Below, piece after piece: positions 1 through 64,000 of a DNA stretch of 64,000 nt. The notes under the pieces are model-generated. The model worked only from the letters and a program-made list of their open reading frames with translations. It was not told the DNA's origin and searched no databases. Within the stretch, counting starts at the first letter, position 1; each line of letters opens with the position of its first letter. The position numbers and the translations under genes are program-made. The stretch comes from Armatimonadetes bacterium DC (GTDB lineage Bacteria; Armatimonadota; Fimbriimonadia; Fimbriimonadales; GBS-DC), in assembly GCA_001442985.1 (NCBI GenBank), contig LDYB01000018.1, forward strand, positions 1 through 64,000, given 5' to 3'.

Positions 1-11
1 AAGTATTGACA

Positions 12-164
12 CTATTTACCCCCCCCCCGAAATGCAGTTCGCCACGAAACGCCCGCAAAGGAGGGCATCACCATCGCCACCAGCAACACCGTCGCGACTG
101 TCTTACCCACTGTGCCTTGCGCCCAGGTTCGGCGCACCCACCGCAAGAGGTTTGTCCGTTTCAT
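12..164 (-). CDS. Signal-peptide ORF ending at a G10 tract (start of a longer exported protein?)
   Basis: The ATG at 164 has a strong ribosome-binding site, GAGGAGGC, 7 nt upstream. The 50-residue product begins MKRTNLLRWVRR, then has a hydrophobic stretch TVATVLLVAMVM and a signal-peptidase-like end SFAG. It runs into ten consecutive G (plus-strand C at 19-28) and stops at TAG (14-12). With nine G the frame stays open to the window edge. I therefore read it as the N-terminus of a secreted protein cut by a homopolymer frameshift, either real or a sequencing error. The mature function cannot be seen. Confidence 0.55.
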   Translation of the reverse strand: MKRTNLLRWVRRTWAQGTVGKTVATVLLVAMVMPSFAGVSWRTAFRGGGK

Positions 165-208
165 CGCAGTGCCTCCTCAAACGCTTTGTGTGGAACACGC
201 GCGAAAAT

Positions 209-238
209 ACTATAGCATGCGGGGCGGAGCTTCGTCAA
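209..238 (-). promoter_or_regulatory. Promoter of the exported-protein ORF
   Basis: On the minus strand TTGACG (238-233) and TATAGT (214-209) are 18 bp apart. The predicted start lies about 40 nt upstream of the ATG at 164. The 18-bp spacing matches the tRNA and CRISPR promoters in this window. Confidence 0.7.
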
Positions 239-593
239 GGGGTGGAGGGAGAAAGCCGTTTCTGAGTTCGGAAAGAGTGTTCAGGTGTGAGAGCACGACA
301 AAACCCCTCTGCGAGCTTTGACATTTTTTCTGCGCTCGCTTTTATGCAACGAAAAGCCACTACCTTCAGAAGCATAGCGAGGCGCCCGACGACAAGCGAA
401 AACCTAATGCGCCATCCGCGCTCAAAATGAGTGGGCACACGACGCTACGCCCCGAAGGCTTCCCAACTCGCTTGCTTGTGGAGTGAGGCTCTCACCTCCC
501 TGCAAGGCAGATTCGCCTTGTGGGGAAAGACTCCTGCTGGACGCTTTTTCGCTTTTGATACCAATTGGGCTATAATAGAGTCGGTGAGCGTGC
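239..593. other. Intergenic stretch without a convincing gene
   Basis: The short ORFs here show no recognisable family, no ribosome-binding site and no neighbour logic. The only signal is a -10 box TATAAT at 571-576, 17 nt before the sigma-factor ATG, without a clear -35. Confidence 0.5.
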
Positions 594-1172
594 ATGGTCT
601 ACGGCTCCGAGAGCGCCGAGGTAGTGGGCTTAGTCGCGCAGGCGCAGCAGGGCGATGAGCAGGCGGCGGAACGGCTGCTTCAGCTCTACCGTCCGCTGGT
701 ACAGCATGTCGCGCGGCGCTTCTACCTGCCCGATGGCGAACCCGAAGATGTCTATCAAATCGGCATGATTGGCTTATGGCAAGCCATTCAGCGCTACAAC
801 CCCCAGCGCCAGGCATCATTCGCGACCTTCGCACGCCTGTGCATTCGCAGGCAGATTCTGAGCGCGCTGAAACAAGCCAGCCGAATTGTATGGGTTACCT
901 TCCCCCCGTGCCCCGACTCGGAGGAAGAGCCACACTGGGAAAACATCGCCGACCCCACCCCTTCGGCTCTGGAGCGCCTGATAGAGCGGGAGCAGGCGCA
1001 GGAGTGCAACGCCCTGCTTTCCAGCCGACTGAGCGCGATGGAGTCGCAAGTGCTGACCCTGTGGCTCCAGCGGCTCTCGTATCAGGAGATAGCGAGTCGG
1101 CTGGGTTGCTCGCGCAAGGCGGTGGATAACGCGCTCGCCCGCATCAAGCGCAAAGCACGGCGCGCCCTGTAG
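594..1172 (+). CDS. RNA polymerase sigma factor, SigH-like (sigma-70 family)
   Basis: 192 residues. Region 2 is clear: EPEDVYQIGMIGLWQAIQRY (about 51-70), then ATFARLCIRRQILSALK, as in the SigH/stationary-phase group. Region 4 is a helix-turn-helix, SYQEIASRLGCSRKAVDNAL, near the C-terminus. It would direct core RNA polymerase to a minor promoter set. No anti-sigma gene adjoins it and the SigH type usually lacks one. A TATAAT box (571-576) lies 17 nt upstream of the ATG; the ribosome-binding site is weak. The family call is firm; equivalence to Bacillus SigH is only by resemblance, and no sporulation genes are visible. Confidence 0.85.
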   Translation: MVYGSESAEVVGLVAQAQQGDEQAAERLLQLYRPLVQHVARRFYLPDGEPEDVYQIGMIGLWQAIQRYNPQRQASFATFARLCIRRQILSALKQASRIVWVTFPPCPDSEEEPHWENIADPTPSALERLIEREQAQECNALLSSRLSAMESQVLTLWLQRLSYQEIASRLGCSRKAVDNALARIKRKARRAL

Positions 1173-1191
1173 CGTCGGGTACAATACCCGC

Positions 1192-2616
1192 ATGCCACCG
1201 CTGGAGTTAGACCCCGAAACGATGCGCCGTATCGGCTATCGGGTCATCGACACGCTCGTGGACTACTGGCAGAGCCTGCCTGAGCGCCCGATTGGCACGC
1301 GCCCCACGCGCGACGCGATGGAAGCCTTGCTGAACGAACCCCTGCCCACCACACCCCAGCCGTTTGAGGCGGTGCTGGACGAGTTTCTTATGAAGGTGTT
1401 GCCCCATGTGGTGAAGGTGGACCATCCGCGCTACTTTGCGTTTGTGCCTGCGCCCAACAACTATGTCGGCGTGCTGGCGGATACGCTCGCGGCGGGGATG
1501 AACATCTTCGTCGGCACATGGATGGTGGGCGCGGGGGCGACGCAGGTGGAGCGCGTGGTGATAGACTGGCTGCGTCAGATGGTGGGACTGCCCGAATCGG
1601 CGGGCGGTCTGTTTGTGAGCGGCGGCTCGGTGGCGAATCTGGTGGGGTTGGCGGCGGCGCGTCAGCAGTACCCGGAGGCGCTCCAGCGCGGGCGGGTCTA
1701 CTACTCCGACCAGACTCACTCCTGCGTGGCGCGGGCGTTGCGCATTCTCGGCTTCCGCGAAGAGCAGATGTGCGTGCTGGAATCCGATTCGCAGTTCCGC
1801 CTGCCTGTGGAGCGCCTTACAGAGCAGATTCGGCGCGACCGCGAAGCGGGCTGGATGCCGTTCTGCGTGGTGGCGAACGCGGGCACGACGAACACGGGCG
1901 CGGTGGACGACCTGAACGCGCTCGCCGATTTGTGTGCGGCGGAAAACCTCTGGCTGCACGCCGACGGTGCTTACGGCGCGCCCGCCGTGCTGACCGAAGA
2001 GGGCGCACGCCTGATGAAAGGCATCCATCGGCTGCACTCGCTGGCGTTAGACCCCCACAAGTGGCTCTACCAGCCGATGATGGCGGGCTGTATTCTGGTG
2101 CGCGAGTTTGACCACCTGCGTCAGGCGTTCCACATCCTGCCGCCCTACCTTCAGGATAAAGAGTCGGGCGTGCGCGGTGTAGACCTCTGCGACTACGGGG
2201 TGGAGCTTTCGCGGGGTTTTCGGGCGCTGAAAGTGTGGATGGCGCTCAAGGTGTTCGGGCTGGAGGCGTTCCGTCAGGCGATGGAGCATAACCTTCGTCT
2301 GGCGCGGGTGGCGGAGCAAACCCTGCGCACGATGCCCCACTGGGAGGTCGTTTCGCCCGCGCAACTGGGGATTGTGGCGTTTCGCTACGCGCCGCCCCAC
2401 ATGGAGCCAGAGGCGTGCGATTCGCTCCAGCGCGCGCTGGTGAATACGATGCTGGAAGAGGGCTTCGCGCTGGTGAGCTCCACCGTGTTGAAGGGCAGGA
2501 CGGTGTTGCGCATGTGTACGCTCAGCCCCCGCGCGACGGAGGCGGATGTGGTGGAAACACTTCAGCGGTTGGATCGCCATGCCCGGCGCCTCGCCCATCA
2601 GGAGGGAGCCGAATGA
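1192..2616 (+). CDS. PLP-dependent decarboxylase (group II, aromatic-L-amino-acid type)
   Basis: 474 residues, the usual length for this family. The cofactor motif is intact: HADGAYG (about 256-262) carries the aspartate that contacts the pyridine nitrogen, and LDPHKW carries the Schiff-base lysine, K290. N-terminal helices with DHPRYFAFVP match the swapped-dimer region of aromatic amino acid and tyrosine decarboxylases. The substrate cannot be read from sequence. TACAAT (1180-1185) ends 6 nt before the ATG, inside the palindrome CGGGTAcaaTACCCG, so the mRNA may be leaderless. The stop overlaps the next start (ATGA), suggesting translational coupling. Confidence 0.9.
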   Translation: MPPLELDPETMRRIGYRVIDTLVDYWQSLPERPIGTRPTRDAMEALLNEPLPTTPQPFEAVLDEFLMKVLPHVVKVDHPRYFAFVPAPNNYVGVLADTLAAGMNIFVGTWMVGAGATQVERVVIDWLRQMVGLPESAGGLFVSGGSVANLVGLAAARQQYPEALQRGRVYYSDQTHSCVARALRILGFREEQMCVLESDSQFRLPVERLTEQIRRDREAGWMPFCVVANAGTTNTGAVDDLNALADLCAAENLWLHADGAYGAPAVLTEEGARLMKGIHRLHSLALDPHKWLYQPMMAGCILVREFDHLRQAFHILPPYLQDKESGVRGVDLCDYGVELSRGFRALKVWMALKVFGLEAFRQAMEHNLRLARVAEQTLRTMPHWEVVSPAQLGIVAFRYAPPHMEPEACDSLQRALVNTMLEEGFALVSSTVLKGRTVLRMCTLSPRATEADVVETLQRLDRHARRLAHQEGAE

Positions 2617-3005
2617 AACTCACCACGCGCCTGATTGCCCTGCTCTGGCTGGGGATTGGAAGCCTTACGCTGTTTCAGGCGTTTCAGGGTGTGCAGATGC
2701 CGCTCAGCCTCAAGTTTTTTGCGACGCTTCAGGTGCTGGGCGCGCTGGCGCTGCTTGGGGGGCTGGCGTTTGGCTATGCGATTCTGATTACGATGTCGGC
2801 GTTCACGATGATAACAGGCATTTTCGCGCTGATTGCGGTGCCCTTTATGCCTGCGGAAGTGCTGGAAAGGGCGCCGTCGGTGTTGGGGTTGCCGCCGCGC
2901 GGGGTGATGGCAGGGATGGCGCTCGGCGCGATTGTGCTGGGGCGTCTGTGCTGGCTCGGCTTGCGCCGCGACCCGCCTGAGGGGTGGGGCAGGGCGACGG
3001 AATAA
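2613..3005 (+). CDS. Small integral membrane protein, function unknown
   Basis: 130 residues starting MKLTTRLIALLWLGIG; the ATG overlaps the decarboxylase stop and has GGAGGGA upstream. It has about four hydrophobic segments (roughly 5-25, 35-60, 62-85, 100-118) and a charged tail. I recognise no family. The overlap points to co-expression with the decarboxylase. It ends one base before the stop of the convergent hydrolase gene, with no room for a terminator. Confidence 0.7.
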   Translation: MKLTTRLIALLWLGIGSLTLFQAFQGVQMPLSLKFFATLQVLGALALLGGLAFGYAILITMSAFTMITGIFALIAVPFMPAEVLERAPSVLGLPPRGVMAGMALGAIVLGRLCWLGLRRDPPEGWGRATE

Positions 3006-3692
3006 CTACCCAATCCACCGCTCCAGAAACTTCAGCGTCAATCGCCACGCCTCTTCGGCGGCACGGGCATTATAGCCGCGGCGGTTGTTCGGGTTGGCGA
3101 ACGCATGCCCTGCGCCCTGAAAGAGGTGAATCTCCACCTGCTTGCCCAGTTTTTTGAGCGTCGCCTCAAACTGGCGCACCGACTCCACAGGGATGCCCCG
3201 ATCCTGGTCCCCGAAAATCCCCAGCACGGGACAGCGCAGGTTGCGCAGGTTCGCCTCATCGGTCAGCAGGCGCCCATAGTAAATCACACAGGCTGAGAGG
3301 CGCGGCTCCTGCAACGCGAGGCTCAGCGCCAGCCCGCCGCCCATACACCAGCCAATCGCGCCCACCTTCTTGCCACGCAGTTCGGGGCGCTTCGTAAGCC
3401 AATCCACACCCGCCTTGAGGTCGCGCATCGCGCGGTCTTCGGGCAGCGCCCGTGAGAGTTCGTGCGCCACTTCGGGGTCCGTGGCGACCTTACCCCGATA
3501 GAGGTCTACCGCCAACGCCAGATAGTTCTCCTGCGCAAAGCGGCGCGCCTGCTCTTTAATCCAGTCGTTCAGCCCCCACCATTCGTGAATCAGCAGCATC
3601 CCGCCGCGCGGTTTCGCAGGAAGCGCCGCATATGCCCGCACCCGCTCGGAACCTACCTGAAGCACGACCTCTTGCTCTTTTATATCGCGCAT
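3006..3692 (-). CDS. Dienelactone hydrolase family protein
   Basis: 228 residues from the ATG at 3692, chosen because GGAGGGA lies 8 nt upstream; a longer frame to 3749 lacks a site. The alpha/beta-hydrolase triad of the family is present: C116 in GWCMGGG, D164 in GDQDRGI and H196 in GHAFA. LLIHEWWGLN is the characteristic oxyanion-region strand. Such enzymes hydrolyse dienelactones or other small esters in the cytoplasm; the natural substrate here is unknown. A -10 box TACACT lies at 3717-3712. Confidence 0.9.
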   Translation of the reverse strand: MRDIKEQEVVLQVGSERVRAYAALPAKPRGGMLLIHEWWGLNDWIKEQARRFAQENYLALAVDLYRGKVATDPEVAHELSRALPEDRAMRDLKAGVDWLTKRPELRGKKVGAIGWCMGGGLALSLALQEPRLSACVIYYGRLLTDEANLRNLRCPVLGIFGDQDRGIPVESVRQFEATLKKLGKQVEIHLFQGAGHAFANPNNRRGYNARAAEEAWRLTLKFLERWIG

Positions 3693-3765
3693 GGCTTGTC
3701 CCTCCGCTTTCAGTGTACCCCATCGTGTTAAGTGCCCTCGCGATACCATTTCGACACAGGGGGTC

Positions 3766-3833
3766 TATGGACTGCGGAAGCGCCGCTTCCGCGCTGTCTT
3801 CCCCACGCTGAAGCTGCGCTTCAGCACTCCATA
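3766..3833. repeat. Foldback element: two hairpins inside an outer stem
   Basis: Outer arms TATGGAcTGCgG (3766-3777) and the near inverse of CAGCACTCCATA (3822-3833) enclose two perfect palindromes. These are GCGGAAGC-gcc-GCTTCCGC (3774-3792) and GCTGAAGC-tgc-GCTTCAGC (3807-3825). The element lies between two transcription units. Its layout matches the elements at 14254, 25939 and 38801, although the sequence differs. Confidence 0.65.
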
Positions 3834-3908
3834 CTCGCGGTGCTGAAAATAAAATGCAAAGACACTTAGAAGCAGGAGTCTCGGATTTTTACGGCGTAAT
3901 CTAATTGT

Positions 3909-5249
3909 ATGGCAACACTAACGCAAAGCAGGCGTGCAACACAGGTTGGTGTTGCGCTGGGGTATGCGGTGCTGAGTGGGCTTCTGATGGGGGTTGCGCT
4001 CCCGCCGTATGACCTGCCACTGGGGTTTGTGGCGCTGGCGCCCTTTTTTGCGGCGATATGGACCCTGCCTCGACTACTTGTGCCCCTTCTGGGACTGCTT
4101 CACGGCTGGCTCGTGGGGATGACCGCGATGGGGTTCGGCGTCGCGCTTTCGGAGGTGGGGGCACTGCTTCCGTTTCTGATTTACGGGGTTGCGGTGGGGG
4201 TTGTAGGGCTGGTCGCGCGCGATGTGGGCGACTTGTCGCGCCTGAGAGCTGTGCTGTGGGTCGGCGCGGCGGGCGTGTTGCTGGAGTATCTGGAGAGTTT
4301 CCTGTTTATCCCGTTTCATGCGGCGATGGCGGTCTGGCGCAATACGCCATTTCTGCAGCTGGCGACGGTGACGGGCGTGTGGGGGCTGTCGCTTTTCTTG
4401 TGGAGCGGCTGGGCGGCGCTGGGCTATGCGCTCGCGATGCGCCGATGGACGCCCGCACTGACCGCTCTGGTGGGGATTGGCGTGGCAATTCACGCCTTCG
4501 GTTTGCTCGCCATCTGGTGGAGCGAGCCGCGCGGTATGCCCCTCCGTGTCGCCGCTGTTCAGGGTGATCCCACAGACGCTGAGCTTATCCAGCAGGTGCG
4601 CCAGTCGGAGGCACAATTCGCGGTGATACCTGAAGCTTCGATCATGCAGGAGCAGGCTATCCCGCTTGCCAAAGAGATGGGCGTGCCTGTGATGGTGGGC
4701 TTCTGGGACAACGGCTATAACTGCGCCGCGATTGCCTTCCCTAACGGGAGAATGACCGCGCCCTATCACAAAATGCACCCTTATATTGTGGAGCGTTCCA
4801 CCATCCCTGGCACCCACGCCGAGCCGTTTCCCACCGAGTTCGGCTTGATTGGGGCGGCAATTTGCTACGACACGATGTTCACCGACACGCTCCGCCAGCT
4901 CTGTCGCCAGCGCGCTGTGCTGGTGGGTGTGCCGACGAATGACCCTGTGGCAAGCAATCTCGCGTACCATCACCTGCACGGCGCAATTCACACGATTCGC
5001 GCAGCTGAACACAGGATACCAATCGTGCGTGCCGAAAGCTGGGCAACTTCCATGATAGTGAACCGCGTGGGGCGTCTGGTGGCGAGCGCAGGAGAGGGTC
5101 CTGCAGTGCTGACAACCACCGTTCAGGTTGCCTCCAGCGGCACGCTTTATACCCTGCTGGGCGATTATTTGCCTCTCATTTGCCTTGTGGCGCTTGCGTG
5201 GGGCGTGCTGAGACGCAGGGGCGGGTGTCATAAATCAAGTGGGGTATAA
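3909..5249 (+). CDS. Lnt-like apolipoprotein N-acyltransferase / membrane carbon-nitrogen hydrolase
   Basis: 446 residues: six or so N-terminal membrane helices (1-205), then a carbon-nitrogen hydrolase domain (about 211-420) and a last helix. The nitrilase triad is complete: E242 in IPEAS, K288 in PYHKMH and C319 in AICYDTMF. This is the architecture of Lnt, which N-acylates lipoproteins. It is shorter than E. coli Lnt (about 510 residues), so a related amidase role is possible. A -10-like TAATCT (3897-3902) ends 6 nt before the ATG and there is no ribosome-binding site, suggesting a leaderless mRNA. Confidence 0.75.
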   Translation: MATLTQSRRATQVGVALGYAVLSGLLMGVALPPYDLPLGFVALAPFFAAIWTLPRLLVPLLGLLHGWLVGMTAMGFGVALSEVGALLPFLIYGVAVGVVGLVARDVGDLSRLRAVLWVGAAGVLLEYLESFLFIPFHAAMAVWRNTPFLQLATVTGVWGLSLFLWSGWAALGYALAMRRWTPALTALVGIGVAIHAFGLLAIWWSEPRGMPLRVAAVQGDPTDAELIQQVRQSEAQFAVIPEASIMQEQAIPLAKEMGVPVMVGFWDNGYNCAAIAFPNGRMTAPYHKMHPYIVERSTIPGTHAEPFPTEFGLIGAAICYDTMFTDTLRQLCRQRAVLVGVPTNDPVASNLAYHHLHGAIHTIRAAEHRIPIVRAESWATSMIVNRVGRLVASAGEGPAVLTTTVQVASSGTLYTLLGDYLPLICLVALAWGVLRRRGGCHKSSGV

Positions 5250-5373
5250 TAGGGTGGGAGGAAATCGCAACCCGTTGACTCCTTTCCGGGCGTATTTCCT
5301 CACCACCCCACCACGAAGGGAGGCGCGGATTCCCCGCCCGCGCCTCCCGTGAGCGTTTGACGGTTGAGCCGTC
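5245..5373 (+). ncRNA. Candidate structured RNA or leader between lnt-like gene and anmK
   Basis: A consensus -10 GGGGTATAAT (box 5245-5250) overlaps the lnt-like stop codon. The predicted transcript then folds into three successive stems. The first (5254-5265 with 5294-5306) is 12 bp with one bulge and an inner CCCG/CGGG helix. The second (5318-5328 with 5338-5348) is a perfect 11 bp. The third is GACGG/CCGTC (5359-5373). No T-run follows, so it could be an independent RNA or a structured leader of anmK. I match it to no known RNA family. Confidence 0.4.
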
Positions 5374-5417
5374 CTGTGCGCAATTAGACGCCCCGAATCA
5401 GGGACAGGTTCCGTAAA

Positions 5418-6584
5418 ATGAGTGCCGATTGCGTGGAATGGCTGAGCTACCTGCGCACGAAATCGCCGCGCTATGCGATTGGCTTGATGGCGGGCACTTC
5501 GCTGGACGGGGTGGACGGGGCGCTCGTGGCAATTGAGGGGCAAAAGGGGCATCGCGCCGTTCGGACGCTCGCCACGCACCACATACCCTACTCCCACGAG
5601 GAACGCGAGGGGCTTCTGCGCCTGATTGAGTCGGGTACACTGGCAGATTTATGCGCCTGGGACGCCTACCTTGGTGAAAAGTTCGCGGAGGTCGCGCTGG
5701 AACTGAGGCAGAAAGCCGGGGCACCCGTTGACTTCATCGGTTCACACGGGCAAACGGTGTGGCACGCGCCCAGCGCCCAACTGTTCGGGCGTCCCACGCC
5801 CAACACCCTTCAGATTGCCCAGCCTGAAGTGATTATGGCGCGCACGGGGGTTCCTGTGGTGGCGGATTTCCGCACGCGCGATGTGGCGCTGGGCGGTCAG
5901 GGCGCGCCGCTGGTGCCGTTCGTGGACTGGCTGCTGTTGCGCTCCGACGCCGAACCGCGTGCCGCGCTCAATATCGGCGGAATGGCAAACCTCACTTACC
6001 TGCCCCCGCAGGCGACGCCCGAATCGATTCTCGCGTTTGATACGGGTCCTGGGAACGCGCTGATAGATCTCGCCGTGCGCTGGCACACCGGGGGCAATCT
6101 CGCCTATGACCCCGACGGCTCCCTCGCGGCGCAGGCATCGCCCGATGAGGCTCTCCTTCATGAGATGCTGGCGCACCCCTTCTTTCAGCAGCCGCCACCG
6201 AAATCCACAGGGCGCGAAGTGTTCGGTGTGGAGTATCTCCAGAAATGGTGGGGGCGTGTGGAGCCGTTGACCCTGATTGCCACGCTCACCGAGTTGACCG
6301 CACGCACGATTGCGCAGGCGGTTCGGCAGTGGTGCATGCCTGTCGCCCGACTGATTGTTTCAGGGGGCGGGATGCATAACCAGACGCTGATGGCACGACT
6401 GCAGGCGCTCCTGCCTGAAGTGGCAATTCAATCCAGCGCAACCTTCGGCATAGACCCCGATTTTAAGGAGGCGATTGCCTTCGCTGTGCTGGCAGATTGC
6501 TACCTGATGGGCGAGCCTGTGGCGTTCCCAAACACCACGGGCGTCTCGCGCCCCGTGCGATTGGGGCGATTGTGTTGGGGGTGA
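5418..6584 (+). CDS. anmK: Anhydro-N-acetylmuramic acid kinase
   Basis: 388 residues. YAIGLMAGTSLDGVDGA (about 20-36) is the AnmK phosphate-binding signature. FIGSHGQTVWH, LAFDTGPGNALID and LIVSGGGMHNQTLMARL follow in the family order, the last being the ATPase-fold adenosine motif. The enzyme opens and phosphorylates 1,6-anhydro-MurNAc to MurNAc-6-phosphate, recycling peptidoglycan fragments. No murQ adjoins. The ATG at 5418 lacks a strong ribosome-binding site; upstream is the structured region described at 5245. Confidence 0.93.
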   Translation: MSADCVEWLSYLRTKSPRYAIGLMAGTSLDGVDGALVAIEGQKGHRAVRTLATHHIPYSHEEREGLLRLIESGTLADLCAWDAYLGEKFAEVALELRQKAGAPVDFIGSHGQTVWHAPSAQLFGRPTPNTLQIAQPEVIMARTGVPVVADFRTRDVALGGQGAPLVPFVDWLLLRSDAEPRAALNIGGMANLTYLPPQATPESILAFDTGPGNALIDLAVRWHTGGNLAYDPDGSLAAQASPDEALLHEMLAHPFFQQPPPKSTGREVFGVEYLQKWWGRVEPLTLIATLTELTARTIAQAVRQWCMPVARLIVSGGGMHNQTLMARLQALLPEVAIQSSATFGIDPDFKEAIAFAVLADCYLMGEPVAFPNTTGVSRPVRLGRLCWG

Positions 6585-6656
6585 ATGTCCTTCTTCGAAC
6601 AACGAGTCAAAAATTGGGGTATACTACCTCGTAGCACAGACCGATGGAGGTGACGC

Positions 6657-8447
6657 ATGAAAAACATCTCGTTGCGTGGAGGAGAATTTTTATTGCGTGA
6701 AGTGGAGCCGTCGCAGGTGTTCACGCCCGAAGACTTCACCTCGGAAGACCAGGCGATTGCGCAGGCGGCGGAAGATTTCGTGCGCGGTGAGGTGCAGACT
6801 CGCAACGCCGAAATTGAGAAGCAAGCAGAAGGCGTTACGGTGGGGCTGCTCAAAAAAGCGGGCGAACTGGGCTTGCTCAGCGGCGATCTGCCCGAAGCCT
6901 ATGGTGGGCTGAATCTGTCCAAGACCACCAGTACCCTGCTCGCCGAAAAGATGAGCCTGCAAGCCTCGTTCGCGGTCTCGTGGGGCGCGCATGTGGGCAT
7001 CGGCACGCTCCCCATTCTCTTTTTCGGCACGCCCGAACAGAAGCAAAAATACCTGCCCAAGCTGGCGACAGGCGAGATGATTGCCGCCTTCTCGCTCAGC
7101 GAGGCGAACTGCGGCTCCGACCCCCTCTCGGCGCGAACGAAAGCCACCCTCTCGCCCGACGGCAAGTATTACCTGCTCAACGGCGAGAAGATGTGGACGA
7201 CCAACGCGGGCTGGGCAGACCTGTTTATCGTGTTCGCCAAAGTAGATGGCGAGAAGTTCACCGCCTTTATTGTGGAGCGCAACTTCCCCGGCGTCTCGGT
7301 GGGGCGCGAGGAGCATAAGCTGGGCATCAAAGGCTCCAGCACGCGCCGCGTCATTCTGGAAAACGCGCAGGTGCCCGTGGAAAATGTGCTTCACGAAATT
7401 GGCAAGGGACACCATGTGGCGTTCGGTGTGCTGAACATCGGGCGCTTCAAGCTGGCGGCTGCCACGCTCGGCGGTGCGAAAGAAGCGCTCACCATCGCCA
7501 CACGCTACGCCAAAGACCGCCAGCAGTTCGGTCAGCCGATTGCCAACTTCGGCTTGATCCGCCAGAAGCTCGCCGAGATGGCTATCCAGATTTATGCGCT
7601 GGAAAGCACGGTCTATCGCACAGCGGGCATGCTGGACGAGGTATTTCACGGCATCGACGCCACCGCTCCCGACGCGAACGCGCAATACCGCGAGGCGGAC
7701 GAAGAGTACCCCGTGGAGTGCGCCATCCTGAAAGTGTTCGGCTCCGAAGTGCTGGACTTCGTGGCGGACGAAACGATGCAGATTCACGGTGGTTTCGGCT
7801 ACACTGAAGAGTTCCCCGCTGCGCAAATCTATCGCGACAGCCGAATCAACCGCATCTTCGAGGGCACGAACGAGATTAACCGCCTGCTGATGCTGGATCA
7901 GCTGATGCGCCGCGCCTTGAAAGGCAAGCTGCCGGGCTTGATGGAGAAGATTCAGGCGCTGCGTGCCGAGCTGAACCAGCCGCAGATGCCCACGCCCGAC
8001 CCCGCCGACCCGCTGGAAGCCATCGGGCGCTATGTGGTGAACGCCAAGAAGGCGGTGCTGATTACCGCAGGGATGGCAGCCGAGCAGGTCGGCACGGAGC
8101 TGGAGGAAAAGCAGGAGATTGTGGGGCATCTGGCGGACTGCCTGATTCAGCTCTACGCGATGGAGAGCGTGTGGCTACGCACGCGCAAACTCCAGCAGAA
8201 GGGGCTGGACATCACGATTCCGCTGGCGATGGCGCGCGTATTCGCCTACGATGCGTTCGACAAAATCGAGGCGAGCGCCCGGCGTGCCATTCACTCCTTC
8301 GCGGAGGGCGACATGCTCCAGATTCTGCTCACGGCGCTCAAGCGCTACACCCGCCGCACCGCGGAGGTCAACACGATGGCGCTCCGCCGCCAGATTGCTG
8401 AGTATGTAACTCAGCACGAACGCGCCTGGTCGGCGGCGGGGAAGTGA
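6657..8447 (+). CDS. Acyl-CoA dehydrogenase, extended (about 600-residue) type
   Basis: 596 residues. Domains in order: N-terminal helical (about 25-140), middle beta (FSLSEANCGSDPLS, about 145-250) and C-terminal helical. FEGTNEINRL carries the catalytic glutamate at the family position. A further 170 residues at the C-terminus resemble long FadE-like Bacillus enzymes. It oxidises an acyl-CoA at C2-C3 with FAD. GGGGTATACT (-10 TATACT) and GGAGGTGA precede the ATG. A paralogue lies head-to-head downstream (8488-10116), so the pair may handle different chain lengths. Confidence 0.93.
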   Translation: MKNISLRGGEFLLREVEPSQVFTPEDFTSEDQAIAQAAEDFVRGEVQTRNAEIEKQAEGVTVGLLKKAGELGLLSGDLPEAYGGLNLSKTTSTLLAEKMSLQASFAVSWGAHVGIGTLPILFFGTPEQKQKYLPKLATGEMIAAFSLSEANCGSDPLSARTKATLSPDGKYYLLNGEKMWTTNAGWADLFIVFAKVDGEKFTAFIVERNFPGVSVGREEHKLGIKGSSTRRVILENAQVPVENVLHEIGKGHHVAFGVLNIGRFKLAAATLGGAKEALTIATRYAKDRQQFGQPIANFGLIRQKLAEMAIQIYALESTVYRTAGMLDEVFHGIDATAPDANAQYREADEEYPVECAILKVFGSEVLDFVADETMQIHGGFGYTEEFPAAQIYRDSRINRIFEGTNEINRLLMLDQLMRRALKGKLPGLMEKIQALRAELNQPQMPTPDPADPLEAIGRYVVNAKKAVLITAGMAAEQVGTELEEKQEIVGHLADCLIQLYAMESVWLRTRKLQQKGLDITIPLAMARVFAYDAFDKIEASARRAIHSFAEGDMLQILLTALKRYTRRTAEVNTMALRRQIAEYVTQHERAWSAAGK

Positions 8448-8460
8448 ATATTCAGGAGGG

Positions 8461-8489
8461 AATGGGACAGGTCAATTGCCTGTCCCATT
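8461..8489. terminator. Hairpin between convergent acyl-CoA dehydrogenase genes
   Basis: AATGGGACAGG (8461-8471) pairs perfectly with CCTGTCCCATT (8479-8489) over a 7-nt loop. It starts 14 nt after one stop codon and overlaps the stop of the convergent gene. It has no long T-run, so it may act on both strands or only protect 3' ends. Confidence 0.6.
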
Positions 8490-10116
8490 ACCCTCGCCAC
8501 ACCGCCTCGTAAAGCGGGGCGATGGACTTCGGTGTGGGGATGAAGCGCGGCGCGCCCACAAGCGGTTCTAAGTCCGCCCACCAGCCGCTTAGCTGGCGAC
8601 GCACCCACTCGGCAAAAAGTTGCACCGCGTGCTGATGCGGCGCCTGCCCCGTCTTTTGTGCCCGATAGTGTGCCGAATCGAGCAGGTAGAGCGCAATCAG
8701 GGCGTCCGCGAGTGGCTCGACAAAAACCTGCGGCGGCTCAGCAAACGACTCCAGCGACTGGAAGGCGCGCCCTGCCAGCCAGCGCAGAGTTGTCAGCACG
8801 CCCTCTACGCTCTCGGCGTCCTGCGGCTCGGTGGAGTTTGGCGACCACAGCCCCTTGCGCCGCATGTAGAGCAGCCGCTCCACAAGGTTCAGGCGGTTGA
8901 TTTCGTTCGTGCCCTCGTAGATACGGTTCACGCGCGTGTCCCTGTAAAGCCGCGCAATCGGATACTCTTCCGAGAAGCCGTAGCCGCCGTGAATCTGGAG
9001 TGCGTCGTCCACAATCTGGTGGAGCATTTCGGTGGCGGCGACTTTGATCAGGGCGCATTCCGCGGCGAACAGCGCGGAGGCGGCGCGCCACGCCCCCTGT
9101 CGGGCGTCGTAGGGTAGCCCATAACCCTGTGCAAAGGCGCGCTCCAGGTCGCCCGCCAGTCGGTAGAGCGCGCTCTCTACCACGAACAGCATCACCTGCC
9201 CGCGCGCCAGCTTGCGCCAGACCAGATCAAACTCCACAATCGGGCGCCCGAACTGCTTGCGAACCTGCGCGTACTCAGAGCCGATTCGCCATGCCTCTTT
9301 CGCAATCCCCAGCGCCGCCGCGCCAATCTTGAAACGCCCGATATTCAGGGTATACAACGCCACATAGGCTCCCTGCCCCTCTTCGCCAAGGCGGTTCTCC
9401 ACAGGCACCGGCACCTGCTCCAGCACAATTCGGCAGGTAGAGGAGCCATGCAAACCCAGCTTATGCTCCTCGCGTTCCACAATAAAGCCGGGCGCACTGC
9501 GCGGCACAAGAAACGCCGTGAATCGTTCGCCGTCCACTTTAGCGAACACAATGAACAGGTCCGCGAAGCCCGCGTTCGTAATCCAGATTTTGTTGCCGTT
9601 GAGCAGGTAGTGCTGATCATGGCGTTCGGCGCGGGTGCGTGCGGAAAGCGCGTCGGAGCCTGCTTCAGGCTCGGTCAGGGCATAAGCGCCGATAAGCTCC
9701 CCCCGTGTGAGGAGTGGCAAATACTGCTGGGCTTGCGATTCCGTGCCGAACAGTAGTATCGGCAGGCTGCCCACGCTGGTATGCACCGCGTGCGAGACGG
9801 CAAACGACGGCTCCAGCGCGGTTTTCTCGGTAATCAGCGCGGAGGTGGTTTTCGGCAACCCCAGCCCACCATACTCTTCGGGCACATCAATCCCCAGCAA
9901 TCCCAGCAGCGCGGAGTCTCCAAGCAAATCGCGCATCGCGTGGGGGGCGTTATGCTCTATGAGGCGCACCTGCGGGGCGACCTGTTCGCGCATAAATCGC
10001 TCCGTCGCTTCGCCCATCTGGCGGTCTTCCGAGGTGAGGTGTTCAGGGGTAAAACACGCTTCGGGGGGCGCTTCTAAAAAGGCACCACTGCGCACAGGTT
10101 GCGTCGTTGCATCCAT
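8488..10116 (-). CDS. Acyl-CoA dehydrogenase, second paralogue
   Basis: 542 residues from the ATG at 10116 (MDATTQPVRSG). It shares domain order and many motifs with the neighbour at 6657: LTEPEAGSDALS, LNGNKIWITNAGFADLF and YEGTNEINRL with the catalytic glutamate. It is about 50 residues shorter, mostly in the C-terminal extension. TACAAT (10128-10123) ends 6 nt before this ATG and there is no ribosome-binding site, so a leaderless mRNA is likely; this also decides the start over the longer frame to 10212. An ancient duplication with inversion is the simple explanation. Confidence 0.9.
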   Translation of the reverse strand: MDATTQPVRSGAFLEAPPEACFTPEHLTSEDRQMGEATERFMREQVAPQVRLIEHNAPHAMRDLLGDSALLGLLGIDVPEEYGGLGLPKTTSALITEKTALEPSFAVSHAVHTSVGSLPILLFGTESQAQQYLPLLTRGELIGAYALTEPEAGSDALSARTRAERHDQHYLLNGNKIWITNAGFADLFIVFAKVDGERFTAFLVPRSAPGFIVEREEHKLGLHGSSTCRIVLEQVPVPVENRLGEEGQGAYVALYTLNIGRFKIGAAALGIAKEAWRIGSEYAQVRKQFGRPIVEFDLVWRKLARGQVMLFVVESALYRLAGDLERAFAQGYGLPYDARQGAWRAASALFAAECALIKVAATEMLHQIVDDALQIHGGYGFSEEYPIARLYRDTRVNRIYEGTNEINRLNLVERLLYMRRKGLWSPNSTEPQDAESVEGVLTTLRWLAGRAFQSLESFAEPPQVFVEPLADALIALYLLDSAHYRAQKTGQAPHQHAVQLFAEWVRRQLSGWWADLEPLVGAPRFIPTPKSIAPLYEAVWRG

Positions 10117-10129
10117 AGCATGATTGTAC

Positions 10130-10372
10130 CTACTCTTCGTCCTGCTGGAGTTCGCGCAGGAGGTCTTCAATCTCCTGACGGAGTTGGGCGCGGGTTTCGG
10201 GGTCGGGTTCAAAGTGAACGACGAGGCTCTCGCCTTCGCGTGTGCCTTCGGGGAGCCAGCTCAGAGGGGCATGCCATTCCAGATAGTCGCCCTCGCCCAG
10301 CCGCACCAGCAGCACGGCAAGCGGCTCGCCGTCGGCACGGGTCTCGATACGATCCACGAAGACGCGCCTCAT
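10130..10372 (-). CDS. DUF3006 family protein
   Basis: 80 residues starting MRRVFVDRIETR; the ATG overlaps the polX stop (ATGA), so it is probably translated from the polX mRNA. The pattern DRIE...AVLLV...LPEGTREGESL, followed by a charged helix, is that of DUF3006, a small protein of unknown function. No signal peptide or membrane segment. Confidence 0.75.
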   Translation of the reverse strand: MRRVFVDRIETRADGEPLAVLLVRLGEGDYLEWHAPLSWLPEGTREGESLVVHFEPDPETRAQLRQEIEDLLRELQQDEE

Positions 10373-12093
10373 CCGCGCACCTCCTTGAGCCACGCGCGCA
10401 GTTCGGGCAGGGGGCGTGTGTTCAGCACGCGCTCGGCGGTGAGCCAGCCGCGCTGTGCCAGCCCCACCGCGAGCGTCATCATGCGCAGGTCGCTGGCGCG
10501 ATGCGCGTCCGTGCCCAGCGCCACCCATGCACCGCTCTGTTCCAGAATCCGCACAATCGGCGTGGGCGGGTCCATGCGGGTGGTGTAGCCGTTGACCTCC
10601 ACCGCCTTGCCCAGTTCGTAGGCGCGGCGGAACACGCGCTCCCAGTCGGCGTCGTTCGGCTCGCGCTTGCCGAACCGCCTGCCCGTGGGGTGCGCCAGAA
10701 TATGCACGCTCGGGTGTTCCAGCGCCCGGATCAGGCGCCGGGTCATCGCTTCGGGTTCCTGCCCGTGTCCATAGTGAATCCCAGCCACCACGATTTCGGC
10801 TTCTTTCAGCAGCTCTTCGGGCGCATCGAGCGTGCCGTCGATATCGATGTTCACCTCCAGCCCGTTCAGCACCACCAGCCGCCCTGCCATTTGTTCGTTA
10901 AGGCGTTCTATCTCCCGCTGCCGCTGGCGAAAGAGGTGAAACACATCGCCCTGCCACGCGAACATCTCCACATGGTCGGTGAGGGCGAGGTAGGTGTAGC
11001 CCTGACTCAACGCTTCCTGTGCCATCGCTTCACTCGTGTCTTGCCCATCAGACCATCGGGAGTGGGTCTGAAGGTCGCCCTGAATCTGTTCGCGCGTTAC
11101 CAGCGCGGGCAGGCTGCCCTGCAATGCGCGCTCTATCTCGCCACTGTTTTCTCGGAGGGGTGGGGGAATGTAAGGCAATCCCAGCGCCTCGTAGACCTCT
11201 GCTTCGGTTTCGCGTGCGACGCACTCCGTGCCGCGCCACACCCCATATTCGTTCAGTTTCAGTCCGCGCTCGATGGCAATCTCGCGCAGGCGAATGGAGT
11301 GAGCTTTGGAACCCGTGATGTAGAGCATTCCCGCGCCCCAACTGACGGGCGGCACGGTTTTGAGGTCTACCTGAAGCCCGCCTTCCAGAAAAATCTGGGC
11401 GCGGTTGTCGCCCTGCGCGAAGACTTCCGTCGTGCCGGGCATCTGCACAAATGCTGCAATCACTTTTTCAGGGTGTTCGGTGGCGACCAGGAAGTCTATG
11501 TCGCCGATGGTTTCCTGCATGCGTCGTATGGAGCCACCCACCAGCGCGTTTTGCACATGCGGCAGCTGCTGAAGCCAGTGCAGTTTCTCCTGTGCCAACC
11601 AGTAGACGGTGCCGAGCGGTCGGCGCTGGCGTGCCTTCTTAATCAGCTCAGTCAGGCGCAGCAGACGCTGGCGTTTCGCCTCGCCAAAGTGCGGAATCTG
11701 AAGCACCGCGCCACTCGCCAGCGCGTTCTGAAGGCTCTCCAGGTCATGAACCCCCAGATGCTCGTAAAGCAGGCGGGCGGTTTTCGGACCGATTCCCGGC
11801 ACCTGCATGACTTCCAGGATCCCCTCAGGCACAAGTTGCAGGAGCTGCTGGTGTTTGGGGATGACCCCTGTGTTGAGGTAGGCAATAATTTTCTCGGCGA
11901 TGGCTTTGCCGATGCCCGGCACCGCTTCCAGAGCCTCCTGACCCTGCTCGGCGAGCGACTCGATGGGGGTCTGCATGGTTTCCAGCAGTCGTGCGGCGTT
12001 GCGATAGGCACGCGATTTGAACTGGCTCTCGCCTACATAGTCCGAGAGGTCTGCCAGTTCGTTCAGCAATCGCGCGAGTTCCAGATTGCGCAC
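10369..12093 (-). CDS. polX: DNA polymerase/3'-5' exonuclease PolX
   Basis: 574 residues. Order: helix-hairpin-helix lyase-like region (1-130, with VPGIGKAIAEKI and VPGIGPKTARLL), pol-beta nucleotidyltransferase core (GSIRRMQETIGDIDFLVA, near 190, with the metal aspartates), then a C-terminal PHP domain (DLQTHSRWSDGQ, LALTDHVE, HILAHPTGR). PolX fills gaps in base-excision repair and trims with the PHP nuclease. The start is GTG at 12093. TACACT (12106-12101) ends 7 nt upstream with no ribosome-binding site, so translation is probably leaderless. Confidence 0.93.
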   Translation of the reverse strand: MRNLELARLLNELADLSDYVGESQFKSRAYRNAARLLETMQTPIESLAEQGQEALEAVPGIGKAIAEKIIAYLNTGVIPKHQQLLQLVPEGILEVMQVPGIGPKTARLLYEHLGVHDLESLQNALASGAVLQIPHFGEAKRQRLLRLTELIKKARQRRPLGTVYWLAQEKLHWLQQLPHVQNALVGGSIRRMQETIGDIDFLVATEHPEKVIAAFVQMPGTTEVFAQGDNRAQIFLEGGLQVDLKTVPPVSWGAGMLYITGSKAHSIRLREIAIERGLKLNEYGVWRGTECVARETEAEVYEALGLPYIPPPLRENSGEIERALQGSLPALVTREQIQGDLQTHSRWSDGQDTSEAMAQEALSQGYTYLALTDHVEMFAWQGDVFHLFRQRQREIERLNEQMAGRLVVLNGLEVNIDIDGTLDAPEELLKEAEIVVAGIHYGHGQEPEAMTRRLIRALEHPSVHILAHPTGRRFGKREPNDADWERVFRRAYELGKAVEVNGYTTRMDPPTPIVRILEQSGAWVALGTDAHRASDLRMMTLAVGLAQRGWLTAERVLNTRPLPELRAWLKEVRG

Positions 12094-12120
12094 GGCAGAA
12101 AGTGTACCCGATTAAACGCG

Positions 12121-12185
12121 AAAGCCCCCTTCGCACAGAGCGTTGGGGGCAAGCAGGTTGTTGGGGCAGGCACGACGCCTGCCCC
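12121..12185 (-). terminator. Tandem hairpins after the SLH porin gene
   Basis: GGGGCAGGC-acgac-GCCTGCCCC (12163-12185) is followed, reading leftward, by the stem GCCCCC/GGGGGC (12124-12129 with 12145-12150) and then TTTCGCG. They lie just past the porin stop and before the polX promoter. The T-run is short. Confidence 0.5.
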
Positions 12186-12198
12186 ACCGAAACGCGGG

Positions 12199-14088
12199 TT
12201 AGAACTTGATGGTGAGCGTGGTCGCGGCGACGCCTGCCTGGTTCTTGTTGGGGTTGGGACCGCCGCTGAACGCCGCGTTGCCCTTGCCATCGTTGTCGAT
12301 GATCTGGTAGAGCAAGTTCCAGGAGGCGTTCTCGCCGAGGTTGTAGCCCAGACCGACGGTGACATAGTTCCACACGGGCTTCACACCGCCGACCTTCCAG
12401 AAGGCGCCCTCGTAGTTGAGCGACACATTCCAGCGATCGGACAGGCGGTAGTCGATGCCCGCCACCGCGTGAACTACCTCGTCGTTCTTGGTGTACCCGC
12501 CAGCGACACGCCCGGTTCCCTCGAGGAAGGCGCCGCCAACGCGGACATTCAGGTCCTCAGAGGGCTTCCAGGAGACATTCGCGTAGGCACCGCGCAGGTC
12601 AGACGGGTTGTAGAGGTACGCAACGCGACCCCAGTAGCCCGGCGAGGCGAAGTACGGGCGCACTTCACGATACCCGGCGGTCACGCCGAGGTTCTCGCTG
12701 AAGTTGTAGCTCAGGTTCACATCGAGCGCCCAGTTGTCCTCATCCAGCACATTGCTGGTGCCGCGCATGAAGTTGCTCTGCGCGTACTCGGCGCCGATGT
12801 TGAAGCCTGCGAACTTCGCCTTGATGTCCGCGCCGAACACATCCACGCGGTCGATGTTGACAGCCTCGGCAGGACCGCCAGCGAAGTTGAAGTTCTGCCC
12901 GACACCGATCCCGGCGGCGAAGTAGGTCGCGCCGATGGTCAGGCTGGTCTCCTCACCGCGCACGGCGTCGAACTCCAGGCGCGCGCCTGCGAACTGATCC
13001 GCAGCGCGGCTGGTCGCCGAGTTGTGGTTGTAGAACGGCAGGGTGGAGAACTGACCCGCGGTGGAGTTGATAGCAGCGGTCTGTGCCGCCCACAGGTTCA
13101 GGCGGAAGGTGTCGAAGTTGAAGGCGAATGCCGCGCCGTCCACGCGATACGCCCCGTCATCGTAGCGCGGGAAGTTCAGGTAGTAGTCGGGCTTCACGCG
13201 CTTGAGGGTGAACGGAGTCAGCTGCGCGGGGAAGCGACCGATGGTGACATCCACCTTCGTGCCGAACAGGTCAATCGGGGTCTTCACATAGGCTTCCCAG
13301 ATGGCGATGTCAGTGTTGCCAGCGGGACCACGACCGACTCGGGAAATTGTGTTGGGAAATGCGCTGAGGTAGTTACCCAGCACGAAGGTTGCCGTACCCG
13401 ACACATTCTCGTTCACCTGGCCGCTGAAGGTGAGACCCAGCTCATGGTAAATATTCAGGGTCTCCAGCAGGTCATCGGTGGCAGCCACATTGTTCCCGTT
13501 GAGGGTCGTGGCGCCCTTGCGATCGATGTTGTTGACGCCCGTGACGCCGAAGCTCACATCGCCCGAGATGGAGAAGCCTTCCTTCTTGGCTTCCAGGGCG
13601 GCGACCCGGTCACGCAGGGACGCGACATCCTTCTTCAGGGAGTCGACATCCACGCCGAGGTTCGCCAGCTCCTGCTGGAAGGTCTGGGCGAGTCGCTGCA
13701 GAGTCTGCAGGGCGTCGTTGAGCTTCTTGAGCTCGTTGATCTCGTTGCGCAGCGCCTGAATGTCGCGGCGCGCCTGCTCATCAGCAGTCGGAGCCTGCTG
13801 ACCGCCACCTCGAGGCGCGTTCGCAATCTCGTCGATGCGGCGGCTCAGCGCCTGCAAGCGCTCGTTGATGTTATTGTAGGCGCGCGCAATCGCCTGCGCA
13901 AACTCAGCGCGGGTCATGGTGCGGTTCGGGCGGAAAGTCCCATCGGGGTAGCCCTCGATGATGCCATCGCGCACCAGCTGCTCGATCGCCTGATAAGCCC
14001 AGTGACCAGGCGGTACATCACGCATTTGGGCAAAGGTGAAGCCTGCAATCAGGCTCAGCCCAGCTGCAACTGTAAGTAAACGCTTCAT
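12199..14088 (-). CDS. SLH-domain outer-membrane porin
   Basis: 629 residues from the ATG at 14088 (GGAGGG upstream; longer frame to 14313 rejected). Signal peptide 1-20 (MKRLLTVAAGLSLIAGFTFA). One S-layer-homology domain at about 22-72 (DVPPGHWAYQAIEQLV, GIIEGYPDGTFRP, TRAEFAQAI). A coiled coil at about 75-160. The rest is rich in alternating aromatic beta-strands and ends TTLTIKF, as in beta-barrel porins. Such proteins tether the outer membrane to cell-wall polymers and form general pores. Strong promoter at 14218-14247 and a leader of about 120 nt suggest high expression. Confidence 0.85.
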   Translation of the reverse strand: MKRLLTVAAGLSLIAGFTFAQMRDVPPGHWAYQAIEQLVRDGIIEGYPDGTFRPNRTMTRAEFAQAIARAYNNINERLQALSRRIDEIANAPRGGGQQAPTADEQARRDIQALRNEINELKKLNDALQTLQRLAQTFQQELANLGVDVDSLKKDVASLRDRVAALEAKKEGFSISGDVSFGVTGVNNIDRKGATTLNGNNVAATDDLLETLNIYHELGLTFSGQVNENVSGTATFVLGNYLSAFPNTISRVGRGPAGNTDIAIWEAYVKTPIDLFGTKVDVTIGRFPAQLTPFTLKRVKPDYYLNFPRYDDGAYRVDGAAFAFNFDTFRLNLWAAQTAAINSTAGQFSTLPFYNHNSATSRAADQFAGARLEFDAVRGEETSLTIGATYFAAGIGVGQNFNFAGGPAEAVNIDRVDVFGADIKAKFAGFNIGAEYAQSNFMRGTSNVLDEDNWALDVNLSYNFSENLGVTAGYREVRPYFASPGYWGRVAYLYNPSDLRGAYANVSWKPSEDLNVRVGGAFLEGTGRVAGGYTKNDEVVHAVAGIDYRLSDRWNVSLNYEGAFWKVGGVKPVWNYVTVGLGYNLGENASWNLLYQIIDNDGKGNAAFSGGPNPNKNQAGVAATTLTIKF

Positions 14089-14217
14089 TGAAGCATCCCT
14101 CCTCCATGAGTTTTTTGTGAAGGATATGCCAGGCGGAGCCAAAGAGGCGCAGACAGCCTTCCGAAGGTTTCCTGTTGTGCGCGCTCCTTGCGCTCGCTCG
14201 GCGATCCTTCGCTGTAT

Positions 14218-14247
14218 ACTATACCCCATCGCTGACAAAAAAATCAA
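14218..14247 (-). promoter_or_regulatory. Promoter of the SLH porin gene
   Basis: TTGATT (14247-14242) and TATAGT (14223-14218) are 18 bp apart, and GGGG directly precedes the -10. The leader to the ATG is about 120 nt. The 164-bp repeat begins six bases upstream of the -35, so its insertion may alter expression. Confidence 0.65.
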
Positions 14248-14253
14248 GTCCCC

Positions 14254-14417
14254 CTGAGGGTGTTCGAAAAATCGCTGCCGAATAAGACGGGTGAACCCGT
14301 TCCTATCAGACAAAGCCAGCCTCCGCTGGCTTAATCAGCCGACGCAGGTCGGCTTCGTTTTATAGGAACGGAACCTCAGCCGTCAGGTACAAAAGCGGAT
14401 TCTTCGAACACCCTCAG
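14254..14417. mobile_element. 164-bp MITE-like element with 15-bp terminal repeats and nested double hairpin
   Basis: Perfect 15-bp inverted ends, CTGAGGGTGTTCGAA (14254-14268) and its complement (14403-14417). They are flanked by a TCCCC duplication (14249-14253 and 14418-14422). Inside, CCGTTCCTAT/ATAGGAACGG (14297-14306, 14362-14371) encloses two back-to-back hairpins: AGCCAGC/GCTGGCT and AGCCGAC/GTCGGCT. It encodes no protein. The inner part recurs near 25939-26080. Confidence 0.75.
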
Positions 14418-14441
14418 TCCCCCTCTAAATGCGCTTGTAAG

Positions 14442-16814
14442 CTACCCACTCCCGATCACGCTAACCGCAAGCAACCATGCCTCCAGCGTGGGCGGTGCGG
14501 GTTCCAGCAGGCGCAGGCGCGGATGACGAGGCATCGCGTTCAGCACAATCTGAATCGCGCTGCTGTAGTCGCCGTAGGCATAGGCGCGGAGGGCGTCCGA
14601 AAGTTCGGGCTTTTCACGCAGGCGCGGGGCAAGCGCGCGCTCAATCAGGCGGTCGCGCTGGGTCTCTTCCGCGGTGAGCAGGGCGTAGAGCATCTCGTAG
14701 CTGCCCAGCAATCGAGCGCATCCCAGCACAATCTGCTGGCGTCCCAGCGTTGAGGGAACTTGTGCCATCGTCTTCAGCAGGAGCGCCACATCACCCTGCT
14801 CGCCATGCTGTGCCAGCGCGCGTGCAAGGCTGGCAAGCACGGCGGGGTCGCGCTCTGTCTGCAGCCGCTCACGCAACAGCGACGCCAGTACGGGCTGGGG
14901 CGGCAGGGCAGCCAGCACCTCCGCCGCGCCCATGCGCACATCGGGGCTATCCGAATCCAGCCAGCGCGGGATTTCTGCCTGAAGCCCCTCGTGCGGGAGC
15001 GATTCGGCGCTCGCGTGGCGTATGAGGTTAGCAATCGCTTCCAGCAGGCGCGACTGTTCCAGCGGACCGGGCGCGACGCGCAGGCGCTCCAGAAGGGCGG
15101 GCAACGCGCGCAGATCGCCCATCTGACGCAACGCCTCAATCACCGCCATCCGCACCTCGATGCGCTCCGAATGCAAAAGCGCCATCAGGTCGGGCAGCGC
15201 CTCAGGCGATTCGATTCGTCCCAGCGCTTCACACGCTTCCACAATCAGGTCGCTGGCGGGGTCTTTGAGAATCTGGAGCAGGGCGGGCACGGCGCGGGGG
15301 TCGCCAATCTCGCCCAGCGCGTGCGCCGCCGCGCGGCGGACCTCGGGCACAGGGTCATGCAGGGCATTCACCAGTTCTTCCACCGCCAGCGGCGGCTTTT
15401 GCTCGGCGAGCGTTCGAATCGCCTGCAGGCGCGCCTGCACATCGGTCTGGCGTCGCAGCTGACGCAACGCCAGCCAGCCACGCGGTCGCGCAGAGGCGCG
15501 CAGCTGCGATAGCACATAGCCCATCGGGCGCTCCTGCGGTTCTCGGATCGCCGCCAGCCACGGCAACGCCAGCAGCCGAAACAGCGCCGCGCTCCCGAAC
15601 AGAATGAAAAAGCGTGTTGGGTCGGGCACAACGCCCCGCATCGCCTCCATCAGCGCCCCGCTCAACAGCGCCGCCAAGCCCCCCACCAGCGCCACAATCG
15701 CCGAGAGCGCCCCCATATACACCGCACGCTGCTCCGAGGGCGCCACCGCCACATTTAAATTGAACTGCGTCAGCCCCACACCCGCCCACAGAAAGCCTGC
15801 GAACACCTGAATCCCGAAAATCACGCTCACGCTCCACACATAGCGCTCAGGGTCTGTCAAGAACCACAGGAACGGCAAAAACACCACGCCACCCAGCGAG
15901 AGCATCAGCAACGGCTTGTTGCCGAACTTATCCGCCAGATACCCCCACAGCGGCATCGCCAGACTGCTAAAAAGCGCCGCAATCAGCCCCGCTACCTGCA
16001 CCATCAGGTAGGGCATTTTAATCTGCTCCAGCTGATAGACCGTGAAAAACTGCCCCGCGAACATCTGTCCGAACACCAGAAAAGTGTTGAACCCCAGCAG
16101 AAGACGAAAGTTTCGGGTGCGGAACGGCTGGCGGTAGAACTCCAGCAGCCCTTTCAGCCCCCGATGGGGCGCGGGCGTGCGCGGCGGCTCTGGCATCCGT
16201 TTCAGCGCGTACCACGAGGCAAACAGACAGAGTGCGCCCAGCCCAAACAGCACGCTGAACGCAATCGCAGGCGAAAAACGCTGATATTTCACCGCCTGAT
16301 CCAGAAAGAGCGCAGGAGGCAACGCCGACGCCGCCGACACCAGCCCCAGAATCATGTTGCGCTTGCCAAAATAGCGACCCCGATAGTCTGCAGGCACCAG
16401 ATCGCTCAACCACGCCAGAAAGGCAGGTCCCGCGAACGAACCCAGCACCGCCGACAGAATCAGCAGCCCCGCGAACAGGGGCAGGCGCGGCAGGGAGTCG
16501 CTCAGCAGGGGCAGGGCGGCAATCACCACGAACGGCAACCGCGAAAGCAGGGCGTAGCGCAACACCAGCGCCTTGCGACTGAGGCTGATGTCCGCCAGAT
16601 AGGCGGTTAGAATCTGCAGTGCGCCCGCCAGCGACGGCACGGAAGTGATAATCCCCAGCCAGAGGTCGTTTGCGCCCAGATAGCGCGCCAAGCCAATCTG
16701 GAACGCGCCCGTCGTGAACGCTACATAGAGCGTGAAGAAGACCGCATCCCATGTTGCCCAGCGTAGCCCCCGCGCCACCTCCAGACGGCTCAGCGGCTGG
16801 GGCTGCTGGCTCAC
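14442..16814 (-). CDS. MFS transporter with C-terminal HEAT repeats (fusion)
   Basis: 790 residues, GTG start at 16814 overlapping the upstream lipoprotein stop (GTGA). Residues 1-430 are a major-facilitator transporter with about 12 helices (FLAWLSDLVPADYRGRYFGKRN in the loop region). Residues 450-760 are HEAT/PBS-lyase-type repeats: ALHDPVPEVRRAAAHALGEI, DPRAVPALLQILKDP, ALPDLMALLHSE. HEAT repeats bind proteins, so the cytoplasmic tail may regulate or scaffold the carrier. Substrate unknown. The fusion lies in one uninterrupted frame. Confidence 0.85.
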   Translation of the reverse strand: MSQQPQPLSRLEVARGLRWATWDAVFFTLYVAFTTGAFQIGLARYLGANDLWLGIITSVPSLAGALQILTAYLADISLSRKALVLRYALLSRLPFVVIAALPLLSDSLPRLPLFAGLLILSAVLGSFAGPAFLAWLSDLVPADYRGRYFGKRNMILGLVSAASALPPALFLDQAVKYQRFSPAIAFSVLFGLGALCLFASWYALKRMPEPPRTPAPHRGLKGLLEFYRQPFRTRNFRLLLGFNTFLVFGQMFAGQFFTVYQLEQIKMPYLMVQVAGLIAALFSSLAMPLWGYLADKFGNKPLLMLSLGGVVFLPFLWFLTDPERYVWSVSVIFGIQVFAGFLWAGVGLTQFNLNVAVAPSEQRAVYMGALSAIVALVGGLAALLSGALMEAMRGVVPDPTRFFILFGSAALFRLLALPWLAAIREPQERPMGYVLSQLRASARPRGWLALRQLRRQTDVQARLQAIRTLAEQKPPLAVEELVNALHDPVPEVRRAAAHALGEIGDPRAVPALLQILKDPASDLIVEACEALGRIESPEALPDLMALLHSERIEVRMAVIEALRQMGDLRALPALLERLRVAPGPLEQSRLLEAIANLIRHASAESLPHEGLQAEIPRWLDSDSPDVRMGAAEVLAALPPQPVLASLLRERLQTERDPAVLASLARALAQHGEQGDVALLLKTMAQVPSTLGRQQIVLGCARLLGSYEMLYALLTAEETQRDRLIERALAPRLREKPELSDALRAYAYGDYSSAIQIVLNAMPRHPRLRLLEPAPPTLEAWLLAVSVIGSG

Positions 16815-17506
16815 GGCGTCCGCACCTCCACGCGCCAGTCCACAATATCCAGATCGGGGTCCGCTACATCGTCGGCAGGCTCCAGCAGCGAGTCGCTGTT
16901 GCGCACCACCCGATTCTGGTCAATCCGCAGGTTCAGATAGCGAAATTCCCCAATTCGTGCGTCGCCCAGCGAGTCGCCGTTCTTGCGCACGGGTGTGTTC
17001 GGGTCGGTTGGGATGATGTCGGTCGTGATGAAGTTGAGCTGAATGAAGCGCATCGCTCGCGCGTCTCGCTCATCGGGAATGAACTGCGTGATGTCAATCT
17101 CAAAGCGCAGGCGGTTGCTGTTGGCGCTCACGGTCTCCACACTGATCGGCACGCCCAGGTAGACATGGGGCGGCGGCTGGTTTTCTGTGCCCTGCTCAAC
17201 GCGATAGAGCGCGTAGCCGCCTTGAGGTAAAAAGGAAGCATAGCGCATATAGTGTGTGAACGCGCCACTCGCGAACCCACTCCCCCATGGGGGCGACACG
17301 ACAGGCAGAGGCCCTGCGCTCCCTGTCGAGTCGTTGCTCAGGTTGAACACGACGAAGTAGTGATACTCAGGGCGAATGCGCCCTGCCACCTGCATCTCAA
17401 TCATCAAGCGTCGCACCCCGCGCTCTGCGGGCACTTCGGGGAACCGTGCGCATCCTGCGAACGCCAGCACCATGCACAGCCAGAACCCTATCCGCCTCCT
17501 GCTCAT
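16811..17506 (-). CDS. Predicted lipoprotein, function unknown
   Basis: 231 residues from the ATG at 17506; the lipobox FAGC near residue 18 follows MSRRRIGFWLCMVLAFAG, so it is probably lipidated and exported. The rest is beta-rich (VGVPISVETVSANSNRLRFEI) with no family I recognise. A -10 TATACT lies about 15 nt upstream of the ATG. The gene is coupled to the MFS-HEAT gene by a GTGA overlap, so it may be an accessory of that transporter; this is inference from context. Confidence 0.7.
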   Translation of the reverse strand: MSRRRIGFWLCMVLAFAGCARFPEVPAERGVRRLMIEMQVAGRIRPEYHYFVVFNLSNDSTGSAGPLPVVSPPWGSGFASGAFTHYMRYASFLPQGGYALYRVEQGTENQPPPHVYLGVPISVETVSANSNRLRFEIDITQFIPDERDARAMRFIQLNFITTDIIPTDPNTPVRKNGDSLGDARIGEFRYLNLRIDQNRVVRNSDSLLEPADDVADPDLDIVDWRVEVRTP

Positions 17507-17702
17507 ACCGTTGCCCCGATTAGTATACCGATTGGCGTTCAGCAGTGTCCCCAAACCCCAAACGGTTTTATCGCCTCGGCGTGCAGACCGTTTTCTGAAG
17601 CTCAGGGCGCGTGGCGGAGCGCCTCGCGGCAGGGAGGCTGTTCAAGCACTGGTAAAGAGGGCTGGTTTTGCACATCGCTCGTTCACTCTCTGAGGCGGCT
17701 TT

Positions 17703-17990
17703 TCACGCCCCCGCCCGGAAGAAGTGGTACATCACATAAATCAGGTATAACCCGCTCGCGGTCGCCAACCCGAAAATCAGGAAAATCCAGATTCCCGTAT
17801 CGCCCGCAATCATGGAGAACATCGCGATAAAATAAAGCACAGCGGTCAGCAACGCGACCCACGCAAACCGCTTCGCATACGGATTGGGCGGACGCACAAT
17901 ATTGTGGCATGTGGGGCACTCCACCGAGGGTGTTTCGTCCGATTCGGGCGGCGGCAGTTCCGCGCCGCAATAGGGACATCGGCGCTCCAT
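17703..17990 (-). CDS. Zinc-ribbon membrane protein
   Basis: 95 residues. An N-terminal zinc ribbon, CPYC (5-8) and CPTC (about 25-28), is followed by two membrane helices (about 42-63 and 68-90). Function unknown; such proteins often sit at the inner membrane. TAGAAT (18002-17997) ends 6 nt before the ATG, so the mRNA is probably leaderless. The def promoter faces the other way within 20 bp. Confidence 0.75.
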   Translation of the reverse strand: MERRCPYCGAELPPPESDETPSVECPTCHNIVRPPNPYAKRFAWVALLTAVLYFIAMFSMIAGDTGIWIFLIFGLATASGLYLIYVMYHFFRAGA

Positions 17991-18028
17991 ACCCCAATTC
18001 TACCCGCACGGGTATAATTCCAACAGCG

Positions 18029-18586
18029 ATGAAGATTGTATTGCCCGCTGGCGAAATCGAAGCGCCGCCTGAGTTCCGGCACTTTTATCTGATGGACGAG
18101 GACGGGATTGTGAAATACCCCGCCCCTGTGTTGCGCAGGAAAGCGTCGCCTGTTTCCCGCATCACGCCCGATATTGAGGCGCTTATTCAGCGCATGATGG
18201 CGTCGCTGAAGTGGTGGAACGGGCTGGGGATTGCCGCGCCGCAGGTCGGCGTGCCCCTGCGTTTGTTTATTATGGCGCCGCCTGATCAACCGATGCGCGT
18301 CATTTTGAACCCGCGCATTATTGAACGCTCGCAGGAGCAGGTGGCGGATCTGGAGGGCTGTTTGAGCATTCCTGCGCTCTATGGCAAGGTGGCGCGCGCC
18401 CGCGCCATTGTGCTGAAGGGGCTGAACCGGCACGGCAAGCCGATACAACTCACGCTGGAAGGCGTCGCCGCCCGTATCGCCCAGCACGAGATAGACCATC
18501 TGGACGGCATCCTGTTCATCGACAGGGCAGACCCTGCAACTCTGTTCTGGAGCGACCCCACGCCCAAAGAGGAGGAGATGGTCTGA
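18029..18586 (+). CDS. def: Peptide deformylase
   Basis: 185 residues. All three motifs are present: GLGIAAPQVG (66-74), EGCLS with metal ligand C111, and QHEIDHLDG with H153, catalytic E154 and H157. It removes the formyl group from nascent proteins. GGGTATAAT (-10 18013-18018) lies 10 nt before the ATG, leaving a leader of only a few bases. The stop overlaps the start of fmt, which encodes the opposite-acting formyltransferase, the common bacterial pairing. Confidence 0.95.
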   Translation: MKIVLPAGEIEAPPEFRHFYLMDEDGIVKYPAPVLRRKASPVSRITPDIEALIQRMMASLKWWNGLGIAAPQVGVPLRLFIMAPPDQPMRVILNPRIIERSQEQVADLEGCLSIPALYGKVARARAIVLKGLNRHGKPIQLTLEGVAARIAQHEIDHLDGILFIDRADPATLFWSDPTPKEEEMV

Positions 18587-19521
18587 GCCGCCCCCGCATT
18601 CTCTACTTCGGGTCAGGCGCGTTCGCGGTGCCGCCGCTGGAGGCGTTGCATGAGGCGGGTTATCCCATTCTGGCAGTGGTGAGCCAGCCCCCCAAGCCCG
18701 CAGGGCGCGGGATGCACCTGACCCCAACGCCCGTGCATGCGCGTGCGGAGGCGCTTGGTCTGCCCGTGTTGACCCCCCAGCGCGCACGCGACCCGCAGTT
18801 TATCGAGCAGGTGCGCGCGCTTCAGCCCGACCTGATTGTGCTGGCGTCTTACGGCAAAATTCTGCCCGCCGACTTGCTGAAGATTGCACCGCTGGGCAAC
18901 TGGAACCTGCACGCCTCGTTGTTGCCGAAGTATCGGGGCGCCTCGCCCATCCAGTACGCCCTGCTGGACGGGGAAACCGAAACGGGCGTTACCCTGATAG
19001 AGATGAGCGAGGAGATGGACGCGGGCGACATCTATCTGCAGGTGAAAGAGCCGATTTTCCCGGAGGACGATGCAGGCACACTGGAGGCGCGGCTGGCGCA
19101 ACGCGCTCGCGAACTGCTGCTGGAAGGGCTAAAGCGTCTTGAGTCGGGCACGCTCACGCGCACGCCCCAGAATCACGCCGAAGCCACCTACACGCGCCCA
19201 ATTCAGAAAGAGGACGCCCAGATGCGCTGGGACGAACCCGCCGTGCGATGCGCCAATCGCATTCGGGCGTTCTCGCCGCGCCCGGGCGCATACACCCTGT
19301 TTCGGGGCAAGCGCCTCAAGCTGTGGAAAGCCATGCCCCTGAGTCAGGTTCACAACGCGGAGCCGGGCGTTCTGCTTACTGTGGAGCCGACGGGGTTGGT
19401 GGTCGCCTGTGGCGAGGGGGCGCTTCAGCTGCTGGAGGTGCAGCCCGAAAGTCGCCCGCGCATGCCCGCCGCCGCTTTCATCAACGGCTATCACCCACAG
19501 GTTGGTGAACGGCTGGGCTGA
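18583..19521 (+). CDS. fmt: Methionyl-tRNA formyltransferase, apparent CTG start
   Basis: 312 residues if started at CTG 18583. The first strand RILYFGSGAFAVPPL, essential to the fold, is encoded upstream of the first GTG (18628) and no ATG, GTG or TTG precedes it in frame. CTG 18583 overlaps the def stop (CTGA) and follows GGAGGAG by 5 nt. Later motifs are complete: NWNLHASLLPKYRGASPIQ (folate/catalytic loop with N, H and later D) and GVTLIEMSEEMDAGDI. It formylates initiator Met-tRNA. The family is certain; the CTG start is inferred. Confidence 0.9.
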   Translation: MSRPRILYFGSGAFAVPPLEALHEAGYPILAVVSQPPKPAGRGMHLTPTPVHARAEALGLPVLTPQRARDPQFIEQVRALQPDLIVLASYGKILPADLLKIAPLGNWNLHASLLPKYRGASPIQYALLDGETETGVTLIEMSEEMDAGDIYLQVKEPIFPEDDAGTLEARLAQRARELLLEGLKRLESGTLTRTPQNHAEATYTRPIQKEDAQMRWDEPAVRCANRIRAFSPRPGAYTLFRGKRLKLWKAMPLSQVHNAEPGVLLTVEPTGLVVACGEGALQLLEVQPESRPRMPAAAFINGYHPQVGERLG

Positions 19522-19539
19522 AGGAGGTATGCTTATCCC

Positions 19540-20232
19540 ATGTGCGGACGCTTTGCTTTATTTGCGACAGCCGAAGAGCTGGCGTGCCACTTTCAGGTGC
19601 CGCTCCCCTTCCCAATTGCCCCACGCTACAATATTGCGCCCACGCAACCGCTGCTCGCCTTAGCCACGGCGCACGACACGCCCCAACCTTACTGGACTCA
19701 CTTCCAGTGGGGGCTGGTGCCCCGCTGGGCGCAAGACCCCAGCATCGGTAACAAGATGATCAACGCCCGCGCCGAGAGCCTTGCCGAGAAGCCTGCGTTT
19801 CGGGCGGCGTTCCGCTATCGGCGGTGCATCGTGCCTATCAGCGGGTTTTATGAATGGGCAAAGACGGGGCGCACGCGCCAGCCCTATTTTGTGCGCTCGG
19901 CGACGGGCGAGCCGCTGGGCGTTGCGGGGCTATGGGAGAGCTGGCAGTCGCCCGACGGAAGCGAGCTGACCACCTGCACGCTGATTACCACCGACGCGAA
20001 CACCACGATGCAACCCATCCACCATCGTATGCCCGCGATTCTGCTGCCTGAGGAATACGGCACATGGCTCGCACCTGAAACGCCGCTGAAGACCCTTTCC
20101 GCGCTCTTGCGCCCCGCCCCTGATTCGCTGCTGGAGGCGTACCCTGTCAGCACGCGCGTCAACAGCCCCGCTCACGACGACCCCTCGCTGATAGAGCCTG
20201 TCGCGCCCCTACGAGGGCTGTTTGAGGAGTGA
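19540..20232 (+). CDS. SRAP domain protein (YedK/HMCES family)
   Basis: 230 residues. It begins MCGRF, so Cys2 becomes the catalytic residue after methionine removal. NARAES (about 69-74), SGFYEW (about 102-107) and HHRMP supply the other conserved residues. The family crosslinks to abasic sites in single-stranded DNA and shields them. AAGGAGGT lies 11 nt upstream. It follows fmt by 18 bp on the same strand; no functional link is obvious. Confidence 0.92.
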   Translation: MCGRFALFATAEELACHFQVPLPFPIAPRYNIAPTQPLLALATAHDTPQPYWTHFQWGLVPRWAQDPSIGNKMINARAESLAEKPAFRAAFRYRRCIVPISGFYEWAKTGRTRQPYFVRSATGEPLGVAGLWESWQSPDGSELTTCTLITTDANTTMQPIHHRMPAILLPEEYGTWLAPETPLKTLSALLRPAPDSLLEAYPVSTRVNSPAHDDPSLIEPVAPLRGLFEE

Positions 20233-20422
20233 GCTTGCTGTAACGGGCGTGAGAGAGTTTCCAGCGCTTTCTCCAGAAACTCGCTCCGCCCGATGGTGGG
20301 CGACCAGCTTATATTATCACCCCGTGATGGTATTCTCACTCAAGACCATGACTCCTACCATCCTTTCCCAAGCACGACAGCTCGCAATTCAGGTCAGCCA
20401 GCGCTGGTGAGTGCGCATCCCT
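20233..20422. other. Intergenic; possible gene remnant of 20 codons
   Basis: A very short frame at 20348-20410 (MTPTILSQARQLAIQVSQRW) resembles the first helix of a small antitoxin-like protein and stops at once. It has no ribosome-binding site. I see nothing else supportable. Confidence 0.25.
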
Positions 20423-22609
20423 CTACCCTATATCCAGCGCAATCACATGTCCCTGTGGGAAGTCAGCAGGCGCGCGGCAGGTGAAGTAAAGCACCTGCGT
20501 TTCAGTGGCGAGTCGTCCCAGCAGGGCGAACGCCTCGGCGAGGCGCCACTCGTCGGCGTACACCAGCGGATCGTCCAGCAGCAGGGGCAGGCGCGCCCCA
20601 CCCGACAGCGCTTCGCACAGCCCCAGGCGGCAGGCGAAGAAAAGCTGATCCAGCGTGCCGGCGCTCCATGCGGGCAGTTTCTCGTCCAGCGGGAGTGGCT
20701 CGCCGCGCTCTGTGTGATACACGCTCATCTCAAGGTCGTTCCCCAGCTGCACCTGCGTGTAGCGGTTTTGTGTAAGCGCAGGGAGGTAAGCTTCAATCCG
20801 TGGCTTGAGGTGGGGGCTGAGGTCGCGCAGGTAGTTTTCGTTGGCGCCTTTGAGCAGCGATTCGGTGAGTTCCAGCACCTCCAGTTGCTGGGCGAGCGTG
20901 CGCTGGCGGGCGGTATCGCGCTCTATCAGCAGGGCGAGCTCATCGGGGTCGGTCTGGAGCGTTAGCGCGTCCAGTCGCCCCTCCAGTCGGTGGCATTCGG
21001 CTTGCAGGCGTTCCCGTTCCGCCTGAAGTTCCTGCAGGCGCGCCTCGCGTTGTGCCATCTGTTCCGCGGGAATCTGGCTCAACTCGTGGGCAATCGGGTC
21101 GTTGCGCAGAGCCGCTTCGAGGCTGGCTATCTCCACGCTCTGGGCGCGATATTGCTCTTTGACGGAATCGTAGGTGCCCATCGTGGCGAGGGCGTCCAGT
21201 TTGTTCTGCACCGTGCGCAGGTCATTCAACAGGGTTTCGCGCTGCTGGAGCAGGGTCTCCAGCTGGGCGTATGCGCGGGCAATCTCGTCGGCGTAGTCAG
21301 GTTCGGCGCCGTTGCGCAGGGGCGCGGGGGGCGCCATCACGCCTGCCTGTTGCAGGAGGCTCATCAGTTCGGTTTCTGTGGCGCGTCGTTGGGCGCGTTG
21401 GGCTTCCAGCTGGGCTTGCAACACCTGCGCGTTCGCCTGCGCCGCGGCGAGCGTTCGGGAGCGCCAGAGCAGACTGACCAGCAACGCCAGCGCGCCCAGC
21501 CCCAGTCCCAGAAAGCCTGCCCAGCGTTCGCCTTGCTGGAGCAGCAGAGCGCCCGCGCCCATCAGCGCCAGCCCCATCGCGAGCAAGCCTCTGCGAGCGC
21601 GCACCTGACCCGTCGCCTGCTGAAGCGCCTGCTGTGCTTCCTTGAGGCGTTCTGCTTGCTGGGATTCCTGCTCGCGTGCGTGGCGGTAGGCGGCGTGGAG
21701 TGTGCGAATCCGCTCCTGCGCTCCGTCGGGCAGCTGGGCGAGCGCGCTCAACGGTGGCGCGGCGAGCTGGCTCTCGAGGCGTTGTTTCTCCGCCTGAAGC
21801 GTTTCGTGATTGTGGAGCCAATCAAACGCGCGTTTGACCTGCTCCTGCAGGTGGCTCAGGCGCTGGCGTTGGGTGTAGAGCGCTTTCCAGCGTTCCAGTA
21901 TCCCACTCTCCTGCTGGAGGGTGGCGTCAATCTCACGGAGGCGTTCGCGGTTGTGGGCGAGCTGGGCGCGGATGCGCTGGTACTCTTCGGTGGATTGCTT
22001 CGCCTGCAGGTACGCCTGCTGGTGGGCGTTCAGGCGCTCGGCGAGCGTCTTCTGCTCTGTGGCGAGCTGTTTTTTGCGCTCGCGAATCGCTTTCAGGATA
22101 GGCTCCAGATCCACGGCGAGCGCGCTCTGGCGCAGCTGTTGCTGAAGCGAGGCGAGCGTGCGGTCGCGAGCGAGCAGGGCGAGTTCGCGCTGACGCACGC
22201 AGGCGGTGGCGCAGTAGACCTCGCGCGGCAGGCTCCAGAGCTGCTCCCAGCGGCTGAGGGCGTCGCTCCCCGCAAGCGTCTCCTGACCCACCTGAAGGTG
22301 GAACTCCGCGTAGCGTCGGGGCGAGTCTTTAGGGTGGAATTTGGCGATTCGCACGGGCGTGTCGCCGAGTTGCAGGCTCAGTTCCAGTCGCCAGCCAGTG
22401 GGGTGGCGCCAGTGGATGCGCTCGCGCGCCTCGCGGGCTTCGGTGGCGGGGTTCGTGTAAAGGGCGTCCAGCAGGGCGCTCAGCAGCGTGCTTTTGCCCG
22501 ACTCATTCGCGCCCGTGATGAGGTTGAACCCCGGTGTGAAGCGGAACTCCCTGCGCTCTCCAAAGCGCCCGTAGCCCTCCAGCACAAGGCGTTCGAACCA
22601 GATTCTCAT
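20423..22609 (-). CDS. YhaN-like SMC/SbcC-type ATPase with a membrane hairpin
   Basis: 728 residues. Walker A GANESGKST (33-41); long coiled coils (about 155-335 and 385-610); C-terminal signature SAGTLDQLFFACRLGL and Walker B LPLLLDDP. Instead of a CxxC zinc hook, the middle holds two hydrophobic segments (341-357, 364-382), as in Bacillus YhaN. It should act with the exonuclease encoded just upstream in the same operon (ATGA overlap) on DNA ends, perhaps at the membrane. The role is inferred from the pair. Confidence 0.85.
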   Translation of the reverse strand: MRIWFERLVLEGYGRFGERREFRFTPGFNLITGANESGKSTLLSALLDALYTNPATEAREARERIHWRHPTGWRLELSLQLGDTPVRIAKFHPKDSPRRYAEFHLQVGQETLAGSDALSRWEQLWSLPREVYCATACVRQRELALLARDRTLASLQQQLRQSALAVDLEPILKAIRERKKQLATEQKTLAERLNAHQQAYLQAKQSTEEYQRIRAQLAHNRERLREIDATLQQESGILERWKALYTQRQRLSHLQEQVKRAFDWLHNHETLQAEKQRLESQLAAPPLSALAQLPDGAQERIRTLHAAYRHAREQESQQAERLKEAQQALQQATGQVRARRGLLAMGLALMGAGALLLQQGERWAGFLGLGLGALALLVSLLWRSRTLAAAQANAQVLQAQLEAQRAQRRATETELMSLLQQAGVMAPPAPLRNGAEPDYADEIARAYAQLETLLQQRETLLNDLRTVQNKLDALATMGTYDSVKEQYRAQSVEIASLEAALRNDPIAHELSQIPAEQMAQREARLQELQAERERLQAECHRLEGRLDALTLQTDPDELALLIERDTARQRTLAQQLEVLELTESLLKGANENYLRDLSPHLKPRIEAYLPALTQNRYTQVQLGNDLEMSVYHTERGEPLPLDEKLPAWSAGTLDQLFFACRLGLCEALSGGARLPLLLDDPLVYADEWRLAEAFALLGRLATETQVLYFTCRAPADFPQGHVIALDIG

Positions 22610-23685
22610 AGCCTGCCTCCCCGAAGCAGGTAAAGCGCGAGTTGATACGCCTCGTCTAAGGTGCTGGGCGCTCCCTGCGCCTTGCGGGCTTCGTAAACCT
22701 GCGTCAGGGCGCGTTCAAACGGGGTTTGCGGGGCAAGTGGCGCGCTCTGGAAGGCGGGTTCTATCTCCAGCCAGAGACATCGCGACTGGAGGCTTTCTTG
22801 CAGGGCGTCGGGGTCCAGCGGCGTATCGGCGTGCCAGCGCCCCACGAGGCGGATTCGGGCGACGGTGGTCTCCTGCAGATGCGCGGCGAGCGCCTCCAGC
22901 AGACTCTGGGGCGAATCGAACGCTTCCAGCGCAATCTCCAGCGTGCCGTCCTCGCGCGACCCGGTGGGGTAGCGTGCGCTTCCTGTGTGCAGGGGCGTAA
23001 TCTGCGGGGGTTGTGAATCGTGAAGTTCCACCAGCAGGGCGACGGCGGGCAGGCGCTGGTCGGGCATAATCATCTCGGGGGCGCCGCTGTACCAGCACGG
23101 CACGCCCAGCTTGTGCGAGAGGTCCTGCGGTGAGTGCCAGTCGCCCAGCGCTACATAGTCCAGCCCACACTGGCGCACAGTGCTGACGGGAATCGTGCCC
23201 TCGCCAGCGGAGGGCATGGAGCCGTGTATCAGCGCAATCTGATAGGGCGCGCCGTCGGGGTCGCGACGCAACACCGCCTGCCAGCGCGATTCGTCGCCGG
23301 CGGGGCATGCGATGACCTCCATCTCCAGCGCAGGGAGTCGCTTGCGTTCTGTCGAGGCAAAAAAGTGGAGCTTCTGTGGCAGCGAGGTCCGCTCCCGAAA
23401 CGGATGGCGTTCGGCGGGGTCATGGTTGCCTGCAATCACCAGCGTCGGGCAGGGCGCAGAGGTAATCAGGTTCAGCGCAAGGTCCACCCACTCGCGCCCC
23501 ACGCGGGGATGGTCAAACAAATCGCCCGCAATCAGCACGGCGTTGCACTGTTGTTCCTGCGCTATCTGATAGACCCGTTCCAGTGCCTGCTTGAGGCGTT
23601 GCTGGTGGGTGGGGGCGCGCTCGCCCAGATAGCGGAACGAGCGCCCCAGATGCACATCGGAGGTGTGCAAGAAACGAAGCGCCAT
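22606..23685 (-). CDS. DNA repair exonuclease, SbcD/YhaO-type metallophosphoesterase
   Basis: 359 residues. The calcineurin-like motifs are intact: TSDVHLG (8-14), LIAGDLFDHP, VIAGNHDP and later LGDWHSPQ. A C-terminal capping region of about 120 residues follows. It provides the nuclease subunit for the overlapping ATPase gene, a complex that clips DNA ends and hairpins. The ATG at 23685 lacks a clear ribosome-binding site. Confidence 0.88.
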   Translation of the reverse strand: MALRFLHTSDVHLGRSFRYLGERAPTHQQRLKQALERVYQIAQEQQCNAVLIAGDLFDHPRVGREWVDLALNLITSAPCPTLVIAGNHDPAERHPFRERTSLPQKLHFFASTERKRLPALEMEVIACPAGDESRWQAVLRRDPDGAPYQIALIHGSMPSAGEGTIPVSTVRQCGLDYVALGDWHSPQDLSHKLGVPCWYSGAPEMIMPDQRLPAVALLVELHDSQPPQITPLHTGSARYPTGSREDGTLEIALEAFDSPQSLLEALAAHLQETTVARIRLVGRWHADTPLDPDALQESLQSRCLWLEIEPAFQSAPLAPQTPFERALTQVYEARKAQGAPSTLDEAYQLALYLLRGGRL

Positions 23686-23732
23686 TAACTCAGGGTTTCT
23701 TCCCTGATGGGGTGAGTCCTGCTAAGCGCAGT

Positions 23733-25097
23733 TCACGCCAGCGCGTTTCGCACGGCGTCCACCAGCGGCTGGAGCGCCTCGTCCACCAGCGCGGGCGTCT
23801 CTGCCTCCACCATAATGCGAATTGCGTTCTCAGTGCCCGACGCGCGGATGTTCAGCCGCCCCCGACCCGCCAGCAACGCCTGCACCCGCGCAATTTGCGC
23901 CTGAATCTCGGGGTGAGTCTGCCACGCATGCTTATCCTGCACAGGGATGGTCACCAGTTTCTGGGGGTAGGGTTCAAACGGGTGGGCGATTTCGGAAAAG
24001 GGGCGTTGCAGGCGCAGGGCGAGGTTCAGCGTTTCGAGCATAGTGATCAGCCCATCGCCTGTGGTGGCGCGTTCGGCGAAGATGAGATGCCCCGACTGCT
24101 CGCCGCCGATCAGGGCGTGATGCGCGCGCATGGCTTCCGCCACATAGCGGTCGCCGACTTTCGTGCGCAGCAGCGTGATGCCTTCGGCTTGCAGGCGCTT
24201 CTCCATGCCGAGGTTGCTCATCTCGGTCGCCACCACGAGCGGCGGCTGGAGGCTCCCCTGTTGTTGACGGGTGAGCGCCCAGAGGGTCATAATCGCGTCG
24301 CCGTCCACGGGTTCGGCGTTTTCGTCGCAGAAGAGGGCGCGGTCGGCGTCGCCGTCGAACGCCACGCCGAGATGGGCGCCCGTTTCCCGTACCGTGCGCT
24401 GCAGGTGGTCTATGTGCGTGGAGCCGCAGCCCTCGTTAATGTTATCCCCGTTGGGTTCGCAGGCGACGGCGCTGACCTTCGCGCCGAGCTCACTCAGCAG
24501 CACGGGGGCGAACGCGCTCGCGGCGCCGTTTGCGCAGTCCACCGCGATATGCATGCCCCGCAGCGGCTCGCGCTCGCCCGTCATCTCGCGCATCAGATGA
24601 AGCAGGTAAAGCAGGTACTGTTCCGCCTCACGGGCGCTCAACTCCCACAGCCCAATCTGGTCGGGCGCGGGATAGGGAAAGGGTTCAGGGGCTTCGTTCA
24701 GCAGGCGCTCGATTTCCGCCTCGTACTCGTCGGGGAACTTGTAGCCGTCGCCGCCAATCAGTTTGATGCCGTTATCGGGTGCGGGGTTATGCGAGGCGGA
24801 AAGCACGATACCCAGGTCGTAGCGCCCTTCGCGCACGAGGTAGGCGATTGCGGGCGTGGGTACGACTCCCGCCGAGGTGGCATGCACCCCCACAGCGGTC
24901 AGCCCACTAATCAGGGCGGTTTCCAGCATTGCGCCACTGCGGCGCGTATCGCGCCCGATCAGCACGCGCGGGGGCATATGACTCGTCGTGCGCAAAAGCT
25001 GCTGCCCCACCGCGCGCCCTAAACGCATCACAAAATCGGGGGTCAGCAAGGCGTTCGCCTGACCCCGAACACCGTCTGTGCCGAAAAGGTTTCTCAT
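23733..25097 (-). CDS. glmM: Phosphoglucosamine mutase
   Basis: 454 residues. FGTDGVRG (5-12), active phosphoserine S102 in LSASHNP, metal loop AFDGDADR and the phosphate-binding RASGTENAIR near the C-terminus are all present. It converts glucosamine-6-phosphate to glucosamine-1-phosphate for peptidoglycan and lipid A. Its ATG overlaps the grpE stop (ATGA), an unusual partner. Confidence 0.95.
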   Translation of the reverse strand: MRNLFGTDGVRGQANALLTPDFVMRLGRAVGQQLLRTTSHMPPRVLIGRDTRRSGAMLETALISGLTAVGVHATSAGVVPTPAIAYLVREGRYDLGIVLSASHNPAPDNGIKLIGGDGYKFPDEYEAEIERLLNEAPEPFPYPAPDQIGLWELSAREAEQYLLYLLHLMREMTGEREPLRGMHIAVDCANGAASAFAPVLLSELGAKVSAVACEPNGDNINEGCGSTHIDHLQRTVRETGAHLGVAFDGDADRALFCDENAEPVDGDAIMTLWALTRQQQGSLQPPLVVATEMSNLGMEKRLQAEGITLLRTKVGDRYVAEAMRAHHALIGGEQSGHLIFAERATTGDGLITMLETLNLALRLQRPFSEIAHPFEPYPQKLVTIPVQDKHAWQTHPEIQAQIARVQALLAGRGRLNIRASGTENAIRIMVEAETPALVDEALQPLVDAVRNALA

Positions 25098-25690
25098 GCC
25101 TCTATATCCAGGGGGGTGTATTCGGTGGGTGGTTCAGGGCGTCTGGCGACAATCACCTTGCTGGGGCGTATCACGCGCTCGCCCATCCGATAACCGCGCT
25201 CCACCTCGTCGATGATAGTACCGTCTTCGTACTCCTCGCTTTCGACGCGCTGGATGGCTTCGTGCAGGTTCGGGTCAAACGGCTTGCCCACCGCCTCGAT
25301 GGGATGGATATCGAACCGCGCGAGGAGCGCTTTAATCTGGCGGTCGGTCATCTTGACCCCTTCCAGCAGGGGTTCCAGTTCGCGCGTGGCTTCCGCCGCC
25401 TGCAGGGCGCGCTCGAAGTTGTCCAGAATGGGCAGCAGGTCTTCCAGCAGGGTTTCCAGCACGCGGATGCGCTGGCGTTCCATCTCTTCGTTCTGGCGTC
25501 GGCGATAGTTCTGGAAGTCCGCCAGCGTGCGCAGGTAGAGGTTCTTCTGCTCTTCCAGTGCCTGCTCCATCTCCTGCAAGCGTGCGAGCGCGGTGTTGAG
25601 GTCTATGCTCACCGCGTCATCCTGTTCAGGTTCCATCGGTTGGGTTTCGGGTTCGTTCATCGGCGTCTCCATCGTTTTCTCTTCCTGCAT
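25094..25690 (-). CDS. grpE: Nucleotide exchange factor GrpE
   Basis: 198 residues. Acidic N-terminal tail (1-45), a long coiled coil (about 50-110, with NLYLRTLADFQNYRRR), then the beta domain with GVKMTDRQIKALLARFDIHPIE and FDPNLHEAI. It releases ADP from DnaK. A strong GGAGGTGA lies 7 nt before the ATG. No dnaK, dnaJ or hrcA adjoins; glmM follows instead. No heat-shock operator is evident. Confidence 0.93.
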   Translation of the reverse strand: MQEEKTMETPMNEPETQPMEPEQDDAVSIDLNTALARLQEMEQALEEQKNLYLRTLADFQNYRRRQNEEMERQRIRVLETLLEDLLPILDNFERALQAAEATRELEPLLEGVKMTDRQIKALLARFDIHPIEAVGKPFDPNLHEAIQRVESEEYEDGTIIDEVERGYRMGERVIRPSKVIVARRPEPPTEYTPLDIEA

Positions 25691-25792
25691 AACGCCTCAC
25701 CTCCTGTGAGTGGGCTTTTAATAATAGGATACCCGCTGCCCTGTGCTGTCCCTCGAAAGAAATCACCGTCGGGCGTGGCAGGTGAACCTGTT

Positions 25793-25930
25793 CCCTCGCA
25801 GAGATAGCGAATTCATAGGTCGGGCGCGGGAACCGCATCCCTACTCGTATGCGTAGGGGCGCGGTCGCCGCGCCCCACGCGGCACAACTCGCTGGGTCAG
25901 CAAGCGGAACAAGCAGCCTTGCAACAGAGC
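25793..25930. mobile_element. Second, decayed copy of the hepT-interrupting MITE
   Basis: From about 25826 to 25930 the sequence is nearly identical to the element at 38801-38938, including GGGGCGCGG-tcg-CCGCGCCCC (25856-25876) and the right end TTGCAACAGAGC (25919-25930). The left terminal repeat is degraded, so the left border is approximate. No target duplication can be recognised. Confidence 0.65.
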
Positions 25931-25938
25931 AGCTAAAG

Positions 25939-26080
25939 CCGTTCCTAATAAATAAAGCCAGCCTCCGCTGGCTCCCGTAGCAGGGGCATCCTGCCCCTGC
26001 CCACGCGCAGGATGCGCGTGCTACTTCAGCCGACGAAGGTCGGCTTCGTCTCATAGGAACGGAACCTCAGCCGTCAGAAC
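25939..26080. mobile_element. Foldback element related to 14297-14386, with a nested palindrome
   Basis: It shares CCGTTCCTA, AGCCAGC/GCTGGCT, AGCCGAC/GTCGGCT, ATAGGAACGG and the following CTCAGCCGTCAG with the 14-kb element. Between its two hairpins, in place of TAAT, sits a 48-bp palindromic insert (25977-26024). That insert has GTAGCA/TGCTAC ends and two hairpins of its own. It lacks the outer 15-bp repeats. It directly follows the decayed MITE. Confidence 0.65.
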
Positions 26081-26096
26081 CTCACCACCCACAAAC

Positions 26097-26131
26097 AAAA
26101 AACGCCCCTCCCTCGCGCGAGGAAGGGGCGT
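26097..26131 (-). terminator. Rho-independent terminator at the distal end of the CRISPR array
   Basis: A near-perfect stem at 26102-26131 (ACGCCCC...GGGGCGT around CCTCGCGCGAGG) is followed on the minus strand by TTTTTT. It lies 5 bp from the last repeat and fits leftward array transcription. Confidence 0.8.
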
Positions 26132-26136
26132 CTTCC

Positions 26137-28613
26137 GTTTCAATCCCTCACAGGTAGGCTACAAACCATACCAATACCCCAACGCAACGTGCCCTGAATG
26201 TAGTTTCAATCCCTCACAGGTAGGCTACAAACCCTCTCCTGCGAATGTCCCGCTTTTGAGCGAACCCGTTTCAATCCCTCACAGGTAGGCTACAAACTCC
26301 ATCGTGCGCTTGTCGAAATCCCGACTGCCGATATCGGTTTCAATCCTTCACAGGTAGGCTACAAACGCTGGGGCGCAATTTTGAGCGCTTCCTGCGCTAT
26401 CTGTTTCAATCCCTCACAGGTAGGCTACAAACAAGAGCGCCAGGCCCTCGTGATTACTGAGGGGTCTGGTTTCAATCCCTCACAGGTAGGCTACAAACAT
26501 CACAAACTGGAACACCTCTCGGAGGACGAAATCCGTTTCAATCCCTCACAGGTAGGCTACAAACGCGCTCATGCTTGTCAACGAGGGAGGTGAACCTCAG
26601 AAGTTTCAATCCCTCACAGGTAGGCTACAAACTCATCAGCCCCAGCATCTTATACGATCTGGGGTATGTTTCAATCCCTCACAGGTAGGCTACAAACGCG
26701 CAACTCCGCATCAAAGAAGAAGAAAAAGCCACGTTTCAATCCCTCACAGGTAGGCTACAAACTCGTAAGAAAAAATGGAACCCCCCGCCGTGAGAGGTTT
26801 CAATCCCTCACAGGTAGGCTACAAACTATCCAACGACCTCCTTCGGCTCGTAAAGCGAGCGTGTTTCAATCCCTCACAGGTAGGCTACAAACGGTTTTAG
26901 CCTGTTTGTTGGTGGCAGTATATTTGAGTTTCAATCCCTCACAGGTAGGCTACAAACGCGACGCTGGGAACTCCTCAACTTCGTCATCCGCAAGTTTCAA
27001 TCCCTCACAGGTAGGCTACAAACTGTTGCAGGCGTTGCGGGGCGCACATAGTCATCGTGTTTCAATCCCTCACAGGTAGGCTACAAACCGAGGCGGCTGC
27101 CCGCCTCGGCGTTACAAGGCAATAGTTTCAATCCCTCACAGGTAGGCTACAAACGCGCTCGCCAGCATTTAGTTCCCACAGATGGGAACGTTTCAATCCC
27201 TCACAGGTAGGCTACAAACCGCCGAGGACTACTGGGCGATCAAGCACAGCCCAAGTTTCAATCCCTCACAGGTAGGCTACAAACCTGCCGTGCAAGATTG
27301 TAAAACATCCGCGAACCATAGTTTCAATCCCTCACAGGTAGGCTACAAACCCAGCTGCAATCACCGCCGTTTTTCAAGCTGGTGAGTGAGTTTCAATCCC
27401 TCACAGGTAGGCTACAAACAGTTCCGAAACGACGCGGTATGAAATCACCCTGCGTGTTTCAATCCCTCACAGGTAGGCTACAAACCAGCGTGCGCCACGG
27501 ACGCCGCTGGGGCGGACGATACGGTTTCAATCCCTCACAGGTAGGCTACAAACACACACCTGCGAAGCATGCCTGTACCCCGAAATCGAGTTTCAATCCC
27601 TCACAGGTAGGCTACAAACCAGCAGAGGAGTTTGCAGTTTGAGCGTCGCTACATTCGTTTCAATCCCTCACAGGTAGGCTACAAACCGAAAATCCCCGAA
27701 AACCCTTGACTTTTTTTGTCAGGGTTTCAATCCCTCACAGGTAGGCTACAAACGGTGCAGAGTTTGCAGCCTTTGCGGACGACGAAGTTGGTTTCAATCC
27801 CTCACAGGTAGGCTACAAACGTTCTGCGCTCACGAGATCTTTGAGGGCTTCGAGGGGTTTCAATCCCTCACAGGTAGGCTACAAACGGCGGCGTTTCGTT
27901 TCCTGCAGGATTCGCGTTTTCGTTTCAATCCCTCACAGGTAGGCTACAAACCCGTATCGCGCAGCGCATTGTCGATGGCTTGCGCGTTTCAATCCCTCAC
28001 AGGTAGGCTACAAACCCCGCTCACATGCGTCTCTATACCTAATCAGCGCTTCGGTTTCAATCCCTCACAGGTAGGCTACAAACTATGGATTTTGTTCGCA
28101 TCCGACCAGACGGGTTTTAGTTTCAATCCCTCACAGGTAGGCTACAAACAGAAATATTATGAGTTTTTTGGGAGAAGAAAAAAAAGTTTCAATCCCTCAC
28201 AGGTAGGCTACAAACCATCAGACATCACCCCGCGCGTGGCGGCGTTGGACGAGTTTCAATCCCTCACAGGTAGGCTACAAACTTGTTCGCGGTCGAGGTC
28301 GACGGCGACGATGGGCAGTTTCAATCCCTCACAGGTAGGCTACAAACGGGATGGGAGTTCTGTATCGCCTGCCTTGGTCTGGGAGGTTTCAATCCCTCAC
28401 AGGTAGGCTACAAACGGAGACGCTGGCAGAATTGCTAATGCACCTAGATTTGTTTCAATCCCTCACAGGTAGGCTACAAACAGCCTCCAGGAAACCGAAG
28501 AAGCCTGTACCGTGACGCGTTTCAATCCCTCACAGGTAGGCTACAAACAAAATAGCCAAGTTCATTCAACAGTTCAAAGAACTGTTTCAATCCCTCACAG
28601 GTAGGCTACAAAC
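26137..28613 (-). CRISPR. CRISPR array, 38 repeats and 37 spacers, no adjacent cas genes
   Basis: The 30-bp repeat reads on the plus strand GTTTCAATCC...GGCTACAAAC; spacers are about 34-38 bp. The complement ends ATTGAAAC, the usual 3' end and 8-nt handle of type I/III crRNAs, so the transcript runs right to left. Agreeing with this, a consensus promoter lies beyond the right end (28700-28729) and a terminator at the left end. The fourth repeat from the left (26337) carries C-to-T (CCTTCAC), as expected away from the leader. No cas gene lies within the window on either side. Confidence 0.97.
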
Positions 28614-28944
28614 CAACCCGCCTTTTGCGGGTCGGTCCCGAAAATGAGTTCAAAACGGTTCCGATTGTCAAGGTTCGGGCGTTGCCCGTTGGCGGGTTTA
28701 TTATACCCCATCGGTGTCGGTGAAGTCAAGCTTTGGCGTCGATCGGACTCGGATTTGAACTCAAGGGGTGAAAAGCTGGCGATCGACGCCAAGTGGGTTT
28801 TTGGGGTACAGGATGTGGTGTGTGGTAGCGAATGCAACGCGCTACCTGTGGTGTATCGCTTCTCGGTTTGTCGTCGAACGAAGGGTTAGTCAAAAAATCG
28901 GGCAAAATGAGTTCAAAATTGGGTAAAAAGTCGCTTCTGGAGAA
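28614..28944. promoter_or_regulatory. CRISPR leader and upstream region with repeated motifs
   Basis: No gene. AAAATGAGTTCAAAA occurs twice in direct orientation (near 28643 and 28906), and TTTGAACTCAA once inverted (near 28754). TTGGCGTCGATC (28733-28744) is repeated inverted and perfect at 28781-28792. These are candidates for integration or regulatory sites next to the leader; the function is unknown. Confidence 0.55.
28700..28729 (-). promoter_or_regulatory. CRISPR leader promoter
   Basis: On the minus strand TTGACT (28729-28724), 18 bp, then TATAAT (28705-28700), with GGGG before the -10. Transcription would start near 28693, about 80 nt before the first repeat. Confidence 0.8.
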
Positions 28945-30168
28945 TCAGAGCCGTGCGAACCCCTCGCGCACCGCTTTCATCACCGCCGCGCCCGCGTCGG
29001 GACCGTTGAACGAGACCGTCGCCTCGTAGCCGCCCTTTTCGTACTCTTCGCGAGTGAGGATATAGCCAATCCAGTCGTTGACCAGCCCCACAGGGGCAAC
29101 ATGCCGAAAGCCGCGCTGTTGCCCCATCTGGCGCGCTTCCAAGCCCAGCGCGGTAATCGGCTCGCCCGGAAACCCCACCAGCGCCAGCGAATCCAGCCCC
29201 CCAAGGCTCACAGGCGTGGTGGGCGGAATCAGTTGCTTCACGAGGTCGTTCAGCAGCGCTTCGGGCACTTTGTATTCGCGCCCTGCCGATTCGTAAAACT
29301 GCGGATGGGGGCGCGCTTCGGGCAAGGAAACGCGGATTTGCGCCGTGCGCAGTTTCGGCGCTAACGGCTTCGTGTTGCGGAACAGGCGCAAGGCGTGGGT
29401 TGCCAGCTTCTCGCCGTAGAGGCGCACGCGCTCGTGGTCGTCTTTGCCCTCATCAGCCACGGGCGACACATCCCCCTGTGCGCCGTTCATGTAGAGCGCG
29501 ACGACGCCTTCGCCCAGCGCCGCTTCCAGACGGCTCTGAAGCACGCCCGGAAACTCGGCGGAGACCTGCATCATCGTGTGGGGGTAGATGGTGGGGTGCG
29601 CGGCGTAGATCACCAGCGCGGCGAGGGTGCGTCGGCGGGCGCTTTCGTCCACGCGCAACACGGTCATCGTGGGGTCGGTGATTTTCGCGCCCCGTCGGTT
29701 GCGATTCAGATTCGGCAACGCTTCGGCTGCCACGCTGAGACGCGCGGGGCGCATGCGGGCGCGCGCCTGACGAATCGCCTCCACGATCCGCTCGGTGGTG
29801 AACTTCAGAAACTCTGGCAAGAAGCTGCCCACCCCTGGCAGGGCGAATCGGGCGCGGGCGTTCAGCCCCATCGAGTCGGGCGCGCAGTGGGTGTGGCTCG
29901 CCGCCATAAAAAGCTGTTCGGGGCGCAGATTCGCCTCGCGCAAAACCGCCTCGGTCAGACTGGCAGGAACCAGCAGGTGATCCAGCGCGACCAGCACCAC
30001 CAGTTGATCGCCCGCCTGAAGCGCTAACGCCCGCGCATAGATCGGGTCATGCACGCCTGTGGGGGGCATGTTGAGCCGCGCCCCGTAGCCCCCCAGCTGG
30101 ATGCGAATCTTCTGAATATCGGGCGTGATGTCCACCCGACTCGCGCCTGCCAGCCACTGCCTTTGCAT
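28945..30168 (-). CDS. Neutral/alkaline ceramidase-like secreted-type hydrolase domain protein
   Basis: About 407 residues from the ATG at 30168. GASRVDITP, GGYG, GVHDPIYARAL and AASHTHCAPDS match the N-terminal domain of neutral ceramidases, where the histidines bind zinc. GAQGDVSP is the matching later motif. No signal peptide is present, and the C-terminal domain of true ceramidases is missing, so the substrate is open. TATCCT (30180-30175) ends 6 nt before ATG 30168, favouring a leaderless start; ATG 30174 and GTG 30186 are alternatives. The GH42-like gene lies 4 bp further upstream. Confidence 0.75.
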   Translation of the reverse strand: MQRQWLAGASRVDITPDIQKIRIQLGGYGARLNMPPTGVHDPIYARALALQAGDQLVVLVALDHLLVPASLTEAVLREANLRPEQLFMAASHTHCAPDSMGLNARARFALPGVGSFLPEFLKFTTERIVEAIRQARARMRPARLSVAAEALPNLNRNRRGAKITDPTMTVLRVDESARRRTLAALVIYAAHPTIYPHTMMQVSAEFPGVLQSRLEAALGEGVVALYMNGAQGDVSPVADEGKDDHERVRLYGEKLATHALRLFRNTKPLAPKLRTAQIRVSLPEARPHPQFYESAGREYKVPEALLNDLVKQLIPPTTPVSLGGLDSLALVGFPGEPITALGLEARQMGQQRGFRHVAPVGLVNDWIGYILTREEYEKGGYEATVSFNGPDAGAAVMKAVREGFARL

Positions 30169-30189
30169 ACGCATAGGATACCACACTTC

Positions 30190-33180
30190 TCACCACTTCA
30201 GCAGCACCGGCTCCAGCGGCTGGAGGGTGAGGGAGCCGTCCACCGTGCTGCCGTTTAGCAGGTTGGTCGCTTTGATAGGGTTGCCCTGCGGGTCTACAAG
30301 GCGCACGGTGAGGGGCTGGTGGGTGTAGTTGCACAGGTTCGCGAGGTAGCCGTTTTCGTAGGGCGCGGTGCGATAGGCGACACCCCACGCGGGTTGATCC
30401 ACATCGGGTTTGAGCAGGCGCAGGGGGCGCGCCACGCCCCATGTTTGCAGCTGTGGCTCCAGCTTACGCGCCAGCAGAACTGGGTCCTGCTCAATATTGC
30501 GCTCCAGCGTCTGGATGGGCGGGCGCGTGGAGCGACGCCTGCCGTAAAGGTCAAAGGTGAGCAGCGGCTCGCCCACCCCAATCAGAATCATGCCCCGACG
30601 CTGGCGCAGCTGATCCAGCGCGAAAACCGCCTCGTCCGAAAGGTACTGCACATTCGGGATAAGGATGCGCTTCACCGTTTCGGGCACGCGCCCCGTTATC
30701 AACTGGCGCTCCGTAACGAACCCCACCCTGACGCCCAGCATCGTGAGCGCGATATACAGACTGTCGCGCGGGATAATCTGCTCTGGTCCCTGCATAGCGA
30801 GGTCGGTTCGGGCGTGCAGGATATGAACTTCAAACGGCTGGTTCTGCAGGGCGGCGACATAGGGCGCGAGGCGGTTCAGGTCTAACGCCGTATGCGATAG
30901 CGCTTCCACAATCGCGGGGCGATGGAGCAGGCTCCCGGCGAAGTCGCTCTGCGGGTCGTCCGTGCGCTCCCACACCCAGAAGGTGGTCGCCGACATGCCA
31001 CGAATTGCGCCTTCCCACAGCACGGCGCGCGCGTGCGCGGGCGGCACACGGCGGCGCTCCCGGTCGGGAATGATGTGATTCTCCGAGTTGATAATCGGCG
31101 CGTCTTTCAGGGAGCGCTGAAAGTCATACGCCATCCAGTTGCGAATCCACTCGAACGCCCACGGCGCGTTCTGGTCGTGGATGTAGCTGTTGAAGGCGTC
31201 GTTGCCGTTCAGTTCGCAAAACGCGGCGAATCGCTCCGGGTCCACGCCCTGATAAAGCTCGCGGTCGTTCAGAAAAGTCCAGCTCATCAGCTTGGCGTGT
31301 TTGGGGATGTGGGGCAGGAACTCGGCGACGATTCCTGCGAGTTGCCGATGCCAGTCTGCCAGCGCGTCGGCATTGAATTCCAGCCACTCCGTGTAGGGGA
31401 TGCCTTCGGTGGGGATGGGGATTTCATCCCAGCTTTGATACTGCGTTTGCCAGCGACTGTTGAGCGTGATCAGCGTTTTGTGGCGGTTCTGGAGCCATCG
31501 CCGCCACGCCTGCTGATGCAAAGGCGATTCGGGCGACTCGCGGTTCACCGGCTCGTTGGAGAGGCAGAGGCTCAACAGCGCAGGCTGACGGCGCAACGCG
31601 GGCAACAGCACCGAGAGGTACTCGCGCAACACTGTCAGGCTTTCGGGCGCGAAGAGGCTGTATTTGATAAAGCCCTCGCGTGGCTGCTTCAGGTGGGGGT
31701 AGACCTGATAGACCCACTCCGGCATATAGTGGGGGCTGATGAGGAAGTCTATCTTCACATTCGCGCGGGCGGCGCGCTCAAAAGTGGGCAGGATGTCCTC
31801 CTCCAGCGCCTGACGGCTGATTTTGTTCGGCTCTGGCAGGAAGTCCCACACGCCGCGCTCGATTTGAATCAGATTGAAGCCCATCAGGGGGAACTTCTCG
31901 AGGTCGCGGCGCACCTGTCCGAAGTGTCCGAAGCCGACGAAGAAGACGGGGCGCCGCTGGCGCTGGCGCGCAAGAGGGTCTTCGGTGTCGGCAATCAGCG
32001 AGGCGTTTTGTATTGCCACGCGCGAGGTGATATAGCGCGGCACGGTCGGGAGCGTGCGGGCGCCCTGCAGGCATTCGCGCAGGGTGTTCTCAAGGCGCGC
32101 CGCCATCGCGTCCATCTCGTCCAGCTGGGCGAAGGCGCGCTCGATCTGACCCTTGCGCAGGTCGTCCGCCACATAGCCCACGAATTCCTGCAAAATCGTG
32201 AGGCTGGCTTGCGGGTAGGCGACATCCTGACCCTTGCGTCGAATCTGTTCCAGCTGCTGTTGCCAGCGCGGGAGCCGACCCTGAAGATTTTTGAGGCGCG
32301 ATTCGGCTTGCCGGCGGGTGAACACGGTAAGCGGATGCTCTATCGCGAGGGGCTGGTCGCCTGCGTGGAGGCTAACCCTCAGAGTCGTCTGGCTTTCGCG
32401 CGGTTCGGGGAGCCGAATCACGGCTTTTGAGGCGCCTGCGGGCAGGTTCACCCGCTGGCGGATGCGCTGGCGCCCCAGCTGGGCGCTCAGCTCGGCGTTT
32501 GGCAGGGGCTGGGGCGCGAAAATCTCCACTTCGGCTTGCCAGCTCCGCTCGGCGAGGTACAGGCGGCTGGGCAAAGGCGCAAACGCCATCAGCGGCTGGC
32601 TGATGGCTTCAGCGGGCACATAGGGCGTGGCATCAGGGTTTTCCTCTAACTTCACCGCGTCAATCCAGAGCGCGTCGGTGGGCGCTTCAATCACAATCAC
32701 GAGGTCAAACTGGGTTTCGTTCTCGCGTGTGGCAAAGGTGAGCGCGGCGGTTTTCCACTGGTCGTTGGTGTTTTCCAGCAGCAGGCGCACGCGCCAGTTC
32801 TGACCGCCGCCGATAAACCCCACGAAACTGGAGCGCGTCTTGTAGCGGCAACTGAGCGTGTAGACCGTGTTGGGCTTCACAGGCACACCGCCCTCATAGC
32901 GAAGCAGGGCATACTGCTCTGGCGCGAAGGGGGTGGTGCTGGTGAACTTCAAACATCGCGCCCCGACCGCGCCCGGCTCGGAAACGATTGCAACGGTCGC
33001 CTGCGTGTTGCGCACATCCCAGCTCCAGCCAGCGGGGAGGTTGTTCTGAACCTCTTCAAAACTGCTATTGCGCACGAGGTTCGGTTTCGGCGCGGGGTCT
33101 ACGGGGACAACTTGCACGGGGGGTTGAGCAAAGCACACTCCGATGGCGAGCATCCCGACAAGCGCGAAGACGGTTTTCAT
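30190..33180 (-). CDS. Secreted GH42-like beta-galactosidase family protein with carbohydrate-binding-like N-domain
   Basis: 996 residues. Signal peptide 1-19 (MKTVFALVGMLAIGVCFAQ). A beta-sandwich resembling a carbohydrate-binding module at about 35-180 (NSSFEEVQNNLPAGWSWDV). A coiled linker at about 290-370. A TIM-barrel at about 400-700 with MGFNLIQIERGVWDF and SLCLSNEPVN, the glutamate being the likely acid/base. A glutamine-amidotransferase-like trimerisation region at about 790-900. The fold suggests a glycosidase, but I cannot name the sugar. GAGGGAG precedes the ATG. It is followed by the ceramidase-like gene. Confidence 0.7.
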   Translation of the reverse strand: MKTVFALVGMLAIGVCFAQPPVQVVPVDPAPKPNLVRNSSFEEVQNNLPAGWSWDVRNTQATVAIVSEPGAVGARCLKFTSTTPFAPEQYALLRYEGGVPVKPNTVYTLSCRYKTRSSFVGFIGGGQNWRVRLLLENTNDQWKTAALTFATRENETQFDLVIVIEAPTDALWIDAVKLEENPDATPYVPAEAISQPLMAFAPLPSRLYLAERSWQAEVEIFAPQPLPNAELSAQLGRQRIRQRVNLPAGASKAVIRLPEPRESQTTLRVSLHAGDQPLAIEHPLTVFTRRQAESRLKNLQGRLPRWQQQLEQIRRKGQDVAYPQASLTILQEFVGYVADDLRKGQIERAFAQLDEMDAMAARLENTLRECLQGARTLPTVPRYITSRVAIQNASLIADTEDPLARQRQRRPVFFVGFGHFGQVRRDLEKFPLMGFNLIQIERGVWDFLPEPNKISRQALEEDILPTFERAARANVKIDFLISPHYMPEWVYQVYPHLKQPREGFIKYSLFAPESLTVLREYLSVLLPALRRQPALLSLCLSNEPVNRESPESPLHQQAWRRWLQNRHKTLITLNSRWQTQYQSWDEIPIPTEGIPYTEWLEFNADALADWHRQLAGIVAEFLPHIPKHAKLMSWTFLNDRELYQGVDPERFAAFCELNGNDAFNSYIHDQNAPWAFEWIRNWMAYDFQRSLKDAPIINSENHIIPDRERRRVPPAHARAVLWEGAIRGMSATTFWVWERTDDPQSDFAGSLLHRPAIVEALSHTALDLNRLAPYVAALQNQPFEVHILHARTDLAMQGPEQIIPRDSLYIALTMLGVRVGFVTERQLITGRVPETVKRILIPNVQYLSDEAVFALDQLRQRRGMILIGVGEPLLTFDLYGRRRSTRPPIQTLERNIEQDPVLLARKLEPQLQTWGVARPLRLLKPDVDQPAWGVAYRTAPYENGYLANLCNYTHQPLTVRLVDPQGNPIKATNLLNGSTVDGSLTLQPLEPVLLKW

Positions 33181-33206
33181 AGGGCTCCCTCGCTTTTAAA
33201 AGGGAA

Positions 33207-33282
33207 TGGCGCCCTCGGAGGGATTCGAACCCCCGACGCCCTCCTTAGGACGGAGGCGCTCTATCCACTGAGCTACGAGGGC
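33207..33282 (-). tRNA. tRNA-Arg (anticodon CCT)
   Basis: Cloverleaf with acceptor GCCCTCG/CGAGGGC, anticodon stem CCTCC/GGAGG and loop GTCCTAA, T-loop TTCGAAT, and an encoded CCA (33209-33207). Reads AGG. Confidence 0.95.
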
Positions 33283-33300
33283 GCAACTTCGGAGGTTTGC

Positions 33301-33376
33301 TGGCGCGCCCGGAGGGATTCGAACCCCCGACCTCAAGGTCCGCAACCTTGCGCTCTATCCCCTGAGCTACGGGCGC
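33301..33376 (-). tRNA. tRNA-Arg (anticodon GCG)
   Basis: Acceptor GCGCCCG/CGGGCGC, anticodon stem CAAGG/CCTTG with loop TTGCGGA, T-loop TTCGAAT, encoded CCA (33303-33301). The anticodon GCG reads CGC and probably CGU, unlike the ACG usual in bacteria. Confidence 0.93.
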
Positions 33377-33388
33377 ACGAACACAGAG

Positions 33389-33418
33389 ATTATACCCCAT
33401 TCCTGACGGCAATTGCAA
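33389..33418 (-). promoter_or_regulatory. Promoter of the two tRNA-Arg genes
   Basis: TTGCAA (33418-33413), 18 bp, GGGG then TATAAT (33394-33389). The first tRNA begins about 12 nt downstream. Confidence 0.8.
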
Positions 33419-33482
33419 GGGGTTGTGAGGGCGTTCAAAAAAAAAATCGTCTCCTGTGCCCCTTGTCGGTTCGCGGCGGCGC

Positions 33483-34637
33483 TCAGCTCACCACAGGCAG
33501 CAACCGCAACGAGTGGGGCGTATCGGGTTCCTCGTCGGGGCGATGGACAATTTGATAGAGGCTATCGCGCTCCACAGGTTCCCGCCCTGCCTCCCGAATC
33601 AGCCGAATCAGGGCTTTACGGGTCAGCACCTGCTGGCGCACGCCCGGCGCGTCGTCCTGATAGACAATCTCATACTCATGCACTGTGCCGTCCACATCGT
33701 CGGCGCCGTACCAGAGTGCAATCTGCGTCACGGCGGGCGTGTTCATAATCCAGAACGATTTGATGTGGGGGAAGTTGTCCAGCATCAGGCGCGCGACGGC
33801 GATATTGCGCAGGTCGTCGTCGCCAGAGGTGTGGGGCAGGTGTTCCAGCTCCGTGCCCTCGGGGTGAAACGCCAGTGGGGTCATCGCGAGGAAATGCCCC
33901 GTCTCATCCTGCAGTTCACGCAGGCGAACGAAGTGTTCCACGCGCTCTTCAATCGTTTCGCCCATGCCGTAGAGCAGGGTGGCGTACTGTTTCAGCCCGG
34001 CGCGGGCGATTTCGCGGGCAATCTCCATCCAGCGGGCGCCGTTAATCTTTTTGGGGAACAGCTCCGCGTGAATGCGGTCGCTCAACACCTCAATCCCCCC
34101 ACCGGGCACGCTCCCCAGTCCCAACGCCTTCATCTCTGCCAGCACTTCCGCAAGCGGCTTGCGGGCGACCCGTGCAATCTCCTCCCACTCCACCGCAGTG
34201 AACGCCTTGATATGCACTTCAGGGCGCTCTTCTTTGACGGTGCGGATGAGGTCTAAATAATAACTGTACGGCAGGCGCGGGTTCACACCCCCCACGATAT
34301 GCACTTCAGTGATGGGCACATGCTTATAGGCGCGCAGGCGCTCACGCACCTCGTCCATCGTGAGGGTATAGGGTTTGGGTCCGCCCTTTTTCGCGTAGAA
34401 AGAGCAAAACTTACAGCCCTTGTTGCAGATGTTGGTGTAGTTGATATGCTGATTGCGGATGTAGTAGGCGCGGTTGCCGTGCAGGCGCTCGCGCACGATA
34501 TTCGCGAGATACCCCACGCCCGTCAGGTTCGGCGTGCGATAGAGCAACAAGCCATCTTCATAACTCAGGCGTTCGCCATTAACGACTTTTTCATACAGGG
34601 GCATCAGCTCGCGCCCCAGAATAAACTCGACATTCAT
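33483..34637 (-). CDS. mqnE: Aminofutalosine synthase (radical SAM)
   Basis: 384 residues from the ATG at 34637 (GGAGG upstream, TATAAT at 34659-34654). The cluster motif C71-x3-C75-x2-C78 lies in CNKGCKFC. VHIVGGVNPRLPYSYYLDLI, VPGGGIEVLSDRIH and MNTPAVTQIALWYGADDVDGTV are typical of MqnE rather than MqnC. It joins SAM to a chorismate-derived enolpyruvyl benzoate, an early step of futalosine menaquinone synthesis. No other mqn gene is in the window. Ten A at 33437-33446 give a T-run downstream but without a clear stem. Confidence 0.92.
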   Translation of the reverse strand: MNVEFILGRELMPLYEKVVNGERLSYEDGLLLYRTPNLTGVGYLANIVRERLHGNRAYYIRNQHINYTNICNKGCKFCSFYAKKGGPKPYTLTMDEVRERLRAYKHVPITEVHIVGGVNPRLPYSYYLDLIRTVKEERPEVHIKAFTAVEWEEIARVARKPLAEVLAEMKALGLGSVPGGGIEVLSDRIHAELFPKKINGARWMEIAREIARAGLKQYATLLYGMGETIEERVEHFVRLRELQDETGHFLAMTPLAFHPEGTELEHLPHTSGDDDLRNIAVARLMLDNFPHIKSFWIMNTPAVTQIALWYGADDVDGTVHEYEIVYQDDAPGVRQQVLTRKALIRLIREAGREPVERDSLYQIVHRPDEEPDTPHSLRLLPVVS

Positions 34638-34705
34638 ACGCGCCTCCGTAAGGATTATACCTGATGGGGTAGGAGTCGCGTCCATCAGAGGGAATTAAAC
34701 AGGGC

Positions 34706-36661
34706 GTGTTTGTGAGGCGGGGTGTGCAGGTGAGCGCAACGGAGGCACCCCCGAAGGAGGGGTTTTCGCTGCGGGCGCGGACGCTCGCGCTCTGCCTGCT
34801 GCTGATGGTCGCCAACATCTTCTGGATTACTGTGATTGAGGTGCGCTGGTATTCGCTGGATGTTACGAGCCTGCCGATTTTTATCACGCCAATTTTTTGC
34901 CTGATGGTGGCAGTGGGGGTAAACCGATGGCTGTGGCGTGTGCGTCCCGCGTGGGCGCTTCGCCCTGCTGAACTGGTGTTGCTTTATATCGCGATGGTCA
35001 CGGGCGCAGTGTTCGCGGGGCACGATATGCTCCAGAACCTCTTTGGGGCGCTTGGGCATGCCCAGTGGCGCTCACAGGTAGAAACGGGCTGGCGCGAACG
35101 GTTTTTTGAGTATATCCCCAAACCGCTGTTTGTGTGGGATATGGACGCCCTGCGCCCGTACTACTATGGGGGAAGCCTGCCGTACCGATGGGAGTGGCTC
35201 CGGGTGTGGGTGTTGCCCCTGACGCTGTGGGCGGGGTTCATCCTTACGCTGGTGGGGATGTTTCTGTGCCTGAACTATCTGGTGCTGGATCGGTGGACGC
35301 GCGAGGAGCGGCTCGCGTTTCCGCTGGTGCAGTTGCCGCTGGCGATGGTGGAGCCGTCGGGCGCGTTCTGGCAGAGCAAGGCGATGTGGGCGGGGTTCAC
35401 GACCGCGCTCGCCGTCAGCGGGCTGAACGGGCTGCATGTGCTGGTGCCCTCCCTGCCCAGCCTGCCGTGGATCAAGCAGTACGACATCAGTTTTCTATTC
35501 CCCGACCGCCCCTGGAGCGCGATGAACCCAATTCGGATTGCGACCTACCCGTTCGCGATTGGGTTGGTGTATCTGATGCCGCCTGATCTGGGCTTTTCGG
35601 CGTGGTTCTTTTTTGTGATGCGCAAACTGTTTCAGGTGTTCGGCGCGACGATGGGCTGGGACAGCGCGGAGAATCGGGGGTTCCCGTTTCTGAACGAGCA
35701 GGCGGCGGGGGCATGGCTGGCGCTGGGGCTGATTCTGCTGGCGCGGGCGCGCCACGCGTTCTCGGATGCATGGCGAATTGCGTGGTCGCGCGAGGGACAC
35801 CCGAACAAGGCGCTTTTTCGCGCATGCTGGCTGGGACTGGCAGGCGGAATTGGGGTGCTGACGCTCTATAATGCGTTCGTGCTACACCTCAGCGGCTGGG
35901 TGGCGGCGCTCTTTTTCGGGATATACTTTTTGCTGGCGCTCACGATTACGCGTGTGCGCGCCGAGCTGGGCGCCCCACACGAGATTTACTTCGTCAACCC
36001 CCAGCGTATCCTGTTTGATGTGTTCACCCTGCGCGGGCTGGGCACGGAGAATCTCACCGTGTTGCAGTCGCTCTACTGGTTCAATCGGGGCTACCGGTGT
36101 CATCCAATGCCGAACCAGCTGGAGTCGTTGCGCATGGCGCAGGAGCATCACCTTTCGCCTGTGAAGATGGGCATCTTTTTACTGGGCTGTTCGGTGGTGG
36201 CGTTTGGGGTGGTGTGCTGGGCGAACCTGCATGTAACCTATCTCTATGGGGCGGAGGGCGAGTGTCTGGGTTTCAAAAACTGGGTGGGGCAGGAGTCGTT
36301 CGGGCGGCTGGATAGCTGGCTGCAGAACGAGCCGTTTCGGCATCCGAACCGCTGGTACTATCTGGCGGGGGGCGCGCTGGTGGTGGCGGGCTTATCGGCA
36401 ATTCGGAGCGTGGTGCCGGGCTTCCCGCTCCATCCGACAGGCTACGCGCTGGGGGTGAGCTTCGCAGTGGACTATTTCTGGTTCGCCTTTATGCTGGGCT
36501 GGGTGCTGAAGATGGCGCTGATTCGCTTTGGGGGCTGGTATGCGCACCGGCTGGGCTACCCCTTCGCGCTGGGGCTGATTCTGGGCGACTTCACGATGGG
36601 GTCGCTCTGGTCGCTGATTACGCTTGCGTTTCAGGTGCCAACTTATCGGATTTATATTTGA
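34706..36661 (+). CDS. Large polytopic membrane protein (DUF6785-like)
   Basis: 651 residues, GTG start at 34706; GTG 34730 (SATEAPPKEG) is possible. At least twelve hydrophobic segments spread over the whole length, with NQLESLRMAQEH and GAPHEIYFVNPQRILFDV in loops. It resembles the uncharacterised DUF6784/6785 proteins distantly related to oligopeptide transporters; I am unsure of the family number. The mqnE promoter faces away nearby. Substrate unknown. Confidence 0.65.
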   Translation: MFVRRGVQVSATEAPPKEGFSLRARTLALCLLLMVANIFWITVIEVRWYSLDVTSLPIFITPIFCLMVAVGVNRWLWRVRPAWALRPAELVLLYIAMVTGAVFAGHDMLQNLFGALGHAQWRSQVETGWRERFFEYIPKPLFVWDMDALRPYYYGGSLPYRWEWLRVWVLPLTLWAGFILTLVGMFLCLNYLVLDRWTREERLAFPLVQLPLAMVEPSGAFWQSKAMWAGFTTALAVSGLNGLHVLVPSLPSLPWIKQYDISFLFPDRPWSAMNPIRIATYPFAIGLVYLMPPDLGFSAWFFFVMRKLFQVFGATMGWDSAENRGFPFLNEQAAGAWLALGLILLARARHAFSDAWRIAWSREGHPNKALFRACWLGLAGGIGVLTLYNAFVLHLSGWVAALFFGIYFLLALTITRVRAELGAPHEIYFVNPQRILFDVFTLRGLGTENLTVLQSLYWFNRGYRCHPMPNQLESLRMAQEHHLSPVKMGIFLLGCSVVAFGVVCWANLHVTYLYGAEGECLGFKNWVGQESFGRLDSWLQNEPFRHPNRWYYLAGGALVVAGLSAIRSVVPGFPLHPTGYALGVSFAVDYFWFAFMLGWVLKMALIRFGGWYAHRLGYPFALGLILGDFTMGSLWSLITLAFQVPTYRIYI

Positions 36662-36740
36662 GAGGCGATTCAGGCGTGGTTCCAGAACTTTGTGGGAGAC
36701 GGGGAGCGCTATCAGGGAGAGAGGTCTGGAGTGCTGGGGT

Positions 36741-36787
36741 CAGAGCGCGATCCCCCTCTGTGCCCAGAGCAGGGGAGTCGCGCTCTG
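36741..36787. terminator. Strong hairpin between convergent genes
   Basis: CAGAGCGCGA (36741-36750) pairs with TCGCGCTCTG (36778-36787), enclosing CCCC/GGGG; AGTTTTGAG follows. It serves the membrane-protein gene and perhaps the convergent peptidase gene. Confidence 0.65.
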
Positions 36788-36803
36788 AGTTTTGAGTGAG
36801 CCT

Positions 36804-38570
36804 CTACTGGGGCGCGGCGGGCACGACCTGAACCTTCATCTCCTGCCCGTTGCGCACAATCGTGAACTCGACAGGTTTGCCCGGCTCCATCTGGTCATAG
36901 AGCTGGGTCAGCTCCTCGATGCTCTTGACCTGCTTGCCCATCACAGCGACGATACGGTCGCCTGCCCTAAGCCCTGCTTTTTCGGCGGGTGAGCCGGGCA
37001 CCACACCGCCAAGCAGCACGCCGTTCGCCTCGCCCGAATATTCGGGGATTAGCCCAATCCGCACGCGGAACCCCGCGCGGGCGCCCGTCGCAGGCGCAGG
37101 CTGGCTGGGACGGCTGAAGGCGATGCGCTCCTCACGCTGTGCCAGCTGACGCGCCACCCGCTCCACCATCGCCACCACCTTCGCCTGACCTTCGTAGTTA
37201 ATCGTGTCCCATGTGTCGGTGGGGCGGTGGTATTCAGGGTGCATGCCTGTGAAGAAGAACAGCACGGGAATGTTCGCCATAAAGAAGGAGGTGTGATCGC
37301 TTCCGCCCGTGCTTGCCTGGCTCAGGTTGAGGGTCAAGCCGTCGGTGTTGGCAGCCTTGACAATCTCTTCCCACTGGGGCGAGCTGCCCAAGCCGCTGAT
37401 GGAGAGGCGGTCTTCGCGCAGGCGCCCGATCATGTCCAGATTAATCATCGCCACGATTTTGTCTGTGGGCACAGTGGGGTTGCGCACGAAGTAGGCGGAG
37501 CCGACCAGCCCCTCCTCCTCGCCCGAAAAGGCGATAAACAGAATGCTTCTGGGCAGCTTCTCGCGCTGAAGCGACAGGATTCGGGCGAGTTCCAGCAGCC
37601 CTGCCGTGCCAGAAGCGTTGTCATCTGCGCCGTAATGAATCTCGCCCGGCTCGAACGCCAGCGAGCCGACTTCGCCGTAGCCGAGGTGGTCATAGTGCGC
37701 CCCAATCACGATAATCTCCTCGCGCTTGTTGGGGTCAGCGCCCGGCAGGAACCCAATCACATTGCGTGCGATGCCCTTGCGCGGCTCCAGCTGAACCGTC
37801 ATCGCGACTTTCACGGGCAGGGCGACGCTGACGGGCTGTTTCGTCTCGTTGATGCGCTTGACCGCCTCTTCCACGGTGAGGTTGGCGGTTCGGAGCAGGC
37901 GGTTGGCGACTTCGGTGTTAACATTCACCACCGCGCCCGAAACGACGCTCGCCCGCCCGCGCATGCCCAGCGGTAGCAGGGGCTGATTGGGCAGGTTCAG
38001 CAGAATCACACCGGTTGCGCCTTTTTCAAATGCCGTGCGCAGTTTGGTGGGGATTCGAGCGACTCGCTGCGCCGTGCCTGCGTCCAGCCATTCGGGCGCA
38101 CCGCGCAAAATCGCGACGACTTTCCCTTTAACATCCACGCCCGCGTAATCGTCATAGGCTGGCTCCTGCAGGCTCAAGCCGTACCCGACGAACACCACTT
38201 CGCCCTCGGTGGTGGTGTTATCGCTCAGGTTGCTGGGGCGAAAAGCGTCGGCAGGCACCTCCCAGCGGTTGCCGTTAGCGAACTCCACACGGAGCGCGGT
38301 GTCTTTGCCGGTCGTATAGCCGATGGTCATCTCAAAGTCCTGAAAGTAGCCCTGAGTGCCCTTCGGCTCCAGTCCGTACTCGGCGAACATGCGCGCGATA
38401 TACTCGCCTGCCTTGTGCCCGCCGGGGGCAATTGCCAGACGCCCCTCCATCTCAGGCGACGCCAGCGTCTTCACATGCGATTGCAGGTTGCTCACCGAGA
38501 CGCTGGGCACATCGGCGAGGGCAAACGCAATAAGTGCCAGCAAACCGAGCCACAAACCAACTTTTCTCAT
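36804..38570 (-). CDS. M28 family zinc aminopeptidase with C-terminal PDZ domain
   Basis: 588 residues from the ATG at 38570 (GGAGG upstream; TATACT at 38648-38643). Signal peptide 1-20. A protease-associated insert at about 130-240. The M28 catalytic domain carries the metal ligands and base in GAHYDHLG, GADDNASGTAGLLEL, FSGEEEGLVGS, NLDMIGR and GSDHTSFF. A PDZ domain at about 500-585 (GVVPGSPAEKAGLRAGDRIV). It should trim peptides outside the cytoplasm. Confidence 0.9.
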   Translation of the reverse strand: MRKVGLWLGLLALIAFALADVPSVSVSNLQSHVKTLASPEMEGRLAIAPGGHKAGEYIARMFAEYGLEPKGTQGYFQDFEMTIGYTTGKDTALRVEFANGNRWEVPADAFRPSNLSDNTTTEGEVVFVGYGLSLQEPAYDDYAGVDVKGKVVAILRGAPEWLDAGTAQRVARIPTKLRTAFEKGATGVILLNLPNQPLLPLGMRGRASVVSGAVVNVNTEVANRLLRTANLTVEEAVKRINETKQPVSVALPVKVAMTVQLEPRKGIARNVIGFLPGADPNKREEIIVIGAHYDHLGYGEVGSLAFEPGEIHYGADDNASGTAGLLELARILSLQREKLPRSILFIAFSGEEEGLVGSAYFVRNPTVPTDKIVAMINLDMIGRLREDRLSISGLGSSPQWEEIVKAANTDGLTLNLSQASTGGSDHTSFFMANIPVLFFFTGMHPEYHRPTDTWDTINYEGQAKVVAMVERVARQLAQREERIAFSRPSQPAPATGARAGFRVRIGLIPEYSGEANGVLLGGVVPGSPAEKAGLRAGDRIVAVMGKQVKSIEELTQLYDQMEPGKPVEFTIVRNGQEMKVQVVPAAPQ

Positions 38571-38681
38571 AGCGACCTCCACTGGGTACAGATGGCGAAA
38601 CGGCGCGTTTGTTTCGCAAAACACACGCGCACGCCTGCCGAGAGTATACCCCCTCTTTTGAGGGAACCCTAATATTGCTCA

Positions 38682-38982
38682 CTATCTGCCTTCAACAGCG
38701 AGCGTAAGACAGGCGAGTGTGCGCTGATCCTGCAGAAAAGTGGCGTAATCCATTCCCTGCACATACTCTGCGATGCGCTCCATCGCTTCCAAAATATGCT
38801 GCTCTGTTGCAAAGATCAGGAGATTCAAGGAACAGGACGCGGGAACCGCGTCCCGTATGCGTAGGGGTGCGGTCGCCGCGCCCCATGCGGCACAACTCGC
38901 TGGGTCAGCAAGCGGAACAAGCATCCTTGCAACAGAGCAAAATATGCTGTAAGTATCGCAGGTCACGGTCTGCCCTAGACAT
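38682..38982 (-). pseudogene. hepT: hepT remnant interrupted by a 138-bp MITE
   Basis: The start ATGTCTAGG (38982) overlaps the mntA stop, and the frame reads MSRADRDLRYLQHI up to the insertion. Removing the element and one copy of the duplication restores HILEAMERIAEYVQGMDYATF, a HepT (DUF86) N-terminus, in the same frame. After QDQRT the similarity ends and a stop follows at 38682, so the 3' half is also lost. Intact HepT is an RNase toxin of about 110-140 residues; this one is surely inactive. Confidence 0.8.
38801..38938. mobile_element. 138-bp MITE with 12-bp terminal repeats and 10-bp target duplication
   Basis: Perfect inverted ends GCTCTGTTGCAA (38801-38812) and TTGCAACAGAGC (38927-38938). 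Flanked by AAAATATGCT on both sides (38791-38800 and 38939-38948). Two internal hairpins, GGACGCGG/CCGCGTCC (38835-38853) and GGGGTGCGG/CCGCGCCCC (38864-38884). It encodes no protein; a transposase elsewhere must have moved it. Confidence 0.9.
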
Positions 38983-39298
38983 ACACCTTTGTCCTCTCAA
39001 TTTGCTCGGCAACGGCGCAATAACGCGGATGTGAGAGGTTTCGGCGGACGGTTTCTGCGGTTATGACGCTCACTTTCCTTCCAAGAGCGCGTTCCAGATA
39101 ATCCACAAGGTTGACAAACTCAAATCCGAGTGGTCGGCTGAGTTCCACAACTAGATCGACATCGCTCTCGGAGCGTGGCGTGCCGTGCGCGAAGGAGCCG
39201 TAGATAGCGAGGCGTGCCACTCCAAAACGCTCCGAAAGGTACGGGAGTTCACGGCGCAATCGTTCTATCAGCTCTTCACGCGTCATGACTTTTTTCAT
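38975..39298 (-). CDS. mntA: MntA-like nucleotidyltransferase (antitoxin of MntA-HepT)
   Basis: 107 residues from the ATG at 39298. The minimal nucleotidyltransferase motif GSFAHGTPRSESDVDLVVEL (34-53) has G34, S35 and the metal aspartates D46 and D48. MntA antitoxins AMPylate the HepT toxin. The partner overlaps downstream but is broken, so the antitoxin has outlived its toxin. It lies just behind gyrB and may be transcribed with it. Confidence 0.88.
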   Translation of the reverse strand: MKKVMTREELIERLRRELPYLSERFGVARLAIYGSFAHGTPRSESDVDLVVELSRPLGFEFVNLVDYLERALGRKVSVITAETVRRNLSHPRYCAVAEQIERTKVYV

Positions 39299-39317
39299 TT
39301 GAGACTCTCGGCGCACC

Positions 39318-41390
<2,073 letters not shown>

Positions 41391-41453
41391 CTACCGATTG
41401 GGTTTCGGCATGATTATACCCGCTGGCGTGAGTTTTTTAGATGGGATATATAG

Positions 41454-41489
41454 CAGCGGGGGGCGCGCCTTCGGGGGCGCCCCCCGCTG
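41454..41489 (-). terminator. Hairpin after prkA
   Basis: CAGCGGGGGGCGC (41454-41466) pairs perfectly with 41477-41489. On the minus strand it begins 22 nt after the prkA stop and is followed by CTATATAT; it also lies upstream of the gyrB promoter. Confidence 0.7.
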
Positions 41490-41510
41490 GTGATTCGCCG
41501 ATGAGGTGCT

Positions 41511-43439
41511 TTAGCGGTTCAACAGCGTGCCCACATAGCGGAGCGCCTCGTTGGCGCAGATGGGGCAATAGCCGCCCTGCTCCACCATGCGGTTGACCAC
41601 CTCGTTGATTTTGCGCAGCTGTTCGGGGTCGGGTGTGCGGGCGGAGGTGGTAATCTTGACCACATCTTTGAGGTCGGCGAACAGTTTGCGCTCGATGGCT
41701 TCGCGCAGACGCTCGTCGCTGCCAATCTCGAAGCGGATGCCGCGCCGCGCCAGCGACGCCACAGAGCGCATAATCCCCTCGCGGAACTCGCGCTTGGCGT
41801 TCTCGGAGACGCCAATCTGCTCCTCGATGCTGCGCATGAGCTTCTCGTCGGGGTCTACCTCCTCGCCCGTGATGGGGTCGCGCACTTTGGTCTTGTTGCA
41901 GTAGGCGTCCACATTATCGAGGTAGTTCTCCAGCAGGGTGTGCGCGGCTTCCTCATAGCTGTAGACGAAGAAGCGCTGCACCTCTTTCTTGATGAGCTCG
42001 TCGTATTCCTTGCGCACATCGTCCAGGAAGGTGAGCAGTTTCTTGCGCTCTTCCTCGTTACTGGTGTATTCGGTCAGCCCATCGCGGATGGAGCGCAGGA
42101 TGTCAATCGGCGTGATGCACTGGCGTCCCTTGACCATCGCCGCCGAGAGGCGGTTGAGGATAAATCGTGGCGAGACGCCGTTCATGCCCTCGTCGGGATA
42201 CTCTTCACGCAGCTCTTTCACATGGCGCTGGTCCCAGTCGCCGACCTGACGCTCGCCGTCGTAGAGCTTCATCTTGGTCATCAGCGACATCCCGCTCTTC
42301 TTGGGCGGCTTCAGGCGGCTCAGCACGGCGAACATCGCCGCCACACGCAACGCATGCGGCGCGATATGCACCTTGGAAAGATCCTGGCTCTCGTCGCTGA
42401 ACTGCGATTGCTTGATGAGCTTATCATAAATCCGAATCTCTTCCGAGACGCGCAGGTTGTAGGGCACTTTGACCACGAACATGCGGTCAATCATCGCCTC
42501 GTTCTCCTTGTTGGAGAAGTAGGCGTTGTATTCGTACTCGTTGGTGTGGGCAATCACCACGACATCGGTATAAATCAGCGCGAACCGCCCGATTTTAATC
42601 ATCTGCTCGCCCGCGACGGTGTTCAGCTCATAAAGGAAGCGCTTGTCCGCCTTGAGCATCTCGATGAACTCCATGATGCCGCGGTTCGCCTTGTTCAGCT
42701 CGCCGTCGAAGTTATAGACGCGCGGGTCCGATTCGACACCAATCTGGGTCAGCAGGTTCAGGTTCACGCTCCCCGTCAGTTCGGAGACATCCTGCGACTT
42801 GGGGTCTGAGGGCTTGAAGGTGCCGATTCCGACGCGCTCGCGCTCGGAGAACTTGATGCGCACGACGGGCACATTCTCGATGTTCTCGCCCCACTCGTGC
42901 TTGAGTTTCCACTGGCACACGGGGCAGAGATCGCCCTCGATATGCACGCCGAACTGGCGCTTGAAGTCGGCACGAAGCTCTTCGGGCACGAGATGGAGCG
43001 GCTCTTCGTGCATGGGGCAGTCTTTGATGGCGTACACGGCGCCTTCCTCGGTGCGCGAGTAGCGCTCCAAACCGCGCTTGAGCATTGTCACCAGAGTCGA
43101 CTTCCCTCCGCCGACGGGACCGACCAGCAACAGGATGCGCTTGCGCACATCGAGTCGGCGTGCGGCGGGCGCGAAGTATTCTTCCACCAGCTGCTGGAGC
43201 GTGCGCTCCATGCCAAACAGCTCAGAAGTGAAGAATTTATACTCGCGCGGTTGCCCCTCGCCACGCTCCTCTACGCCTGCGCTGAGAATCATGTCGTAGA
43301 CGCGCGCGTGCGCCAGGTTCGCCACTTTCGGGTTCTTCTGGACAATCTCCAGATAGTCCCGAAAGGTGCCTTCCCAGGCAATCTGTTTTTCCAGACGACG
43401 CTGCTCTTCAATCTGGCGCAAGAAATCCGATGCGCTCAT
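41511..43439 (-). CDS. prkA: PrkA family serine protein kinase
   Basis: 642 residues. An AAA+ domain with Walker A GPVGGGKST (107-115) and DGELNKANRGIMEFIEM as the Walker B region, then a C-terminal kinase-like helical domain. A cysteine pair, CPMH...CPVC, lies near 160-195. PrkA proteins respond to starvation or stress and in other bacteria sit with yeaH and spoVR; neither is here. GGGGG precedes the ATG. Whether the kinase or a protease activity dominates is debated for this family. Confidence 0.92.
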   Translation of the reverse strand: MSASDFLRQIEEQRRLEKQIAWEGTFRDYLEIVQKNPKVANLAHARVYDMILSAGVEERGEGQPREYKFFTSELFGMERTLQQLVEEYFAPAARRLDVRKRILLLVGPVGGGKSTLVTMLKRGLERYSRTEEGAVYAIKDCPMHEEPLHLVPEELRADFKRQFGVHIEGDLCPVCQWKLKHEWGENIENVPVVRIKFSERERVGIGTFKPSDPKSQDVSELTGSVNLNLLTQIGVESDPRVYNFDGELNKANRGIMEFIEMLKADKRFLYELNTVAGEQMIKIGRFALIYTDVVVIAHTNEYEYNAYFSNKENEAMIDRMFVVKVPYNLRVSEEIRIYDKLIKQSQFSDESQDLSKVHIAPHALRVAAMFAVLSRLKPPKKSGMSLMTKMKLYDGERQVGDWDQRHVKELREEYPDEGMNGVSPRFILNRLSAAMVKGRQCITPIDILRSIRDGLTEYTSNEEERKKLLTFLDDVRKEYDELIKKEVQRFFVYSYEEAAHTLLENYLDNVDAYCNKTKVRDPITGEEVDPDEKLMRSIEEQIGVSENAKREFREGIMRSVASLARRGIRFEIGSDERLREAIERKLFADLKDVVKITTSARTPDPEQLRKINEVVNRMVEQGGYCPICANEALRYVGTLLNR

Positions 43440-43761
43440 CGTTTTACCCCCTTATTGGGTCGGGTGCATCACGCTTTGCCCCCCTGCCGGATGGCTCTGT
43501 CGCCACTCACACCATGATTATCGGTTAGACTCTGCGACGCCTGCAGGGAGTTCCGTGCTTTCCGGGGAAATTGTTCCATAAATCCCAGGCAAGTTGAAAG
43601 CCACCTTATGGGGAGCAACGCTGCGATACACCCAATTGTCAAGGACACTTCCCTGCGATGCAGGGCTTCTCCATACAATTATACTACGAATTCGCAGGGA
43701 AGCGAGTTTCGCTTTCGCCGACAGGAGCGATTGCAGGTATAATCCTTCTGGTGATTCGGGG
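43440..43761. other. Divergent intergenic region with an 11-bp inverted repeat
   Basis: No gene. CTTCCCTGCGA (43648-43658) recurs inverted at 43692-43702, enclosing a minus-strand TATAAT (43683-43678). A plus-strand TATAAT (43738-43743) serves the Uma2 gene. Confidence 0.5.
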
Positions 43762-44322
43762 ATGTCCAGAGCCGTTGCACACAAACCCAGACGCGCCCGC
43801 CGCCTTACGGAGGCGCAGTTTCTGCGCCTGCCCGACGATGGGCGCAAGTATGAACTGGTAGACGGGGAGGCAAAGGAAGTGCCCGCAGGACATGAGCATG
43901 ATGTGATTGGAGCTGAGTTGATCGCCCGCATGGTGCCTGCTGCAAAGGGGCGCGGCTATGTGGCGGGTTCGCAGGCGGGCTTCCGCATGGCGAACGGCAA
44001 CATTCGCAGCCCCGATGTCGCTTTCACTCTCAAAGAGCGCCTGCCCGATGGCAAACCTGCTAAAGGCTTCGAAAACGGCGCCCCCGATTTAGCCGTAGAA
44101 ATTGTCTCCCCCAACGAGGATGTGGCTGATTTGCTCCGCAAGATTGGGGAATATTTCGAGTCGGGCGCAAAACAGGTATGGCTGCTGTTCCCTGAAACGC
44201 GCACGGTGAATGTGTACACCGCGCCGTTTGAGGTGCGCACCCTCTCGGCAGAAGAGGAGCTCACAGGCGGCGACCTGCTACCCGACTTTCGGTGTAAGGT
44301 GAAGGAATTGTTCGAACTCTAA
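43762..44322 (+). CDS. Uma2 family endonuclease-fold protein (DUF820)
   Basis: 186 residues from the ATG at 43762 (TATAAT 18 nt upstream; earlier in-frame codons discarded). The restriction-like core is visible: YELVDGEAKEVPAG, IRSPDVAF with the metal aspartate, and PDLAVEIVSPNE with the D-E pair. These proteins are abundant in cyanobacteria and thermophiles; their target is unknown. Confidence 0.88.
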   Translation: MSRAVAHKPRRARRLTEAQFLRLPDDGRKYELVDGEAKEVPAGHEHDVIGAELIARMVPAAKGRGYVAGSQAGFRMANGNIRSPDVAFTLKERLPDGKPAKGFENGAPDLAVEIVSPNEDVADLLRKIGEYFESGAKQVWLLFPETRTVNVYTAPFEVRTLSAEEELTGGDLLPDFRCKVKELFEL

Positions 44323-44329
44323 AGAACTC

Positions 44330-44962
44330 TCAAATCCGAAAATCGTCCACCTTCAGGTTCGGGAACGAGTAATCGGTATACTCGCGCACCGAATAAAGAC
44401 CCTTCGCGTCGTGATACTCAATCCGAATGGGCATCGAATCGTTCACCTCCAGCCACAGCACCACGCGCGTGTAGGTGGCGTCTTTCGGGGCGAAGGCAAC
44501 ACGGAAACAGTCGCGATTGTTGTATTTCACGCGCTGGACAGGTTCGGCTTTCGCACCCTTGAAGAGCCGCTGGAGGTCGTTCGCAATCCATTCCAGATCG
44601 GTGCGGAAAAAGTCGGCGACTTCGGGGTCGTCAGGGGCATAGGTGCGGTGGATAATCCCCTTGCGGGCATGTACCTTGCTGTCCTGATCGGGATTATAGG
44701 TGAGAACCGCGCCGTTACTGAACAGGTCGCGCTGGATGATGGTGAGTTTGCGGTAGTGGGGCTTGAGGAACTCCAGCTTATAAACCTGTTTGGCGCCCAG
44801 TTTGCCTGTGCTGGGGTCGCGCTTATAGTAATCCCACTGATAGGCGTAGGCGCGGGTGGTTTTCGCTTTTTGACTCAGCCGATTCAGCACTGCCTGAGGC
44901 GTGGGCAGGCTCTGCGCCCAGCCCAGCCCCAGCAAAAGTGTAATTGCCAGCATGGTTCGCAT
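44330..44962 (-). CDS. LolA-like outer-membrane lipoprotein-sorting fold protein
   Basis: 210 residues. Signal peptide 1-16 (MRTMLAITLLLGLGWA). Repeated beta-strands, YKLEFLKPHYRKLTII and RVVLWLEVNDSMPIRIEYHD, follow the LolA/DUF1571 half-barrel pattern. It would bind a lipid or lipoprotein in the periplasm. It follows the isomerase-like gene by 3 bp. True LolA or an uncharacterised relative cannot be separated by eye. Confidence 0.7.
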   Translation of the reverse strand: MRTMLAITLLLGLGWAQSLPTPQAVLNRLSQKAKTTRAYAYQWDYYKRDPSTGKLGAKQVYKLEFLKPHYRKLTIIQRDLFSNGAVLTYNPDQDSKVHARKGIIHRTYAPDDPEVADFFRTDLEWIANDLQRLFKGAKAEPVQRVKYNNRDCFRVAFAPKDATYTRVVLWLEVNDSMPIRIEYHDAKGLYSVREYTDYSFPNLKVDDFRI

Positions 44963-44965
44963 GGC

Positions 44966-45805
44966 TCAGCTCCCCTCCGCGATGAACTGCTCCAAATAGC
45001 GCTTGCCAATAAGAAACCCCTCTTCACGCCCGACGGCGCTATCTTCATGCTCAATAGACAGCACGCCGTTATAGCCCACACGCCGGAGCGCGCCGATATA
45101 CTCGCCCCAGCGTACCTGTCCCAGCCCCGGAATCACATAGCGCCACCAGCCTGTGCCCTGATTGCCCACATATTCCAGCCGTTGGCGCATCACCTCCGTG
45201 TCTTTCGCATGCGTGTGGAAAATCCGCGAGCCGAACAGAAACACGGCATTAATGTAGTCAATCTGCTGCCACAGCAGGTGCGAGGGGTCAAAGTTTAGCC
45301 CGAAGTTAGGGTGGGGCACGACCTCAAACAGTCGCTGCCAGTGGTCTAACGCCTGAATGTTGGTGGCGAACCAGTTTTCGAGGGCGATATTGACGCCGCG
45401 CTCACCTGCGTACTCGGCGAGAGGGTGAAACACCTGAGCGCACTCTTCCTCAATAGTCTGCATTTTGCTTTTGCCTGGCACGGGATGCCCTGCAAGTGTG
45501 CAGACTACCGAGACGCCAAGCGCGCGGGCAATCTCAATCGCTTTGCGCACGCCGTCGTTATTGCGCTGGCGCTCGGCAGGGTCGGGATGCGTGTTGTTGG
45601 TGTAGAACGCTATCGCCGAGAGTCCCACGCCCGTTTTGTCCATCAGGCGTTTGAGCGTGTCCACATCGGGCGATTCCAGATTCAGATGCGGATGTCCATA
45701 GCCGCAGGCGAGCTCCAGCGTTTTGAACCCGTGCTGGCGTGCGAACTCAAAAACCTTCTCCACAGGCTCATTCCCGAATGGCGCGGTGAGTATGCCGACA
45801 TGCAT
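44966..45805 (-). CDS. Sugar phosphate isomerase/epimerase family TIM-barrel protein
   Basis: 279 residues, cytoplasmic. Barrel strands and ligands of the AP-endonuclease-2 superfamily: LELACGYGHP, IALENW (metal glutamate), NFDPSHLLWQ, FHTHAKDTEV (histidines) and LSIEHED. GAGGAGAG precedes the ATG at 45805. Substrate unknown. Confidence 0.88.
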   Translation of the reverse strand: MHVGILTAPFGNEPVEKVFEFARQHGFKTLELACGYGHPHLNLESPDVDTLKRLMDKTGVGLSAIAFYTNNTHPDPAERQRNNDGVRKAIEIARALGVSVVCTLAGHPVPGKSKMQTIEEECAQVFHPLAEYAGERGVNIALENWFATNIQALDHWQRLFEVVPHPNFGLNFDPSHLLWQQIDYINAVFLFGSRIFHTHAKDTEVMRQRLEYVGNQGTGWWRYVIPGLGQVRWGEYIGALRRVGYNGVLSIEHEDSAVGREEGFLIGKRYLEQFIAEGS

Positions 45806-45855
45806 CGCTTTCTCTCCTCATGGGGGAGGGTTCGGCAGCGGGGCAGGTTTTCCTG

Positions 45856-47547
45856 CTATCCGCCACTGCCGAAGTTGAACAATACCGTGAGGAGGTCGGC
45901 GTCATCCACCACGCCGTCGTTGTTCAGGTCAGCGGGAGAGCCGCTCTGTCCGAACTCAAACAATACGGCGAGCAGGTCGGCATCATCAATCACATCGTCG
46001 CCATTCACATCGCCATTAACGGTGAATTGCAGGGGGAGGTAAGCGAACCCCTGCGCCGGGACCGACACATTCGGGACGCTGATAGAGAGGTAAGTGCCCG
46101 CCTTCGCTCGAACGGTGTAGACGCCCGGCGCGTTCACGCGCTCCGAGAAGCGCCCGTAGGCGTCCAGCGTGGTGTGGATCGTTTGCACAGGGTTGCCGTT
46201 CTGCAGGAGTGTGAGCTGCAGCGGCACGCCCAGAGGCAACCCGCTACGCCCCTCCAGACGCGCATGCCCGTTCACCACTTCGGGCGGGTTCACGGGGCGA
46301 ATCCGATAGATTCGGTTGGCGAACAACGAGACCACATACAGGTAGCCATCGGGACCGATTTTGAGGTCGGTCACGATGCCCCAGCCTGTGCCCCACGCGA
46401 GACTGTTGCGTTCTGCGGTGGAGTCAGCAACGCGGTCTGCCAGCGCGCCCGAAAGCACAAAATCATCGCGCGGAGCGTTCAGCCTGAAAAAGTAGAGCTG
46501 CCCGTTGTTCGATTCGCCCACCACGGCATGGTCGCGAACGCCTACATCGAATCGCGCGGAGCGCAGAAACTGGATGCTCGTCACGCCAATCGGCGTCAGC
46601 CACGAGAAAACAGGATCGGCATAATAGGCGTTGGGCAGGTAAACCAGATCGCTTGCGTCGTAGGCGGTGTTGCCGTTTTCGCTGTAGGCGGCGTCCCGCG
46701 AATCGGGTCCCATAATCTTGAGCCAGCCGCTGTTGAAGCCGCGCTCCACGAGGTTGATTTCGTCGTAGACATTTGGACCGTTCTCGGTCATCCAGAGCCT
46801 GGCGGTGAGCGTGTCAAACGCCATGCCGAAGCTGTTGCGAATTCCGTATGCCCAGAGGCGCTGAATGCGCGGGTCTGGATGCGCCACGAACGGGTTATCG
46901 GACGGGATGGAGCCGTCGGGGTTCAGGCGAAAGATTCCGCCCACCCCCGCCACCGCCGTGGTGCTGGTGTTCTGCTCGATGCGCCCGTTGGTAAGCCGCC
47001 CCCGATTCAGGTCGCCCGTAACCCCATAGAGTAGCCCCTCAGGACCGAACAGAATCACGCCTCCATCGTGATTGGGTCCGTTGCTCTGGCTGGGGTCGCG
47101 CGGGAAGGCAACAATGAGCGTGGGGTTCACCAGGCTTGTCCCGTTCCATGTGTAGCGCTCCACGCGGTTATCCACCCATGCGGACTGGGTTCCTGTGTCG
47201 GCGCCTGTGCTGGAAAGGGTGTAGTAAAGGTACACATAGCCGTTCTGGGCGAAGTTGGGGTGAAGCGCAATTCCCAGCAGCCCGCGCTCACTGGCGTTGT
47301 TGACGGGCAAATCCAGCACGGTCGCCGTTACGGCGCCGTTCTCCACCAGTTTCACGCGCCCGGTATTTTTCTCAATCACAAAAAAGCGGTTCGGGTTAGA
47401 AGGCTCCAGAAACTCGATGGCAATCGGCAGACTCAACCCGGAGGCAACCACTGTGTCGTAGGTCAGGTTCGGGTCCACAAGGGTCTGACCATACAGATTC
47501 GCTATGAGACTCCATAAACCTGCCCAGAACAACCTTCGCATGTGCAT
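45856..47547 (-). CDS. PQQ-type sugar dehydrogenase-like beta-propeller with C-terminal dockerin repeats
   Basis: 563 residues from the ATG at 47547. Signal peptide at about 1-20. A six-bladed glucose/sorbosone-dehydrogenase propeller at about 30-400: NNASERGLLGIALHPNF, NHDGGVILFGPEGLLYG, GIRNSFGMAFD. A beta domain at about 410-500. Two dockerin calcium loops, DVNGDDVIDDADLLAVLFEF and DLNNDGVVDDADLLTVLFNF. TATAAT (47559-47554) ends 6 nt before the ATG, so the mRNA is probably leaderless. No cohesin gene is visible. Confidence 0.85.
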   Translation of the reverse strand: MHMRRLFWAGLWSLIANLYGQTLVDPNLTYDTVVASGLSLPIAIEFLEPSNPNRFFVIEKNTGRVKLVENGAVTATVLDLPVNNASERGLLGIALHPNFAQNGYVYLYYTLSSTGADTGTQSAWVDNRVERYTWNGTSLVNPTLIVAFPRDPSQSNGPNHDGGVILFGPEGLLYGVTGDLNRGRLTNGRIEQNTSTTAVAGVGGIFRLNPDGSIPSDNPFVAHPDPRIQRLWAYGIRNSFGMAFDTLTARLWMTENGPNVYDEINLVERGFNSGWLKIMGPDSRDAAYSENGNTAYDASDLVYLPNAYYADPVFSWLTPIGVTSIQFLRSARFDVGVRDHAVVGESNNGQLYFFRLNAPRDDFVLSGALADRVADSTAERNSLAWGTGWGIVTDLKIGPDGYLYVVSLFANRIYRIRPVNPPEVVNGHARLEGRSGLPLGVPLQLTLLQNGNPVQTIHTTLDAYGRFSERVNAPGVYTVRAKAGTYLSISVPNVSVPAQGFAYLPLQFTVNGDVNGDDVIDDADLLAVLFEFGQSGSPADLNNDGVVDDADLLTVLFNFGSGG

Positions 47548-47620
47548 GGTTCTATTATAGCCCAATTCCTCAGGGCAGGAGAGAGCGCCTTGCCCACGAA
47601 ACAGTTTATGGAGGTGCATG

Positions 47621-47947
47621 ATGATTATTACGAATCTGGCAGAAGTGCCCGGTTATCGGATTACAAAAGTGCTGGGCATTGTTAAAGGGAATACGGTGCG
47701 CGCGACTCATTTCGGGCGCGACATTCTGGCTTCGTTGCGCCAGATTGTGGGCGGCGAACTGAAGGAGTATACCGAGATGCTGGCGCACGCCCGCGCCGAA
47801 GCCGAACAGCGCATGATCGAAGAGGCGGTCAAGCTCGGCGCAAACGCCATCGTAAATGTGCGCTATGTATCGGGTAATGTCACCCACAACTCCGCCGAGA
47901 TTTTAGTCTACGGCACAGCGGTGCAAATTGAGCCAGCAGGGGGTTAG
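47621..47947 (+). CDS. YbjQ family protein (heavy-metal-binding-like, DUF74)
   Basis: 108 residues. VPGYRITKVLGIVKGNTVRA and GANAIVNVRYVSG are the family hallmarks. ATG 47621 is chosen over 47618 because GGAGGT is then 5 nt away. Function uncertain. It is followed directly by the SDR gene. Confidence 0.9.
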   Translation: MIITNLAEVPGYRITKVLGIVKGNTVRATHFGRDILASLRQIVGGELKEYTEMLAHARAEAEQRMIEEAVKLGANAIVNVRYVSGNVTHNSAEILVYGTAVQIEPAGG

Positions 47948-47949
47948 GC

Positions 47950-48735
47950 GTGCGACTGGCAGGGCGCGTGGCGTGGGTGACGGGCAGTGCGCAGGGCTTG
48001 GGCGAGGCGATTGCAAAACGCCTCGCAGCAGAAGGATGTCGGGGACTCACGCTCAGCGACATCCAGCCCGAAAAACTGGAGCGCGTGGCGCAGGGTATTC
48101 AGCAAGCCTACCCTGAGTGTAAGGTGTTGCCCCTGTTTTGCGATGTGCGCTCCGAAGCGCAGGTCGCTGAGACGGTCCAGCGCACGGTGGAGACTTTCGG
48201 ACGGCTCGATATTCTCGTGGCGAACGCGGGCGTGATTCATGCCGCCGAGCTGACCGAGATGACGCTGGAGCAGTGGCAGTGGCAGATCGATGTGAACCTG
48301 ACAGGCTATTTCCTGTGCGCCCGTGAGGCGGCGAAGGTCATGAAAACGCAGGGGAGTGGCGTGATTATTCAGATTAACTCCAAGTCGGGGCTGAAGGGGA
48401 GCTACAAAAACGGCGCCTACGCCGCCAGCAAGTTCGGCGGGATCGGGCTGACCCAGAGTATCGCGATGGACCTTGCGCCCTACGGCATTCGGGTGAACGC
48501 CATCTGCCCGGGGAATCTCTTCGAGTCGCCGATGTGGCAGGAGAGCCTGTTTGAACAGTACGCCCGCAAGTGGGGCATTCCGCAAGAGGCGGTCCAGCGC
48601 TACTACGAGGCGCAGGTTCCCCTTGGGCGCGGCTGCACCTATGAGGATGTATGCAACCTGCTGGTGTTTCTGGCGTCGGATGAAGCCTCGTATATCACGG
48701 GCGAGGCGTATCGGGTAGCAGGGGGTCAGTTGTGA
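47950..48735 (+). CDS. Short-chain dehydrogenase, sorbitol-6-phosphate 2-dehydrogenase-like
   Basis: 261 residues, GTG start 3 bp after the YbjQ gene. Glycine-rich TGSAQGLGEA (11-20), NAGV, and the catalytic Ser-Tyr-Lys: INSKSG and YAASKFGG. QINSKSG, YARKWGI and QVPLGRGCTYEDV closely follow SrlD. It would oxidise sorbitol-6-phosphate to fructose-6-phosphate with NAD. No srl transport genes adjoin. Confidence 0.82.
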   Translation: MRLAGRVAWVTGSAQGLGEAIAKRLAAEGCRGLTLSDIQPEKLERVAQGIQQAYPECKVLPLFCDVRSEAQVAETVQRTVETFGRLDILVANAGVIHAAELTEMTLEQWQWQIDVNLTGYFLCAREAAKVMKTQGSGVIIQINSKSGLKGSYKNGAYAASKFGGIGLTQSIAMDLAPYGIRVNAICPGNLFESPMWQESLFEQYARKWGIPQEAVQRYYEAQVPLGRGCTYEDVCNLLVFLASDEASYITGEAYRVAGGQL

Positions 48736-48738
48736 ACC

Positions 48739-49650
48739 TTACGCCAAGCCGCGCTTGCGAGCGGACTTCCAGCGGTCATGCAGCCAGAGCCACTGGTCGG
48801 GATAGCGCCGCACATAGGTCTCCAGAATGTCGTGCAACGCCTGCATGATGCGCTGACTATCGGCTGCTGTATCGCCCGTCGGCTCAAAACGCAACGGGGG
48901 CAGAATCTCCACCCGATGATAATCGCCCGGCAGGCGTACATTAAACAGGGGCACCAGCGGCGCGCCCGTGCGCAGATGGAACACCGCAGGACCCGCCACA
49001 CTGCCTGCTTTTTGCCCGAAAAACTCTACAAACACATCGCCTGCGTTCTGGTCGGGCAGGATTCCCACCGCCTCGTTGTTGCGAAGGGCTTTCAGCACGG
49101 GGCGCGCCGCCTGACCGCGCGGAATCACTTTATAACCGCTCCGCTCCCGAATCAGGGTTACCAGCTCGGTCGTGGCGGGGTCGTCTGTGTCGCGGGCGAT
49201 CACCCAGATGGGGTAGCCCAGCATACAGAGGTAGCGCGCCATCAGCTCCCAGTTGCCGAAGTGCCCCGTAATGAGCAGCACACCTTTGCCCTCCCGAAAC
49301 GCCGCATCGAGATGCTCCAGCCCGACCACCTGCAGGCGTTGTTCAATCTCCTCTTTGCTCATAGAGGGCGCTTTGAGAAACTCCGCCAGCGCGACGCCGA
49401 AGTTCCGAAACACGCGCCGTGCGGTCGCACGCACCTGCGCCCGCGACCACTCTGGAAACGCCCGCTGCAGATTCGCCTCCGCCACCCGCCGATAGCGCCC
49501 CACCAGCCAGTAGCCCAGCAACCCCACCCCCGCGCCGAGCCGTATCGCCCAACCCATCGGCAACCAGCGAAACAGCCCCCATGCCAGATATAAGCCCCAC
49601 CTGCCCAGCACGCGCTGAATCCGCTTCGGAACCGAAAACCCCTGCACCAT
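48739..49650 (-). CDS. LpxL/HtrB family lipid A acyltransferase-like protein
   Basis: 303 residues from ATG 49650 (TATGCT 9 nt upstream). An N-terminal membrane anchor (about 12-50) and the acyltransferase motif H130-x4-E135 in HFGNWE, with GILPDQN downstream. The family adds acyl chains to lipid A or other glycolipids at the inner membrane. Together with the porin and Lnt-like genes it supports a diderm envelope. It converges with the SDR gene. Confidence 0.88.
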   Translation of the reverse strand: MVQGFSVPKRIQRVLGRWGLYLAWGLFRWLPMGWAIRLGAGVGLLGYWLVGRYRRVAEANLQRAFPEWSRAQVRATARRVFRNFGVALAEFLKAPSMSKEEIEQRLQVVGLEHLDAAFREGKGVLLITGHFGNWELMARYLCMLGYPIWVIARDTDDPATTELVTLIRERSGYKVIPRGQAARPVLKALRNNEAVGILPDQNAGDVFVEFFGQKAGSVAGPAVFHLRTGAPLVPLFNVRLPGDYHRVEILPPLRFEPTGDTAADSQRIMQALHDILETYVRRYPDQWLWLHDRWKSARKRGLA

Positions 49651-49728
49651 GTCTAAAATAGCATACCCCATCCCTGCTCCCGAATAACCTCACGAAACTG
49701 GGGTATAATGCTTATGGAGGAGACGGAA

Positions 49729-50538
49729 ATGAAACAGCGCGGTTTTACCCTGATAGAGTTGCTCGTGGTGATAGCGATTATCGCCATCTTAGCCGCAATT
49801 TTATTCCCCGTATTCGCACAGGCGCGTGCCAAAGCCCGCCAGACGATGTGCTTGAGCAACAATAAGCAAATCGGGCTGGCGGCGATGATGTATTTGCAGG
49901 ACTATGACGAGATCTACCCCTTCGCGGAGATTGCGACCATCCCGCCCCCTGGGTTCTGCGGCGGCGGCTATACGAGTTGTACCTCCATCGGCTACCTCTA
50001 TTGGCTCCAGCCTTATTCCAAAAACAATCTCTACTCGAAATGCCCCGATGCGAAAACACCCGACGAATCGCAGGCGACGGGGCGCCGACTGGTCTGCGAA
50101 GGGCGGATTGGCTACGGCGCGGCATACCCCTCACCGATGGGCTACATGTGGGCGTGCGGCAGCCCGTGGACGGTTCCCAGCAAGCACATGGCAGCCCTCA
50201 ACAGCCCTGCCAACCATGTGCTGGTGATGGACGCCATCCCCAGTGGGGTCAGCAGCTATCCTCTGTGGCGCCAGTACGGCTACTACATGAATGTGGTCTA
50301 CTCGCCGTTTCCTGCTGCACAGGGGCTGAATCCCGGCGCGGCGTTCCATCAGCGTCCGCACGGGCGCCACATGGGGCTGGTGGTCGTGACCTTCGCGGAT
50401 GGGCACACCAAAGTAACGCCCTTCGAGCAACTTTATGGCTTGCCTGAGCGCGAATGCGAGCGTAACGATTTCACCTACTGCTCGCAGATCAATCTGGACC
50501 CGAACCAGTACCCCCAGCTCTGGGAGCGGTGGCAGTGA
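49729..50538 (+). CDS. Prepilin-type DUF1559 protein (first copy)
   Basis: 269 residues. [20 protein letters not shown] (4-23) is a type IV pilin/pseudopilin signal with the peptidase site before [15 protein letters not shown] follows, then a DUF1559/H-X9-DG domain ending FADGHTKV. It is exported and may assemble in a pseudopilus or act at the surface. GGAGGAGA and GGGGTATAAT (box 49704-49709) precede the ATG. The second copy is at 52367. Confidence 0.93.
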
Positions 50539-51038
50539 TGAGCCAACTCGAAGTACGCTGGCTGGACCCGTCGCGCGTGGTGGTGGAGCGCGTGCCCGAA
50601 AGCCGCCACATCCGCATTCGGCTGGAGGATGGGGAAGTGCATGAAGATGTGCAGTTCGCGCGTGCCTTCCCCTTCTCCAACCCCGACCAGTATATCAGCG
50701 TGCTGACCTTTGAGGGGAAAGAAATTGGCATGTTCCGCACGCTGGAGGGCATGGCGCCTGCCTCCCGTGCGATTGTGGAAGCGGAGCTGGAACAGCGCTA
50801 TTTCATCCCCCTCATTCAGAAAATCTACTCGCTCACTGAAGAGTACGGGCAGCTGCGCTGGGAGGTGGAGACCGACCGGGGCGAGCGCGTCTTCTATGTG
50901 CGCAACTGGCGCGATAATGTGCATGAACTTTCGCCCGTGCGCTACCTGATTGTGGCGGTGGACGGTAGCCGCTACGAGATTCGGGACTACACCGCGCTGG
51001 ATGCCCGGAGCCGCGCGTGGCTGGAGCGGCTGGTGTAG
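50538..51038 (+). CDS. DUF1854 domain protein
   Basis: 166 residues; ATG overlaps the prepilin stop by one base. FPFSNPDQYISVLTFEGKEIGMF, LEQRYFIPLIQKIYSL and VRNWRDNVHEL are typical of DUF1854, a domain often linked to ABC exporters; none is here. No signal peptide. Function unknown. Confidence 0.8.
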   Translation: MSQLEVRWLDPSRVVVERVPESRHIRIRLEDGEVHEDVQFARAFPFSNPDQYISVLTFEGKEIGMFRTLEGMAPASRAIVEAELEQRYFIPLIQKIYSLTEEYGQLRWEVETDRGERVFYVRNWRDNVHELSPVRYLIVAVDGSRYEIRDYTALDARSRAWLERLV

Positions 51039-51089
51039 CAGGAATCGGCACCGATAGCGCGAAACACCCTGCTCGTGGAGGACGAGAGC

Positions 51090-52217
51090 GTGTTGTTGCG
51101 CGTGGAAGTGCGGGCGACGGAGGCAAGCTATCAGGGTTGCCCTGTCTGGATGCCGTTGTCGCGTCGTCTGCCTGAAATCCCGCTGGCGCTGATGGAAGGC
51201 GCCACGCCTGTCGCCGCGCAGGTAGTGGAACGCGAGGGCAAGCGATGGCTGGTCTGGATAGAACCCAACCTGCCCAAAGGCGGACGCAAGCTCTACACCC
51301 TGCGCCCCCATCCCCAGCGCCCCAGGGGATTCGAACACACCCGCACCGAGCAGAGTGTACAGATTACCTATCAGGGGAAGCCGTTCACAGCGTATGTGCT
51401 TCAGGGCGCGCCGAAGCCGTACCTGTACCCCCTCTACGGCGCGAACGGCAAACCCATCACCCGCCATTTCCCAATGCGAGTCGTGCAAGGCGAATCGATG
51501 GACCACCCACACCATCGCTCTGTATGGTTCACGCACGGCGCGGTGAACGGGGTGGACTTCTGGGGCGAGGGCGCAGGCAAGGGGAAGATTGTCCCGCGCG
51601 AGCTGGTGCGTGTGGAATCAGGGCTGGTGCTGAGCCGAATCGTGGCGCGTAACGACTGGGTCGCGCCCGATGGCAAAACCCTGCTGGAAGAGACCACCGA
51701 GATTATCGCCTACGCGGCGCCCGAGGCGCGCTGGCTGGACTACACGGTGAGCCTGAAAGCAAAGGAGGAACCCGTGCGCTTCGGCGACACCAAAGAGGGC
51801 ACTTTCGGCGTGCGTGTGGCATCCAGTATGGAAGTAACGCGGGGTGAAGGTGGTCAGATTGTCAACGCGCGGGGTCAGCGCAATAAAGACGCCTGGGGCA
51901 AACGCGCCGAATGGTGCGATTACACAGGTCCCGTTGAAGGCGAGATTGTGGGAATCGCGATTTTTGACCACCCTGCGAACTTCCGCCATCCGACCTACTG
52001 GCATGTGCGCGACTATGGGCTGTTCGCGGTCAACCCCTTCGGGATTCACGACTTTGAACCCGATAAACCTGCCGGCACGGGCGATTACCTGCTTGCTTCG
52101 GGGCAAACCCTGACTTTGCGCTATCGGCTCTACCTGCACAAGGGGCGCACCGACGAGGCGCGCGTCGCCGAGCAGTTTGAGGCGTACCGCCACGCGCCGC
52201 AGTTCGTACCCCGCTAA
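51090..52217 (+). CDS. PmoA-like (DUF6807) family protein
   Basis: 375 residues from GTG 51090, chosen because GGAGG lies 8 nt upstream; GTG 51075 is possible. RHFPMRVVQGESMDHPHHRS and GVDFWGEG, with several histidines, then IAIFDHPANFRHPTYWHVRDYGLFAVN, match the family named after PmoA-like proteins found in sugar-degrading clusters. Likely cytoplasmic. The reaction is not known to me. Confidence 0.78.
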   Translation: MLLRVEVRATEASYQGCPVWMPLSRRLPEIPLALMEGATPVAAQVVEREGKRWLVWIEPNLPKGGRKLYTLRPHPQRPRGFEHTRTEQSVQITYQGKPFTAYVLQGAPKPYLYPLYGANGKPITRHFPMRVVQGESMDHPHHRSVWFTHGAVNGVDFWGEGAGKGKIVPRELVRVESGLVLSRIVARNDWVAPDGKTLLEETTEIIAYAAPEARWLDYTVSLKAKEEPVRFGDTKEGTFGVRVASSMEVTRGEGGQIVNARGQRNKDAWGKRAEWCDYTGPVEGEIVGIAIFDHPANFRHPTYWHVRDYGLFAVNPFGIHDFEPDKPAGTGDYLLASGQTLTLRYRLYLHKGRTDEARVAEQFEAYRHAPQFVPR

Positions 52218-52255
52218 ATTACGGGTTTTGTCATAAAAAGCGCGAGACACCCCCC

Positions 52256-52332
52256 TTGACATTCCGTCTCATGGGGTATAATAAGGGAACCCATGACGGC
52301 GGGTTCCCCTGAGTGGGAACCTCGCCGTTTTT
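52256..52332 (+). promoter_or_regulatory. Promoter and intrinsic-terminator-like leader of the second prepilin gene
   Basis: TTGACA (52256-52261) and GGGGTATAAT (box 52277-52282). A 13-bp stem with one bulged T (52296-52308 with 52315-52328) follows and runs straight into T residues (to 52332). GGGAACCC (52285-52292) could pair with GGGTTCCC (52301-52308) instead. This looks like an attenuator, or a very short transcript. Confidence 0.55.
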
Positions 52333-52366
52333 ATATGGGCGACCAACAGACCTATTAGGAGGTACG

Positions 52367-53197
52367 ATGAACGGTATGAATCGCAAGGGCTTTACACTGA
52401 TCGAGCTGCTGGTAGTGATTGCGATTATCGCAATCCTGGCGGCAATCCTGTTCCCCGTGTTTGCGCAGGCACGCGAGAAAGCGCGCCAGACCAGCTGCAC
52501 CAATAACCAGAAGCAGATTGCTCTGGCAACCCTGCAGTATGTAACGGACTATGACGAGACGATGCCGATGAGCGCCTACCTGGGGCGCAACCAGCAGAAC
52601 CAGCCGGCACTGATTACGGTATACGATGTGCTGGCACCCTACATCAAGAACGCCGATATTTTTGCATGCCCCAGCTATCGTCCTGGGATTGACTGGCAGG
52701 CGCGACTGCAGGCTATCGGGCTGAACTATGGCGGCACTTTCCGCTACACGGGCTATGCGCCCAACCTCGGACTGTTCGGCGAGAACTTCTGCGGCACCGC
52801 TCTCAACCGCTACACACCCGTCACCAAGATGGCAGCGATGGAAGCGCCCGTCGAGACAATTATGTTCTTCGACGGCTATGTGAAGACGCTGACCTCCACC
52901 CTGCCGTTCAGCCTGTTCCTCGGCTTTGCGCGGCACGGTGAGGGTGTGGTGATTAACTTCGCCGACGGGCACGCCAAGTGGACGCGCTATGCGGCGGTCA
53001 ACACGATTGCCCAGCAGTTCACCACGCCGTCGGGTTCGCGCGCGCCGCGCTACTACAGCTGGCGCACCGACATCCCGCTGGTCGCCACCGATTCGGGGCT
53101 GGAAGCAGTGCAATCCACCCCGCAGCTGCCCTACAACGACCTGCACGGCGTGCCGGGCACCAATATCACCGACTCGGAAGACTTCAGCTGCCAGTAA
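52367..53197 (+). CDS. Prepilin-type DUF1559 protein (second copy)
   Basis: 276 residues. Prepilin signal [20 protein letters not shown] and [20 protein letters not shown], nearly the same as the copy at 49729, but the exported domain has diverged (FADGHAKW conserved). AGGAGGT precedes the ATG. A structured leader and its own terminator mark it as a single-gene unit. Probably a surface or pseudopilus protein. Confidence 0.93.
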
Positions 53198-53222
53198 GCA
53201 TTCGCCCTCATTGGCGGCAAAC

Positions 53223-53254
53223 AAGCCCCATGCGGATTGCGCATGGGGCTTTGC
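53223..53254 (+). terminator. Terminator of the second prepilin gene
   Basis: A 12-bp perfect stem, 53223-53234 with 53240-53251 (AAGCCCCATGCG), followed by TTTGCTGTT. Confidence 0.75.
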
Positions 53255-53302
53255 TGTTATTCTGGCAGGAAAGAGCGCGGCAGGGGACGAAATCAGGTTG
53301 TT

Positions 53303-53560
53303 ATGAACCCCCAGAACCCTGTTCGAGCGTACTGGCGTGCGAATCTGCGTCTGATTCGGACGCTGCTGCTGGTGTGGGCGCTGGTGTCGTATGGGCTGGG
53401 CATTCTGCTGGCGGAGCCGCTGAGCCAGTTTCGTATCGGAACGCTCCCGCTTGGCTTCTGGATTGCTCAGCAGGGCAGTATCTATGTGTTCGTGTTGCTC
53501 ATCTGGCTATATGCCTGGCGCATGGATCGGCTGGACCGCGAATACGATGTGCATGAGTGA
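53303..53560 (+). CDS. DUF4212 small subunit of a sodium/solute symporter
   Basis: 85 residues with two membrane helices (about 17-38 and 55-75) and YWRANLRLIRTLLLVW at the start, matching DUF4212. It pairs with the large symporter subunit 10 bp downstream, as in acetate/lactate-type carriers. Confidence 0.88.
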   Translation: MNPQNPVRAYWRANLRLIRTLLLVWALVSYGLGILLAEPLSQFRIGTLPLGFWIAQQGSIYVFVLLIWLYAWRMDRLDREYDVHE

Positions 53561-53569
53561 GGCTCAGGG

Positions 53570-55312
53570 ATGAGTACGGAACTCTGGACTTATCTGCTGG
53601 TTGGGCTGAGCTTCGCGCTCTATCTGTATATTGGCTACGCGAGTCGCGTGCGCGACACAAAGGGGTTTTATGTGGCGGGACGGGGCGTGCCCCCTGTTGC
53701 CAACGGCGCAGCGACCGCTGCCGACTGGATGAGCGCCGCGAGCTTCATCTCGATGGCAGGGCTGATTTCTGCGATGGGCTACGACGGCGCCATCTATCTG
53801 ATGGGCTGGACAGGCGGCTATGTGCTGCTCGCGTTGCTGCTGGCGCCCTACCTGCGCAAGTACCGCCGATTCACAGTGCCCGATTTTATCGGCGACCGCT
53901 ACGCTTCGAATACCGCGCGGGCGCTGGCGGCGCTGGCGACGCTGTTCATCTCGCTCGTCTATGTGGCGGGGCAGATGCGCGGCGTGGGGATCGTGTTCAG
54001 CCGATTCCTGCAGGTGGATATCGCGCTCGGGGTGCTGGTGGGCGTGCTGGTGGTCGCCTTCTTCGCCGTGCTGGGCGGAATGAAGGGCGTTACATGGACT
54101 CAGGCGGTGCAGTACGCCCTGCTGATTATCGCCTACCTCATTCCAGCGTTTGCGATTGCCTTTATGCTGACAGGCGTGCCAATCCCCCAGCTGGCGCTGG
54201 TGGCGAGCGATTTGCCTGAGCGGCTCAACCAGATTCAAACCCAGCTGGGCTTCGCGGAATATACCCAGCCGTTCCAGAACAAGCCGATGCTGGATGTGCT
54301 GGCAATCACGGCGGCGCTGATGGTGGGCACAGCGGGGTTGCCCCATGTGATTATCCGCTTCTACACCACACCCGATGTGCGCTCGGCGCGCTACTCGGCG
54401 TTCTGGGCGCTGCTATTTATTGCTCTGCTCTACACCACGGCGCCCGCCGTCGCCATGTTCGCACGCTACAATCTGATTAACACCCTGCACGGCAAGCCGC
54501 TGGACGAGGTGCGCCAGATTGAGTGGGTCGCCAAGTGGGAGAAGACCCGCCTGCTGGCGTTTGTGGACAAAAACGGCGATGGACGCCTCACCGTCGCGAA
54601 GGGCAACGCCTTCACAATGGAAGGGGGCAAGCCGAATTTTGACAAGCCCGATATGAGCAACCCGAACGAGGTGTTCGTGGACAACGACATTATCGTGCTA
54701 TCCACGCCGGAGGTGGCGCGTCTGGCAGGGTTTGTGATTGCGCTGGTGGCGGTGGGCGGTCTGGCGGCGGCGCTTTCCACCGCTTCGGGATTGCTGATTG
54801 CGATGGCGAGTGCGGTGGCGCACGACCTGTATTATCGCATCTGGAACCCGCGCGCCCCTGAGCGGCTCCGCCTGCTGGTGGGGCGCCTCGCGATGCTCCC
54901 TGCGCTGGGCGTGGCAGCCTATCTGGGGATTAACCCGCCTGGCTTTGTGGCGCAGGTGGTCGCGTTCGCCTTCGGGCTGGCAGCGGCAGGATTGTTCCCG
55001 TCTATTCTGCTGGGGATTTTTGACCGACGGATGAACCAGCAGGGCGCCGTTGCAGGCATGGTGGTGGGGCTGACTTTCACGGCATGCATGATTGCGCTGA
55101 TGCGCTCGCCCCAGCTGTTTGGCACGCCCCAGCCGCTTCTGAAAGACTTTTTCGGAATCAGCGCAGAGGGCATCGGGGTTGTGGGCATGGTGCTGAATAT
55201 GGCGACTGCGCTGATTGTTTCGCGCCTCACGCCGCCCCCACCCGAAAACATCCAGCAACTGGTCGATGAGATTCGCATCCCGCGCGGCGCAGGCGAGGCG
55301 CTGGACGAGTGA
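53570..55312 (+). CDS. Sodium:solute symporter, VC_2705/ActP-like large subunit
   Basis: 580 residues, about 13 membrane helices. NGAATAADWMSAASFISMAG and GTAGLPHVIIRFYTTPDV are the sodium-binding and core motifs of the SSS family. A loop near 325-370 carries a calcium-loop-like DKNGDGRLTV, also seen in relatives. It probably imports a monocarboxylate with Na+; the substrate is inferred only from the family. Confidence 0.9.
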   Translation: MSTELWTYLLVGLSFALYLYIGYASRVRDTKGFYVAGRGVPPVANGAATAADWMSAASFISMAGLISAMGYDGAIYLMGWTGGYVLLALLLAPYLRKYRRFTVPDFIGDRYASNTARALAALATLFISLVYVAGQMRGVGIVFSRFLQVDIALGVLVGVLVVAFFAVLGGMKGVTWTQAVQYALLIIAYLIPAFAIAFMLTGVPIPQLALVASDLPERLNQIQTQLGFAEYTQPFQNKPMLDVLAITAALMVGTAGLPHVIIRFYTTPDVRSARYSAFWALLFIALLYTTAPAVAMFARYNLINTLHGKPLDEVRQIEWVAKWEKTRLLAFVDKNGDGRLTVAKGNAFTMEGGKPNFDKPDMSNPNEVFVDNDIIVLSTPEVARLAGFVIALVAVGGLAAALSTASGLLIAMASAVAHDLYYRIWNPRAPERLRLLVGRLAMLPALGVAAYLGINPPGFVAQVVAFAFGLAAAGLFPSILLGIFDRRMNQQGAVAGMVVGLTFTACMIALMRSPQLFGTPQPLLKDFFGISAEGIGVVGMVLNMATALIVSRLTPPPPENIQQLVDEIRIPRGAGEALDE

Positions 55313-55330
55313 GGTGGCTGGCTCAAACTC

Positions 55331-55360
55331 TTGACAACTCAGGGGACGATGTGGTATAAT
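55331..55360 (+). promoter_or_regulatory. Promoter of tRNA-Asn
   Basis: TTGACA (55331-55336), 18 bp, TATAAT (55355-55360). The tRNA begins 12 nt later. Confidence 0.9.
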
Positions 55361-55372
55361 TCTTGCGCACGC

Positions 55373-55448
55373 TCCCGGGTAGCTCAATCGGCAGAGCGGG
55401 TGGCTGTTAACCACTAGGTTGCAGGTTCGAGTCCTGCCCCGGGAGCCA
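55373..55448 (+). tRNA. tRNA-Asn (anticodon GTT)
   Basis: Acceptor TCCCGGG/CCCGGGA, loop CTGTTAA, T-loop TTCGAGT, encoded CCA (55446-55448). Confidence 0.96.
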
Positions 55449-55492
55449 TCCGCACGGTTTGCCCTCCTTCCAGCGGAAGGGGGGCTTTTGCG

Positions 55493-56248
55493 TTATCGGG
55501 CGCGTGCGAGAATCTGCGCCAGCTGCTCTAAGGCGTCCACCAGCCGGGGCGATTCGCGCAAAAAGATATCGGGGTTTACCTCATACACCTGCTGTTTCTG
55601 CACGGCGGGCGTGCGTCGCCAGCGGGAGTCTTTCAGCAGGCTGGCTTTACCTTCGCCTGTGAGAATCACCACTTCGGGCTGGCTGGCAAGCGCCGTTTCC
55701 AGACTCACCGCGCGAAACCCCGCAAACGCCCTGCCCAGCGCATTCTCGCCGCCTGCCAGCCGAATCAGCGTGTCGGCAAAGGTCTCGCGCCCCGATGCCC
55801 ACAGCGGCTCCAGAGAAATGGCAAACAGCACGCGGGGGCGCCGTCGCCGCTGACGGGTGTTCGCCGCCACCCGATTCACACGCTCCTGCAGCCGGCTCAC
55901 CACCCGGCGCGCCTGCGATTCCACGCCACAGGTGCGCCCCAGCGCGAGCATAAAATCAAACAGTTTCTCAAAGGTGTTCGGGTTTGCGCTCATCACGCGC
56001 AGCCCGAGCCGCTGGAGAGTCGGAATCACGCGCGCGTTCAGCACCGCATGCGCCACCACCAGATCGGGCTTGAGGGCGACCACCTTTTCGGGGCTGATGT
56101 TCGCATCGCCCACTTTGGGCTTCTGACGCGCCTCTGGGGGGTAGTTACAGAGCGCCGTAACGCCCACCACACGCCTGCCCAGACCGAGCGCATAGAGAAT
56201 CTCGGTCATGGAAGGCGCCAGCGAGACGATGCGTTCAATCGGTTTCAT
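55493..56248 (-). CDS. BtuF-like cobalamin/iron-chelate-binding fold protein without signal peptide
   Basis: 251 residues. IVSLAPSMTEILYALGLGRRVVGVT and CNYPPEA at the start, then KPDLVVA, are typical of periplasmic BtuF-type proteins. The frame starts directly at the mature fold (MKPIERIVSLAPS), so no export signal is seen. It overlaps rph (ATGA), and no permease or ATPase adjoins. It may be cytoplasmic, or a domain with another role. Confidence 0.8.
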   Translation of the reverse strand: MKPIERIVSLAPSMTEILYALGLGRRVVGVTALCNYPPEARQKPKVGDANISPEKVVALKPDLVVAHAVLNARVIPTLQRLGLRVMSANPNTFEKLFDFMLALGRTCGVESQARRVVSRLQERVNRVAANTRQRRRRPRVLFAISLEPLWASGRETFADTLIRLAGGENALGRAFAGFRAVSLETALASQPEVVILTGEGKASLLKDSRWRRTPAVQKQQVYEVNPDIFLRESPRLVDALEQLAQILARAR

Positions 56249-56979
56249 CGCAGAAGCGGGGCTAACGCCTGTTCCTGAACTTTAAAAATCTCGTTCAAGC
56301 CCACCTGTGCCAGGTCCAGCAGGCGCAGCAGGCGCTCGCGCGAGAAGGGCGTGCCCTCCGCCGTGCCCTGCACCTCCACATAGCGCCCCTGATGGGTCAT
56401 CACCACATTCATATCCACCGACGCCTGCACATCTTCCTCGTAGCACAGGTCCAGCAGTTCCATGTTGCGCACGACGCCGACGCTCACTGCCGCCACGCGC
56501 TCCTGAAACGGCATACGGCTCATATAGCCCTGCTCAATCATCCAGCGGCAGGCATCCACAAACGCCACGAAACCGCCCGTCACGCAGGCGGTGCGCGTGC
56601 CGCCATCCGCCTGAATCACATCGCAGTCCAGCGTGATGGTGCGCTCGCCAAGCTGAGACAAATCCACCACCGCGCGGATGGCGCGTCCGATCAGGCGCTG
56701 GATTTCCATCGTGCGTCCTGTGGGGGCGCCGCGCGTGACTTCGCGCGCACTGCGCTGCTTGCCCGCGCGGGGAATCATGCTATACTCGGCTGTAATCCAG
56801 CCCTGACCCGTGCCTTTCAAAAACGGCGGCACCTTATCTTCCACCGTCGCCGTAATCACCACATGCGTGTTGCCCATCTTGATCAGGCACGAGCCTTCCG
56901 CGTAAGGGTGGAACCCACACTCAATCTGAATCGGGCGAATTTCATTCGGCGCTCTGCCATCGACTCTTCGGTTCGTCAT
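56245..56979 (-). CDS. rph: Ribonuclease PH
   Basis: 244 residues. RVDGRAPNEIRPI, GNTHVVITATVEDKVPPFLKG, EYSMIPRA, GRTMEIQRLIGRAIRAVVD and DCDVIQADGGTRTA are all present. It trims tRNA 3' ends with phosphate. TATCCT (56993-56988) ends 8 nt before the ATG, in inverted arrangement with the map promoter. Confidence 0.96.
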   Translation of the reverse strand: MTNRRVDGRAPNEIRPIQIECGFHPYAEGSCLIKMGNTHVVITATVEDKVPPFLKGTGQGWITAEYSMIPRAGKQRSAREVTRGAPTGRTMEIQRLIGRAIRAVVDLSQLGERTITLDCDVIQADGGTRTACVTGGFVAFVDACRWMIEQGYMSRMPFQERVAAVSVGVVRNMELLDLCYEEDVQASVDMNVVMTHQGRYVEVQGTAEGTPFSRERLLRLLDLAQVGLNEIFKVQEQALAPLLR

Positions 56980-57038
56980 CGGCGTATAGGATACCCTATT
57001 CGGGCGTTTCGGGTATCCTCATGGGGGACGCAACAGCG

Positions 57039-57797
57039 ATGAGTCAGATTCGTTTGAAAACCCCATTTGAGGTAGAGCGCATCCGCAAAGCGGGGCGAAT
57101 CGCCGCGCGCGTGCTGCGGGCATGCAAGGAGGCGATTGAGCCGAACCGCACGACCGCAGGCGAACTGAACGCGCTGGCGGAACGGCTGGTGCTGGAGATG
57201 GGCGGCTTCCCCGCGTTCAAGGGCTACCGCCTGTATCCCGGGGTGTTGTGCGTTTCTATCAACGAGCAGATTGTGCATGGCTTGCCCGATGGGCGCGTCA
57301 TTCGGGAGGGCGATATTGTGTCGCTCGATATCGGCGTGTTCTATGAGGGTTTCTGCTGCGACACGGCGATTACCGTGATTGCAGGGCACACCGATTACCA
57401 GCGCAAGCGCCTGGTACGCTACACCGAAGAGGCGCTCCGTGTGGGGATTGAACATGCACGCCCCGGCAACACCACCGGCGACATCAGCTACGCGATTGAA
57501 TCGTATGTGAAGCAGGGGGGCTTCCAGCCCGCACAGGGGCTGGCAGGGCACGGCGTGGGGCGATTCCTCCACGAGATGCCCGACATCCCCAACTGGGGCA
57601 TGCAACCGGGCAAAGGCGTCAAACTGCAGCCCGGCATGGTGCTGGCGATTGAACCGATGATTGTGATGGGCAGCCCCGAAGTGGAAATTGCCGACGACCA
57701 CTGGGCAATCATCACGCGCGACCGCAAACCTGCCGCCCACTTCGAACACACCGTGCTGGTCACCGAAAATGGTGCAGAAATCCTGACCATCGAGTAA
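57039..57797 (+). CDS. map: Methionine aminopeptidase, type I
   Basis: 252 residues from ATG 57039 (ATG 57021 lies too close to the TATCCT box at 57014-57019). Metal ligands: [17 protein letters not shown] (two aspartates), [16 protein letters not shown] and FEHTVLV. It removes initiator methionine. It stands ahead of infA as in many translation operons. Confidence 0.95.
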
Positions 57798-57819
57798 AAT
57801 ATTAATTGGAGGTGATGCG

Positions 57820-58047
57820 ATGGCGAAGACCGAAGGTAAAGAGATCGAAGTGGAAGGCACCGTCGTGGAGTGTCTGCCGAACACCACTTTCAAGGTGGAA
57901 ATCGAAGGCGGACATACGGTTCTCGCGCATCTGTCGGGCAAGATGCGAATTAACTTCATTCGCATTCTGCCAGGCGACCGCGTGAAGGTGGCGCTTTCGC
58001 CCTACGATCTCACACGCGGGCGAATCGTGTACCGTTATCGCTCTTAA
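57820..58047 (+). CDS. infA: Translation initiation factor IF-1
   Basis: 75 residues: [20 protein letters not shown] and [22 protein letters not shown], the OB-fold of IF-1. TTGGAGGTGATG precedes the ATG, 22 bp after map. Confidence 0.97.
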
Positions 58048-58136
58048 AGCACGGCACGGTCTGACGGCACCGGCGCTCGGCAGTGGAGAGGCGGCGTCTC
58101 CTGCCGGGGCGATTCGCAATTGATGTCGTGATAGGG

Positions 58137-58142
58137 TATAAT
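58137..58142 (+). promoter_or_regulatory. -10 box ahead of rpmJ
   Basis: GGGTATAAT with TTCGCA 18 bp upstream (58113-58118). It can restart transcription for the ribosomal protein/rpoA operon. Confidence 0.6.
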
Positions 58143-58187
58143 ATCCCCCCGCGAGCATCGCATGCGCTCGCGAACGAGGTGAAGACC

Positions 58188-58301
58188 ATGAAAGTGCGAG
58201 CATCGGTGAAAAAAATGTGCGCCAAATGCAAGATTATCCGGCGCAAGGGGGTTGTTCGCGTCATCTGCGAGAACCCCAAGCATAAACAGCGCCAGGGTTA
58301 G
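58188..58301 (+). CDS. rpmJ: Ribosomal protein bL36
   Basis: 37 residues: [20 protein letters not shown] with CxxC, then C and H completing a zinc site (CENPKH). GAGGTGAAG precedes the ATG. Confidence 0.97.
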
Positions 58302-58312
58302 GAGGAAAACGC

Positions 58313-58696
58313 ATGGCTCGTATTGCAGGTGTGGATTTACCACGCGATCGGAAAATCGAGTACGCCCTGCCCGTGATTTTCGGGATTGGGCTGAGTTCGG
58401 CACGCAAAATTCTGGCAAAAACGGGGATTGACCCCAACAAGCGCGTCCGCGAGCTGACCGAAGAGGAAGTCGCCCGCCTGCGCGCGGAGATCGAAAACAA
58501 CTACACCATCGAAGGCGACCTCCGCCGCGAAATCCAGATGAACATCCGGCGATTGATCGAAATCGGCTGCTATCGCGGCATGCGCCACCGCCGCGGACTG
58601 CCCGTGCGCGGGCAACGCACCCGCACCAACGCCCGCACCCGCAAGGGTCCCAAGAAGACGGTCAGCACCGGGCGACGCCGCAAAGCCAAGAAGTAA
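58313..58696 (+). CDS. rpsM: Ribosomal protein uS13
   Basis: 127 residues. [28 protein letters not shown] (helix-hairpin-helix) and [24 protein letters not shown] upstream; binds 16S rRNA in the small-subunit head. Confidence 0.97.
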
Positions 58697-58708
58697 AGGG
58701 AGACGCCT

Positions 58709-59104
58709 ATGGCACGCAAATCAACGGGCAAAACACAGGTCAAAAAAGAACGCAAAAATGTGGTGCATGGGGTTGCGCATATTCAGGCAACCTTCAACAA
58801 CACGATTGTCACCATCACCGACCAGCAGGGCAATGTGCTGTCCTGGGCAAGTGGCGGCACAGTGGGGTTCAAAGGCACCAAGAAGGGTACGCCCTTCGCG
58901 GCACAGCTGGCAGCCGAACGCGCCGCACGCGTCGCGATGGAACACGGCATGCGCAAAGTCGATGTGGAAGTCAAAGGTCCCGGACCCGGACGCGAGACCG
59001 CCATCCGCTCGCTCCAGGCGGCGGGACTGGAGATCCTCAGCATCAAAGATGTCACCCCTGTGCCCCATAACGGATGCCGACCGCCCAAACGACGGCGTGT
59101 GTAA
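58709..59104 (+). CDS. rpsK: Ribosomal protein uS11
   Basis: 131 residues. [36 protein letters not shown] and [18 protein letters not shown], the conserved tail. Platform protein of the small subunit. Confidence 0.97.
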
Positions 59105-59122
59105 CGAAGGAGGAACGCAAGT

Positions 59123-59761
59123 ATGTCTGTTATCTGGGATTCGAAGTGTAGCATGTGCCGACGCGCGGGCGAGAAACTGTTTCTCAAAGGCGACCGCTGC
59201 TACACCAAAAAGTGCGCCTTAGAACGCCGCAACTATCCGCCCGGTCAGCACGGTCCCCGCACGCGCGACCGAAAAATGAGTGAGTACGGCGAGCAGCTCC
59301 GCGAGAAGCAGAAGCTGCGCCAGATGTATCAGATTCGAGAGGCGCAGTTCCGACGCTATGTCGAAAACGCCCAGCGCGCCCGCGGCGTCACGGGCGAAGT
59401 GCTGATGCGCCAGCTCGAAATGCGACTCGATAATGTGATCTATCGCCTGGGGTTCGCCGTCTCACGCGGTCAAGCCCGACAGATGGTCTCGCACCGATTC
59501 TTCACGGTCAACGGGCGCCGTGTGAACATCCCCTCCTATCAGGTGCGCCCGGGCGATGTGATCGAGATGCACGAGTCGAAGCGTGGCACCACACTGGGCA
59601 AGGAAGCGCTGGCTCGCGCCGCGCAAGCCGACGGGCAGCGCCCCGCATGGCTCCAGTACGACCCGAACCGCCTGCAGGCGACCGTCGTCCGCGCCCCCGA
59701 AGCAGACGACATCCAGACCCCTGTCGACCTGCAGAAAATCATCGAGTTCTATAGCCGATAA
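59123..59761 (+). CDS. rpsD: Ribosomal protein uS4, zinc-binding form
   Basis: 212 residues. An N-terminal four-cysteine motif (CSMC at 10-13, C...C near 27-32) marks the zinc (C+) type. The S4 RNA-binding domain is RLDNVIYRLGFAVSRGQARQ. GAAGGAGG precedes the ATG. Confidence 0.97.
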   Translation: MSVIWDSKCSMCRRAGEKLFLKGDRCYTKKCALERRNYPPGQHGPRTRDRKMSEYGEQLREKQKLRQMYQIREAQFRRYVENAQRARGVTGEVLMRQLEMRLDNVIYRLGFAVSRGQARQMVSHRFFTVNGRRVNIPSYQVRPGDVIEMHESKRGTTLGKEALARAAQADGQRPAWLQYDPNRLQATVVRAPEADDIQTPVDLQKIIEFYSR

Positions 59762-59775
59762 GGAGGCACGCTGGA

Positions 59776-60750
59776 ATGGTTCTTGATATGATTGAAACCC
59801 ATGTACGGGTGGTGCGCGCCGATCAGCACTACGGCAAGTTCGAAATCGAACCGCTGGAGCGGGGCTACGGCACCACGCTGGGGAACGCCCTGCGCCGCGT
59901 GCTGCTCTCGTCCATCCCCGGCTATGCCGTCACCAGCATCCGCATCGAGGGGGTGCTGAGCGAGTTTGAGCCGATCCCGGGCGTTAAAGAAGACACTGTC
60001 CACTTTTTGTTGAACCTCAAAAACCTCGCCTTGCGCCCCACCACGGCGCAGCCGCGCGACCGCTATACCCTGCGCCTGAACCGACAGGGACCGGGTGTCG
60101 TTCACGCTGTGGATATTGAGTGTCCTGCCGACCTGGAGATTGTGAACCCTGAGCTGTATCTTGCCACGCTTAGCGACCCCAGCGCGCAGCTGAATGCGGA
60201 AATTGTTGTGGAGCGCGGGCGCGGCTATGTGCCCGCTGTCAAACCGGAACGCACGCGCGGCGTCATCGGCGAAATCCGTACCAGCGCCCTCTTCACGCCT
60301 GTCACCAAAGTCAACTTCCTCGTGGAGCCGACGCTGGTGGGCGACCGCACCGACTTCGATCGGCTCATTCTGGAAGTGTGGACGAACGGCGCCATCCATC
60401 CCCGCGAGGCAGTCGCTCAGGCAGCCGAAATCCTGCGCGACCACTTCAGCCGCATCATGGCGCTGGGCAGCGAGGAGGAACTGGGCGCGTTCGAATCGCC
60501 CGAACCGCCGCCCGGCGTGCCCCTCAATGTGCCCGACCGCCCGCTGGAAGAGATGGGCTTCTCCACGCGCGTGCTGAACGCCCTGCGAAGCGCACGCATC
60601 ACCACCCTCTACCGATTGCTGAGCAAAACCGAGCAGGAACTCCGCAGTATTCGCAACTTCGGAGATAACGCTCTCAGAGAGGTGGAGGAAAAACTCGCCT
60701 CGATGGGGCTGAGCCTGCAAAAATCGTCAAGGAGGCGAAGTCAGTCATGA
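59776..60750 (+). CDS. rpoA: RNA polymerase alpha subunit
   Basis: 324 residues. N-terminal assembly domain (1-235: [26 protein letters not shown]) and C-terminal domain (about 250-310: [36 protein letters not shown]). Stop overlaps rplQ (ATGA). Confidence 0.97.
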
Positions 60751-61100
60751 ACCACGGAGCAGGATACCGCAAGTTAGGACGCCCCAGCGACCATCGGCTC
60801 TCGATGTTGCGCAATCTCGTGCGCTCTTTATTTATGCACGAGCGCATCGAGACCACCGTGACCCGCGCTAAAGAGGCGCGCCGACTCGCCGAGCAGATGA
60901 TTACCTTAGCCAAGCAGAACACGCTACACGCGCGGCGTCAGGCACGGGCGTTCCTGAACGACGAAAGTCTGGTCAAACATCTGTTCGACAATATTGCGCC
61001 GCGCTATCGGGAGCGTCAGGGTGGCTACACCCGTATCGTGCGGGTGAGCCGACGCCGCGGCGACGGCGTGGAAACCGCCGTGCTGGAACTCGTTGAGTAG
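60747..61100 (+). CDS. rplQ: Ribosomal protein bL17
   Basis: 117 residues. [39 protein letters not shown] and [15 protein letters not shown]. The ATG overlaps the rpoA stop; GGAGG lies inside rpoA. Confidence 0.97.
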
Positions 61101-61103
61101 GGT

Positions 61104-61925
61104 ATGCGCAATGTGCGACTGCTGGTGGAATACGACGGCACGCTGTTTCACGGGTTCGCCCGTCAGCACGGGATGCGCACCGTGCAAGGCGTGCTGGAAT
61201 CGTGCCTGCAGTCGCTGCTTGACGAACCGATTCAGGTGGTGGGCGCCAGCCGTACCGACGCTGGCGTGCATGCACGGGGGCAGGTTGTGAACTTCCACAC
61301 CACGCGCCCCGTGCCCCTGAGCGCCCTGCACCGCGCGCTCAACCGCCGATTGCCCGACGATCTCAAAGTGCGGAGCGCCCGTGCCGTCGCGCCCGACTTC
61401 CACGCACGCCATTCCGCCTATAGCCGCGAGTATCATTACCTGCTCTATCAGCAGGAACACCCCTCCGTGTGGCGCATCCGCTACGCATGGCATTATCCCT
61501 ATCCCTTAGACCGCGAGCGCATGGCGGAAGCGCTCAAACAAATTGAGGGCGTCCACGACTTCCGCCCTTTCTCGGTCAAGACTCCCCCTGACGCCAACAC
61601 CGTCCGTGCGCTTTACCGAACCGCCGTAGAACCCACACGCGACGGAACTCGAATCGTGCTGGAAGGGAGCGCGTTTTTACGCGGCATGGTGCGCCTGATT
61701 GTGGGCGCGCTGACTCTGGTAGGGCGAGGCGAGCGCCCTGTCTCATTTCTCCGGGAGATGATAGACAATCCCCCTGAACGCCCGTTCACGCAGATGGCGC
61801 CCCCACAGGGGCTGTATCTGATTCGGGTAAAATATAAACCCAGCCCGCAAGGCATAGAAAAACACGAACTGGAAAATGGAGGCGAAACCGACGATGCAAC
61901 GCACCTACACAGCCAAGCCGAGTGA
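61104..61925 (+). CDS. truA: tRNA pseudouridine(38-40) synthase
   Basis: 273 residues. YDGTLFHGFARQ, the catalytic D52 in ASRTDAGVHARGQV, and FLRGMVRLIVGAL. It follows rplQ by 3 bp. Its last ten codons overlap the start of rplM in another frame, which is unusually long for this operon. Confidence 0.96.
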   Translation: MRNVRLLVEYDGTLFHGFARQHGMRTVQGVLESCLQSLLDEPIQVVGASRTDAGVHARGQVVNFHTTRPVPLSALHRALNRRLPDDLKVRSARAVAPDFHARHSAYSREYHYLLYQQEHPSVWRIRYAWHYPYPLDRERMAEALKQIEGVHDFRPFSVKTPPDANTVRALYRTAVEPTRDGTRIVLEGSAFLRGMVRLIVGALTLVGRGERPVSFLREMIDNPPERPFTQMAPPQGLYLIRVKYKPSPQGIEKHELENGGETDDATHLHSQAE

Positions 61926-62322
61926 TATTAAGCGCACATGGTGGGTGATTGACGCGGCAGGCAAACCCGCCGGGCGCGTCGCCGCCCAGGTGGCACGCCT
62001 GCTGCAGGGCAAGCACAAGCCCATCTATACCCCCCATATGGATGTGGGCGACCATGTGATTGTGCTGAACGCCGATAAAGTGGTGTTTACAGGGAAAAAG
62101 ACACAGGAAGTTCTCTATCATCACACGATGCACCCTGGGGGGCTGCGCGCCTACACCCGCGAGAAGCTGATGACCGAGAAGCCCGAAAAGATGATGCGGC
62201 GCGTCATCAGCGGGATGTTGCCCAAAAATAAGCTCCGGGCGCGAATGCTGAAGCGTCTGCGCATCTTCGCGGGCAGCGAGCATGTGCATCAGGCGCAGAA
62301 GCCCCAGCCCTACGAGATTTAA
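61894..62322 (+). CDS. rplM: Ribosomal protein uL13
   Basis: 142 residues from ATG 61894 (MQRTYTAKPSDIKRTWWVID). GDHVIVLNADKVVFTGKK and RVISGMLPKNKLRARMLKRL follow. It begins within truA, 32 nt before that stop. GGAGGCG lies about 11 nt upstream. Confidence 0.96.
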   Translation: MQRTYTAKPSDIKRTWWVIDAAGKPAGRVAAQVARLLQGKHKPIYTPHMDVGDHVIVLNADKVVFTGKKTQEVLYHHTMHPGGLRAYTREKLMTEKPEKMMRRVISGMLPKNKLRARMLKRLRIFAGSEHVHQAQKPQPYEI

Positions 62323-62335
62323 GTGAGGTGACCTT

Positions 62336-62731
62336 ATGGAAGAACCGATTCGCTATTATGCTACAGGGCGTCGGAAGACGGCAAGTGCGCGTGTGTGGCT
62401 GATGCCGGGCACGGGCAAAATCACCATCAACGGGCGCGAGGCGTCGGAATATCTGCGGCGGCTCGCGCTGGAGCGCCTCGTGCAGCAGCCCCTGCGCCTG
62501 CTCGGTCTGGAAGGGCAGTACGATGTGAAAGCCACCGTGCGCGGGGGTGGCATCTCAGGGCAGGCAGGCGCGATCCGACACGGGATCGCCCGCGCCCTGC
62601 TGCAGGTCAACCCTGAGTTCCGCTTGACGCTGAAGCAGGCTGGCTTGCTCACACGCGACGCCCGCGAAAAGGAGCGCAAGAAGTACGGACGCCACGGCGC
62701 ACGCCGCGGCTTCCAGTATGTAAAACGCTGA
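62336..62731 (+). CDS. rpsI: Ribosomal protein uS9
   Basis: 131 residues. [33 protein letters not shown] and the basic tail [20 protein letters not shown] ending KR. GAGGTGACC precedes the ATG, 13 bp after rplM. Confidence 0.97.
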
Positions 62732-62737
62732 AGCCCT

Positions 62738-64000
62738 ATGCGAATTGCGCTGGTGGGCAGTGGCGGACGCGAGCATGCGCTGGCGTGGCGCATCGCGCAA
62801 AGTCCGCACTGCTCCCAGCTGTTCGCCCTGCCCGGCAACGGCGGTATCGCCCAGATTGCCGAATGTGTGCCCCTTGCCCCCAGAGCCATCCCTGAAATCG
62901 TGCAGTTTGCCAGAGACCAGCGCGTGGAGCTGGTCGTGGTGGGACCTGAGTCGCCGCTGATTGCGGGGCTGGCGGACGCTTTGGCGGAGGCAGGCATCCC
63001 GTGCTTTGGACCGCGCCGCGCCGCCGCGATGCTGGAAGGTAGCAAAGCGTTCGCCAAGCAACTGATGGCGCAGGCGGGCGTGCCCACGGCACCGTTTGCG
63101 GTGTTTGACCAGCCTGAAGAGGCAAGAGCCTACCTGCGTCAGCATTTCGCCGCCCAGCCTATGGTGGTCAAGGCAGACGGCGAGGCGCTGGGCAAAGGAG
63201 TCTTCGTGTGTGAAACGCTCGCCGATGCGCTGGACGCCGTGGAGTTCCTCATGGAACAGCGCGGGCTGGGCGAGGCAGGCGCGCGTGTGGTGATCGAGCA
63301 ACGCCTTTACGGGCGCGAGCTTTCCTTGCTCTGCTTCACCGACAGCACGCACGCTGAGCCGATGCCCCCCGTGCGCGACTATAAACGCGCGTTTGACGGC
63401 AACCGCGGTCCCAACACGGGCGGGATGGGCTGCTACACACCGCCCCCCGACGCCACGCCCGACATCCTGCAAAAAGCCTACGAGCAAATCGTCCTCCCCA
63501 CGCTGCGCACGATGGCGGAACGCGGCACTCCCTATCAGGGGGTGCTGTATGCAGGGCTGATGATCAGCGACGGTCAGCCTTACACGCTGGAGTTCAACTG
63601 CCGTTTCGGCGACCCCGAAACCCAGACGCTGATGCCCCTGCTGGAAAGCGACCTCGTGGAGGTGATGCTGGCGAGTATTGAGGGACGCCTGCGCGAAGCG
63701 CGCCCCCAGTTCGCCTCACGGTGCGCCGTGTGTGTGGTGCTGGCTTCGGGCGGCTATCCGGGGTCATATCGCACAGGCTTCCCGATAGAGGGGCTTGAAA
63801 CCGTTGCCCAGATGCCCGATGTGGTGCTGTTCCACGCGGGCACGGCGTTCGAATCGGGGCGCTATCTCACGGCGGGCGGGCGCGTGCTGAATGTGGTCGG
63901 ACTGGGCGAAACCATTGAACAAGCACGCCAGCGTGCCTACGAAGCGGTCGCCCAGATTCACTTTGAGGGCATGCACTACCGCACTGATATTGCGCTGAAC
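62738..64000 (+). CDS. purD: Phosphoribosylamine-glycine ligase (3' end outside the window)
   Basis: 421 codons are visible, nearly the whole protein, running off the edge without a stop. GSGGREHALAW (7-17), VVGPESPLIAGL, the ATP-grasp GSKAFAK and VVKADGEALGKGV, RGPNTGGMGCY and FNCRFGDPETQ are typical PurD motifs. It makes GAR in purine synthesis. It follows rpsI by 6 bp. Confidence 0.95.
   Translation, partial: MRIALVGSGGREHALAWRIAQSPHCSQLFALPGNGGIAQIAECVPLAPRAIPEIVQFARDQRVELVVVGPESPLIAGLADALAEAGIPCFGPRRAAAMLEGSKAFAKQLMAQAGVPTAPFAVFDQPEEARAYLRQHFAAQPMVVKADGEALGKGVFVCETLADALDAVEFLMEQRGLGEAGARVVIEQRLYGRELSLLCFTDSTHAEPMPPVRDYKRAFDGNRGPNTGGMGCYTPPPDATPDILQKAYEQIVLPTLRTMAERGTPYQGVLYAGLMISDGQPYTLEFNCRFGDPETQTLMPLLESDLVEVMLASIEGRLREARPQFASRCAVCVVLASGGYPGSYRTGFPIEGLETVAQMPDVVLFHAGTAFESGRYLTAGGRVLNVVGLGETIEQARQRAYEAVAQIHFEGMHYRTDIALN

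Follow-up and report, generated by a model that had tools for sequence, protein, structure and literature searches.

Within the window, the whole stretch of 64,000 nucleotides of Armatimonadetes bacterium DC that was analysed, four loci that differ in sequence display an outer inverted repeat around adjacent hairpins, raising the question of how a single design came to be shared by elements of such dissimilar sequence. Direct reading of the sequence, together with an inverted-repeat search, recovered the outer repeat and two adjacent hairpins at all four loci. The initial annotation had counted exactly two hairpins in each element and had placed the first at 3766; the count needs amending at the 25939 locus, which has four hairpins in two nested pairs, and the first element, whose repeat and hairpins are indeed present, extends more widely, from 3728 to 3868. 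The features are as follows.

3728-3868, no strand assigned: family A element, with arms TTAAGTGCC and GACACTTA around two hairpins and further copies in the genome
3774-3792 and 3807-3825, no strand assigned: the family A hairpins, GCGGAAGCGCCGCTTCCGC and GCTGAAGCTGCGCTTCAGC, respectively
14247-14255, no strand assigned: left target duplication AGTCCCCCT, 9 bp (right copy 14416-14424); 9-10 bp at the same boundary in other E copies
14256-14415, no strand assigned: arm E MITE, ends GAGGGTGTTCGAAAAATC, containing core B
14287-14383, no strand assigned: core B in arm E, with outer hairpin ACGGGTGAACCCGT at 14287-14300 and outer right motif ACGGAACCTCAGCCGT at 14368-14383
14314-14331 and 14337-14354, no strand assigned: central hairpins of core B in arm E
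25822-25931, no strand assigned: family D copy truncated on the left but retaining the right end TTGCAACAGAGCA, adjoining B
25932-26074, no strand assigned: core B, with C nested inside; hairpins 25956-25973 and 26028-26045 at the centre, motif ACGGAACCTCAGCCGT on the right at 26059-26074
25977-26024, no strand assigned: nested pair C, GTAG-hairpin followed by hairpin-CTAC; GTAG REPs in a head-head dimer, the tag lying outside
38792-38799, no strand assigned: left target duplication AAATATGC, 8 bp (right copy 38940-38947)
38800-38939, no strand assigned: family D element, ends TGCTCTGTTGCAA, enclosing a hairpin at 38835-38853 and a GTAG-tagged hairpin at 38861-38884

These loci are built on a nested design, in which the outer arms are the ends of miniature transposons (MITEs) and the inner pairs are REP-like inverted dimers; in each family read directly, the two hairpins are related to each other in inverted orientation, and the differences between them are compensated.

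Copy families and the excess of hairpin pairs

Each locus represents a multi-copy family in the 2.85 Mb genome, whose contig C18 carries the window: family A gave 8 matches, B/E 66 (some being one place counted on both strands), B with C 94 and D 79 (many of them ends only). With up to three mismatches allowed, the element end GAGGGTGTTCGAAAAATC has 41 matches and TGCTCTGTTGCAAAGAT has 95, as against 0 control matches. Using a minimum stem of 7 bp and a gap of at most 15, we counted 36 adjacent hairpin pairs against 1.7 expected from shuffles in 800 kb, and 9 against 1.0 in a further 400 kb, although this is not an unbiased genome average because the stretches were partly picked at known copies (the first 40 in part by choice, while some of the later 20 also contained them). 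Single hairpins barely rise above the shuffle (420 against 349 in the 800 kb, 208 against 173 in the 400 kb), and clusters of three or more number just 3 in total in the sampled stretches. The suggestion that several loci have a common design is thus borne out both by the non-random excess of pairs and by the use of the design in several families, and it survived the check, made on these stretches, of whether single or many-hairpin palindromes are equally common.

The four elements fold as single-stranded DNA far more strongly than their shuffles (z = -4.2, -5.9, -7.0 and -5.1). In the predicted folds of the B cores and of the element at 38800 an outer stem surrounds separate hairpins, whereas the minimum-energy fold of the element at 3728 instead pairs its two halves together. 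In G004, a relative of the same family whose genome is a single contig, 400 kb of evenly spaced sequence contained 15 hairpin pairs against 4.3 expected. Most of the pairs there belong to family A and not to B; therefore, separate two-hairpin families have expanded in separate genomes. One region of that genome (L336, G004:C1:950001-970000) is a local array of family A, made up of several almost identical copies whose flanks are repeated.

Transposon ends and target sites

The boundary of arm E, which starts GAGGG, and that of family D, which starts TGCTCTG, are each fixed by many copies; E elements are 158-428 bp long and D elements mostly 94-277 bp. Their target duplications are of fixed length, as in MITEs, at 9-10 bp for E and 8 bp for D. 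Both-end E elements with such duplications include perfect cases at L009, L010 and L166 and cases with one mismatch at L011 and L066, the duplicated sequences being TCGCGCTCT, AGTCCCCCT and AGTGGGGTA plus two of 10 bp with one mismatch. In the window the initial annotation had given duplications of 5 and 10 bp, and was right that the lengths differ; the actual values are 9 bp for the element at 14254 and 8 bp for that at 38801, the earlier figures having arisen because neighbouring bases were included or omitted. As had been argued from the difference, 9 versus 8 bp does suggest different transposases.

The sources of two arms could be traced. In the relative G013 an E-B-E element flanked by the 10 bp duplication AGGGGGTGGG adjoins an insertion sequence with matching ends (G013:C168:1-1007), which encodes a DDE_Tnp_1 transposase in a broken reading frame, and a broken remnant of an E-type DDE insertion sequence also lies beside an E end in this genome. 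F arms share ends with an intact DDE_Tnp_1 element (G000:C25:5403-6848) that has the ends CTTAAAGGGGTAGGTTTTTTG and an 11 bp duplication, CTCCGTGAGGT. Elements with E and F arms are short and non-coding, with terminal inverted repeats and with ends common to an autonomous element, as expected of MITEs. We infer their mobility from target duplications and copy number; no clean empty site was obtained in the relatives, which are only about 73% identical, with synteny broken at the element. Synteny with several genomes of the same family breaks at 14256-14415, and in G004 a long distance separates the left neighbour from the right one (C1:2210303 and C1:1500394).

Family D has a preferred target. 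Among 11 D elements with perfect 8 bp duplications, the duplicated sequence is GCTAAAGC in four and GCTGAAGC in two; GCTTTAGC, GCTTCAGC, GGTTCACC and GGTTCAGG occur once each, as does AAATATGC, which belongs to the window copy. In 9 of the 11 it corresponds to the middle of ACGGSTNAASCCGT, the hairpin at the boundary of core B. Hairpin tips are thus the main target of D, with the window copy as an exception. In this respect D resembles IS1272, for which a hairpin is likewise the target (PMC5678879). IS1272 replaces the stem-loop without a target duplication (PMC5678879), whereas insertion of D leaves the middle 8 bp of the hairpin in duplicate, on which grounds we rejected an IS1272-like, inverted-repeat-replacing element. 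An IS6-family assignment, though consistent with the 8 bp duplication, was likewise set aside, as the DDE_Tnp_IS240 domain (PF13610) was found in none of six genomes, comprising this one and near relatives; the same search yielded no cognate transposase or autonomous source for D. Source transposases for arm G and family A were similarly not identified, nor any autonomous element sharing the ends of A.

The D pair at 38800, with GTAG inside, is a tail-tail dimer with a small deletion, of which intact sister copies exist. A longer form of D, of 202 bp (L131:9673-9874), encloses another hairpin pair with GGTTCCCC stems. The copy at 38800 appears to interrupt a candidate minus-strand reading frame (38640-38947) that resembles a small protein of the HEPN/DUF86 type. 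Elsewhere, L131:5309-7047 (C25) is a three-layer nest with E arms outermost, D ends within and an intact DDE insertion sequence at its centre.

Core B and a probable constraint on the pair

Core B consists of an outer hairpin with a TNAA loop, a spacer, the central hairpins AGCCNNCCTNCGNNGGCT and AGCCNNCGNAGGNNGGCT, a second spacer and an inverted outer hairpin, most copies having the outer hairpin at each end. This genome holds 40 strict copies. Among the matches listed, the same layout extends at least to Fimbriimonadales, Chloroflexi (at least Oscillochloris, Anaerolineae, Thermoflexia, Aquidulcis and Chloroploca) and Cyanobacteria (at least Calothrix, Spirirestis and Cyanomargarita), and the named genomes with these repeats are mostly Fimbriimonadales of the Armatimonadota, same-family relatives included. 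Within Armatimonadota, B was found in 7 of 291 genomes, all of one family, with 40 and 69 copies in two of them and 0-4 in the rest.

In the search pattern for B, four stem positions in each hairpin, equivalent to two pairs, were unconstrained, and among the matches listed from three phyla 487 of 504 such unconstrained stem pairs are Watson-Crick, as against a mean of 178 and a maximum of 209 in shuffles, in copies whose shared descent makes these non-independent events. Outer hairpins with a stem of at least 5 were found on 197 of 250 sides, compared with 14 when shuffled, and their loops are TGAA (102), TAAA (55) or TCAA (8) while the stems are quite different in each lineage (again among the matches listed). 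Based on the comparison of sequences, the compensated stem changes and fixed loops across three phyla support the view that the folded form is under selection, which sustains one side of the earlier suggestion of a common structural need. We rejected pairing between the left and right spacers as a further instance of covariation; a left spacer fits other right spacers of the genome about equally well, and the match therefore reflects a group consensus.

The two halves of B differ in all 34 cores of this genome and all 43 of SKYB70, where random pairing would predict a fraction of about 0.55, and heterodimers also make up 30 of 37 cores in Chloroflexi, though only two of five in Cyanobacteria (the other three being homodimers); here too copies related by descent are not independent events. 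In this genome and SKYB70 the local hairpins have fold energies of -16 kcal/mol versus about -13.5 for inter-half pairing, and identical halves would reach about -29; Chloroflexi cores show no such preference for local hairpins (18 of 37). It may be that the two hairpins have to fold separately, or that long perfect palindromes are avoided; both readings predict this pattern.

Arms E, F and G, among others, enclose core B; D lies within the end hairpin of B, and C within B itself. Such modular, nested parts leave independent convergence of four whole elements, as had been envisaged, unsupported. This real nesting could be read as the whole story, with palindromic elements inserted into one another at random and two hairpins arising as a by-product and not as a requirement. 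We regard that reading as quite unlikely: a two-hairpin core occupies 13 of 13 both-end E elements checked (12 with B and one with a D pair), leaving none pair-free, and the fixed loops with compensated stems, the heterodimer halves and the expansion of A in G004 indicate constraint on the pair. In B copies, moreover, the left arm and the right arm are drawn in mixed fashion from several families, which we attribute to probable recombination at shared hairpins. Because many copies have such mismatched arms, few flanks of B pass the 1% threshold for inverted repeats (5 of 34 here, 17 of 43 in SKYB70).

Another possibility is that the paired hairpins serve mainly as bidirectional transcription terminators or mRNA stabilizers maintained by host selection, in keeping with the position of the window copies largely between long open reading frames and with the fact that both B copies in the window have one central hairpin that scores as terminator-like. 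Yet terminator-like matches remain near the shuffled level (1 against 0.7, and 2, one of them outside B, against 0.4), T tracts are weak in other phyla, and copies are patchy among close relatives, unlike host-selected sites, all of which makes such a role decidedly improbable. It is conceivable, if unlikely, that core B represents a folded module conserved across phyla, comprising two central hairpins with CTNC-type loops and two outer hairpins with TNAA loops, which some factor recognizes in folded form and which different transposons have repeatedly adopted as their interior. A CRISPR array (26137-28613, repeat GTTTCAATCCCTCACAGGTAGGCTACAAAC, Rfam CRISPR-DR2) lies directly beside the B+C element, and in L014 (C17) the same leader-like sequence and CRISPR repeat come after a B copy.

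Single-strand routes and a proposed mobilization in trans

The interiors of C and D resemble GTAG REPs, with their head-head and tail-tail dimers as defined in PMC3733652, and REPINs (PMC3116915), in having GTAG, an 8 bp stem, a 3-nt loop and an inverted dimeric arrangement, with GTAG outside in C and inside in D. Only these two interiors combine a short loop and a 6-13 bp stem with a terminal GTAG, which is absent from the hairpin feet of cores A and B. Genomic GTAG tags yielded 24 hairpins per 4381 tags, compared with 1-11 hairpins per 1364-13170 tags for eight control tags. Unlike REPs and REPINs, the pairs described here are embedded within elements with terminal inverted repeats, A and B are untagged, and no intact RAYT was found; Armatimonadota are absent from PMC3733652.

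The GTAG dimers with 8 bp stems and 3-nt loops would fit REPs or REPINs that a RAYT or an IS200-type tyrosine transposase moves in the form of folded single strands, with the outer repeats being incidental, and Y1 domains are present in the Chloroflexi and cyanobacterial hosts of B, with the cyanobacterial L319 and L322 proteins retaining HVH and the tyrosine. In this genome, however, we found one Y1 domain only and no intact IS200/RAYT transposase with both HUH and tyrosine, although with an assembly 95% complete the absence is not certain. The sole Y1_Tnp-domain protein (L099, G000:C15:64063-64392; about 266 aa) reads QVH in place of HVH, the first HUH histidine being gone, and continues into a sigma-70 region 4-like domain; the catalytic tyrosine is apparently also missing, as read from the protein sequences, its column lying outside the aligned stretch. 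Relatives G004, G013 and G015 share the degenerate form, and G004 carries it together with one B copy. Because of these losses, single-strand mobilization by an IS200/RAYT route is not supported in this host, nor is that part of the suggested structural need; with outer arms bounded by target duplications as well, we judge this explanation unlikely. An IS200/IS605-type element, lacking terminal inverted repeats and target duplications, was rejected as a candidate, both being present here. The degenerate Y1/sigma-region-4 protein looks like a domesticated transposase that may have become a DNA-binding protein.

Instead, we propose that the elements are probably MITEs mobilized by DDE transposases, with an interior built from a REP-like unit of one hairpin as an inverted dimer and with heterodimer cores. 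The outer arms would be the ends of DDE insertion sequences, whose transposases would act in trans to move arm and core as one unit, generating duplications of 8-11 bp. The core might persist provided that each half folds as its own hairpin and the halves are different enough to avoid one long perfect palindrome, and hairpin tips would offer a repeated landing site for further elements. Recombination between shared hairpins would shuffle arms and cores, and on this proposal the same design would reappear with different sequences.

Like MITEs of DDE insertion sequences (IS4-like, DDE_Tnp_1), these elements are about 100-430 bp long and non-coding, share ends with them (E and F) and have 8-11 bp duplications; unlike MITEs, they have an interchangeable two-hairpin heterodimer core common to unrelated arms, and the arms here are mosaic. 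The ingredients, namely MITEs, REP dimers and nesting, are ordinary; what is unusual is that one heterodimer two-hairpin architecture recurs across phyla and in carriers unrelated to one another. One interior architecture can thus be common to miniature elements whose ends are unrelated, with its two halves kept different yet internally paired and with hairpin tips as precise landing sites, which gives a testable reason for the occurrence of REP-like repeats as pairs. For this repeat, which combines fixed loops with compensated stems across phyla, no Rfam family scored above its gathering score on the element, only far sub-threshold matches being seen, and among the papers searched, sequence strings of B gave no relevant match. 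In view of the B copies in Calothrix, Spirirestis and Cyanomargarita, core B may overlap with the very small mobile repeats of cyanobacteria, as far as these are described where PMC3733652 cites Elhai 2008.
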